Assembly (NCBI GenBank): GCA_964019135.1
Contig: OZ025249.1
Location: 19,307,088 to 19,371,087 of the forward strand
Source of the DNA: Arenicola marina
Taxonomy: Eukaryota > Annelida > Polychaeta > Arenicolidae
Length of the DNA: 64,000 nucleotides
Direction: 5' to 3'
In this document: positions 1 to 64,000 of the stretch, in pieces
Position numbering within the stretch: the stretch's first letter is position 1
Layout of the letters: each line of letters starts with the position of its first letter
The notes under the pieces: model-generated
Seen by the model: the letters and a program-made list of their open reading frames with translations, nothing else
Told to the model about the DNA's origin: nothing
The model's database searches: none
Position numbers and translations under genes: made by a program

Positions 1-3000
1 CAGACCGCCATCACACAGCTACGGTAAGTGACAAGGGTCCATGGCCAAGACTCAGACCGCCATCACACAGCTACAGTAAGTGACAAGGGTCCATGGCCAA
101 GACTCAGACCGCCGTCACACAGCTACAGTAAGTGACAAGGGTCCATGGCCAAGACTCAGACCGCCATCACACAGCTACAGTAAGTGACAAGGGTCCATGG
201 CCAAGACTCAGACCGCCATCACACAGCTACAGTAAGTGACAATGGTCCATGGCCAAGACTCAGACCGCCATCACACAGCTACAGTAAGTGACAAGGGTCC
301 ATGGCCAAGACTCAGACCGCCATCACCCAGCTACAGTAAGTGACAAGGGTCCATGGCCAAGACTCAGACCGCCATCACACAGCTACGGTAAGTGACAAGG
401 GTCCATGGCCAAGACTCAGACCGCCATCACACAGCTACAGTAAGTGACAAGGGTCCATGGCCAAGACTCAGACCGCCGTCACACAGCTACAGTAAGTGAC
501 AAGGGTCCATGGCCAAGACTCAGACCGCCATCACACAGCTACAGTAAGTGACAAGGGTCCATGGCCAAGACTCAGACCGCCGTCACACAGCTACAGTAAG
601 TGACAAGGGTCCATGGCCAAGACTCAGACCGCCATCACACAGCTACAGTAAGTGACAAGGGTCCATGGCCAAGACTCAGACCGCCATCACACAGCTACAG
701 TAAGTGACAAGGGTCCATGGTCAAGACTCAGACCGCCATCACACAGCTACAGTAGATGACAAGGGTCCATGGCCAGGACTCAGACCGCCATCACCCAGCT
801 ACAGTAAGTGACAAGGGTCCATGGCCAAGACTCAGACCGCCATCACCCAGCTACACTAAGTGACAAGGGTCCATGGCCAGGACTCAGACCGCCGTCACAC
901 AGCTACAGTAAGTGACAAGGGTCCATGGTCAAGACTCAGACCGCCGTCACACAGCTACAGTAAGTGACAAGGGTCCATGGTCAAGACTCAGACCGCCGTC
1001 ACACAGCTACAGTAAGTGACAAGGGTCCATGGCCAAGACTCAGACCGCCATCACACAGCTACAGTAAGTGACAACGGTCCATGGTCAAGACTCAGACCGC
1101 CATCACACAGCTACAGTAAGTGACAAGGGTCCATGGCCAAGACTCAGACCGCCATCACCCAGCTACAGTAAGTGACAAGGGTCCATGGCCAAGACTCAGA
1201 CCGCCATCACCCAGCTACACTAAGTGACAAGGGTCCATGGCCAAGACTCAGACCGCCATCACACAGCTACGGTAAGTGACAAGGGTCCATGGCCAAGACT
1301 CAGACCCCCATCACACAGCTACAGTAAGTGACAAGGGTCCATGGCCAAGACTCAGACCGCCATCACACAGCTACAGTAAGTGACAAGGGTCTATGGCCAA
1401 GACTCAGACCGCCATCACACAGCTACAGTAAGTGACAAGGGTCTATGGCCAAGACTCAGACCGCCATCACACAGCTACAGTAAGTGACAAGGGTCCATGG
1501 CCAAGACTCAGACCGCCATCACACAGCTACAGTAAGTGACAAGGGTCCATGGCCAAGACTCAGACCACCATCACCCAGCTACAGTAAGTGACAAGGGTCC
1601 ATGGCCAAGACTCAGACCGCCATCACACAGCTACAGTAAGTTACAAGGGTCCATGGCCAAGACTCAGACCACCATCACCCAGCTACAGTAAGTGACAAGG
1701 GTCCATGGCCAAGACTCAGACCGCCATCACACAGCTACAGTAAGTTACAAGGGCCCATGGCCAAGACTCAGACCACCATCACCCAGCTACAGTAAGTGAC
1801 AAGGGTCCATGGCCAAGACTCAGACCGCCATCACCCAGCTACACTAAGTGACAAGGGTCCATGGCCAAGACTCAGACCGCCATCACACAGCTACAGTAAG
1901 TGACAAGGGTCCATGGCCAAGACTCTGACCGCTATCACACAGCTACAGTAAGTGACAAGGGTCCATGGCCAAGACTCAGACCGCCGTCACACAGCTACAC
2001 TAAGTGACAAGGGTCCATGGCCAAGACTCAGACCACCATCACCCACCTACAGTAAGTGACAAGGGTCCATGGCCAAGACTCAGACCGCCATCACACAGCT
2101 ACAGTAAGTGACAAGGGTCCATGGCCAAGACTCAGACCGCCATCACACAGCTACGGTAAGTGACAAGGGTCCATGGCCAAGACTCAGACCGCCATCACAC
2201 AGCTACAGTAAGTGACAAGGGTCCATGGCCAAGACTCAGACCGCCATCACACAGCTACAGTAAGTGACAAGGGTCCATGGCCAAGACTCAGACCGCCATC
2301 ACACAGCTACAGTAAGTGACAAGGGTCCATGGCCAAGACTCAGACCGCCATCACCCAGCTACAGTAAGTGACAAGGGTCCATGGCCAAGACTCAGACCGC
2401 CATCACACAGCTACGGTAAGTGACAAGGGTCCATGGCCAAGACTCAGACCGCCATCACACAGCTACAGTAAGTGACAAGGGTCTATGGCCAAGACTCAGA
2501 CCGCCATCACACAGCTACAGTAAGTGACAAGGGTCCATGGCCAAGACTCAGACCGCCATCACACAGCTACAGTAAGTGACAAGGGTCCATGGCCAAGACT
2601 CAGACCACCATCACCCAGCTACAGTAAGTGACAAGGGTCCATGGCCAAGACTCAGACCGCCATCACACAGCTACAGTAAGTTACAAGGGTCCATGGCCAA
2701 GACTCAGACCACCATCACCCAGCTACAGTAAGTGACAAGGGTCCATGGCCAAGACTCAGACCGCCATCACACAGCTACAGTAAGTTACAAGGGCCCATGG
2801 CCAAGACTCAGACCACCATCACCCAGCTACAGTAAGTGACAAGGGTCCATGGCCAAGACTCAGACCGCCATCACCCAGCTACACTAAGTGACAAGGGTCC
2901 ATGGCCAAGACTCAGACCGCCATCACACAGCTACAGTAAGTGACAAGGGTCCATGGCCAAGACTCTGACCGCTATCACACAGCTACAGTAAGTGACAAGG

Positions 3001-6000
3001 GTCCATGGCCAAGACTCAGACCGCCGTCACACAGCTACACTAAGTGACAAGGGTCCATGGCCAAGACTCAGACCACCATCACCCACCTACAGTAAGTGAC
3101 AAGGGTCCATGGCCAAGACTCAGACCGCCATCACACAGCTACAGTAAGTGACAAGGGTCCATGGCCAAGACTCAGACCGCCATCACACAGCTACGGTAAG
3201 TGACAAGGGTCCATGGCCAAGACTCAGACCGCCATCACACAGCTACAGTAAGTGACAAGGGTCCATGGCCAAGACTCAGACCGCCATCACACAGCTACAG
3301 TAAGTGACAAGGGTCCATGGCCAAGACTCAGACCGCCATCACACAGCTACGGTAAGTGACAAGGGTCCATGGCCAAGACTCAGACCGCCATCACACAGCT
3401 ACAGTAAGTGACAAGGGTCCATGGCCAAGACTCAGACCGCCATCACACAGCTACAGTAAGTGACAAGGGTCCATGGCCAAGACTCAGACCGCCATCACCC
3501 AGCTACAGTAAGTGACAAGGGTCCATGGCCAAGACTCAGACCGCCATCACACAGCTACGGTAAGTGACAAGGGTCCATGGCCAAGACTCAGACCGCCATC
3601 ACACAGCTACAGTAAGTGACAAGGGTCTATGGCCAAGACTCAGACCGCCATCACACAGCTACAGTAAGTGACAAGGGTCCATGGCCAAGACTCAGACCGC
3701 CATCACACAGCTACGGTAAGTGACAAGGGTCCATGGCCAAGACTCAGACCGCCATCACACAGCTACAGTAAGTGACAAGGGTCCATGGCCAAGACTCAGA
3801 CCGCCATCACACAGCTACAGTAAGTGACAAGGGTCCATGGCCAAGACTCAGACCGCCATCACCCAGCTACAGTAAGTGACAAGGGTCCATGGCCAAGACT
3901 CAGACCGCCATCACACAGCTACGGTAAGTGACAAGGGTCCATGGCCAAGACTCAGACCGCCATCACACAGCTACAGTAAGTGACAAGGGTCCATGGCCAA
4001 GACTCAGACCGCCGTCACACAGCTACAGTAAGTGACAAGGGTCCATGGCCAAGACTCAGACCGCCATCACACAGCTACAGTAAGTGACAAGGGTCCATGG
4101 CCAAGACTCAGACCGCCGTCACACAGCTACAGTAAGTGACAAGGGTCCATGGCCAAGACTCAGACCGCCATCACCCAGCTACAGTAAGTGACAAGGGTCC
4201 ATGGCCAAGACTCAGACCGCCATCACACAGCTACAGTAAGTGACAAGGGTCCATGGTCAAGACTCAGACCGCCATCACACAGCTACAGTAGATGACAAGG
4301 GTCCATGGCCAAGACTCAGACCGCCATCACCCAGCTACAGTAAGTGACAAGGGTCCATGGCCAAGACTCAGACCGCCATCACCCAGCTACACTAAGTGAC
4401 AAGGGTCCATGGCCAGGACTCAGACCGCCATCACACAGCTACGGTAAGTGACAAGGGTCCATGGCCAGGACTCAGACCGCCATCACCCAGCTACGGTAAG
4501 TGACAAGGGTCCATGGCCAGGACTCAGACCGCCATCACACAGCTACAGTAAGTGACAAGGGTCCATGGCCAAGACTCAGACCGCCATCACACAGCTACAG
4601 TAACTGACAAGGGTCCATGGCCAAGACTCAGACCGCCATCACACAGCTACAGTAAGTGACAAGGGTCTATGGCCAAGACTCAGACCGCCATCACACAGCT
4701 ACAGTAAGTGACAAGGGTCCATGGCCAAGACTCAGACCGCCATCACACAGCTACAGTAAGTGACAAGGGTCCATGGCCAAGACTCAGACCGCCATCACAC
4801 AGCTACAGTAAGTTACAAGGGTCCATGGCCAAGACTCAGACCACCATCACCCAGCTACAGTAAGTGACAAGGGTCCATGGCCAAGACTCAGACCGCCATC
4901 ACCCAGCTACACTAAGTGACAAGGGTCCATGGCCAAGACTCAGACCGCCATCACACAGCTACAGTAAGTGACAAGGGTCCATGGCCAAGACTCTGACCGC
5001 TATCACACAGCTACAGTAAGTGACAAGGGTCCATGGCCAAGACTCAGACCGCCGTCACACAGCTACAGTAAGTGACAAGGGTCCATGGCCAAGACTCAGA
5101 CCACCATCACCCAGCTACAGTAAGTGACAAGGGTCCATGGCCAAGACTCAGACCGCCATCACCCAGCTACACTAAGTGACAACGGTCCATGGCCAAGACT
5201 CAGACCGCCATCACACAGCTACAGTAAGTGACAAGGGTCCATGGCCAAGACTCAGACCGCTATCACACAGCTACACTAAGTGACAAGGGTCCATGGCCAA
5301 GACTCAGACCGCCATCACACAGCTACAGTAAGTGACAAGGGTCCATGGCCAAGACTCAGACCGCCATCACACAGCTACAGTAAGTGACAAGGGTCCATGG
5401 CCAAGACTCAGACCGCCATCACCCAGCTACAGTAAGTGACAAGGGTCCATGGCCAAGACTCAGACCGCCATCACACAGCTACGGTAAGTGACAAGGGTCC
5501 ATGGCCAAGACTCAGACCGCCATCACACAGCTACAGTAAGTGACAAGGGTCTATGGCCAAGACTCAGACCGCCATCACACAGCTACAGTAAGTGACAAGG
5601 GTCCATGGCCAAGACTCAGACCGCCATCACACAGCTACAGTAAGTGACAAGGGTCCATGGCCAAGACTCAGACCACCATCACCCAGCTACAGTAAGTGAC
5701 AAGGGTCCATGGCCAAGACTCAGACCGCCATCACACAGCTACAGTAAGTTACAAGGGTCCATGGCCAAGACTCAGACCACCATCACCCAGCTACAGTAAG
5801 TGACAAGGGTCCATGGCCAAGACTCAGACCGCCATCACACAGCTACAGTAAGTTACAAGGGCCCATGGCCAAGACTCAGACCACCATCACCCAGCTACAG
5901 TAAGTGACAAGGGTCCATGGCCAAGACTCAGACCGCCATCACCCAGCTACACTAAGTGACAAGGGTCCATGGCCAAGACTCAGACCGCCATCACACAGCT

Positions 6001-9000
6001 ACAGTAAGTGACAAGGGTCCATGGCCAAGACTCTGACCGCTATCACACAGCTACAGTAAGTGACAAGGGTCCATGGCCAAGACTCAGACCGCCGTCACAC
6101 AGCTACACTAAGTGACAAGGGTCCATGGCCAAGACTCAGACCACCATCACCCACCTACAGTAAGTGACAAGGGTCCATGGCCAAGACTCAGACCGCCATC
6201 ACACAGCTACAGTAAGTGACAAGGGTCCATGGCCAAGACTCAGACCGCCATCACACAGCTACGGTAAGTGACAAGGGTCCATGGCCAAGACTCAGACCGC
6301 CATCACACAGCTACAGTAAGTGACAAGGGTCCATGGCCAAGACTCAGACCGCCATCACACAGCTACAGTAAGTGACAAGGGTCCATGGCCAAGACTCAGA
6401 CCGCCATCACACAGCTACGGTAAGTGACAAGGGTCCATGGCCAAGACTCAGACCGCCATCACACAGCTACAGTAAGTGACAAGGGTCCATGGCCAAGACT
6501 CAGACCGCCATCACACAGCTACAGTAAGTGACAAGGGTCCATGGCCAAGACTCAGACCGCCATCACCCAGCTACAGTAAGTGACAAGGGTCCATGGCCAA
6601 GACTCAGACCGCCATCACACAGCTACGGTAAGTGACAAGGGTCCATGGCCAAGACTCAGACCGCCATCACACAGCTACAGTAAGTGACAAGGGTCTATGG
6701 CCAAGACTCAGACCGCCATCACCCAGCTACAGTAAGTGACAAGGGTCCATGGCCAAGACTCAGACCGCCATCACACAGCTACGGTAAGTGACAAGGGTCC
6801 ATGGCCAAGACTCAGACCGCCATCACACAGCTACAGTAAGTGACAAGGGTCCATGGCCAAGACTCAGACCGCCATCACACAGCTACAGTAAGTGACAAGG
6901 GTCCATGGCCAAGACTCAGACCGCCATCACCCAGCTACAGTAAGTGACAAGGGTCCATGGCCAAGACTCAGACCGCCATCACACAGCTACGGTAAGTGAC
7001 AAGGGTCCATGGCCAAGACTCAGACCGCCATCACACAGCTACAGTAAGTGACAAGGGTCCATGGCCAAGACTCAGACCGCCGTCACACAGCTACAGTAAG
7101 TGACAAGGGTCCATGGCCAAGACTCAGACCGCCATCACACAGCTACAGTAAGTGACAAGGGTCCATGGCCAAGACTCAGACCGCCGTCACACAGCTACAG
7201 TAAGTGACAAGGGTCCATGGCCAAGACTCAGACCGCCATCACCCAGCTACAGTAAGTGACAAGGGTCCATGGCCAAGACTCAGACCGCCATCACACAGCT
7301 ACAGTAAGTGACAAGGGTCCATGGTCAAGACTCAGACCGCCATCACACAGCTACAGTAGATGACAAGGGTCCATGGCCAAGACTCAGACCGCCATCACCC
7401 AGCTACAGTAAGTGACAAGGGTCCATGGCCAAGACTCAGACCGCCATCACCCAGCTACACTAAGTGACAAGGGTCCATGGCCAGGACTCAGACCGCCATC
7501 ACACAGCTACGGTAAGTGACAAGGGTCCATGGCCAGGACTCAGACCGCCATCACCCAGCTACGGTAAGTGACAAGGGTCCATGGCCAGGACTCAGACCGC
7601 CATCACACAGCTACAGTAAGTGACAAGGGTCCATGGCCAAGACTCAGACCGCCATCACACAGCTACAGTAACTGACAAGGGTCCATGGCCAAGACTCAGA
7701 CCGCCATCACACAGCTACAGTAAGTGACAAGGGTCTATGGCCAAGACTCAGACCGCCATCACACAGCTACAGTAAGTGACAAGGGTCCATGGCCAAGACT
7801 CAGACCGCCATCACACAGCTACAGTAAGTGACAAGGGTCCATGGCCAAGACTCAGACCGCCATCACACAGCTACAGTAAGTTACAAGGGTCCATGGCCAA
7901 GACTCAGACCACCATCACCCAGCTACAGTAAGTGACAAGGGTCCATGGCCAAGACTCAGACCGCCATCACCCAGCTACACTAAGTGACAAGGGTCCATGG
8001 CCAAGACTCAGACCGCCATCACACAGCTACAGTAAGTGACAAGGGTCCATGGCCAAGACTCTGACCGCTATCACACAGCTACAGTAAGTGACAAGGGTCC
8101 ATGGCCAAGACTCAGACCGCCGTCACACAGCTACAGTAAGTGACAAGGGTCCATGGCCAAGACTCAGACCACCATCACCCAGCTACAGTAAGTGACAAGG
8201 GTCCATGGCCAAGACTCAGACCGCCATCACCCAGCTACACTAAGTGACAACGGTCCATGGCCAAGACTCAGACCGCCATCACACAGCTACAGTAAGTGAC
8301 AAGGGTCCATGGCCAAGACTCAGACCGCTATCACACAGCTACACTAAGTGACAAGGGTCCATGGCCAAGACTCAGACCGCCATCACACAGCTACAGTAAG
8401 TGACAAGGGTCCATGGCCAAGACTCTGACCGCTATCACACAGCTACAGTAAGTGACAAGGGTCCATGGCCAAGACTCAGACCGCCGTCACACAGCTACAC
8501 TAAGTGACAAGGGTCCATGGCCAAGACTCAGACCACCATCACCCACCTACAGTAAGTGACAAGGGTCCATGGCCAAGACTCAGACCGCCATCACACAGCT
8601 ACAGTAAGTGACAAGGGTCCATGGCCAAGACTCAGACCGCCATCACACAGCTACGGTAAGTGACAAGGGTCCATGGCCAAGACTCAGACCGCCATCACAC
8701 AGCTACAGTAAGTGACAAGGGTCCATGGCCAAGACTCAGACCGCCATCACACAGCTACAGTAAGTGACAAGGGTCCATGGCCAAGACTCAGACCGCCATC
8801 ACACAGCTACGGTAAGTGACAAGGGTCCATGGCCAAGACTCAGACCGCCATCACACAGCTACAGTAAGTGACAAGGGTCCATGGCCAAGACTCAGACCGC
8901 CATCACACAGCAACAGTAAGTGACAAGGGTCCATGGCCAAGACTCAGACCGCCATCACCCAGCTACAGTAAGTGACAAGGGTCCATGGCCAAGACTCAGA

Positions 9001-11457
9001 CCGCCATCACACAGCTACGGTAAGTGACAAGGGTCCATGGCCAAGACTCAGACCGCCATCACACAGCTACAGTAAGTGACAAGGGTCTATGGCCAAGACT
9101 CAGACCGCCATCACACAGCTACAGTAAGTGACAAGGGTCCATGGCCAAGACTCAGACCGCCATCACACAGCTACGGTAAGTGACAAGGGTCCATGGCCAA
9201 GACTCAGACCGCCATCACACAGCTACAGTAAGTGACAAGGGTCCATGGCCAAGACTCAGACCGCCATCACACAGCTACAGTAAGTGACAAGGGTCCATGG
9301 CCAAGACTCAGACCGCCATCACCCAGCTACAGTAAGTGACAAGGGTCCATGGCCAAGACTCAGACCGCCATCACACAGCTACGGTAAGTGACAAGGGTCC
9401 ATGGCCAAGACTCAGACCGCCATCACACAGCTACAGTAAGTGACAAGGGTCCATGGCCAAGACTCAGACCGCCGTCACACAGCTACAGTAAGTGACAAGG
9501 GTCCATGGCCAAGACTCAGACCGCCATCACACAGCTACAGTAAGTGACAAGGGTCCATGGCCAAGACTCAGACCGCCGTCACACAGCTACAGTAAGTGAC
9601 AAGGGTCCATGGCCAAGACTCAGACCGCCATCACACAGCTACAGTAAGTGACAAGGGTCCATGGCCAAGACTCAGACCGCCATCACACAGCTACAGTAAG
9701 TGACAAGGGTCCATGGTCAAGACTCAGACCGCCATCACACAGCTACAGTAGATGACAAGGGTCCATGGCCAAGACTCAGACCGCCATCACCCAGCTACAG
9801 TAAGTGACAAGGGTCCATGGCCAAGACTCAGACCGCCATCACCCAGCTACACTAAGTGACAAGGGTCCATGGCCAGGACTCAGACCGCCATCACACAGCC
9901 ACGGTAAGTGACAAGGGTCCATGGCCAGGACTCAGACCGCCATCACCCAGCTACGGTAAGTGACAAGGGTCCATGGCCAGGACTCAGACCGCCATCACAC
10001 AGCTACAGTAAGTGACAAGGGTCCATGGCCAAGACTCAGACCGCCGTCACACAGCTACAGTAAGTGACAAGGGTCCATGGCCAAGACTCAGACCACCATC
10101 ACCCAGCTACAGTAAGTGACAAGGGTCCATGGCCAAGACTCAGACCGCCATCACCCAGCTACACTAAGTGACAACGGTCCATGGCCAAGACTCAGACCGC
10201 CATCACACAGCTACAGTAAGTGACAAGGGTCCATGGCCAAGACTCAGACCGCTATCACACAGCTACAGTAAATGACAAGGGTCCATGGCCAAGACTCAGA
10301 CCGCCGTCACACAGCTACAGTAAGTGACAAGGGTCCATGGTCAAGACTCAGACCGTCATCACACAGCTACAGTAAGTGACAAGGGTCCATGGCCAAGACT
10401 CAGACCGCCATCACACAGCTACAGTAAGTTACAAGGGTCCATGGCCAAGACTCAGACCACCATCACCCAGCTACAGTAAGTGACAAGGGTCCATGGCCAA
10501 GACTCAGACCGCCATCACACAGCTACGGTAAGTGACAAGGGTCCATGGCCAAGACTCAGACCGCCATCACACAGCTACAGTAAGTGACAAGGGTCCATGG
10601 CCAAGACTCAGACCGCCATCACCCAGCTACACTAAGTGACAAGGGTCCATGGCCAAGACTCAGACCGCCATCACACAGCTACAGTAAGTGACAAGGGTCC
10701 ATGGCCAAGACTCTGACCGCTATCACACAGCTACAGTAAGTGACAAGGGTCCATGGCCAAGACTCAGACCGCCGTCACACAGCTACAGTAAGTGACAAGG
10801 GTCCATGGCCAAGACTCAGACCACCATCACCCACCTACAGTAAGTGACAAGGGTCCATGGCCAAGACTCAGACCGCCATCACCCAGCTACACTAAGTGAC
10901 AACGGTCCATGGCCAAGACTCAGACCGCCATCACACAGCTACAGTAAGTGACAAGGGTCCATGGCCAAGACTCAGACCGCCGTCACACAGCTACAGTAAG
11001 TGACAAGGGTCCATGGCCAAGACTCAGACCGCCGTCACACAGCTACAGTAAGTGACAAGGGTCCATGGCCAAGACTCAGACCGCCGTCACACAGCTACAG
11101 TAAGTGACAAGGGTCCATGGCCAAGACTCAGACCGCCGTCACACAGCTACAGTAAGTGACAAGGGTCCATGGCCAAGACTCAGACCGCCGTCACACAGCT
11201 ACAGTAAGTGACAAGGGTCCATGGCCAAGACTCAGACCGCCATCACACAGCTACGGTAAGTGACAAGGGTCCATGGCCAAGACTCAGACCGCCATCACCC
11301 AGCTACAGTAAGTGACAAGGGTCCATGGCCAAGACTCAGACCGCCGTCACACAGCTACAGTAAGTGACAAGGGTCTATGGCCAAGACTCAGACCGCCGTC
11401 ACACAGCTACAGTAAGTGACAAGGGTCTATGGCCAAGACTCAGACCGCCATCACACA
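1..11457 (+). repeat. 52-bp minisatellite carrying a 5' splice site in every unit (about 220 copies)
   Basis: The unit is 52 bp and starts before the window. Most units contain a perfect GTAAGT donor (ctaca|gtaagtgac) on the + strand, the strand of the coiled-coil gene whose next exon starts at 11727. Read in the phase that exon needs, the sequence before the donor translates as GSMAKTQTAITQLQ, and joining to the exon gives ...ITQLQ-LDFEELD, a plausible coiled-coil helix. The repeat therefore looks like an exon end plus its donor. Variants include cggtaagt (donor kept), cactaagt (donor lost), gtagatgac and gtaactgac. Shared rare variants reveal larger blocks spaced 3068 bp (59 units), 2392 bp (46 units) and 1040 bp (20 units). 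The last unit decays at 11441-11457. Period and donor are seen directly; derivation from an exon is inference because that exon lies left of the window. Confidence 0.97.
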
Positions 11458-11726
11458 GGGACGGCCATCCCAGTAGGGTCCATGACCAAGATTCATATTT
11501 TCAGTTACTATTAATGCCAATTAATTATCATGCTGTTATACGAACAGCATACAAGAACTTCAAATTATGTAAGTCACATGGTTGAAGAGTTAAGTAACGC
11601 CCGAGATCAATTTATGTCCCTTATCTTTGACCGGTTGGGAATGCTGTTTGAGAAGCTCTAGTTTTACATTGACTCATACAGTGGCAAGATCAGATTTTTG
11701 CTTTAATGCAAATTTTTTACTCCTAG
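11458..11726. other. Array edge and intron 3' end
   Basis: A degraded half-unit of the 52-bp repeat (cagtagggtccatgaccaag) is followed by unique A/T-rich intron sequence. It ends in a pyrimidine-rich acceptor, ttttttactcctag, directly before 11727. Nothing else is recognised. Confidence 0.6.
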
Positions 11727-13046
11727 GTTGGACTTCGAGGAACTTGACATTCGAATGAAGACCGGTCAGCGATTGCAAGACGATTTATCGACTTCGTTAG
11801 TCCAAGTTACCGGTAAGCAGAAGATATTTGTACACGAGCTATCAAAAACATGGTTTGAGTATCCTTTAGAGGGGTATAAAATTCACATTGAGGCCTACAG
11901 ATATTAACACAAATATATGTACTCATTTTCAATTGTTTCATTGGGATTTAATGGTAATTCCAGTTTGTACGGCTATATCGTGCCATTTACTATCATCAAA
12001 CCGTATTCCTAATGTATAAGTCTTACATTGGATTGTGTATTTCACAGGGCGACTGAAATCGCAAGAGAAAGACTACAAAGAGGAGGTGACAGACAGATGT
12101 CAGGTACTGGAGAAATTGGAGGTAAATATATAATACAAACGTTTATGAACCACATTTGCACACGATTGCCTTTCATGTGGATGGTTCTGGATAGTGATAT
12201 CAAAGTAATGTCACAGTGACAATATCTATTATTTTTGTAAGTGATTGCTTAGCCGATTTTGTACATCCGTGTTTAATTTCCAGTTGATTAATGACACACT
12301 ATACTACGGTGCTTTCAGCATGACCTAGCATCGAACCTGTCCCTCAACAAGCAACTGGCGGCCTATTATAGAAAACTCCAGAATGACTATGTGGAGGTCA
12401 AAAACAAAATGCTTGACAAATTCGACGACCGGGTCAACGTTGAACACACGATAAAAGACATCAAACAGGTAAAGACTTTTTGTGAGGGTACAGATTTTCT
12501 TAGTCCTCGATGGGGTGGTCTATGCCTTCTTGGTAAACCGTGAGCTAAACAGTGCCGAGAAACCTGCCGAGTGAAACTCGTTTTATTTATATTGAATTAA
12601 CAGCTATATGTAATTAAATGTATTTAAATGTAGTTAATTGAATCTTAACTATCTATTTCCTCCCCCAGTTGCAAGGATTACAACGACATATGCAACACGC
12701 GATGCTGGAGTATTGTAAATACCGAGGGGACTTTAATAAAGGAGAACTTTCTCGCATGAAGTCTGAGGCACTTCATAATGGAGTACGCGTCTCAGAACTT
12801 CAAACCGAAATGGACCGCGCTTTGGAAACGATCGCCGGTTTCCTGCAGCACCAGGTAGATGGAGATACCGTGCGGAAGATGGCCATGGAAAAGGTTGCAC
12901 GAGAAGAAGGGAAGCGACCAGATGTCTCACATAACCAAATTGACGGGGCACTGCGACCACGGAAGGTAGCAGACCACCAAGTTCCCAGAGCCGTACAGCT
13001 CCCACCCAGTCGCCACCCAGTTACTTTAGCCGAAGTTGCATTATAG
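11727..13046 (+). CDS. Coiled-coil protein, last four coding exons (5' part outside window)
   Basis: Four exons join in phase: 11727-11812, 12048-12121, 12319-12468 and 12669-13046 (stop TAG). Each has an AG acceptor, the first three have GTAAGC, GTAAAT and GTAAAG donors, and the split codons agree (G|GG gives Gly). The visible C-terminal part is about 228 residues, mostly charged helix rich in Lys, Glu, Gln and Leu (LDFEELDIRMKTGQRL, KSQEKDYKEEV, LQNDYVEVKNKML), as expected of a coiled coil. The last roughly 40 residues are Pro/Arg-rich and probably unstructured. No catalytic motif is visible. The upstream intron carries the 52-bp donor array. I do not recognise the family from sequence. Linkage with GAREM and NOL4 homologues makes a CCDC178 relative a testable guess only. 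It is convergent with the protease gene. Confidence 0.85.
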
Positions 13047-13075
13047 AATGTATAAAAACTTAATCACAATTGCCA

Positions 13076-13081
13076 AATAAA
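13076..13081 (+). terminator. Poly(A) signal AATAAA of the coiled-coil gene
   Basis: AATAAA lies 30 bp after the stop codon. Further copies at about 13160 and 13183 are alternatives. Confidence 0.5.
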
Positions 13082-13217
13082 TTATATTAGTTAACAAAGT
13101 TTAACTGCAGTTGTAAAGTGTGATTATCTTCCATTCGCCACCGAGACGACTGAAGATTTTAAAAATAAAATATAATAATATTGTGAATAAAGCGGACAAA
13201 TGTCCGGTTTCTCAAAT

Positions 13218-13223
13218 TTTATT
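13218..13223 (-). terminator. Possible poly(A) signal of the protease gene
   Basis: AATAAA on the - strand, about 740 bp past the protease stop. It sits about 140 bp beyond the signal of the opposing gene, so the two 3' UTRs may overlap. Confidence 0.4.
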
Positions 13224-13961
13224 GCAAATATAATTGGATTCCGTCAGTAGATAATTCAAAAATACTAGATATGAAAAACTTCTCTGCAAACTCCACTATA
13301 AGGGGACACACCCATAGAAACCATCCCCGTGATAAGTAATGGAAAACCCCAAATTTTCAACCCCATGCCAGAGAAAAATCGGTACCCATGTTTGACTATG
13401 TGGGCCATTGGAAATTGTACAGCACATACCAAACTTTATTTTAAAAACAAGCAGACCATAGGTTGACGTGCGATATTTTTGGCTATGCGCATGCGCATCA
13501 CAACCCTGATATACGACCATATTTTAGGCACTACTTGACGGCATATACTTTTCTATGCACGACCTATTGGTGTGTAACCTATAATTAAGACATTTTGATA
13601 AGACTGCATGCTACCTACTCCACAGTTCCCCGTTTGAACCTGCAATATTCGTCAAAGGGGTTTGATTTCCCATTCACACAACCTGTGAGACTGTCGCCAT
13701 CGACACATGTTTCAACACCAAGCGAAGTAGTTCCCCTTGAGCAATATATTAACTTTTAGAATTACAACAGGGTTTATGTCTGATTTACACTGACCTTTCA
13801 CTGTATATCACTTCCTGGCACTAGGCCTAAGTTGTATAGATTTAGACATTTCCCAACGACAACCAATTCCGTCGCCATGGTAACATTTGTGTTTCACTTT
13901 CATTGTCGTTTAATGAGTACATGGTGACCCTTATTGTGATAGAGAATAGTAGTGACGTCAT

Positions 13962-16900
13962 CTACATTATGACGTAGGTGGCTGCTGTGGCAACGCCGCA
14001 ATTGTTCTCTCGCTGCGCCATGAGGACATAGCCGTCGTTGCCCCAGTAAGTGGACCACGAGTTCTTCACCAGCCAGTAGGCCTGTCCGTTCATGACCCCG
14101 TAGCCTGCCGCCAGCACGGCGTGGTCCAAGCTGTCCTCCCCGCTACCTGCAGCCACACACAGGGCGAGAAATTCACATAAGAACACTCTTCTGAACTGAT
14201 TTATTTATTGCTTCACAATGTGCCACTGTCTCAAAATCAGTTTTGAAGCAAATAACTAAGATATATTGTTTTTGGTAGGCAGCAAAATGGCAATGCTATT
14301 ATTCACAATTTCTCCTCCCCCTTACCTTGGTGACAATTCATTTTCTACAGGAGCACAAATAAAAAAAAAATTGAAGGCACATGTACTGGCACATGTGAAA
14401 TCACACTTGGTTTTCAACAACAATGACATTAACACGGTCATTCCTCCATGTTAAAGCGAATCATTGTTTCAACAGGTCACATAAGACTCTTACCTCCCAG
14501 TTACTATAATGATTGTGTTGGCTTTACAAAGTCATAAGGTAACGTAATATGTCAGTACTATAGATATGTTCTTACCGCACGAGGGTTCGTAGTAGACCCC
14601 GTTGGAGTAGAAGGAGAGTGACTTGTGGGAGGCGTCAATGGCGACAGACACGGGGCCGTGGGTGGCGATGGCCGCCTTCAGGGCCATAAGGTCACCAGAG
14701 GTCACGTTGACGAAACCCTTTATGTGGGCCGTAGCATTCACGTTGCTTTGGCGACACTTCATATCCTGAAGATCACAAGATTACACGTCTGCAAACACCT
14801 ACTTCCATTCAGTAACACGAATGCACATAACGTGCTTGTATGGCACGAATGCTCCATTCAGGCATTCACACCGCAAGAATACGCAACGGTGGTTCTAGGG
14901 TAGGCCTACTCAGGCTGCCAGCCTCCCCGGGGGCTGCAAACCGCTACGCATTACAACGCAACGGCGGTTTAAAGGATATAATGTACATATAATGGGGCCT
15001 GCAAACCGCTACACATTACAACGCAACGGCCGTTTAAAGAATATACATACACATGTATTGTGAACAACACATTTTTATGAATGAATTCCTTATGCGTGCG
15101 TATCGCAGAGTATCTTATATTCGTCGCCGATGCGAATAAAGTGAATGATACGGGACTGGGGGAATTCAACCACGGGTTATACGTATAAGATCAAACCCAA
15201 TCTACACCCATCCTTTTCCTTCAACCTAGAAAACAAATGTAAAGCACCCCATTTTTTCCAAATGATATACATTTATCTTTTTATTGTCCCGGTTCCCTCC
15301 TCTCTTCAGTTCGTGGAATTCTCTCGATTCTACCTGTCTCAGCACTATGCCGGTACGTTATAACGCAACACCCATGTCAGCAATAATCACATGCACACAC
15401 AAAGTGTGTCAACCACGTCCTGGAGTGTTGGTCTCCATACCTGTCCCTTGTAAGGCCCGTAATCCTCTGAGGTCGCCAAACCGTAAGCCATGATCCAGGC
15501 GTAGGCGCGGAAGTCCTCACCCCCGTCACAGGCGTTGTTACCCTGGTCCCAGCTACAGTCCATCAACTCCTGCTGCGACAGCCTCACCAGCTGGCCGGTC
15601 TGTGCGCCAAGAGGGGGCGAGAACACCGTGATACACACCGGGCTCAATCCAGCAATGTCCAGACAGTATTCGTATTCAAACTCGGCATTTCTCGACTATA
15701 TGTTTTGGTATTCGGGTTAATCTTCCACGCTGCCCGTCGCAAAATATATCAGCAATAGTAATTTCTGGGTAAAAGTATTAAATAAGCTATCATGGGGCCA
15801 TTGCTCTCACTAATGCGAAAGACGATGATACGTTTAAGTATTATAAACTAAGTAAAATGCAAAACAATTAATTCTTTGCGCTGACGTCCTTTAAACAGCA
15901 TCCCATTTCAATAGGGTCTCCACGTGGCCACATGTCCACCGCGGCCTACCTTGAGGAAGTGAGCCCCCTCCACGGCGGCGGCAGTGCCAAAGCTCCAGCA
16001 TGAGCCACAGGCGGCCTGGTCCTTCACCGGCGTCACGGCGCCTGGGGGAGAACCCACGAGCAAGATTGAACGGCACACCCGGCCCAATCACCGTCTAGCA
16101 CGATTGTCTCCACAATATACAGTACTAAGTTCAAGTACGAAACTTGGTTGAGTAGAGAATTCGGACTCTGATGTGACATACAAACGGAGACAGCATTCTA
16201 CAAGATTATACACATTGCATGGTATGCCACGATCTACTGTCCAGCTTACCGTACAGTCTCCAGTCGGCGTATTCCGGCAGGTCGCGCAGGTTATACTGGG
16301 TCAGGTCAAAGGGCAGGCCGCCGTTGTCGCGCACGGTGCGCCTGAAGCCTCGTAGCTGCCTCAGCTCGCTGGGGTCCCAGTCAGCGAGGTGGTTGACGCT
16401 CAGACTGTAGCTCAGGCCCGCGCGGTTCTTAGAGTCTATGTACCTGCGGCGACACGATGATACCCATACCTATACGTACGCAGTGAATGGTCTTGGTGAT
16501 GCTAAGGATTCCATTATCCAGGAGACTTCTTGGAAGCATTTTTAGTGGTGGATATAGTTTGAAAGGAAACCTTTGTAGTTTAAATAGGCCCCGTTTATGC
16601 TCAGGAAGGCTAAATTGAGCCAAAAATGAAATGCGGTTAGGTGACACATGGCCCTCCAGAAGCAGGTGCTGGGGTACTCACCATATATGTGGCTTTGGCC
16701 CTTCTGGTTCATCACACCATTGGAGGTACGCATTCAGTTCGGATAAGATATATATTAGTAGCAATTTCATCTTACTCTCTTATTATTCCCCTTAGTCATC
16801 CATAATGTTCACCGATATTTCCTGACCCCACCCGTGCTATTAAAAGGGAACCAGACCTACCGGAGGTTGTTCCTGAAGGTATGTTGTCTCTGAGAATGTT

Positions 16901-19900
16901 CCTTGATATCCTGATATTGCTTGTTGTGACTCTGCTTGAATTGCTCGAACTTTCCGATCACGTGGTCGTCATAGCCGTGAATGTACTCCAGCATTGGGTT
17001 TACGGCCACGTGACTGTGTTCGTAGCCCGGGCCAGGAAAGCCGCCGCACTTGAGTTCTAAAACACAAACAACGGGCAATGGGCGAGTCGTTCTCTACAAT
17101 GATTGCATACAGGCATCCAAAAACATATAAATGAGAAATTCCTAAGTGCGGGAATTTAGGATCAAACTTGACCTCTACATTTCACATTTTGGGCGTACAT
17201 GCATACCAGTTTATCCTCCTTTTATGTTCATTATCCGGGATATAAAAAGATAAAGATTTCATTAGATCATCCAACTCATTCAATGCTGGATGTTGCAATG
17301 GTTACACGTGTACACTGTACAACCCACGTATTGACCGAAATCAGCCACTTAATTTGGCTGCCTTAATTCCTATCTCCTTCACATATAGAAGGCCCCATTC
17401 AGAATTTTTGGAGGCATGGGCTGTCTCATTGAGTCTATTGGCAGCAGGCGGGGGGGGGGGGGCATTCTACTATCCAACTAGAGGTGTGGGGGGGGGCACT
17501 CTGTGAGTGACGCACTCACCCTTCGGTGGCCTGAAGACGTTGTCGGGGAAGGTAGCACTGACGTTCCAGTCGCTATAGTCGAGGTAATACTTGTCGTAGT
17601 GAGAGCCGAGTAGCGTGTCGTACCCCATCATCTCATAGCGGACAGGCCGCCCGCCCTTCTTGCTGACCCAGAACTTGTACACGTTTTTCTTGTTGCCCAT
17701 CTGGGTGATATTCTGCCACACGTCGCATGTCTCCCCGCCCTGGGAGTCCTGCCCCGCCAGCTAGAGAACGAGTGACACGTGGTACTTAACAAACTGTACC
17801 GCTAAAGTATGTGGTAGACTAGCAGTGCCTACTTGGTACGACATGGTACTGCATCGCATGGTACAGCACCGTACTAACTACTCATTGAAAACAGATGGCA
17901 CAGCACCATGTAGATTACTGAACGAAAACATATGGTACAGCACCATATAAACTAAACATACGTATCAGGCACAGTCAAGTACAAGTTACTAAGTGAAAAG
18001 ACTGACTACTGATATAATACTAAGTAAATAAAAAAAAAATAGCTTTCTTTCCTTTATAAACGCTATAATAAAATAACTTGTTCTTTCAAAAGCACCTTTG
18101 AATTCCACATATCACTTCGTCAATTATACACTTGGCATTTTAATATATATTCTAAATCTCGACGCATACACGTCAGGCTGTGTATCATACCTGTCACAAA
18201 AAGTTTTGATGAAACCAAACAGGGTAGGCAACATCAAGAAACTTATTTGGCAAATGGTTTAAGGGTATTGCACACCCGACGCTGCCACGATTTAATTGAT
18301 TGGTTACATGGAACAATTTGACCTTTGTTGGTCATATTGCGACAACGGGAAGGGGCCGTGTGAAGTTTTAAGGTAGAGAGGAGCCATATTTTCGTGAGTA
18401 TAACCCCTCACTCTGTGCATATTTGCACAGGTGGGGTTCGAACCACGCACCGGCCGCCTGGGCTGGCCTAGCAGGGCAGACTCGAAAATAGCTGAACGCG
18501 CTACCTACTAGGCGAAGTTGTGACCCCATTGCAGTCAGCCATGGTATTACTGACCTGGAAGAAGGTCAGGTCAGGCAAGATGCTCTGTATAGCTGCTGGA
18601 GACTCTGACGTGCCATTCACCAGAAAACATCCTGTTTGTTGTTTGCCTTTTAGGAAAGCTGGTGCAATCTTGTAGCTCTTTCCGTAATCAGCATTGTTAG
18701 CCGCAGAGACAGGGCCCAGTTGAAGAGTAACTACAGTTGCTACAGACACGAAATGAAATCACAAGAAATATATATATATTAATACAGATATAAAAACGAA
18801 ATCTTAGCTAGGACGTGTTGTTTTTAATCTGACAATAACAGAATAACTAAAAACGAAAATCTCAAGGTTTAGTCCTGATCCACTAGCAAATCAATCAGTC
18901 CTAGGGTAGGTTAGAAAATAAACATCACATCAAGGTTCATCACAACATGTACTTACAGTTGTAATAATCAATTCTGCTTCTGCTCTTGTTAGCCTCATAG
19001 TAGGCAGTGAATGGTTCATTTATCTCAGCATATGGAAGTTGCAAAACTCCAGAAACTTGATAAGCAGGGGGCCATGTTGGTGGAGTAGCCCCTTGTGTCA
19101 CTGCACATAACACTGTAGTAAAAATAAAATAAAAGTAGTTTCATTATATACTGGTATAAGGAAACTGTGTGTCTCATGCATTTGGGTAAATAATGCTAAG
19201 ACACATGCTGATACAATGGGATGACTGATATATGCTATATCAATCTATAACAGTTATCAGATAATAGATATATCACTTTCATATGGATATGTCTTGATAA
19301 TATTAGAACAAGACCAGTCATTTGACTCAGAAAGAAGAAATGGTATAGACTTAGGTGTACAAAGGCTCCAACCTAAAACAACTCAGACTGGGGTACGCCA
19401 AGACATCTATTGAAACCTAGTCCTGTGAGCACGCTGCTATAGCTCCTTTGTGAGATCAGACTGGTACTGCATCAGTACTCGATAACTGGCCCAATAACTG
19501 GCACACAGGTATGTAATAAATCGATAGTGGGTGTAGGGAGCAGGTAGCCTGAAAGTTCAGACTATACAGTTTTGACACTTGTTCTTATGGCTGTACAGTA
19601 TATATTGCATCAACATTATCAAATACAACATTAGCCCGACAATTCAGACATGACAGTTTATACAATTGGATAATGGATAGTAACAGCAGTCCAGTCAGAA
19701 TATCTAGCTGGTTGCAATGTCTGAAAGTTCAGGCTAACTCAACATCAATGTCACAACACACTTACATTTATTCTGACTCAGTATAGACCTATGCAGCCCA
19801 AGACCTGGACACATCTGAGACACAGTCTCAAACAATTGTTGTTACAACTAAGCCAATTGTTATTGTGTAACTGCCTGGCTACTATCCCCACCTACCCCCT

Positions 19901-22900
19901 CAGCCACCCGGTCCATGTGTGCTGTGGCTGCTAATTTATCAGGGGTCATGACGAAGGGGAGGGGGGGGGAGTGGTGGAGAGGTGAGGGGCCTAGCTCCGC
20001 TGCTTTCTCCGCCGACGAGCGAGACACCCTGTCTGTCCTCCGGGCCAGGGGGCCACCTCATAGGAGCCGGGATTCACCTTGTACGGGCCGGGAGCCACCA
20101 TGTCCCCAGGCCTACATCCCAGCAGTCGCCACCCCCACATGCCCATGTTTCTAAGGTCGCCGCCATCTCCCAGGCCCATATCCCAGAGGTCGTCGCCATT
20201 CCCCAGGCCCATATCCCAGGGGTTACAGCCATCTCCTGGGCCCATATTCCTGAGGTCGCCGCCATCTCCTAGGCCCACATCCCGGAGGATGCCACCCCCC
20301 CCCTAGGCCAAGGTCCGGGAGGTTCCCACCTCCCCCCAGGCCCATGTCCTGAAGGTTGCCACCTCCCCCCAGGCCCATGTCCCGAAGGTTGCCACATCCC
20401 ATTAGGCCCACATCCCATAGGTTGTTTCCCCCCCCCCAGGCCTATGTCCCAGCTGGGAAGGGCTGGAGTGGTGGGCTTAATACTGAGAACTGGGCACGAA
20501 CTCATTGGTATAATAGTGATTGAAGCAAATAAGTCTACAATTTTCATATTTAACAGCTAGGGTGACATTTCTGGGTCACATCCCAAAGAAGTATCTGGTG
20601 GCTCGAATTTGCCGGGGTCGCATTGGTTGGGGTCATCCTGGTTTTGGGTCGAGTTGACTACACTAGTCTGATTATAGATACCAAATGAAATGGCAAATCA
20701 AACAATGTCAATGAAAACAGTCAGACAGCACGAATTCTCGCACTCTGTTGTCAGTGACCAATGTTGACACCAGTTCTGGGAAAAACCCATCCCGGTATAT
20801 GTGTTAGAAATTGAGATTTTATCATATTATGTTACAGTGTGATAAATTAGTTCATGTGGCGAAGTTTGGTGGCTTAAAAGCTGAAACTTCTTCTGTAAAA
20901 TCCATTTTAATTTTCTAATCATTCGTTGTTTTGCTGCCGCCATTCACGTTACAGATTTTATCGCTTAGTGCTCACTCCAGTGTCAATACGCTTAACTGAT
21001 ATTTACATAAATAGTTCCAACAAACCTACCAAACTTAATAGTTATAGACCTGAATCATATGAACTCCAATTATAGAAATAATAGCTATTTCTGAAACAGA
21101 AGGTTTATGTTAAGAAATATATGCTGTTTTGCCTGAAACAATATATTCGTTAGGCCTACTTCCGCCACAGAGGCGTAATCACTTTGACAACATCATATCT
21201 CTAAGGAAACACGTCATGCGTAACACTTGGTTACAGGTGCTATAGAATGCTACTGTCACGATTCTGACCAAATATGTATATGCAGTTGTGAGTATTATTG
21301 TCATTGTTACATCTCTGTATTGACTTAATCGCGATGTTTGAAGTTCTATTCTAGCTCCGCTGCTTTCTCCGCCGACGAGCGAGACACCCTGTCTGTCCTC
21401 CGGGCCAGGGGGCCACCTCATAGGAGCCGGGATTCACCTTGTACGGGCCGGGAGCCACCATGTCCCCAGGCCTACATCCCAGCAGTCGCCACCCCCACAT
21501 GCCCATGTTTCTAAGGTCGCCGCCATCTCCCAGGCCCATATCCCAGAGGTCGTCGCCATTCCCCAGGCCCATATCCCAGGGGTTACAGCCATTTCCTGGG
21601 CCCATATTCCTGAAGTCGCCGCCATCTCCTAGGCCCACATCCCGGAGGATGCCACCCCCCCCCCTAGGCCAAGGTCCGGGAGGTTCCCACCTCCCCCCAG
21701 GCCCATGTCCTGAAGGTTGCCACCTCCCCCCAGGCCCATGTCCCGAAGGTTGCCACATCCCATTAGGCCCACATCCCATAGGTTGTTTCCCCCCCCCAGG
21801 CCTATGTCCCAGCTGGGAAGGGCTGGAGTGGTGGGCTTAATACTGAGAACTGGGCACGAACTCATTGGTATAATAGTGATTGAAGCAAATAAGTCTACAA
21901 TTTTCATATTTAACAGCTAGGGTGACATTTCTGGGTCACATCCCAAAGAAATATCTGGTGGCTCGAATTTGCCGGGGTCGCATTAGTTGGGGTCATCCTG
22001 GTTTTGGGTCGAGTTGACTACACTAGTCTGATTATAGATACCAAATGAAATGGCAAATCAAACAATGTCAATGAAAACAGTCAGACAGCACGAATTCTCG
22101 CACTCTGTTGTCAGTGACCAATGTTGACACCAGTTCTGGGAAAAACCCATCCCGGTATATGTGTTAGAAATTGAGATTTTATCATATTATGTTACAGTGT
22201 GATAAATTAGTTCATGTGGCGAAGTTTGGTGGCTTAAAGGCTGAAACTTCTTCTGTAAAATCCATTTTAATTTTCTAATCATTCGTTGTTTTGCTGCCGC
22301 CATTCACGTTACAGATTTTATCGCTTAGTGCTCACTCCAGTGTCAATACGCTTAACTGATATTTACATAAATAGTTCCAACAAACCTACCAAACTTAATA
22401 GTTATAGACCTGAATCATATGAACTCCAATTATAGAAATAATAGCTATTTCTGAAACAGAAGGTTTATGTTAAGAAATATATGCTGTTTTGCCTGAAACA
22501 ATATATTCGTTAGGCCTACTTCCGCCACAGAGGCGTAATCACTTTGACAACATCATATCTCTAAGGAAACACGTCATGCGTAACACTTGGTTACAGGTGC
22601 TATAGAATGCTACTGTCACGATTCTGACCAAATATATATATGCAGTTGTGAGTATTATTGTCATTGTTACATCTCTGTATTGACTTAATCGCGATGTTTG
22701 AAGTTCTATTCGAGCGAGAAAATACATATGGCATTGCTTCTCGTGCGAGGTGGGTTTATCTCAGCAAGCATCTCCGAAATCCTTAGATTTTAGAGACTTG
22801 TGCTGAGATAAACCCATCTCGCACTCGACGCAATGCCATATGCATATCTGCCATTCGGTCAATATGTAGTGTATGAGTATACACCACAGGCACAGTAAAT

Positions 22901-23122
22901 CAGGGTAGGTAGGCCTACCCCGCCCCCCCCGGCCTCCCCCCTCCACTGATCTACTGTGCCTGTGTGTGGTATACACCGACAGCCGACAGCATCCGGCGTC
23001 GGTCGCCGTAAAGAGGTAAACGCAAAGACCTTCATGATGGACGGTGTCAACATTGTCACTGGCACTAATTCGTATGGGAAATTGTTCTGGTTCTTACCCG
23101 TTAGTACCACGACGATCAACAT
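13962..23122 (-). CDS. 26/29 kDa proteinase-type (counting factor associated protein D-like) papain-family cysteine protease, 10 exons, complete
   Basis: Exons on the - strand: 23098-23122, 18957-19112, 18555-18739, 17520-17760, 16861-17056, 16250-16443, 15950-16041, 15441-15599, 14576-14765, 13962-14146. All phases agree and give 540 aa, close to the roughly 550 aa of insect 26-29-p. Exon 1 is a 25-nt coding exon; with exon 2 it makes the signal peptide [16 protein letters not shown]. Residues about 20-200 are the family's N-terminal domain ([26 protein letters not shown]). Residues about 239-300 are the I29-type inhibitor propeptide (SVNHLAD). The mature C1A peptidase starts near 322 (YADWRLYG), with oxyanion Gln341, catalytic Cys347 in CGSCWSF, His488 in [11 protein letters not shown] and Asn508 in [10 protein letters not shown]. 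Expected role: secreted or lysosomal proteolysis. It looks intact and active. Exon 1 is the least certain part; it rests on the phase fit and the signal peptide. Confidence 0.95.
14945..15055. repeat. Short tandem duplication in a protease intron
   Basis: Two copies of a roughly 60-bp segment (ctgcaaaccgctac...cgtttaaag) lie side by side in the intron between exons 8 and 9. They do not span a splice site. Confidence 0.6.
17061..17519. other. Protease intron 4, no feature except G tracts
   Basis: Intron between the exons at 17520 and 17056. It has poly-G runs at about 17449-17462 and 17489-17497. No other feature seen. Confidence 0.5.
17761..18384. other. Protease intron 3, mostly unique A/T-rich DNA
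   Basis: A loose run of short repeats of the type ggtacagcacc/actaagt lies at 17820-18000. No coding potential seen. Confidence 0.4.
18385..18530 (-). mobile_element. tRNA-derived SINE in protease intron 3
   Basis: On the - strand there is an A-box-like stretch (cctagtaggtagcgcg, near 18498-18513) followed about 60 bp later by a B box (gtggttcgaacccc, near 18431-18446). This is the arrangement of an RNA polymerase III promoter in a tRNA-derived SINE. The copy ends just before exon 3. It is not a tRNA gene, since there is no clean cloverleaf or acceptor stem. Confidence 0.6.
19113..19990. other. Start of the protease intron 1 region, unique sequence
   Basis: Unique intron DNA between exon 2 and the tandem duplication. 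There is a G-rich run at about 19955-19975. No further feature seen. Confidence 0.4.
20155..20460. repeat. 33-bp C-rich minisatellite, first copy
   Basis: About nine degenerate units of about 33 bp with the core aggcccatatcccagaggt. Reading frames through it (PRPISQ repeats) are repeat shadows. It contains no consensus splice donor on either strand, unlike the exon-junction arrays elsewhere in the window. Confidence 0.85.
21515..21820. repeat. 33-bp C-rich minisatellite, second copy
   Basis: Near-identical to the 20155-20460 array because it lies in the second copy of the 1360-bp duplication. Confidence 0.85.
22724..22847. repeat. Foldback (imperfect inverted repeat, arms about 44 bp)
   Basis: The left arm, acatatggcattgc...gtgggtttatctcagca, reappears reverse-complemented at about 22801-22847 as tgctgagataaacccat...gcaatgccatatg. 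The loop is about 35 bp. This fits a small foldback or MITE-like element; no target-site duplication was proven. Confidence 0.75.
22876..22976. repeat. Second foldback (arms about 28 bp)
   Basis: agtatacaccacaggcacag at the left pairs with ctgtgcctgtgtgtggtata at the right. The loop is C-rich. It lies directly beside the first foldback. Confidence 0.7.
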
Positions 23123-25178
23123 GTCATCTGAGTTACTTGTAAAACGTTAAACGAAGAACCAAGACCCAGCAAGTTTCATCAACTTCGCTAACTTTTGCAA
23201 AAAATACTTCAAGTCACATGACAGATCACATGACCCACATGACTGGCACATGATATCTTGCAACCTCTGTCGATAGAGGGCGCTTTACCTCGCTGCATAC
23301 CCGGGGTGGAGGGGGGCACTATTATATAAATTTGGTGTGTGTGTGTGTGTGTGTGGGGGGGGGGGGGGGTCCGCGGGTGCCTCGATGCTTGAGGGAGCGG
23401 ACAAAACAGACCCCTATAGAGCGGATATTTCTTGTGAAAAAGATACCGTTAACGAGCGAATTTTGGCGGTGAAAGGGGGTGGGGATGGGGGGGGGGCCTT
23501 TACCGCGGAACCCCTCCATAACCCAGCAACGTATTAATTAAGTACCAGCCCCACCGGGAATTTATATCCTTTGAAGGACATTAAAGAATTTTTATTGACA
23601 TATTTAATGAAAATACCGTTGTCAATTTAACTGAGGTTTTATGAATAGCCTAGCTCAAATTCTGTGTATTCTGTTTTCTGTCAATTTTTGGGGATAGATC
23701 CCATCTGATGAAGATTCACGTCGTAGATTTTGCATTGATAAATTGGATGTCCACGAAGTGTGTGTGGAAGAGGGGAGGGGGGGGGGGGCGGTGGCAGTCG
23801 GCCAGTGCGAGCGGTCCGGTCAGTACTCCTTGAAGCTTGAGAAATTCACTTGCCATATATTTATAGAAATAGGAAAGTGGGCGTTGTGATATGTATTCTC
23901 TTGCTAAGCTCGTGGTGTAAGAGACTAACAAAGCAGCGATGACCGCGTTTTGATAAAGCCGCCTTTTTTCACACAGGGAGATGCATGTATACCAGTATGG
24001 CAGTCTAGCGGTCAGTCCTGAATAACCAACCAACCAATCTGGCTGATTTCATTTCTCTGTGTGCTTTTTGTTCGATTTTTTTAAGCATGTGACCGTCACT
24101 GTAGGTCTTCTTTAACCCACACTACATATTTTTCCACTTCTGAAATAAGGGGGGGGGGGCTATATCCGTTCCTCGGGAATATGCTTTTTATTAATCGTGA
24201 ACTGGGAATTTCAATATTAAATAACAGTGAATCGGGAAATCGGGACCCCCCACCCCCGCCCCCCAATAAGGAATATCCAAAAATAGGTCAACATCGCATC
24301 CTTGTACAAAAAAAAGACACATTTGTAAATAGAACACAAGATATATGGTCGAGCAGTTTTAGCTGCTTGCTTCCGCACATTTTTCCGCAAAAAGCCTACT
24401 CACCTGTCACTAAAATATCAATCTTAGTAGGCCATGACAGGCGTTCCGTCGCGATGGCGGGCGTGTCATACATAGTACCTAACTTACTTACGTCACAGTT
24501 GAGGACAAAGAGTGAAACTGTCACCGGTGAGGCCACTTTTTTGATAATCACTTATTTATAGTTTTAAGCTTACCTTACAATGTAGGGACCAATTAAATAT
24601 CATACGGTCTATTCTGCATGGTAGGTATAACCGGAAATCGCTCAAATTGAGCATAATGTTCTCTGCAACGCGACTTTTGCCCACCATTATTTATGTGCGC
24701 ATACATGACCTGCATTAGTTACTTTGAAGACATGTGTAGTCTCTACCTGAGCACTCGCGGGTCCAGCGGAGTAGTTCAGGGTTGCCCGCCGCCTCCTCTG
24801 TTAGAATACGGATCGAGCCGTTTTTAGTACAGATTGTGATACATTTTAAGGGTGGACCCCACTCATTGGACAGAATGAATATTATACTTTGGACCCACTC
24901 CCCTTCCACTTGGGTATGACCCGATCGCGATTGTATGTAAATTGTTCAGGGAGTGAATAATATTCGTGACATGGAACATTGACATGTGGTTACTCCAAGG
25001 GGGCTACATCTAGACGTGAGGTATCGGGTAGCCGTCATTATAAAGCAATGTAATGGGTAGTATAAATATAAACCCATCCGTAATCGTTTTTTGTTTCGTA
25101 AAGTCCTCTTTTTGCTGCAGTTGACGTGACATTGACTTCCCAAACCAAAAGCAGAACAATGCTTGTAAGCAATACAGC
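23123..25178. other. Intergenic: protease 5' flank and GAREM 3' side
   Basis: No coding exon is recognised. There is a (GT)n-poly(G) tract at 23333-23369, G tracts at about 23777 and 24150, and a short ccaaccaaccaatc stretch at about 24025 resembling the tail of the SINE at 38449. The protease promoter should lie just above 23122, but no clear TATA box or initiator stands out. Confidence 0.4.
23333..23369. repeat. (GT)n followed by poly(G)
   Basis: Simple repeat, about ten GT dinucleotides and then about 14 G. Confidence 0.9.
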
Positions 25179-25184
25179 TTTAAT
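25179..25184 (-). terminator. Possible poly(A) signal (ATTAAA) of the GAREM homologue
   Basis: ATTAAA on the - strand, about 340 bp after the GAREM stop. It is weak evidence on its own. Confidence 0.3.
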
Positions 25185-25521
25185 AATATTCAACGTTCTC
25201 TTATCGTGCTAATATAGCTAATAGATAGCAGGCTTATACCAAGCGCTTGTGGTTCTTCGGTTCCAAAAAGAATCACAGTTTACCCGTAACCTCATAGAGC
25301 TAATGTAGGCCTATTTTGGCCGCATTATAAACGGAATGTCACTTAAGAAACAGGACACGGTGAAATAGAGTACGTGTATTTGGCCATGAATATATAATTG
25401 AGAGCACAACCATAACCGCCATTATCACATCTGTAGTTATCCGAGAAGCAGATATCAATACATTGCGACATTGCTACTTTCTTTACTTGTTCGAATGATG
25501 TATTCCCTAAGCAACTAAATG

Positions 25522-28500
25522 TTATGATGTAAGGTCTTCGGAAAACCGGTATTTCGGTCTCCAGCCTCGATGGACGAAGTCGAGTAGTTTCTTCCTGTCG
25601 AGTGCGTTCAGCCCGGGGAAGGCTTCCTTCAGGATCTGCTCATCCAGCTCCGTCAGCTGGTGGCCGTCAATGAGTTCCTCTCGGAAGCGCCCGATGGCGG
25701 CCTGCCCGAGGCCGATGTGCCTAAGACACAGCCCCACCTCCTCCACGCTGAGTCCGTCCAGCCGGTCCGGAGGCCGCCACCACCACAGCTCGCTCAGCGA
25801 TGTGTCGTTATCCCGCCAGGTGTCGCTGCCGGTAGAGCGCGGCCCCAGGTAGATGCCGGAGTCTCCCGTCAGGAGACTGTTGGCCGGGGCCGGAAGCGAC
25901 TGCTGGTAGAGCGAAACGGCGTCGTAGCCGGCGGGGGCGCCTGGGGGGATGCTGGAGCGGGAGTCCGGGAGAGATACGGAGCGGTGAATCCCACCCCCGC
26001 CAGACTCCGGCATGCCGTCCCCGCCGCTGGATAGCGTGACTTCAGCGGCGGGATTATCCTCGATCTGGTCAAAGAGGACTGCCAAGAACTTGTGAACGTC
26101 TTCCTGGCTTTGAAAGGAAGCGGGCACGGTCTTGTCGGCGCGAGCGTCATCCCGCCGCCCGTCATCCCGCCCGTCATCCTCCCCGTCCCCGCCCTGGCCC
26201 GCCCCCTGTCCCGCCCCGCCCCGGTGGCTCTGTCGTCGCTTCAGCTGCCGAAGTGAGTCGGTCAAGAAGGCATCGAGCCGGTCCCTATCGCAACCGTCCT
26301 TCAGGCTGGCGGTGTTATTATCATCACTAGCTATTACCGGCCTTTGTAAGGCTCTCCGGTCTTGATCCCCAGCGGGTACAGACTCCATAGCCTCCCTCGC
26401 CGACTGCCCTGAAGGCCGTGACGGTATGGTGACCACCGCCTCATCCTGTGATGACCCGGGGCCCTGGATACGCTTCATCGACAGGGCGTACAATGGGTCG
26501 CCCCCCGCGTCTGTACCGAGAACACCAGGCGGTAGAGAGAGGCCCGGGGCCGACGGATGGAGGAGACCCCGGCGCAGCTCTACCGGCAGGAGATAGCCGT
26601 CGTCGTCATGACTGGAGGACTCGGTCGGCACCCCTTGGGTTCCACTGGTCGATGAAGACGCCAGGCTTTGAGCGCGCTCAACACCTGCCGCTGGGTTATC
26701 CAATGGATCCACAGATCTGCCACCGACAGCGCCGTCTCCCGGCGTCTTCGAACATCGCTGAGAACAAGCGGGGATGACGTCATAGCTTCCATCGTCACTG
26801 TCACAAGTGTGAGAACCGACGTCCGAGTCTCTCGCCACCGTATCTGAACCAGTGTCCTCCTTTTCCTCAAGCTCGGAATGCCGGTTGACGTCCCCGACTG
26901 GGGGGACCAGTGGCAGCTCTCTGCCATTGACTAACGTCCCCCTGGTCCCCTGGGAATCCCCGTCACCGTGACACACGGATGTGTCTGTCAGGGAATCGCC
27001 GTCCGAGCTGTACTCACTCGACGTGTTCGTCAAGGTTTGCAAGCTGAGTTGCTCATCTCGCGTTAGTCCGTTGGTAAACGCTCCCCAATCACCGAATTCG
27101 GTCTTCAGGCTCTGCAGGACCTTCATTCTATCCAGGAAACTGTCCCCGTGCGCCCTGCAGAACTCCACAGCGGAGAGCCCCGCGGGGGAATCTTCCGGAT
27201 TGTCACCCTTCGTCGTGTCCTTCTGGAACTGAACGTCCGCATCCAGAGGAAATTCCACCAGGAAATGGCTGGTATCGGCGCCCCGGGTGACGATGGAACA
27301 GCCCAGGATGCTGGACTCATGGTACACCTCCTGCAGCGTGACCATCCCGGAGAAGGTCTTCAGGCTGGCGGGGCGGTGACCATGCACCAACCGAAGCCGG
27401 ATGGGTAGAGAGGACATCCTAATGATGTCGGCCAGCTGGTAGGACGTCCCGGGGATGAGTGGCGAGTCGCGCCCCCCGACGGGAGAGAATGCACCCTGAG
27501 TGTCGAATGAACACAGCAGCTTCCCGCCGCGACTGTCTCTGCATTGTAAGTAGAAGTGTTCGTGCCCGGGGCAGCAGTGGGCGGCGACCTTGTGGCGGGA
27601 GGCGGGCGGCAGGCAGCGGACCAGACACCCCAGGACGGCCCCCGTCAGGCGGGCCCGGGAGGCGTCCACGCACACGGCCTGGGCGGCGAGCACGTGGCCG
27701 GCCGGGAGCCGCTCCGGGAGGTAGCCCGCCTGGCCCCCTCCCCGCAGGACGTCGGTGTCCGAGAGCAGGAGGAAGGCCTTCACCTGAAGGGTGGCCAAGT
27801 CCTCGATTGTGTTCACCATGGTGACCGACGGGTCAGCGCTATCCATCACCTGGAACCAACCTGCAAGAAAAAGCAAACCGATATTTATTCTGTTGTAGCG
27901 TATAGCACGAATAGATCCAGTGGGAGAGGGGTCAAGGTATCGCCACCTCCCCCTCTCCCACCCGCCGCCCGGTTTGTTGAGCACAACTACGCCGGTCTAT
28001 AGTGCAAATTGTGCTCTAATTTAGTTGTGAACGATATGTTGTTGTGGACGCCCGCACCCCTCCCACCTCTTGGTTGCCACCCCATCCAGTCTCCTCCCCC
28101 GTCGTCAGTGTTACTCCGAAAGTGGACCCCCACCCTGAACACGCCTTGTATAGGCCAGATAAGGACGATAGCGTCGCCATCGTCAGCTCCGCACGCCAAT
28201 TAAGGTTAACAACCATGTGAGATCATTTTAATACCATACCCATAACCATACCCATATCATGACATTCTCCTTTAGAGTTCGGTTTATAATGGATATTCAA
28301 CTGCGATATATAAGACACATTGTGCCTTTGTCTATCTTCGTCTCAGGATAGACACTATGCAACAACATATTATCGTTAAAAGAAATCTCGGTGCCATAGC
28401 AATGTGGTCAAGCATTACATGTACACGCAGCTTGCGGATGAAAAAAGCCATTCACCGAGTTGTTAAGATGCCAACCACTGACTCTGGGTTCAGTTGACGT

Positions 28501-30007
28501 ATCTTTAAGGTACATTAAACTTCAATGATTGAACCATTAAAGTCGTGGGAGGATTCGGTGACCATACGCAAAGGTCTACGGGGGGAAGAATATAAATACT
28601 CATCCGCGACACCCTCTGTCGAGAGATCTGCTGAGTGGGAGTAAAGATAATATATGTATAATGTGAAGCTAATATATGCACATAATGAACTTAATGTATA
28701 TAGTAATTTTCATATAAATTAATTAATTATTATATATCATGGAGCTTTATAAGATTTCAATTTGTTACAATCAATCCCTTAATGTTCTTTTCATTAAAAT
28801 TTCAACTTTAATAGAACAGCCCATCCTTTAACGGCCCCGAAGTGGTGAGAATGGTTAGCTACAAACTCTTCCGATATGCAGATTAGGCCGCTGTGTGGGC
28901 TCTGGTTCAGGTTCGGTGTGAGAAACCGCTGGGAGCACTTAGGATGACCTGATGGCCTTACAGATTGGCTGGCTCCCTGGTTAGTTGTATTGTTCATGAT
29001 GCACCTTACCAATTAGCTGCTGGTAACGCGGAAAATTAAGCATTTATTATTTATATTCTATTTACATAAATGAAATAGAATAATTGAAGGTCTAGGCGAA
29101 TCGTGGTCTGTTCGGAATCTCAATGCGTTAACAGATTAAATAGTTGAACTAACTGTTCGCGTGGTTGGTAATTAATGAAGCCACTCTTGCTGTTTAAACG
29201 TATTACTCCTGTTATTTTGCTATACAAATGAGATAATATAAAATTGCCAAAAAAAAAAACCAGCCTTTCCGCCACCCAAAAAAATTAATTTTTTGTTCTT
29301 ACCTGGATAGCTGGCCAGAAGGATTAACGGTGTCTCGATTTTACTTTATATAAAAGATATATAAATAAACTTGACAAAAAAAAAATGTCCACTCGGAAAG
29401 AAAAATGTGTTCGAAATGATTGTTCTTTCCTGGATAGCTGGCTGAAATGGTTAAATATAAATACTAAAATAAAATGGACAAAAAACCCAGCCTTTCCACC
29501 AAGAAAGTTGTGTTCGAAATGCATGTTCTTACCTGGGTAGCTGGCCGGAATGGTTAACATTATCTCATCCAACGGTTCGCCTAAACTCGAGGTGGTAGAC
29601 TTTCTCCTCAGCGAAGTAGGTTTAGCCTTCCTGGCCTGTCTATGATGACTAGGTCGCTTCCCTTGGTTAGGGTGCTTCCCACTAAGGTTCCGGTCCACAC
29701 TGGCCTTGTGGGCCGGAGGGGGTAGATCCACCATTGGCGCCGTGGTGGAGGCGAGCACCTTGAGGCCTCGCTGGACGTTGTACAGCAGAAGATCACTCTC
29801 CGCTAGGTGGGCCGACATCACTGGCAGGACTGAGCGCTGGTGGGGGCTCAGGCGCGCCACCTGGGGGAGGCACCACCTGGCGGCCACCTCCCGAACTCCT
29901 GCCACGTGGTCGCTTCCCGCCGCGGGGCGACTGGGGATGTTGGCGCTGCTCTTCTTCAAGGTCGGCGTCACGGGCCAACGAAACCACTCCGTCTCCATGG
30001 GATCCAT
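25522..30007 (-). CDS. GAREM: GAREM homologue: CABIT domain plus C-terminal SAM domain, 2 coding exons
   Basis: Exon 1 is 29533-30007 (ATG, MDPMETEW) and exon 2 is 25522-27860 (stop TAA). The donor G|GTAAGAAC and acceptor ttgcag|GT complete a Gly codon, giving about 937 aa against 876 in human GAREM1. The CABIT domain spans about residues 45-400 (CLPQVARLSP, then IPASYPG-WFQV across the junction, like the vertebrate PQIARL and PVHYAGQFK blocks). The middle is long, acidic and Ser/Gly-rich with tyrosine motifs (DDDGYLLP, GSYDVIP, SGIYLGP) that could bind SH2 adaptors. The SAM domain is at about residues 860-925 (LSVEEVGLCLRHIGL, ending GWRPK as in vertebrates). In vertebrates GAREM is a Grb2/SHP2-linked adaptor in EGF-receptor to ERK signalling. 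That role here is inferred. Exon 1's donor is copied in the downstream intron. Confidence 0.94.
27861..29292. other. GAREM intron 1, unique part
   Basis: Unique A/T-rich intron sequence with no exon or repeat recognised before the junction copies that begin at 29293. Confidence 0.5.
29293..29560 (-). repeat. Three tandem copies of the GAREM exon-1/intron junction
   Basis: The genuine junction ccagctacccag|gtaagaac has its GT at 29531-29532. Copies recur downstream on the - strand: ccagctatccag|gaaagaac near 29428 and ccagctatccag|gtaagaac near 29301. Similarity extends at least 20 nt into the exon (TTAACCATT before it) and well into the intron: catttcgaacaca follows in copies 1 and 2, and gaaaggctgg plus a T run follows in copies 1 and 3. 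Spacing is 103 and 127 bp. Copy 2 has lost GT, while copy 3 keeps a full donor. Confidence 0.85.
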
Positions 30008-30274
30008 GCTAAAACCTGAGCTTAAGTTTTATCATCCGCTTTTCCAGGTAAAAAGCTATTTTCGTCTTACCACTAGCAAAATCACAAGTCAGTTTTGTAG
30101 AAACTTCTCATGGTTCTATATGAGACGCTGCTAACCCATAAACGTATTTCAGGCATTTCACAGTCCAGTTTTCGTGCGCAAGAAGTTCACTGCACTTTCG
30201 GTACGTTAAATGTAACTCTATGGCCTAAAAAAACTCCAAAATGCAAGATCGGTGATAACTTATCCACAATATGG
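30008..30274. other. Upstream flank of the GAREM start
   Basis: Sequence just 5' of the GAREM ATG. A ttttag just before the ATG could be an acceptor for a 5' UTR exon. No other feature seen. Confidence 0.35.
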
Positions 30275-30536
30275 CACAGATGTGGCGGCACAGATGTGGC
30301 AGAAGATGTGACAGCACAGATGTGGCAGCACAGATGTGGCTATGTGACAGCACAGATGTGGCAGCAGAGATGTGACGGCACAGATGTGTCTGCACAGATG
30401 TGGTAGCACAGATGTGACAGCACAGATGTGGCGATGTGGCGGCACAGATGTGACAGCACAGATGTGGCGATGTGGCGGCACAGATGTGGCAGCACAGATG
30501 TGGCGGCACAGATGTGGCAGCACAGATGTGGCAGCG
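30275..30536. repeat. 14-bp minisatellite
   Basis: About 18 units of the type cacagatgtggcag, some interrupted by shorter gatgtgg steps. No stops fall in several frames, so it throws off spurious His/Cys-rich ORFs. Confidence 0.9.
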
Positions 30537-30556
30537 TCTGTGCCATATATTGACGT

Positions 30557-30961
30557 TTACAGCAGCTTCGGACTACCTATGGTACATCCCGACATATAAT
30601 CTGACGTGATATCTGGATCCAAATCATTCCAAACATATCGCTGGATCCAGACGCTTTGTCCCAGCCGTGCGTTTCCCAGTTCTAAGCCAGCGTCCTGAAT
30701 ATACAACCATCCAGCTCTAAGCCAAGGTGCCTCCGGGTGAAGTGGAAGTGAGCTTGACATCAAAAGCGTCCGTCTCTCCCCGCTACTAATGTTGTCTGGA
30801 AGAGTCGTATAGCGGCCCGGCTCTAGCTCCAGCTCCAGCTCCAGCTGAAGGTCTCCATCATGAATATCAAAGAGACAGATATAATGATGGACATGGGCCA
30901 CTTGAGTCGTCTCCCAGCCGAGAAGTAGATCATATTCACGACCATGAACGTGAGCAAACAT
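30557..30961 (-). CDS. Unrecognised single-exon ORF, about 134 aa
   Basis: Opens with ATG (MFAHVHGREYDLLLG) and ends with a TAA stop just before the 14-bp array. Composition looks protein-like, with many aromatic and hydrophobic residues (HVHHYICLFDIHDGDL, RAGWLYIQDAGLEL), and there is a short ELELELEL run from a CTCCAG hexamer repeat. The frame stays open upstream to 31033. It lies between the two CABIT genes on the same strand. I recognise no family. It may be a small gene, an exon or a relic. Confidence 0.3.
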   Translation of the reverse strand: MFAHVHGREYDLLLGWETTQVAHVHHYICLFDIHDGDLQLELELELEPGRYTTLPDNISSGERRTLLMSSSLPLHPEAPWLRAGWLYIQDAGLELGNARLGQSVWIQRYVWNDLDPDITSDYMSGCTIGSPKLL

Positions 30962-31141
30962 GCACCGGGAATCTCGTTGTGGACTAGAGACCCACCGCCA
31001 CCCGACCCCGGCCTGGCGTGGACCAGTAATCACCGCGAAGGTCGCACTCTCGTGCTGCCCCCTACTGGAAGACTGTCTTTCTTTTCACGCCGGAACGATA
31101 TCACGCAGAGAGGATTGGCCGTACGGGAGACCCCCGAGTAA

Positions 31142-32100
31142 GGAGAGATCGTAAATGTATTATGATGCTCTCTCGTCTTGCTTGTGGGCGGTAAAGAGAT
31201 GGAGTAGTAGATTCGTTAGGCAAGGGGTTGCGTGGAGGGGTGGGGGGGGGGGATGTCAGATGGATGCGCTAACACTGCAATGGCACGACAGTCGATGTAC
31301 GGGGAGGGGGTGAGGGTTGAGGGGGCGGGTGTGTCAGACATGTACTGACTGGGCTGTGACATGATAGTCACGGGATGGGGGCGTGATGAGTGTGGGTGTG
31401 GGGGTGAGACATGGGGATGAGGAGGGGGGGCTAGACGGGACCATCACCCAGGCGCTCACCCATAACGTGGTCTCCTCGCTTCACGGACACCTGTAGCCAC
31501 CTACCTCACTCACTAAACCTGCTCAGCGGTATAAAACTGTCGCCTTTACGCTAGATAGCGACACACGTATGGTGGCTAGACCTTACGTTTCCATGGAGCA
31601 ATCGTCTGGTCTGTTTACCGCTGTGTAAAGCCACTGTTACCGCAAATATATACCACACCTGTAAGGACGAGTCCTCGGTGAATCACGCCTGCAGTCACCG
31701 CCGAACCAAGGACTGCATTGTAATAAAGAGGTTTCAAGCAATTGCAAAATTAAACTTTTTATTCTTGCGGTATAATGAGATAAGTAGAACATCCAAAACC
31801 AATATTACTGAGAGTATAAAGGATGCGGTGTGTATGTTTGCATGGTGAGTCGGCCCGCTTTGATCGCCTGCGGACATATTTATCTAACAGAAAATGTCTC
31901 TGTAAAACCCCAAAGATATTTCGCAGTGGCCGCCCTTTCAGTTTTCCTGCACGTAGATGACGTAAGTAGGTTTAAAGGCACTTGACGTTCATTACGGAAT
32001 GCACGCACCTCGTGTCACTAGACAATAACTGTACCGGGGTAAAAAAAAACAGAGGGCAAAGGGCAGCGGAAGCATGCTACGATATTGGTGACTGATCCCT
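31142..32100. other. Intergenic, G-rich simple sequence
   Basis: GGGTGGGG-type runs at 31230-31440, then ordinary A/T-rich DNA. No gene seen. Confidence 0.4.
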
Positions 32101-33446
32101 CGTCAATAGACAACCACATACAGTAGATATTTGATCAAGGACTTGATAATAGACAACCACGGACAGTAGAGGTCTGGCCATAGACTTGATAATAGACAAC
32201 CACGGGCAGTAGAGGTCTGGCCAAAGACTTGATAATAGACAACCACGGACAGTAGAGGTCTGGCCAAAGACTTGATAATAGACAACCACGGGCAGTAGAG
32301 GTCTGGCCAAATACTTGATTATAGACAACCACGGACAGTAGAGGTCTGGCCATAGACTTGATAATAGATAACCACGGACAGTAAAGGTCTGGCCAAAGAC
32401 TTGATAATAGACAACCACGGACAGTAGTGGTCTGGCCAAGTACTTGATAATAGACCACCACGCACAGTAGAGGTCTTGCCATAGACTTGATAATAGACAA
32501 CCACGAACAGTAGAGGTCTGGCCAAAGAGTTGATAATAGACAACCACGGACAGTAGAGGTCTGGCCAAATACTTGATAATAGACAACCACGGACAGTAGA
32601 GGTCTGGCCATAGACTTGATAATAGACAACCACTGACAGTAGAGGTCTGGCCATAGACTTGATAACAGACAACCACGGACAGTAGAGGTCTGGCCATAGA
32701 CTTGATAATAGACAACCACGGACAGTAGAGGTCTGGCCATAGACTTGTTAATAGACAACCACGAACAGTAGAGGTCTGGCCAAATACTTGATAATAGACA
32801 ACCACGGACAGTAGAGGTCTGGCCATAGACTTGATAATAGACAACCACGGACAGTAGAGGTCTGGCCATAGAATTGATAACAGACAACCACGGACAGTAG
32901 AGGTCTGGCCATAGACTTGATAATAGACAACCACGGACAGTAGAAGTCTGGCCATAGACTTGATAATAGACAACCACAGAGAGTAGAGGTCTGGCCATAG
33001 ACTTGATAATAGACAACCACGAACAGTAGAGGTCTGGCCATAGACTTGATAATGGACAAACCATGGACAGTAGTCTGGCCATAGATTTGATAATAGACAA
33101 CCATGGACAGTAGAGGTCTGGCCAAAGACTTGATAATAGACAACCACGGACAGTAGAGGTCTGGCCATAGACTTGATAATAGACAACCACGGACAGTAGA
33201 GGTCTGGCCATAGACTTGATAATAGACAACCATGGACAGTAGTCTGGCCATAGATTTGATAATAGACAACCATGGACAGTAGAGGTCTGGCTAAAGACTT
33301 GATAATAGACAACCACAGACAGTAGAGATCTGGCCATAGACTTGATAACAGACAACCACGGACAGTAGAGGTCTGGCCAAAGACTTGATAATAGACAACC
33401 ACGGACAGTAGAGGTCTAGCCATAGACTTAATCATAGATAATCATG
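32101..33446. repeat. 43-bp minisatellite (about 31 copies)
   Basis: Unit: acttgataatagacaaccac plus ggacagtagaggtctggccatag. The period is 43 bp. Because 43 is not a multiple of three and the unit has no stop in any - strand frame, all three - frames stay open for hundreds of codons (SIIKSMARPLLSVVVYYQ type). No consensus GTRAGT donor is present on either strand. It lies between the two CABIT genes. Confidence 0.96.
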
Positions 33447-33625
33447 GACCACGGAAAAAAATGTGTGTGATAAACCCATCCAATCTGAGATCATCGTGCA
33501 AGGTCATAGAAGGGCGAATGTTATCAACAACAAGACACCGTCCAAGAGAAAATTTACGAACTGATCTTGCTTACAACATTTTGTGATGCGGGTGATGCTT
33601 AAAAACTAGAAAATCCGTATATAGT

Positions 33626-33631
33626 TTTATT
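33626..33631 (-). terminator. Possible poly(A) signal of the second CABIT gene
   Basis: AATAAA on the - strand, about 480 bp after the stop at 34107. Confidence 0.35.
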
Positions 33632-34106
33632 ACAATAAAGACAGATATTTCCATGACGTGGCATCTCTCATATGGGTCTGGAAGGGGGCGCAAGTGTCCA
33701 GTGTCGATTTCAAAATGTTTAACCCCCCCCCAGACCCATTCTCATGCTTTGGCATTTCTATCAGTGAAAATCAGACAGTCAAAGGACTTGGGAACACCGT
33801 GATAAAACAAATCGAACCAGCGTCGTCACCAAGTCTGTTCACAGCACGGAAGACGGAATGTTTGTAAATGACCGTGACGGTAGAGTGCATCCCGTAATCA
33901 CATCACCCTACTTTCCCGCTCCGACGGACACGTGGTAGACTTAAGCAGGGTGTTTACATGCACATCAATTTGACGAAAATGGCATCAAGCATGTCCACTA
34001 TTGACCTTGTCTTTTGCCAGTTTGTTTGTTGGGCATCGTCCTTTCACGAGTTTCCAGTTTTCCGGTTTCGCATTTTCCAGTTTTTCGGTATCTGGTCACC
34101 ACCCAC

Positions 34107-36088
34107 TCAGCATGTTGCCTCCCGGTTGCGCAAGTCTTGCTCCATGATAGCGCGTCGATCCCGAACAACCTCCTTCTGGAGCGAGTTATTATTCTCCGCG
34201 ACGTCGTTTATAGTTTCCAGTATCTCTACCGCCAAAGTCTTCCCGGGAGTGACGTCATCATCGGACAAGTGGCGCAGGCGCACAGGCTTAAGTTTGCCGC
34301 CCTCGGGATCCATCAGGAGAGCGTTCTCGTCCTTGATGTGTCCGGTGGAGTCAGCCAGATAGGCCGGATCGGTGAATGACAGGGACCAGGACTCGGACAC
34401 CTGTCGGACGTCCTCCATGACCGGGAACAGATCCAGAGGGCTAAAGTCCGTCATATCCCGAGGGGCCCCCATCCTTCCGGTTAGCTTGCCCGTCTGCTTA
34501 CAGACTTCTCCGTTCGCGTTCGTCCTGTATTTGATCGTCACGGGCTTCATGCTGATCAGATACGGATACACGTAATGACAAGTTTGTTTCAAAACGTGCT
34601 CGAAATCCGGATCTTTCCGGATTCGTTCCATGTCCGTAGCGACTCGAATCGTGGCGTTGGCATCTACAGGAACCTCGACAATCAAATGACCTTGCGGGGT
34701 CAATGACCTCAAAACCAAGCTATCCGGTCTGTTCACACCTAGCAACCGAAGATTTCCAGAAAATTGCGACACCAGTTTCGGAGGCCATCCGAAGACCATC
34801 CGGACGAGAAGCGGAAACTGGAAGTTGAGCAGATCCTGAATGTAGTAGACGACGTCGGTCCTGGGAGTGCTGTCCTTGCTCTCGGAGTCCCATATGGCGT
34901 AGAACTTACCCGGATGCGCCAAGGGCAGGTACAGCGCCCTCTTCCGGCGATCGAAACACTCCAGAAATTTGGTCTCGGGACCGGTGGGAGATTGCGGCTC
35001 ACTTCCGGTGGGAGATTGCGGCTCACTTCCGGGCGTCTTCTCCTTCACCTTCCACTTCTTGGATACGATTTCCCCCTTGAGCAGGACCTCCCCGGGGTAG
35101 ACCCGGACTTCCGTATCCAGGGAGAGGCCGTCCTGCTCCCGAACGCGACCCCTGTAGCCGACGGCGGTCGTCTGTAGTAGGAAGTAGCGACAGTCAGCGT
35201 CGACCACGGAGCCGACACTTCGCAGACAGCCTTGTCCGGCAGCTACTCCAGTGCGCACCACCTCGAACCAGCCTGCAAGTCGAAACATCTTCATCACACA
35301 CAAAGCAATGCCACACGTGATAGCGAGACTATTGGCTGGGTGCTTCACTAATAGTACGCTCTAACCTGGAAGGCTGCATCGCGGTAATGGGCTGAAGGAG
35401 ATCAAGGCAGAAAGGAGCATTATAACCATAGAATCATCTGTACTTTAAAACGAATATAGCTTTATTCGGCAAGGAAATACATTTGCATCGGTGGGAGGCG
35501 AACCCCTGTGCCGGCCGCCGAACTGATCCAGCAGCGCACATTCGACAAGAACCAATGCTGGGTCACGCTATGACTAGAGAGGAGAGTATATATGTGCGTT
35601 AAAGTCCCCCTCTGCATGTATGTACCCACGCACATGCCACCCACCCACGCGTTTACCCGTGTAAAGATGTCGGGCTCGCGGACAATATTGCTCGACTCTC
35701 CCTCCCGGTGAAGAACTGTATCAGTGCATGCCAGACAGCTGGGATCCAGCACCCATCCGGATGCTCACTCACCGATATAATCCTTCGGGATGTCCAGGGT
35801 GGGTCCTCGAGCCATGAATTTCTTCGTCTTGTCATCCCAGCATAAGTTTTCTGCGTATATCTTCGTGCGTCGTCGGCGCGAGAAGGCCAGGAAAGGGTCG
35901 TCAAGGGATATGGGAGAGATCGCTAGATCTGCTGGATCCGGACATTCCAGACGGACCAGTTGGGGGTTGACGAAATCATCGATGAAGTCACCCAGAGTTT
36001 TCGATTCTCCCCAATCCAGATGGCTGCTTAGTCGTTTGATTGCGGAACCCAAGGCAGAGTCACTCTCATCGTGGCCGGAGTTAGCCAT
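34107..36088 (-). CDS. CABIT-domain protein without SAM (THEMIS/GAREM superfamily), 2 coding exons
   Basis: Exon 1 is 35773-36088 and exon 2 is 34107-35272 (stop TGA); together about 493 aa. The chosen ATG (MANSGHDESD) follows a possible acceptor, so a 5' UTR exon is likely. The CABIT domain covers about residues 35-380: LGDFIDDFVNPQLVRL at the start, DYIG-WFEVV across the intron, RALYLPLAHPGKFYAI and LVRMVFGWPPKLVSQF further on. The C-terminal roughly 100 residues are charged and probably helical (EILETINDVAENNNSL). No SAM domain follows, because the frame stops with no donor before it. The intron interrupts the same Gly-Trp-Phe as in the GAREM gene 4 kb downstream, in the same phase, so the two are probably ancient tandem duplicates. 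Relatives act as adaptors in receptor signalling; its role here is inferred. Confidence 0.85.
35485..35590 (-). mobile_element. Degenerate tRNA-SINE fragment in the CABIT gene intron
   Basis: gtgggaggcgaacccctgtg followed by ccggccgcc resembles the B-box part of the SINE at 18430 (gtggggttcgaacc...ccggccgcc). It is old and weak. Confidence 0.3.
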
Positions 36089-38448
36089 TCCTGACACCTG
36101 GCGGAGAAATATTAAAACTTCAGATCAGCGAATAAAACATTTTCTATCGCCACGTGGTGTGAAGACCGCCTGTCAAAGATTTTGCTTCCTGTGTCTATCG
36201 CTGGGTTGTGGCTCTATAAACGGCCCTTTATTCTGCGAAGACGCCACGCGAGTTGTCTGACTGCTACACTCGACAGTCTGTTGTAGGGGAGCCTACGCCT
36301 CATCTACGAGGTCGAGGATATCACTCCACCCCAGGCACGGTGCGAGTCATGGCCCTGGGGGCCACGTATCTAAACAATCTACGGCCCCCACGCCACCTAC
36401 CCCCGGTGGCAACGCTTTGAAAGGCTTTGCGTTTTATCGCCTCGCTTCACCGACTCGTGCTCCGAGAGAATGCCCCTCTCCGATACCACTCGACGGCTAC
36501 CAAGTTTGCTTACGGCGTAACACAGCTACCATAGATCTACATACGTATATATGTGTGCCCGGTGTGTGGGGAGAGGTGATAGAGCGTTCGTATGCCTGCA
36601 AAAATCCCTCCGTCGAAATGCCGGCGTGAATATATCGACCATTTTGGAGTGCATAGAGCTGTTACCTTACCTACCTACCCACCTATATATGCCAACCCAC
36701 CTATCTATCTACCCGCTACTCCACCCGCCCTCCCACCTATCTTCCCGCTACGCAACCCCCCCCCCCCCCACCCCCACCTCCCTTCCCACCTACGCACCTA
36801 CACTTCGCTATCCACCAGCCCGGAGCGGTGAGTCACAGGAACGCAACCAGAACGGTCTACTTACCTGTGGCCCTGGTTGACCTGGCACTCTTCATGTACA
36901 AAGCCAGAGCATACACGCGTCTGCAAAAACATCACAACAATGCTAATGCGAACACCCCCCGCCACCCCTGCAAATATAAACCATTCCTATGTCTGGAAGC
37001 CGGGCCCCCTTACCAGCTTGAATGAACGTCCGAAAGTCAAATATGTCGTCGTTTACATGCCGCCCCTGACCAAGAAATAACTAGTGCATTTGCATTATAA
37101 AGGACCATCAATTGTTGCTGTGTTGTACACATGTACATTAATAGAATATCCTCATTGATTTTATGAACAGCGACCTGTTATATAAAAGGGATGTTTGCGA
37201 TTATTAGAATCAAAGGCTCCGTCCGAGTCAACAAAAAGATCCCATGCGTCATTGTTTCGTAAGGTTTGCTATTTATATCCCGTCAGCATTAATTGTGCCT
37301 CCCATCGACCTCGTTTTCTTCAGAAATATACAGCTCAGCCCTGTTGCCGATGTGCAAATAGTTCCGTTACTATCAGGTAGTCTGTGTTGAGAAGACACCC
37401 AAACCGTGGGACAAATATTCGGACGGCTTAATTTGCTATAATGTAACGCTATTATTATGAAGAAAAAGCAATTGGTGTATATACTGTACGAAACGCATAT
37501 GTCCAAGGACTTTTAATGCCAATTCTTCAGAACATGTTTGACCCAATCTGATCGCATTCTCATGAGAAAAATATCTAGGAGCTTTGGCATAAAGAAGGGA
37601 AATAGTAAAAACAAACTTCCCGGAACTTATACCCATACACCATTTAATCGTTCATTAACGTAATGTCATGCATCTGGTTCATATGACATTGATACACATC
37701 TCAAAATATTTTTTTATGCCAAATAACTGATTAGTTATTTCAACCTAAAGTCCTTTATTATTTGGTCGTACATGATAAAAGCTGTGTTAGCAGGTTAGAG
37801 ACGGAAACAAAATGTTTGTTTTATTCTGAGCGTCTTGCAAAATGTTCAATTGTTATCCAGAAACAACCACAATAAAGTGCGCTAGTATTCGTTGCATAAT
37901 GTTTATATATATATATTCGTTGCGCGTAAACCGAGGAGCACTCGTAGAAATTAAGATGCAAACGAATTATAAATAGTCGTGAAAATGAATATAGTGAAAT
38001 CCGATATGAACGACGTTTCTTGGAGCCAACTCTTCTGTAACTGCGAGTGTGGAACAGCGAACTCCAGGACAACGTTGTCAGTCCCAATGGCTGCGTGGTG
38101 GTCTGGATCTCGGGTTGCCGCCCGAAGCCGGCATTAATGGTTTTTAAAAAAATCAAACAATCCCGAAATGTCCTCATGTCAATCATTATATCAGTTTTCT
38201 TCACGCAAATAAGGAATGAGCACGGTTAATGTTTCATGATGTTTCATTAGTTACTAGTTAAAAAGGTTGTCAAGATTTCCGTTTATAGAAGGTATCTTTC
38301 TTCGTTTGAACGTAACGTAACGTAAATGTAGGTTCCCCTTGGAAGAGCTCGTGCGCTGTGGGTGCGAGACGGGCAGTTATACCATTTATATTGATGTGTA
38401 ACTCCGTTACAAAATATTCCAGGTTAAACGCTATTCCAGATAATATGG
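36089..38448. other. Intergenic, 5' flank of the CABIT gene and beyond
   Basis: C-rich CTAC/CCAC simple sequence at 36665-36800, including poly(C) at about 36758-36770. The rest is unique A/T-rich DNA. No exon recognised. Confidence 0.4.
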
Positions 38449-38707
38449 GGCCGGCCCGATAGCTCAGTGAGCTAGGGCGCTTGCCTTGAGTGCTCTGGCC
38501 ACCTGAGAGCCTAACGGCACGTGGATCGCTGATTCGAGCCCCGCTGTGGCCATGTCTGTTTGATCGCATGATAAAGATCCCATGTCCTTCTGCGCAAAGA
38601 GTGGGGGGTTGCCCCAGGGACATGGCTCTACTCTTCCTTCCTTCTCTCATTGACGCGATATGACTAATTGTAGTTAAAGCGTCCTGACTATACAACCAAC
38701 CAACCAG
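38449..38707 (+). mobile_element. tRNA-derived SINE, about 260 bp
   Basis: Starts ggccggcccgatagctcagt. The A box is tagctcagtgagc (38460-38472) and the B box gattcgagcc (38531-38540). A long insertion between the boxes resembles a class II tRNA variable arm. The copy continues into a tRNA-unrelated body and ends in a (CCAA)n-type tail (caaccaaccaacc), as SINEs do. It is not a functional tRNA gene. Confidence 0.75.
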
Positions 38708-41700
38708 GTATTATGAATTCAATACATCGAACACATACTGGTTACCTCCTTTCTCAGAAATACAAATTCATCTGCATATTTGCATAAAACCTTCATCTGT
38801 CTATATTTAACAATTAAACCGGAACCTGCATCTACGTCACTTGGCGCGAAAAATTACAGGTTTGGTCGTTCATAATTGATGCCAGAGTACCGATTTTGCG
38901 ATTAAACGTGCCACTCTTGCCAAACTATGGGCCACATAATTTGCACAACCATCCAGACTGCTTCGATATTTACTCTTCTGTGTAAAGTTGACTAAGTAAT
39001 TTACCCAGAAGCTGGCCTTTAAAGATAGATAACTGAGGGAACAGAGGGGGTGGGTGGGTAGCAGCCACAGGCCTGTCGAGGGCGGCATTCGTCTGTGTGA
39101 CTTGTCGAAATATAAGAAGAGGGGGGTGGGGTGGGGTGTGGAAACTCCTGGGTCCCACACACACGGGTTTTGCACTATTGCCGCCACGGGCGCTTGGAAC
39201 TGAGTATGACTCGTATAGATATTCAATATATAGTTAGGCTTGTATCGACATCCCGCCTGCATATCCGACCGCAAACAATGCGATAGTACAACATAAAAAG
39301 ACTGGATTAAAGTATTTCATTGATTTATTTAATGTCACGTTATCCACACATTGAGACAAAGACGAAACCAACGCGACCAAGGGAATCCAAACAAAAGTGT
39401 CCACTGCCCAACGAGAATAGTTGAAATGAGTGTCAGTCAGTATACTCATGTAAAACAGACAACAATTATATAACTGTTAATAATTTCTCTTTAGGAACGT
39501 ATCCTACCTCACATATAAATATATGCATATATAGATATATATATTATGAGCACTTAAAACACTTTGTTTATACTTCATGTGGCTGGATTTTAGGCCCCAA
39601 TTAATTAATCAAGCAAGGGAGAGGAGGGAGGAGGTGGGGGTGGGGTAAGCTTCAGTAGGCCATGTTATTGTTCAGTGGGACACCTTTCCTTGGTGCACCA
39701 CACTCACCGCATGGGATGCAATACTCATTGAGTATCGAATACATGCGGCGGATGGGGCGTTAGTCGGACCCCCCCCCCCCCAACCCCCACCTACGCCCAC
39801 CCCTCCTTCATTCCCCGGGTGGCAGGCACACTGACCGAGTCCAATCACTTACCACACAGATAGATACTTCACGCCAATGTAACGTACGGAAGTCACAAAA
39901 CAAGTTAGGTCAATAGGCCTATATTATCCGTTTTCTCACATCAAAACAAGGCCAATTTCATCAGTTTGTACACGAATAAAACGCATATTTTATCAGTTTC
40001 ACATCAATAGTTGCATTGCAATCGTAATTTCACAAACCGTTTTTGTGAATAATAAATTAAATAAATAGTGTTCAAAGCGTTATCTGACTGCAGACACCAC
40101 TAGACGACTAGACTCAACTCCGCCATGTTTCAGGCATGACTCGTCTTGCACATATAGTCCAGATGGACAAATACCAGCACTGCCCCATAGAAGCAGCCAA
40201 TGGAACGAAATAAATATTGCACAATTGTTCAAATTAACTACGATAAAGAATATACGTATTACTAACTACATACGCGGTATGCAATTAGTTGGCAAAATAC
40301 GCTAAATAATCGTTCATAACTAATATATATATATAGACCCATATTATTATATATATAACAAATCAGCACCACTCCCCAGTTAATACATAGTCAAAAATAG
40401 ATAACTGTAGTGGCTGACGATCAACATCTAATACTGTACACAGCAACTGCAAGAAATACCATTTTGTGAGGTTTGTGGCGGGGCAATGACTTCATTATTC
40501 TTATCAAAATATACTCTACAAGGTGTAAAATGGCCTCCTAAGCGTTATGTATAATTTTGGAAAGCTACACAACACGACTAGAAATGACAATAGTCAACAA
40601 GGAATCACATTTAATTAGGCCGTCCAAGGCCCGTATACATGCTGGGGGCGGGGGGCAAGGGCACCATGGTAACTGTCCAGGCGTAGCAGGCGGCGTCCTG
40701 TGGGACGACGCTGGGACGACCAAGCGTACTTGTGTCAAGGTCACGGGGTCGCTTGACAGCAAGGTCACGGCGTCGCTCGCGTCACCCAGACTGACGCCAA
40801 ATGGCGTCGCTATGACGACACGCGACTAGAATAATCGCGCCCATGATGCGACGACGGCCGAAGGGCAGCAGTAACTTTGGTCTCCGTAAGGCAAACAACA
40901 CGTAATCAACGCCAAGAACCCAACACTCTCCGTTTGGTATCATAAGGGCGGCGTCACCTTCTCCAAAATAAGCTTCTTTTCTAAGGATCATGTCTATATT
41001 CTAGTTAATGATGTATCTTTCGCGCGCTCTTTCTCTCTCTTTCCATCTCTTTCTTCTCCCATCGCTTTCTTTCTAACACACTCGATCTCCACTGTATCGA
41101 GACTGTTGGACTCAAGTCACAATATTAACGAAACACCGCAATGAAATCTTCGAGATTATATAAAGCTGGAATGTTTTCTTCCTCCGGGCAAAGTGTCGTT
41201 CTTTGGCTGTGGCGTAAGAACAGTGCTAGCCATATCCGGGTTTCTACATCTGTGCTGTCATGTGGTTCCTTTTTTCTCTTTCTTTCTTTCCGTGTCACTT
41301 TCGTCATCGTCACTATGGCTACCGTTCCTAGTGTGCATCCGGTATCCGATCAGACCTGCCATCCATCTGACGAACCATTGAAGAACTCCTCAAGGATGAA
41401 ATGAATGGTTTCAGTGTCTACGCTCTTTGGCCACGACATCTTTGGGGAAACAGTTTCTTAGTCTCCAAAAGGGCTTCGCGAAGCGACAGAAAAGACTGTC
41501 ATGCAAATATTAACAACTACCTTTCTTTGAATAGTTTCGGTTCTCACTGGCATTGACTTAGACTAAAGATAAAAACGCCGCCTTTAGTTGAGTCCATCTG
41601 ACTAAACGCCGCAAGCGTGAGTGCTCGACGCACGCCTGGCGTAACACTTGGACGGGGGCATTATGACGTCAGTCCGTTCCTGGCTATCAGGGAGAGCAGA

Positions 41701-41732
41701 CTGGCGGCGATCTGTGGACGGGCACCCACAAA

Positions 41733-41770
<38 letters not shown>

Positions 41771-41875
41771 ACGATGTATACATATATATATAATGTGTCA
41801 ATATACACAATATACACACACGCGCACTTCCATGCAAAAGGCGTGTGTGTGGCGGAGAGAAATACATGGACCCTT
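38708..41875. other. NOL4 3' UTR and intergenic DNA
   Basis: No coding exon recognised. ATTAAA on the - strand at about 40607 could end the NOL4 transcript. There are AT-rich microsatellites at about 39520-39545 and 40321-40355, poly(C) at about 39770-39782 and a CT-rich run at 41025-41070. Confidence 0.4.
41734..41768. repeat. (TA)n microsatellite in the NOL4 3' UTR
   Basis: About 16 TA dinucleotides, just downstream of the NOL4 stop on the - strand. Confidence 0.95.
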
Positions 41876-44800
41876 TTAATTCTGCTGCAGTAGAAGTTGC
41901 TCCAGCTCGTCTGCCGAGCGGTAGAGAAAGGCGGCCGACTCTCTATACCCGGCCACCAGCTGTTTGATGGTGGCCACCTCACTCGCGTTCAACTGGTTCT
42001 TAGACGGCGAGTTCGCAGATTTCTTCATACTTAGATCTGTCGGGCCTAAAATGTAGACAAAAACAATACATGAAAAATCAAATCAAATAGTAGTACATAT
42101 GATTCAGTAAAATGTAATTGAAGAGAGCAAACCACAATTAGCGACATTTTGTGTTTACTAAATCCTTTGATAAGATAGTATATGAATGACATAATTCATC
42201 CAAGAAACTATATTTGTTTTTGATAAAATGCGTCTATGTCCAATAGGACGACAATGCAGATGCATACGATTGGTACTATTGATACTATCGGTACTAGAAC
42301 TATTTCTGTTGCTTAACAACAGTGTCAGGGGCTGGATGTATTGGAGACAAGTATACAGCGCAGCAGGGTGTGGGGTAGAGACGTTGCACTGACCGTTCTG
42401 GACCTGGGCGGACAGCGGCGTGTGGGGTATGACAGGCGCGTGGTGGTGGTGGTGGTGGGCGGGATGTTGCTGGTAGTTGTTGGGGAACCCGGGCCGGAAT
42501 ATACCGCTGTTGTTGGCGAAGAAAGGCGAAGGCAGCTCGGCAGGAGGTCGGAATGCTGTGGTGGACTGAGGGGGTAGGTGCCGCAAGAAATCGCCAGCAC
42601 CTCCGGCGGCGATGCTGCCGGCACCCCCGCCACCCCCGCCGCCGCCGCCCCCACTTCCCCCAGCCATGCTCTGACTGGGGCGCTCAGCCGCTGCCGCAGC
42701 CGCAGCCGCAGCCGCCGCCACAGTGGCAGCCGCCGCCTGCAAGACTGGGGAATGCTGAGACGGGAGCTGGCTTGGCGCCAGAGTCCTGGGCGGCGTATCG
42801 TGACTGGCAGGCAGGGTCATGCCGGCTCCGGTGCTGCTGCCGTTGGCGCTGGTTCCACTTGGGGCGCCTGCCTCACGTGCCATGGGGAGCGGGGTGCCTG
42901 CCGTGGCCGCCAGCCCGCCGCCCGCCGCAGCCTGCAATTTCAGGAATGCAACTCCGTCAGCCATCAGTCGTCACCCGAACGCAATAGATCTGCCCCGTTA
43001 ACCTTTCACCCCCATCCAATCGGATAATATCCAAGGATTAACTGTTCGCGTTTACCCCAAAATTACACACGCTAACGTGGGTATAAGTGAGAAAACCCCT
43101 CGGAACCATGGTAGCCTAAAACAATGCAAAGTCGATCGATACTCGGTTTACTGACGCCGAACAGTTAAGGACCCATTGGCAGAGACAACTAATAACATCC
43201 AGACCGGGTTATATACAGATGAATGAGACAGCGGTCTTAATCTTACGTCTGGCCTTAGTCAGCACAGTACCATAATTGAACATACCAGCCGCCATCTTCT
43301 TTACATGGTCGCTACCATATAGGACAATCTTTGTAGAGCGATACTTGGGCCTACCCAAAGTTACAGCTTCGTGCCTGAATCTTAATTCCACGATTCCTAT
43401 TACATAAAGAGCATAGATATTTACATTAAATTTATATTATATTTGCTTCACACGGTGGATAATAAAAAAGTGATCACTAGCGTACAATTACCGGGAGTGG
43501 GTCCATGCCCATGCGCATGCGCTTGGCATTGTTGCTCTCGTTTTCGCAGGCCACAGCCAGAATGCCCTCTGCCGCCGCAGAGGTCAGATGAGGCGGCGTC
43601 GGTCGCAGCTGTAGAAAACAACAAATCTTTTTAGAACTTAAAAACCAGAAACAAAAGTTAAAGGCAAAGACATGAGTCAAGACATGAAAAACCATCCGTG
43701 TGTATGGATCAGGGGAGGGGGGGGGGGGTCTGCATAAGGATAACAGGTATTCCTACAGACGACAACCAGTGTTGGTCAGGCCAGTATAAGTCACAAGGTC
43801 TAAGTAGGCTTATAACGTATCCGTTTGCTCAAACACCTTATTAGTCATTTTATGATTCTATCAGATCCGCTCGACTGGTTCCCTGTCATAATTTGGCCCA
43901 GATCGCGCGGCAGAGGTACCCACCTGTTCCCAGCCATTGGCCTCCTTGCTGCGGCGCATGCGCCGACACGACTTGAGGTAGGTGCGCACTCTCTTGCGCG
44001 ACCTCTCGTGGAACTCCGGGAACTGTCTGTCGCAGGCGTCTAGGATGGCCTGGATCTTGTCCTTTGGCTGCTTGGAGATCGGGATCACGCGATCCAGATT
44101 CTCATCCACAAATAGGCGAACGAACATCTGAAAACAGAGAGAGTGTCAACTGATGATTTACAGAAAAGGCATTAAAGACTTTAATACTCCAAGCAGGGGT
44201 CAAAACATACATTAGAGGCTACCATACGCGTACAAAGCTTTGACAAGTTAAAAGTCGATAATTACATTAAATCCTTGAAGACGTTCAGGTTAGTGATTTA
44301 CGTTAAAGACTTTAAGACCTTCAGGGGTGTGACTTACATTAGAGCCTTTGAGACGTTTCGCGTTGTGACTTGCATAAAAGGCTTTGAGACGTTTAGGGTG
44401 GGGACTTACATTAATGGCTTTGAGACGTTTAGGGTGGGGACTTACATTAGAGACTTTGAGACGTTCAGGGTGGGGACTTACATTAAAGGCTTTGAGACGT
44501 TCAGGGTGGGGACGTACATTAAAGGCTTTAAGACGTTCAGGGTGGGGACTTACATTAAAGGCTTTAAGACGTTCAGGGTGGGGACTTACATTAAAGGCTT
44601 TGAGACGTTCAGGGTGGGGACTTACATTAAAGGCTTTGAGACGTTCAGGGTGGGGACTTACATGGAAAGCTTTGAGACGTTCAGGGTGGGGACTTACATT
44701 AAAGGCTTTGAGACGTTCAGGGTGGGGACTTACATGGAAAGCTTTGAGACGTTCAGGGTGGGGACTTACATTAAAGGCTTTGAGACGTTCAGGGTGGGGA

Positions 44801-46666
44801 CTTACATTAAAAGCTTTGAGACGTTCAGGGTGGGGACTTACATTGAAGGCTTTGAGACGTTCAGGGTGGGGACTTACATTAAAGGCTTTGAGACGTTCAG
44901 GGTGGGGACTTACATTAAAGGCTTTGAGACGTTCAGGGTGGGGACTTACATTGAAGGCTTTGAAACGTTCAGGGTGGGGACTTACATTAAAAGCTTTGAG
45001 ACGTTCAGGGTGGGGACTTACATTGAAGGCTTTGAGACGTTCAGGGTGGGGACTTACATTAAAGGCTTTGAGACGTTGAGGGTGGGGACTTACATTAAAG
45101 GCTTTGAGACGTTCAGGGTGGGGACTTACATTAAAGGCTTTGAGACGTTTTGGGTGGGGACTTACATTGAAGGCTTTGAGACGTTCAGGGTGGGGACTTA
45201 CATTAAAGGCTTTGAGACATTCAGGGTGGGGACTTACATTAAGACTTTGAGACGTTCTGGGTGGGGACTTACATTAAAGGCTTTGAGACGTTCAGGGTGG
45301 GACTTACATTAAAGGCTTTGAGACGTTCAGGGTGGGGACCTACATTAAAGGCTTTGAGACGTTCAGGGTGGGGACTTACATTAAAGGCTTTGAGACGCTC
45401 CGGATCATGACCGACGGACATCTTCTCGTCATCGTCATCGTCATTGTCCTCGTCATCGTCTCTGCTGACGTCATCAACGCCTCCTTCGCTCGCCTTGGTT
45501 GAACTCTGCAGCCAACAAGTACAACATTGTAGATGGTTAAATCAAACGCGCATTAAAATATATTTAACCACTTGTTCTAATTAAGCTCTTTTGAAGGCCA
45601 GTTCTGAAGGAAGCTTTAGCATAGATATTTCTCTGACCACCCGGTACCATGGAAAATACACGCACGAGATCGATACCCAATGGCTATATAATATTTCAGG
45701 GATGAATGACAGACACTGCGGTGACTCCGGTCTCCGGGAAAGCCGTTACTCACATCCAGGCTATCGCTGCTCGCTCTCCTTTTGCGCTCGGGTGACCTTT
45801 GTCGACCGGCATGGCGGAGGAGGACAGGGTGGCGGGGCTGGCCAGGGTGGGCGGGGTGGGGAGTGAGGTGTGGCCGGTCAGGGCCAGGGGCATGGCGGCC
45901 GGTTCGGCGATCCCCCCGTTGTGGTCGGCGGCCATGTTGAGCGGACCGTCGGCCATCTCGCCCTTGACGACCAGCGCCGCGCAGGTGGAGCCCCCTTTCA
46001 CCATCAGGCCGTGGAAGCCGCCACTGATACCGCGGCCGTTGGTGGCGCTGCTAACGCCTATTCTGCTCTCGCCCGGGTCGGAGCCGGTGGTGGGAGGAGG
46101 AGGGCGGCTTGCGGCGGCGGCGGCGGCGGCGGCGGCTGGCGTGGCGGGGCTGGCGGGGTCCGGGCTGGCGGGGGGCGGGGCCGTGCTGGCCCGCCCGCTG
46201 CTGGACACGGGCGGCGGGGGGCTGCCGGACAGGCGGCCGACGGGGGCCCGGTGCAGGTTAATGGGACAGTCGCTGTTAATGCTGTTCCTGGCCGTTGTCT
46301 CACGAGGGGAGTCTTAAAACAGAGAAACAAGTTCATAGTTAGTCACTGCTGGGATTGTTCTTTTAAAAATATCTGCGTTTAGTGTTGTCGGGTTCCCCTC
46401 TGACGCCCCTTAGTAGTATGGACCCGGTACTGACCAGGAGCGTGGAAGGGTGTGGCTGTGGGTGGGTGGTGGTCGGGGCTGGGGGAGACGGAGGGAGGGG
46501 GGCCTGGCGACTGTGTGGGTAATGGCACGTTGAAGCGGGAGCCGCAGGGATGGTGGTCCATGGCTCGTGTGTCTCCAGGCCCAGGGTCCCGGCCAACGGG
46601 GTTATTTGGGCGGGGGAGACGCACCCGGCCGGCTGCCGCCCGACCGCCCATCCCATCAAACTACCC
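41876..46666 (-). CDS. NOL4: NOL4 (nucleolar protein 4) homologue, C-terminal seven exons; 5' end lost in the gap
   Basis: Exons on the - strand: 46435 up to the gap, 45754-46312, 45380-45503, 43924-44127, 43492-43608, 42394-42931, 41876-42045 (stop TAA). All split codons match, and from 46312 onward they give 569 aa. Exon 3 has the acidic run and PERLKAFN. Exon 4 is the family core ([28 protein letters not shown]). Exon 5 has [10 protein letters not shown] and AKRMRM. Exon 6 is low complexity (Ala, Gly and His runs). Exon 7 has GPTDLSMKK, a PxDLS motif of the CtBP-binding type, then the conserved tail [20 protein letters not shown]. This is a near-textbook NOL4 C terminus. The family's N-terminal domain is not in the window. 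Exon 2 is Pro/Ala-rich, with a poly-Ala run. The protein is nuclear and its molecular role is poorly known. Confidence 0.95.
44261..45379 (-). repeat. 36-bp minisatellite made of the NOL4 exon end plus its splice donor (about 31 copies)
   Basis: On the - strand the array starts exactly at the exon boundary 45380/45379. The exon ends CCG GAG CGT CTC AAA GCC TTT AAT|GTAAGT. Each unit repeats CCT GAA CGT CTC AAA GCC TTT AAT|GTAAGT CCC CAC, that is PERLKAFN with only silent differences, plus 12 nt of intron. The unit is 36 nt (12 codons) and open in the exon's frame ([12 protein letters not shown]). Two units near the exon, around 45240-45310, are 35 bp. Units at the far end (44261-44400) are degenerate, suggesting age increases away from the exon. 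Confidence 0.96.
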
Positions 46667-46866
46667 NNNNNNNNNNNNNNNNNNNNNNNNNNNNNNNNNN
46701 NNNNNNNNNNNNNNNNNNNNNNNNNNNNNNNNNNNNNNNNNNNNNNNNNNNNNNNNNNNNNNNNNNNNNNNNNNNNNNNNNNNNNNNNNNNNNNNNNNNN
46801 NNNNNNNNNNNNNNNNNNNNNNNNNNNNNNNNNNNNNNNNNNNNNNNNNNNNNNNNNNNNNNNNNN
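46667..46866. other. Assembly gap of 200 N
   Basis: Exactly 200 N, a conventional unknown-size gap, within the NOL4 gene next to C/G-rich simple sequence. An exon boundary is probably lost here. Confidence 1.
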
Positions 46867-49800
46867 GCTCTGCCGCTCTCGCCCCTACCGTTGTCTGTTG
46901 GCAGTCTCGTTAGGCAAGGAGAGTAGGACACGTGACCCTCCCGGCCGCCAGCCAAGGTACAAAAGGGATTCCAATAAAAACGGACTCGTCGCCGGGTCCC
47001 TCCCCCTCACCCCCTGTGGCATATTTGCCCCTTTCCCCCGGGCCCCTCCTTTCTCGATTTCCACCCCCGACCACTCCCCCCCGTCCTGCGTCTCCCCCCA
47101 TGGCAGAGTCCCATTCCGCTTGCCATTAACTCAGACTTGTACCCCTCCCCCCTCCCCCTCTATTCGCCGGGACAGCCTCCAGTCACCGCCGTTCTCTGAG
47201 AGACAGCCGCCGGCCGCCGGGGGTGGGGTGGACGGGGGGATCGGGGGAGGGGAGGGGAGGGGGATGATGGGGGGTTGGGGTGATGGGGCGGCAGTGTTGC
47301 CAGGGTACAACGGAGTGGTGGGGGTGCGTGGGGAGGCTAAATGTTGAGCTGGTGGGCGAGGCAGGAGAGGGGGTGGGGGAAGGGGGGCGTTGTTGATGTA
47401 AGATGTAAGATAAAGGATCGTCTGGTTGCGCACGAGTCCGCACCCCCCCCCCCCCCCACCTCACCCCCCCCCCCACCGGGCAGCCTCACCCTCCCGCCGT
47501 CCCTCCCCAGTTCACTTGTCACCCGGCCCCGCGGCCGGTGGCGGCTGACAGGGGTAAGTTGGTGCCCAGGTATAGCGCGCCCTCACCGCCAATCCCTTTT
47601 ACACTCCGGCTTTCCTACTCCTCATAGCTTTCACAGCGGCCCAACCAGCTCACCTTATCGTCACCCCTCCCCGATCCCACCCCCGGCCGCTGCCCATTTC
47701 CCCCTCCCTACCCCCTCCCCATCTCTCGTGCCTGTGTCCCCAACAAGCGAGTCCTGGGTGAGTGTCTGGGTACCCTCCTCTCCCCACCGCGCCTCCGCCC
47801 CCACCCACTCCCGGCTATCGTGAACCCGTGTCGGTGGGTGCGCCGGGCCTGTCTTTCCGCCCCCCCTTACCCCCCGCCCTAAGCCAACCCGCCACACCCC
47901 CCCCCCCCTTCCCCGCCCCCGGCGTCGGCGGGCAGCTCATGCATTATGGAGAGGCCACCGTGGGTGGGAAAGGGGGATGGGAGGTAGGTAGGGGGCGTGA
48001 GGGGAGGTGCGGTGAGGGGTCGGGCCGAGGGCCGCCCGGCCACAGGGTCATAATGGGCCCACAACTTCCAATATTGCACCCGCCGTAAATAATTCAGCCT
48101 GTGGCTCCCGAATACAGAGGGGATCGTTACGTATCAGAGCCACTCCCCAGCCCAGCACGCAACCCCACCTCCCTCCCCCCTGCCCCCCCCCCCGCGCGAT
48201 CAACCAGACTGGCGGGGTACCCCGATACTCGACGTCTGACCCACCCTACCCCCTCAACCGTCTCCTCCCCCCCCACCCCCATTACCCCTACAGAGCCTGC
48301 CGTACACGAAATCGAACCTGCCTTTCCTCCTCTCCCGTGACCGTTGCCCCCTCTTGAGGAACGGACCCCGGCCACCCTGCCAGCGCGGCAGGACACACAT
48401 CCTGGCGGGATGAGGTACCGCCACCATACCACACACACAGCCCGCCGGGGTCCGCCCGTCCGCCCTCCCCCCACCCCCCCCCCCCCCCGCCACCCTCAGG
48501 CCCCGATGACATTCCGCCCGCAGTGGTCCACAGTACTGGTGGGGGAGACACACGCCCAGGTCCAATGTCAACGGGCCGGCCGGCCAACCATCTCCACCCT
48601 CCAGCACTCCCGTAGCTACCCCCCCCCCCTTATCACCCCCCCTCCAGCCCCCTGTTCCCCTACCCCTTATCACTCCCTCCAGCATCCTTTCCTCCCCCCC
48701 TTATCATCCCACCCCACCCGCTCCGCTCCGCTCGGGAACCTGAGCTCTGCTTCGTGCTCACCTTTTTAATGACACTGGCGAGCCAAGTGGCATTCTGCTG
48801 CGGCTGCTCACGGTGCCACGCCGGTCGGACGAGGGGGGACGCGGCCCGGGGGGAGGGGGGCAGATAGGCGAGACAGTGCGGAGGGGGTGGGGGGGGGGGG
48901 GTGAGACGGAATGGATGGGCTTGGCTGGGGAGGTTGGACAATAACATACGCCACGTGATAGAAGGGCACGGCAAGGTCATGCCTTTGAGTTGGCTCTTGG
49001 GCCGTGGGTGTGGTTTCTCGGGGACGATAGAGAGAGGGAGAGCGAAAGGGAGAGGGGTGCTGAGGGGTATGGAAGGTGGGGGGGGACTGGTGAGCCTGGC
49101 GCATGGGGGAGAGTGCCCATGATACTGGCGACACCGCAGATATTGCCATACGAAAGCGACCAGAGGGATGCGAAAGTTGATGTCCTCCGGGTCATTGGGA
49201 CTAGGTGCCAGGTTGTCATGGGGGCGAGTGGGGTCCCTAGGGAGACGATGTGTAGCTCGAGAGGCGGATGTGGGATGGGGGTGGGGGGGGGGGGGTGGCG
49301 GGGGCAGTTGGGAAACGTGTCCGAGAGCGGCAAGAAATCTCGGGTCTGATCAAAACGCAGGTGGTAGAAGCGGTGGGAGGGGGTGGGGGGGGGGGGGGCG
49401 GGGAGTCAAAAGGAGCGGTAAAATGAAAAAAGTTATAGCTGAGGAAGCCCGTTTGGGTCAGCTAAAGTCGAATCGAAAAAACTATATATGTTCACTCACG
49501 TAGCAATGGTGAAACAAACCTTTGCAAGATGCAAGATGCGACGGACCTATAAAATAAATTAACTGGTATTTTCATGTGGGGGGTTTACCGGAGAATCGGG
49601 GCAGTAGGCAGACAGGATCAGTTCCATGTTCATCCCCTATCTGTACTCTACATCCCGCTCGCATCTCTCTACCCTTTCCCTGTATATCCTCCTCCCTCCA
49701 AACCCACCCCCACCTCTTACCCCAACTCTCCTCGACCTGCCGTTCAGGCTGATGACTGAATAATGAGGCGGGGACAAAGGGACACACAGACCGGCCCAGC

Positions 49801-49933
49801 TAGCCATTCCTCTGTGTGACTGCCGGCTCTCGCTGAAACACGATCACCCCCTGAGCTAAAGCGGGCAGCGAATTGGACTTCCCGCCTCTTACCGCTTCTC
49901 GATACACCCCTGCCCCCACCACCCACCGCCAGG
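46867..49933. other. C/G-rich low-complexity region, probable NOL4 intron
   Basis: Dominated by long C or G runs and CCCC-rich stretches; several runs exceed ten bases. Many Pro/Gly-rich frames are composition artefacts. One candidate exon is listed at 48762. No repeat with a fixed period was found. Confidence 0.5.
48762..48803 (-). CDS. Candidate small exon (possibly NOL4)
   Basis: On the - strand, a GTGAGC donor follows ...CAGAATGCCACTTGGCTCGC... ending ATT AAA AAG (PQQNATWLASVIKK). A pyrimidine-rich stretch and AG acceptors lie just upstream. The composition differs from the surrounding C/G-rich DNA and looks coding. No family match is recognised, and the acceptor choice (48803 or 48806) is open. 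Confidence 0.25.
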
Positions 49934-52900
49934 CGTCTGACCACACCTGTATGTCAAGATGTCTAATAAAGTCTGACCACACCTGTGTGTCAAGATGCCT
50001 AATAAAGTCTGAGCACACCTGTACGTCAAGATGCCTAATAAAGTCTGACCACACCTGTATGTCAAGATGCCTAATAAAGTCTGACCACACCTGTACGTCA
50101 ATATGCCTAATAAAGTCTGAGCACACCTGTACGTCAAGATGCCTAATAAAGTCTGACCACACCTGTACGTCAAGATGCCTAATAAAGTCTGGTCACACCT
50201 GTACGTCAAGATGCCTAATAAAGTCTGACCACACCTGTATGTCAAGATGCCTAATAAGTCTGACCACACCTGTACGTCAAGATGCCTAATAAAGTCTGGC
50301 CACACCTGTACGTCAAGATGCCTAATAAAGTCTGACCACACCTGTATGTCAAGATGCCTAATAAAGTCTGACCACACCTGTATGTCAAGATGCCTAATAA
50401 AGTCTGACCACACCTGTATGTCAAGATGCCTAATAAAGTCTGACCACACCTGTACGTCAATATGCCTAATAAAGTCTGAGCACACCTGTACGTCAAGATG
50501 CCTAATAAAGTCTGACCACACCTGTACGTCAAGATGCCTAATAAAGTCTGGTCACACCTGTACGTCAAGATGCCTCATAAAGTCTGACCACACCTGTATG
50601 TCAAGATGCCTAATAAGTCTGACCACACCTGTACGTCAAGATGCCTAATAAAGTCTGAGCACACCTGTACGTCAAGATGCCTAATAAAGTCTGACCACAC
50701 CTGTATGTCAAGATGCCTAATAAGTCTGACCATACCTGTACGTCAAGATGCCTAATAAAGTCTGACCACATCTGTACGTCAAGATGCTTAATAAAGTCTG
50801 AGCACACCTGTACGTCAAGATGCTTAATAAAGTTTGACCACACTTGTACGTCAAGATGCCTAATAAAGTCTGACCACACCTGTACGTCGAGATGCCTAAT
50901 AAAGTCTGACCACACCTGTACGTCAAGATGCCTAATAAGACTGACCACACCTGTACGTCAAGATGCCTAATAAAGTCTAACCACACCTGTACGTCAAGAT
51001 GCCTAATATAGTCTGACCACACCTGTACGTCAAGATGCCTAATAAAGTCTGACCACACCTGTACGTCAAGATGCTTAATAAAGTTTGACCACACTTGTAC
51101 GTCAAGATGCCTAATAAAGTCTGACCACACCTGTACGTCAAGATGTCTAATAAAGTCTGACCACACCTGTACGTCAAGGTGCCTAATAAAGTCTGACCAC
51201 ACCTGTACGTCAAGATGCCTAATAAAGTCTGACCACACCTGTATGTCAAGATGCCTAATAAGTCTGACCACATCTGTACGTCAAGATGCCTAATAAAGTC
51301 TGAGCACACCTGTACGTCAAGATGCCTAATAAAGTCTGACCACACCTGTACGTCAAGATGCCTAATAAAGTCTGAGCACACCTGTACGTCAAGATGCCTA
51401 ATAAAGTCTAACCACACCTGTACGTCAAGATGCCTAATATAGTCTGAGCACACATGTACGTCAAGATGCCTAATAAAGTCTGAGCACACCTGTACGTCAA
51501 GATGCCTAATAAAGTCTAACCACACCTGTACGTCAAGATGCCTAATATAGTCTGAGCACACCTGTACGTCAAGATGCCTAATATAGTCTGACCACACCTG
51601 TACGTCAAGATGCCTAATAAAGTCTGACCACACCTGTACGTCAAGATGCCTAATAAAGTTTGACCACACTTGTACGTCAAGATGCCTAGAAAAGTCTGAC
51701 CACACCTGTACGTCGAGGTGCCTAATAAAGTCTGACCACACCTGTACGTCGAGGTGCCTAATATAGTCTGACCACACCTGTACGTCAAGATGCCTAATAA
51801 AGTCTGACCACACCTGTACGTCGAGGTGCCTAATAAAGTTTGACCACACTTGTACGTCAAGATGCCTAATAAAGTCTGACCACACCTGTACGTCGAGGTG
51901 CCTAATAAAGTCTGACCACACCTGTACGTCAAGATGCCTAATAAGTCTGACCACACCTGTACGTCAAGATGCCTAATAAAGTCTGAGCACACCTGTATGT
52001 CAAGATGCCTAATAAGTCTGGCCACACCTGTACGTCAAGATGCCTAATAAAGTTTGACCACACTTGTACGTCAAGATGCCTAATAAAGTCTGACCACACC
52101 TGTACGTCAAGATGCCTAATAAAGTTTGACCACACTTGTACGTCAAGATGCCTAATAAAGTCTGACCACACCTGTACGTCGAGGTGCCTAATAAAGTCTG
52201 ACCACACCTGTACGTCGAGGTGCCTAATATAGTCTGACCACACCTGTACGTCAAGATGCCTAATAAAGTCTGACCACACCTGTACGTCGAGGTGCCTAAT
52301 AAAGTCTGACCACACCTGTACGTCAAGATGCCTAATAAAGTTTGACCACACTTGTACGTCAAGATGCCTAATAAAGTCTGACCACACCTGTACGTCAAGA
52401 TGCCTAATAAAGTCTGACCACACCTGTACGTCAAGATGCCTAATAAAGTCTGACCACACCTGTATGTCAAGATGCCTAATAAGTCTGATCACACCTGTAC
52501 GTCAAGATGCCTAATAAAATCTAACCACACCTGTATGTCAAGATGCCTAATAAGTCTGACCACACCTGTACGTCAAGAGGCCTAATAAAGTCTGACCACA
52601 CCTGTACGTCAAGATGCTTAATAAAGTCTGAGCACACCTGTACGTCAAGATGCCTAATAAAGTCTGACCACACCTGTACATCAAGATGCCTAATAAAGTT
52701 TGACCACACTTGTACGTCAAGATGCCTAATAAAGTCTGACCACACCTGTACGTCAAACGCCTAATAAAGTCTGACCACACCTGTACGTCAAGATGCCTAA
52801 TAAAGTCTGACCACACCTGTACGTCAAGATGCTTAATAAAGTCTGACCACACCTGTACGTCAAGATGCCTAATAAAGTCTGACCACACCTGTACGTCAAG

Positions 52901-55900
52901 GTGCCTAATAAAGTCTGACCACACCTGTACGTCAAGATGCCTAATAAAGTCTGACCACACCTGTACGTCAAGATGCTTAATAAAGTCTGACCACACCTGT
53001 ACGTCAAGATGCCTAATAAAGTCTGACCACACCTGTACGTCAAGGTGCCTAATAAAGTCTGACCACACCTGTACGTCAAGATGCCTAATAAAGTTTGACC
53101 ACACTTGTACGTCAAGATGCCTAATAAAGTCTGGCCACACCTGTACGTCAAGATGCCTAATAAAGTCTGACCACACCTGTACGTCAAGATGCCTAATAAA
53201 GTCTGACCACACCTGTACGTCAAGATGCTTAATAAAGTCTGACCACACCTGTACGTCAAGATGCCTAATAAAGTCTGGCCACACCTGTACGTCAAGATGC
53301 CTAATAAAGTCTGACCACACATGTACGTCAAGATGCCTAATAAAGTCTGACCACACCTGTTCGTCAAGATGCCTAATAAAGTCTGACCACACCTGTACGT
53401 CAAGATGTTTAATAAAGTCTGAGCACACCTGTACGTCAAGATGCCTAATAAAGTCTGACCACACCTGTACGTCAAGATGCCTAATAAAGTCTGACCACAC
53501 CTGTACGCCAAGATGCCTAATAAAGTCTGACCACACCTGTTCGTCAAGATGCCTAATAAAGTCTGACAACACCTGTACGTCAAGATGCTTAATAAAGTCT
53601 GGTCACACTTGTACGTCAAGATGCTTAATAAAGTCTAGTCACACCTAAACATCAAGGTGCCTAATAAAGTTTGGCCACACCTGTACGTCAAAATGCCTAA
53701 TAAAGTTTGACCACACCTGTACGTCAAGATGCCTAATAAAGTCTGAGCACACCTGTACGTCAAGATGCCTAATAAAGTCTGACAACACCTGTACGTCAAG
53801 ATGCCTAATAAAGTCTGACCACACCTGTACATCAAGGTGCCTAATAAAGTCTGGCCACACTTGTACGTCAAGATGCCTAATAAAGTCTGACCACACCTGT
53901 ACGTCAAGATGCTTAATAAAGTCTGAGCACACCTGTACGTCAAGATGCTTAATAAAGTCTGAGCACACCTGTACGTCAAGATGCCTAATAAAGTCTGACC
54001 ACACCTGTACATCAAGGTGCCTAATAAAGTCTGGCCACACTTGTACGTCAAGATGCCTAATAAGTCTGACCACACTTGTACGTCAAGATGCCTAATAAAG
54101 TCTGACCACACCTGTACGTCAAGATGCTTAATAAAGTCTGAGCACACCTGTACGTCAAGATGCCTAATAAAGTCTGGCCACACCTGTACGTCAAGATGCC
54201 TAATAAGTCTGACCACACCTGTACGTCAAGATGCCTAATAAAGCCTGAGCACACCTGTATGTCAAGATGCCTAATAAGTCTGGCCACACCTGTACGTCAA
54301 GATGCCTAATAAAGTCTAACCACACCTGTATGTCAAGATGCCTAATAAGTCTGGCCACACCTGTACGTCAAGATGCCTAATAAAGTCTGACCACACCTGT
54401 ACGTCAAGATGCCTAATATAGTCTGACCACACCTGTACGTCAAGATGCCTAATAAAGTCTGGCCACACCTGTACGTCAAGATGCCTAATAAAGTCTGACC
54501 ACACCTGTACGTCAAGATGCCTAATAAAGTCTGACCACACCTGTTCGTCAAGATGCCTAATAACGTCTGAGCACACCTGTACGTCAAGATGCTTAATAAA
54601 GTCTGGTCACACCTGTACATCAAGGTGCCTAATAAAGTCTGGCCACACCTGTATCTCAAGATGCCTAATAAAGTCTGACAACACATGTACGTCAAGATGC
54701 TTAATAAAGTCTGACAACACCTGTACGTCAAGATGCCTAATAAAGTCTGACCACACCTGTACGTCAAGGTGCCTAATAAAGTCTGACCACACCTGTACGT
54801 CAAGATGCCTAATAAAGTCTGACCACACCTGTACGTCAAGATGCCTAATAAAGTCTGGCCACACCTGTACGTCAAGGTGCCTAATAAAGTCTGACCACAC
54901 CTGTACGTCAAGATGCCTAATAAGTCTGACCACACCTGTACGTCAAGATGCCTAATAAGGTATAACCACACCTGTATGTCAAGATGCCTAATAAGTCTGG
55001 CCACACCTTTACGTCAAGATGCCTAATAAAGTCTGACCACACCTGTACGTCAAGATGCCTAATGTAGTCTGACCACACCTGTACGTTAAGATGCCTAATA
55101 AAGTCTGGCCACACCTGTACGTCAAGATGCCTAATAAAGTCTGACCACACCTGTACGTCAAGATGCCTAATAAAGTCTGACCACACCTGTTCGTCAAGAT
55201 GCCTAATAAAGTCTGACAACACCTGTACGTCAAGATGCTTAATAAAGTCTGGTCACACCTGTACATCAAGGTGCCTAATAAAGTCTGGCCACACCTGTAT
55301 GTCAAGATGCCTAATAAAGTCTGACAACACCTGTACGTCAAGATGCTTAATAAAGTCTGACAACACCTGTACGTCAAGATGCCTAATAAAGTCTGACCAC
55401 ACCTGTACGTCAAGGTGCCTAATAAAGTCTGACCACACCTGTACGTCAAATGCCTAATAAAGTCTGACCACACCTGTACGTCAAGATGCCTAATAAAGTC
55501 TGACCACACCTGTACGTCAAGATGCTTAATAAAGTCTGACCACACCTGTACGTCAAGATGCCTAATAAAGTCTGACCACACCTGTACGTCAAGGTGTCTA
55601 ATAAATTCTGACCACACCTATACGTCAAGATGCCTAATAAAGTCTGACCACACCTGTACGTCAAGATGCTTAATAAAGTCTGACCACACCTGTACGTCAA
55701 GATGCTTAATAAAGTCTGACCACACCTGTACGTCAAGATGCCTAATAAAGTCTGGCCACACCTGTACGTCAAGATGCCTAATAAAGTCTGACCACACATG
55801 TACGTCAAGATGCCTAATAAAGTCTGACCACACCTGTTTGTCAAGATGCCTAATAAAGTCTGACCACACCTGTGCGTCAAGATGTTTAATAAAGTCTGAG

Positions 55901-58900
55901 CACACCTGTACGTCAAGATGCCTAATAAAGTCTGGTCACACTTGTACGTCAAGATGCTTAATAAAGTCTAGTCACACCTAAACATCAAGGTGCCTAATAA
56001 AGTTTGGCCACACCTGTACGTCAAAATGCCTAATAAAGTTTGACCACACCTGTACGTCAAGATGCCTAATAAAGTTTGACCACACCTGTACGTCAAGATG
56101 CTTAATAAAGTCTGACCACACCTGTACGTCAAGATGCCTAATAAAGTCTGACAACACCTGTACGTCAAGATGCCTAATAAAGTCTGACCACACCTGTACA
56201 TCAAGATGCCTAATAAAGTCTGGCCACACCTGTTCGTCAAGATGCCTAATAAGTCTGACCACACTTGTACGTCAAGATGCCTAATAAAGTCTGACCACAC
56301 CTGTACGTCAAGATGCTTAATAAAGTCTGAGCACACCTGTACGTCAAGATGCCTAATAAAGTCTGGCCACACCTGTACGTCAAGATGCCTAATAAGTCTG
56401 ACCACACCTGTACGTCAAGATGCCTAATAAAGTCTGAGCACACCTGTATGTCAAGATGCCTAATAAGTCTGGCCACACCTGTACGTCAAGATGCCTAATA
56501 AAGTCTAACCACACCTGTATGTCAAGATGCCTAATAAGTCTGGCCACACTTGTACGTCAAGATGCCTAATAAAGTCTGACCACACCTGTACGTCAAGATG
56601 CCTAATAAAGTCTGGCCACACCTGTACGTCAAGATGCCTCATAAAGTCTGACCACACCTGTACGTCAAGATGCCTAATAAAGTCTGACCACACCTGTTCG
56701 TCAAGATGCCTAATAAAGTCTGACAACACCTGTACGTCAAGATGCTTAATAAAGTCTGACAACACCTGTACATCAAAGTGCCTAATAAAGTCTGGCCACA
56801 CCTGTATGTCAAGATGCCTAATAAAATCTGACAACACCTGTACGTCAAGATGCTTAATAAAGTCTGACAACACCTGTACGTCAAGATGCCTAATAAAGTC
56901 TGACCACACCTGTACGTCAAGGTGCCTAATAAAGTCTGACCACACCTGTACGTCAAGATGCCTAATAAAGTCTGACCACACCTGTACGTCAAGATGCCTA
57001 ATAACGTCTGGCCACACCTGTACGTCAAGGTGCCTAATAAAGTCTGACCACACCTGTACGTCAAGATGCCTAATAAGTCTGACCACACCTGTACGTCAAG
57101 ATGCCTAATAAGGTCTAACCACACCTGTATGTCAAGATGCCTAATAAGTCTGGCCACACCTGTACGTCAAGATGCCTAATAAAGTCTGACCACACCTGTA
57201 CGTCAAGATGCCTAATATAGTCTGACCACAACTGTACGTCAAGATGCCTAATAAAGTCTGGCCACACCTGTACGTCAAGATGCCTAATAAAGTCTGACCA
57301 CACCTGTACGTCAAGATGCCTAATAAAGTCTGACCACACCTGTTTGTCAAGATGCCTAATAAAGTCTGACAACACCTGTACGTCAAGATGCTTAATAAAG
57401 TCTGGTCACACCTGTACATCAAGGTGCCTAATAAAGTTTGGCCACACCTGTATGTCAAGATGCCTAATAAAGTCTGACAACACCTGTACGTCAAGATGCT
57501 TAATAAAGTCTGACAACACCTGTACGTCAAGATGCCTAATAAAGTCTGACCACACATGTACGTCAAGGTGCCTAATAAAGTCTGACCACACCTGTACGTC
57601 AAGATGCCTAATAAAGTCTGACCACACCTGTACGTCAAGATGCCTAATAAAGTCTGACCACACCTGTATGTCAAGATGCCTAATAAAGTCTGGCCACACC
57701 TGTACGTCAAGGTGCCTAATAAAGTCTGACCACACCTGTACGTCAAGATGCCTAATAAAGTCTGGCCACACCTGTACGTCAAGATGCCTAATAAAGTCTA
57801 GCCACACCTGTACGTCAAGATGCTTAATAAAGTCTGACAACACCTGTACGTCAAGATGCTTAATAAAGTCTGGCCACACCTGTACGTCAAGGTGCCTAAT
57901 AAAGTCTGACCACACCTGTACGTCAAGATGCCTAATAAAGTCTGACCACACCTGTACATCAAGGTGCCTAATAAAGTCTGACCACACCTGTACGTCAAGA
58001 TGCCTAATAAAGTCTGACCACACCTGTACGTCAAGATGCTTACTAAAGTCTGACAACACCTGTACGTCAAGATGCCTAATAAAGTCTGGCCACACCTGTA
58101 CGTCAAGGTGCCTAATAAAGTCTGACCACACCTGTACGTCAAGATGCCTAATAAAGTCTGACAACACCTGTACGTCAAGATGCCTAATAAAGTCTGGCCA
58201 CACCTGTACGTCGAGGTGCCTAATAAAGTCTGACCACACCTATACGTCAAGATGCCTAATAAAGTCTGGCCACACCTGTACGTCAAGATGCCTAATAAAG
58301 TCTAACCACACCTGTACGTCAAGATGCCTAATAAAGTCTGACCACACCTGTACGTCAAGATGCTTAATAAAGTCTGACAACACCTGTACGTCAAGATGCC
58401 TAATAAAGTCTGGTCACACCTGTACATCAAGGTGCCTAATAAAGTCTGGCCACACCTGTTCGTCAAGATGCCTAATAAAGTCTGGTCACACCTGTACGTC
58501 AAGATGCCTAATAAAGTCTGGCTACACCTGTTCGTCAAGATGCCTAATAAAGTCTGGCCACACCTGTACGTCAAGATGCCTAATAAAGTCTAACCACACC
58601 TGTACGTCAAGATGCTTGATAAAGTCTGGCCACACCTGTTCGTCAAGATGCCTAATAAAATGCCTAATATAGTCTGACCACACCTGTACGTCAAGATGCC
58701 TAATAAAGTCTGAGCACACATGTACGTCAAGATGCCTAATAAAGTCTGACCACACCTGTATGTCAAGATGCCTAATAAGTCTGACCACACCTGTACGTCA
58801 AGATGCCTAATAAGTCTGACCACACCTGTACGTCAAGATGCCTAATAAAGTCTAACCACACCTGTACGTCAAGATGCCTAATAAAGTCTGACCACACCTG

Positions 58901-60839
58901 TATGTCAAGATGCCTAATAAGTCTGACCACACCTGTACGTCAAGATGCCTAATAAAGTCTAACCACACCTGTACGTCAAGATGCCTAATATAGTCTGACC
59001 ACACCTGTACGTCAAGATGCCTAATAAAGTCTGAGCACACATGTACGTCAAGATGCCTAATAAAGTCTGACCACACCTGTATGTCAAGATGCCTAATAAG
59101 TCTGAGCACACCTGTACGTCAAGATGCCTAATAAAGTCTGACAACACCTGTACGTCAAGATGCTTAATAAAGTCTGAGCACACCTGTACGTCAAGATGCC
59201 TAATAAAGTCTGACCACACCTGTACGTCAAGATGCCTAATAAAGTCTGACCACACCTGTATGTCAAGATGCCTAATAAGTCTGACCACACCTGTACGTCA
59301 AGATGCCTAATAAAGTCTAACCACACCTGTACGTCAAGATGCCTAATAAAGTCTGACCACACCTGTACGTCAAGATGCCTAATAAAGTCTGACCACACCT
59401 GTACGTCAAGATGCCTAATAAAGTCTGACCACACCTGTACGTCAAGATGCCTAATAAAGTCTGACCACACCTGTACGTCAAGATGCCTAATAAAGTTTGA
59501 CCACACTTGTACGTCAAGATGCCTAATAAAGTCTGACCACACCTGTACGTCAAGATGCCTAATAAAGTCTGACAACACCTGTACGTCAAGATGCTTAATA
59601 AAGTCTGGTCACACCTGTACATCAAGATGCCTAATAAAGTCTGGTCACACCTGTACGTCAAGATGCCTAATAAAGTCTGACCACACCTGTACGTCAAGAT
59701 GCCTAATAAAGTCTGACCACACCTGTACGTCAAGATGCCTAATAAAGTCTGACCACACCTGTACGTCAAGATGCTTAATAAAGTCTGGCCACACCTGTAC
59801 GTCAAAATGCTTAATAAAGTCTGACCACACCTGTACGTCAAGATGCTTAATAAAGTCTGACCACACCTGTACGTCAAGATGCCTAATAAAGTCTGACCAC
59901 ACCTGTACGTCAAGATGCCTAATAAAGTCTGGCCACACCTGTACGTCAAGATGCCTAATAAAGTCTGACAACACCTGTACATCAAGATGCCTAATAAAGT
60001 CTGACCACACCTGTACGTCAAGATGCCTAATAAGTCTGACCACACCTGTACGTCAAGATGCCTAATAAGTCTGACCACACCTGTACGTCAAGATGCTTAA
60101 TAAAGTCTGACAACACCTGTACGTCAAGATGCTTAATAAAGTCTGACCACCCCTGTACGTCAAGATGCTTAATAAAGTCTGGCCACACCTGTACGTCAAG
60201 ATGCCTAATAAAGTCTGACAACACCTGTACATCAAGATGCTTAATAAAGTCTGGCCACACCTGTACGTCAAGATGCCTAATAAAGTCTGACCACACCTGT
60301 ACGTCAAGATGCTTAATAAAGTCTGGCCACACCTGTACGTCAAGATGCCTAATAAAGTCTGACCACACCTGTACGTCAAGATGCCTAATAAAGTCTGACA
60401 ACACCTGTACGTCAAGATGCTTAATAAAGTCTGGCCACACCTGTACGTCAAGATGCCTAATAAAGTCTGACAACACCTGTACATCAAGATGCTTAATAAA
60501 GTCTGGCCACACCTGTACGTCAAGATGCCTAATAAAGTCTGACCACACCTGTTCGTCAAGATGCCTAATAAAGTCTGACAACACCTGTACATCAAGATGC
60601 TTAATAAAGTCTGGCCACACCTGTTCGTCAAGATGCCTAATAAAGTCTGGCCACACCTGTACGTCAAGATTCCTAATAAAGTCTAACCACACCTGTACGT
60701 CAAGATGCTTAATAAAGTCTGGTCACACCTGTACGTCAAGATGCTTAATAAAGTCTAGTCACACCTGTACGTCAAGATGCCTAATAAAGTCTGGTCACAC
60801 CTGTACGTCAAAATGCCTAATAAAGTCTGCCCACACCTG
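49934..60839. repeat. 36-bp minisatellite (about 300 copies)
   Basis: Unit on +: gcctaataaagtctgaccac followed by acctgtacgtcaagat, with frequent 35-bp units that lose one A (aataagtctg). The + strand carries an AATAAA hexamer in most units. The - strand, the sense of NOL4, carries gacgtacag|gtgtgg, a moderate match to a 5' splice site. Rare variants (for example cacctaaacatcaagg at about 53640 and 55974) mark larger blocks about 2.33 kb apart. All long ORFs within it (FIRHLDVQ, LLGILTYRCG, CTSRCLIKSD repeats) are shadows of the repeat. Confidence 0.97.
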
Positions 60840-62034
60840 GCCTCCCATAACTACCAGATATCAAGTACAGCTACTTATGTCAGAAGCGCAGGTAATACGT
60901 GAAAAATGGGATTTATAGGACTTTCACGACAGCAGACATAATCAACATTCATTCAGGTATCTGTTCGTTCTAAATAATGCGAAAGGCTTTGGCCTTGGCT
61001 CAACCATTGCGCTCCCGACCTTCAGTGCCTCACAAGTGGCGATGCGAATTCTGGTTTCCACGTAATGTTTCAGAAAATTCAAAATACCAATCCCGTACAT
61101 GAAGCCCCTCCCCTATCGAATACACAAAACGCGTCTGCACGCCAACATTGGCCGTCAGTCGGCTGTTGCTTATGACTGTCCTTGTTTATCGTACCTCAGG
61201 TACACAGCGGATGAGCTCATATCAGGGCTGCCACGTTGTGAAAAACGTGCTCATGCCGTTTTTGCTCATACCGTCGCTGCATGATGCAGAGATGTGTAGG
61301 CTATCGGTAAGACAGCAATGTCGATTGGTTTGACACCTGTGAAGTTTTATCGCTTTACCGTGGAGGAAGAGCCCGGTTCCCGGATACTAACAATAACTTA
61401 ATTATTTTGGAAGAAGGAAGGGCATGGGACATTTATCTTACATTAGTTACACATGCGCGTATACAACATACATAATCGCGCAGTGGGGGTGGGGGAGAGG
61501 GGGGTCTGCGAACTCCGACACGATGGGCGGCCTGGCAGACAGGGATCAGTTGACCGAAGCTGAGCGCGCTAATCACCGGGTCAGTCGTGAAAGGGTGGGG
61601 CGTGGGGGGATGGGGGGGGGGGGGGGCGCTGAGCAATGCAAGTTAAACAGCATAGTGCATGTACCGTGCATCGGTATACACGTAAATAGCGATATCATGC
61701 ATTGAGCGTCCCGCCTTCCGTTTTGTGAAATACGCTCTCACGTCTTGCAGTTGGGAGTTGGTAAAACTGAGGAGACGACATGAGCAATGGCGGTATGGGA
61801 CCGAGAGGGGATGCGGAGGAGAGGGAGGATGGAGGGTGGAGGGTGGAGGGAGGAGTGGGGGGGCGGACAGGCGCATAGGCGCTGCCCGATGGCTGGGGGC
61901 CGGGGCTCCATCCGCCACGGCGCCACCCACTCACTGAGCACTGCAGGCAACAGGTGTGATGTGCCCCGGCAGCCCACTCATCACCCCTGGTTTGGTTGGG
62001 CTGGGTTACTGTGTGGAGGTACAGGGTGGACGTT

Positions 62035-62086
62035 AGATAGGTAGATAGATAGATAGATAGATAGACAAATAGATAGACTGAGAGAC
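62035..62086. repeat. (GATA)n microsatellite
   Basis: Interrupted run of about 11 tagatagata-type units. Confidence 0.95.
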
Positions 62087-62105
62087 AGACAGCCATACCA
62101 TGCAA

Positions 62106-62245
62106 CCCAGGCCGGACCGCATGGCGGGTCAGCCCGGGCCGGACCGCATGGCGGGTAAGCCCAAGCCGGTACCCGCCGGTCTACCCACCGGTATACCCGC
62201 CGGTATGCCCGCCATTATACCCGTCGGTACCCAACGGTAGCCGCC
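62106..62245. repeat. GC-rich short tandem repeats
   Basis: Two copies of a roughly 28-bp unit (ggccggaccgcatggcgggt) are followed by several 12-bp units of the type cccgccggtata. Confidence 0.8.
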
Positions 62246-64000
62246 GGTCCGCAGTGAAGCCGGGGTCAAGATCCGGGAGCTCCGACGGCGGGATGGACTG
62301 GGGGAGGGGTCGGGGTGGTCTGGGGGAGGGGTCGGGAGAAGAGGGACGTCTTGCGGGCTTAGCGGTGCACCGTGGCGGGTCGGGGACACGCCACGCCCTG
62401 CCTTGGTGTCAGAGCGGGCAGGGTGTGGCCCGTCAGAGCGGGAGACGGCGGGCGGGGGGTGGCCCGTCAACGCCACGTCCAAGCGGTAGCGTCATAGCCA
62501 CATGTGGACGTCTGTCGTTTCTGCCCGACCACGACGTACAGTTTTAACAGCAACGAGTTCCTGTTTCTATAAGTACCGGCGTACCTGTAAGGCTCTTGAC
62601 ATTCAAGTATGTGTGGATTGTTCTGTTGCAATTAACTTTTTTTTCTTAAGTTCATTTATCTTTTTCTTCTGGCGCAAAGGCGAGAGGAAATATTCATAAG
62701 GAATATTTCAGTTTCAGTAACAGTAACAGTGATGTTTTAAAGCCACTTTTGGCCAAACTGCATCTCGCATGAGAAAGTGTAGCTTTCTTGTGCACTACGT
62801 CATCAAAATTGGGCATCTATTTCAGAATTCGAGTTAACATTCAACCATTAAAACTCCTTTTTTACAGTCCCGAATTTTTGCCTATACATGTACTTTACGT
62901 TGACCTAAACCCCGCTAATGCGACCATGCCACTAATCCGGCATTACGACCACCAAGACCAGACCCAACCAATCAATTGCAAGTCAAATAATGTGTCCCAT
63001 ACAGTTCTAAAAAATATTGTACAAATCATAACGTAGGATGAAAATTGATTGTAAGTAACTTTTTTACAGATTTTATGGCAGATTAAAGGGGAGCCTCTGA
63101 TAAGTGGTTTCCAATATCATATAGTATTAATTGGCAACGCACATGAGATCCTAAAGTGGTGACTTCGGAATAAAAACCAAAAAGAAACTGGAGCAAACTG
63201 AATATCTATTTTTTTGCGCCGCCGTCGCGGGGAGGGGAACACGATAGGGTGCATGGTACATAGTTTCTTTGGGTCGTCCATTATCGCATTCTGTCAGTCT
63301 GAATGCCCGTGTCCTTGTCTATTTAACACGATGGATGCCTGTACATTTTTCTACGGTCGACGTCCTTGAGAATGGGTCAGTTACGGGAAACTGAGAAAAA
63401 AAGGTCATCATTGCCCGATAATGAGAGTCCTTCTTAGACTGAGACGTCAGGTTCCTTTCTATATTCTTTTCTTTTCTACATTAATTATGTTTAGATTAAT
63501 CCTAGATATCATGTAAACGTTAATGCAACGTTAGCTTTTGGTTCTAGTGGTTGATATATGGTTTCCAGCCACGTTACAACGTTAAACTAACGTTTATTTT
63601 TCGCTTACAAATATAAACGTTTCCAAGTTAAAGTTGCACATCGAGTTCTTTTCCGCCAAAACTAAGACCAGGCGAAATTTATATCAAAATTTGCAGAAAA
63701 CTCGATTGTTTTATTTTATAAATACAGAAACCTGATAAACATCGCCGTTTGGCTGTGGTGTGGCAAACGTGTCTATCCCGGGACACCACAGAACTCGCGG
63801 TACTGCTACTTATACCAAAGCATCGCGAAGCACACAAACGGATGACGTGTACCATTAATATGAAAACTTGTTGTAAATTGATATCACCGGCAAGGCTAAG
63901 AGACACTATTTTGGCAGTCTGGCATGGGTGGAGTATGGACAAAAGAAATCTTAAATTATTCAAGGACTGATTCTTATTTGTATTTGGACCTCTTTAGTTT

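Follow-up and report, generated by a model that had tools for sequence, protein, structure and literature searches.

Tandem repeats spanning 5′ splice sites in a 64-kb window of Arenicola marina: large examples of mirage minisatellites, one of them a probable case

Minisatellite-like duplications of exon-intron boundaries have been described in amphioxus under the term mirages. According to the available text of PMC3087553, which took the term from work on Adh, such duplications in the globin genes affect the 3′ splice site of BflGb6 and the end of exon 2 of BflGb9. The accessible part of PMC3902484 describes repeats of 60 bp and 108 bp at splice sites of the lancelet PGBD5 gene and cites Adh and TnC as further cases. 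In these portions of the two papers, the amphioxus mirages comprise those of Adh3, BflGb6, BflGb9, PGBD5 and TnC, and similar structures are cited at the genes for retinol dehydrogenase and presenilin. The published units measure 10–72 bp in Adh3, 150–160 bp in BflGb6 (six or three copies) and 157 bp in BflGb9, and those of PGBD5 occur in two or seven (60 bp) and three or six copies (108 bp). Unequal or intra-strand crossing-over has been proposed as the origin of mirages, and mirages in turn as a source of intron gain (PMC3087553, available text). Data on Adh3 together with RT-PCR of globin transcripts suggest that splicing is undisturbed, and the same is suggested for PGBD5 (PMC3087553 and PMC3902484, accessible parts). 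Furthermore, exon copies with splice sites were reported from introns around VCBP3 in PMC2632668, the available text of which applies Tandem Repeats Finder genome-wide and gives densities only. The accessible portion of PMC2206037 contained nothing on mirages, and no genome-wide mirage survey was found in the parts of the literature that were available to our search.

Here, we present three genes from a window of 64,000 nt of Arenicola marina (GCA_964019135.1, OZ025249.1, positions 19,307,088 to 19,371,087, forward strand; all coordinates below refer to this window) in which tandem repeats are found at 5′ splice sites. The arrays are large examples of the known phenomenon, the same as the amphioxus mirages and of no new kind. 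They differ from the latter in that one array holds no fewer than 220 copies and that three genes, one of them a probable case, are concerned within 64 kb. With Adh3 they were compared by unit size, and the figure of 220 is not claimed as a record.

Splice sites were annotated by eye and comprise 18 donors and 20 acceptors in five predicted genes, namely a coiled-coil gene, a papain-family protease (Pfam matches to Peptidase_C1 and I29), a GAREM-like gene, a second gene with a CABIT match in Pfam, and NOL4. The gene models are predictions from sequence, and some sites were guessed, for example the last NOL4 donor. Tandem Repeats Finder (TRF) returned 40 rows for the window. These include a 52-bp array of 220 copies (1–11458, plus strand) and a 36-bp array of 31.6 copies in NOL4 (44262–45397, minus strand), as well as arrays of a 14-bp unit with 20 copies (30274–30535), a 43-bp unit with 31 copies (32105–33449) and a second 36-bp unit with 303 copies (49935–60839), the last three of which do not overlap annotated splice sites. 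An Rfam search of the window gave no match at gathering scores.

The clearest anatomy is found in NOL4, which is read on the minus strand. The exon at 45505–45380 closes with the codons for ERLKAFN, its donor GTAAGT begins at 45379, and the array starts precisely at this end of the coding exon with the donor included in the unit. By eye, the unit consensus matches 23 of the last 27 bases of the exon, the final 18 without mismatch. In a Pfam search with three exons that surround or follow the array, HTH_NOL4_2nd (PF23079) matched at 7.2e-49 over profile positions 1–95 of 95, beginning seven residues upstream of the junction at ERLKAFN. This peptide is the start of a conserved NOL4 domain, and therefore the array arose from the exon and not the reverse: the 36-bp unit derives from the end of the coding exon. 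The first aligned piece, which is exon sequence lying partly beyond the repeat, is 0.56 identical to the unit; the second reaches 0.89, and identity is mostly 0.92–1.0 in the interior of the array. Toward the next exon (43924–44127) the copies are decayed, the last six showing 0.94, 0.94, 0.89, 0.81, 0.78 and 0.75 identity before a one-base remnant. Upstream of the array, one exon seems to change the frame, and the joined NOL4 exons do not give an open protein.

The sequence-only reading of the window had described this array as in frame, with about 31 copies of 36 bp. The copy number agrees with the TRF result, and the frame holds for the first three donors and is lost from the fourth onward. 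Among the 31 donor-like sites listed in the array, numbers 1 to 3 are in frame, number 4 is shifted by a 35-bp unit, and numbers 5 to 31 are preceded by a stop, so that use of these later donors would harm the protein. For most of the array, an interpretation as a coding repeat was thus rejected. Donors 2 and 3 would insert 12 and 24 residues in frame, respectively, and their coding use is possible. Pfam cannot separate donors 1, 2 and 3 because every repeat ends in ERLKAFN.

In the GAREM-like gene, a name carried over from the same reading, the copies of the repeat have diverged. The gene lies on the minus strand with a first coding exon at 29533–30007 (ATG at 30007, by eye) and a predicted second coding exon at 25523–27860, and the joined protein matches CABIT and SAM_1 in Pfam. 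The exon end together with its donor is present in three diverged copies at 29225–29599, the unit being of exon origin. The true donor is located at 29532 (GT), the second at 29429 and the third at 29302 (GT), which corresponds to spacings of 103 and then 127 bp and to distances of 103 and 230 bp past the true donor. Three copies of about 115 bp had been noted before; the copies were recovered, and the middle donor is broken, with GA in place of GT, leaving GT in two of three copies. The repeat is absent from the TRF output at score 50. Its local alignment score of 74 (33–74 for the copies themselves) nevertheless stands out: among 302 queries of 80 nt from ten chosen stretches, a single place outside the gene, near 14.9 kb, exceeded it with 84, and the best of the remaining unrelated places reached 31.

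The third array occupies positions 1–11458 on the plus strand and is open toward the edge of the window, with the presumed founding exon beyond it. It contains 220 full copies of 52 bp, the number that the sequence-only reading had estimated, and these are free of indels. Each unit carries an exon-like part of 23 nt ending in CAGCTACA, followed by a donor. The exon-like part encodes QTAITQL plus CA and joins in phase with the acceptor at 11727 of the next exon (11727–11812; QTAITQLQ to LDFEELDIRM), and by inspection the hydrophobic register of the coiled coil continues across this join. Further exons follow at 12048–12121, 12319–12468 and 12669–13046, the last running to the stop. The donor GT is retained in phase for the next exon in 199 of 220 copies; over all 220, the donor hexamers are GTAAGT (192), CTAAGT (21), GTAGAT (4), GTAACT (2) and GTAAAT (1). 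A coding repeat was rejected for this array as well, since a 52-bp unit is not divisible by three and a skipped donor supplies, by eye, an in-frame stop (CAG TAA). No relatives of the coiled-coil protein were found in Pfam at 0.001 or in PDB at 1. Judged by phase and register, the 52-bp array is probably a mirage of the coiled-coil gene. Thus, of the earlier proposal that repeats span 5′ splice sites in sense orientation in three genes, two cases are seen directly in the window, and the coiled-coil case is likely by the fit of its unit to the next exon.

As in amphioxus, the unit spans an exon-intron boundary in NOL4 and the GAREM-like gene, and presumably also in the coiled-coil gene, and many but not all copies keep the splice signal (31/32 full aligned copies in NOL4, 2/3 and 199/220, respectively). 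The amphioxus precedent, to which the sequence-only reading had referred, is in print (PMC3087553 and PMC3902484, accessible parts). Ordinary intronic or intergenic minisatellites, several of which lie in the window away from annotated splice sites, resemble the mirages in their homogenized arrays and decayed edges, but differ in that the founding unit of a mirage contains coding sequence and a donor. A duplicated splice signal is also shared with the Rogers model of intron gain by duplication of AG/GT proto-splice sites (cited in the available text of PMC3087553), from which our cases differ in that no new intron or exon was recognized in the window.

We therefore read the arrays as mirage minisatellites, that is, as products of ordinary minisatellite birth straddling an exon end and tolerated since the first donor is still used, and assign this reading a probability of about 0.75. 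Ordinary slippage or unequal exchange would have produced a short tandem duplication (36 to about 127 bp) that by chance spanned the end of an exon. As the first donor adjoins the true exon, the spliceosome would go on using it in vivo, and the surplus copies would come to lie in the intron, where the array may expand, homogenize and decay like any intronic minisatellite. For the founding step, nothing discriminates between slippage, exchange and end-joining. In the coiled-coil gene, about 190 copies of GTAAGT (192/220) after the presumed true donor would form a natural experiment on the choice of the first among many equal donors by U1 and exon definition.

The order of units in the 52-bp array reveals block duplications, with 47 per cent of units identical at a lag of 59 units and a longest run of 32. 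Haplotypes are numerous, amounting to 30 for 220 copies in the 52-bp array, 20 for 32 in NOL4, 94 for 303 in the second 36-bp array and 26 for 31 in the 43-bp array. The block duplications and the 30 haplotypes of the 52-bp array, observed in a single assembled sequence, agree with array turnover. The lag-59 blocks could also have been made by the assembler, and a run of 200 N at 46667–46866 indicates that the assembly is not seamless. However, the copies of the four arrays are varied and those of the GAREM-like gene too diverged for such an origin, and it is hardly credible that copy numbers or some of the arrays are partly assembly artefacts.

A further explanation is that repeated donors are kept as a functional device which gathers U1 snRNP, delays splicing or makes tunable isoforms. 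The retention of GT in the two large arrays and the in-frame insertions offered by NOL4 donors 2 and 3 would fit this idea, but the variation among copies does not. The 9-nt donor block of the 52-bp array has 61 variant cells, a number not exceeded in 40 of 52 blocks, so the donor does not stand out as conserved. In NOL4 it is only mildly conserved, 9 of 36 blocks being equally or less variable (counted on 30 of the 32 full copies, the last two, decayed ones being excluded). Moreover, one GAREM-like donor is lost, and NOL4 donors 4–31 are out of frame or preceded by a stop. We consider a splicing device very improbable and read the copies as varying without clear constraint. In the exon part of the 52-bp unit, eight non-synonymous variant types stand against two synonymous ones. 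Variant copies per position are more frequent in the exon part than in the intron part of both large arrays (6.9 vs 2.8 in the 52-bp array, 1.4 vs 0.67 in NOL4), an excess for which the mirage reading gives no account.

All three cases concern donors and lie in sense orientation, and the sequence-only reading had proposed a recurring mechanism acting at donors. Exon-intron edges would then be mutational hot spots, through transcription-coupled breaks, U1-bound pausing or R-loops, and would give birth to minisatellites more often than other places. A local copy of the centred 40-mer exists for two of the 18 donors and for none of the 20 acceptors. Of all window positions, 44.7 per cent are copied within 1.5 kb with at least 28 matches in 40, and 2.8 per cent are first copies. 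Tested by position, two of 18 donors give P values of 0.077 to 0.088 over four thresholds, and 0.032 without the region at 19.9–22.0 kb, which holds a 1360-bp duplication. Random placement of all 35 duplicated segments yields P values of 0.11 and 0.21 for two edge widths; restricted to the 15 segments that reach 100 bp or more, it yields 0.025 and 0.083. In this segment test, one segment edge also overlaps an acceptor. If the coiled-coil case, the donor of which is outside the 18, is counted as a third, P is roughly 0.0018 to 0.056, and 0.0018 to 0.011 for the 15 long segments. Owing to the abundance of tandem duplications in the window, the in-window values range between 0.025 and 0.21 with the choice of test. 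Since the window was picked by a reader who had seen the pattern, none of these values carries a claim of enrichment, and donor enrichment beyond chance is not established. The 2/18 against 0/20 and the P values that include the off-window case nevertheless leave room for a real donor effect.

In favor of targeting, the first repeats at PGBD5 exon 3 and at intron 4 are said to abut 5′ splice sites, but the same accessible text of PMC3902484 mentions 3′ as well as 5′ splice sites, and the BflGb6 mirages sit at a 3′ splice site (PMC3087553, available text). Donor-targeted instability is unlikely in our view, and a mechanism acting at donors is not supported. R-loops require a sense strand rich in G. 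On that strand, the GC skew amounts to −0.14 in the 52-bp unit and −0.41 in the NOL4 unit, so both large arrays have a C-rich sense strand with the wrong sign, which disfavors the R-loop-linked instability suggested earlier; in copy 1 of the GAREM-like repeat the skew is near zero (0.036). Hairpin-driven slippage was likewise rejected, as four doubled units, among them the donor units of the 52-bp array and of NOL4, did not fold in excess of shuffled sequences (z of −0.78 for the 52-bp and 0.41 for the NOL4 unit).

Should the apparent leaning toward donors be real, a survival filter would be its best explanation, rather than donor-aimed damage. Extra donors would lie downstream of the used one and be tolerated, whereas extra acceptors upstream of the true acceptor would capture splicing. 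A tentative and rather doubtful extension of the mirage reading is that minisatellites in this lineage are kept preferentially at 5′ splice sites, acceptor-spanning arrays being purged and the first donor always winning, which would let donor-spanning arrays reach hundreds of copies. If so, array sizes genome-wide would reveal how the spliceosome decides between identical donors. Should donor arrays exceed acceptor arrays genome-wide, this would measure the unequal tolerance of splice sites to duplication and bear on intron growth and gain.

The three donor units share no likeness above chance (best 12 of 42 comparison rows, the two large units being compared further), as the sequence-only reading had stated, and a common origin was rejected on the grounds that the units are unlike each other. 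Two likenesses between other pairs of arrays vary with the gap costs applied. Under lenient costs, the likeness of the 303-copy unit to the reversed 43-bp unit was equalled by 0 and 9 real segments out of 6000 and by none of 3000 dinucleotide shuffles; the counts were 25 and 20 out of 6000 and 15 out of 3000 under middle costs, and 208 and 186 out of 6000 and 109 out of 3000 under strict costs. The likeness of the NOL4 unit to the reversed 303-copy unit was equalled by 2 and 1 real segments out of 6000 and by 9 shuffles out of 3000 under lenient costs, but by 82 and 57 out of 6000 and 138 out of 3000 under middle costs. These apparent likenesses are non-transitive, come from about 20 pairings tried, and are left unexplained. 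An exon origin of the 303-copy array was rejected by eye, its unit having no GTRAG donor on either strand; its AG|GTGTGG agrees with the donor consensus in 6 of 9 positions. Nine open frames, seven of them at 45.7–49.9 or 60.9–64.0 kb, had no Pfam match, and ten other frames elsewhere gave a single match below the cut-off, to CAND6-7_N (19.8 vs 27.4 bits). The linkage of GAREM, the coiled-coil gene and NOL4 presumably resembles that on human chromosome 18.

Per-position variation was higher in the exon-derived part of the unit than in the intron-derived part in both large donor arrays, i.e. the 52-bp minisatellite (1-11458) and the 36-bp NOL4 array (44262-45397), whose units span, probably in the former case, an exon-intron boundary. 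In the NOL4 exon upstream of the latter array (45750-46312), the reading frame apparently switches between two overlapping open frames, and the joined exon model is not open. This apparent switch is perhaps due to a sequence error or to a wrong exon model.

Upstream of the annotated NOL4 exons, a further 36-bp minisatellite comprises 303 copies over approximately 10.9 kb (49935-60839). A splice-site origin was sought for this array and none was found. The reverse complement of its unit resembles the 43-bp unit of the repeat at 32105-33449, most clearly under lenient gap costs, and this likeness is non-transitive with respect to other unit pairs.

Other duplications occur elsewhere in the window. 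An imperfect local duplication in a protease intron (14900-15055; score 84 in local alignment of 80-nt queries) carries the acceptor-like motif TTTGCAG in both copies, at no annotated exon. A tandem duplication with a spacing of 1360 bp (19979-22726) harbors a 33-bp C-rich minisatellite inside each copy. It is adjoined by a long inverted repeat detected by eye (GGGTTTATCTCAGCA ... TGCTGAGATAAACCC; 22720-22850), perhaps a small mobile element. Finally, two CABIT-domain genes sharing the same orientation are located side by side at 25523-36120, one with and the other without a SAM match.
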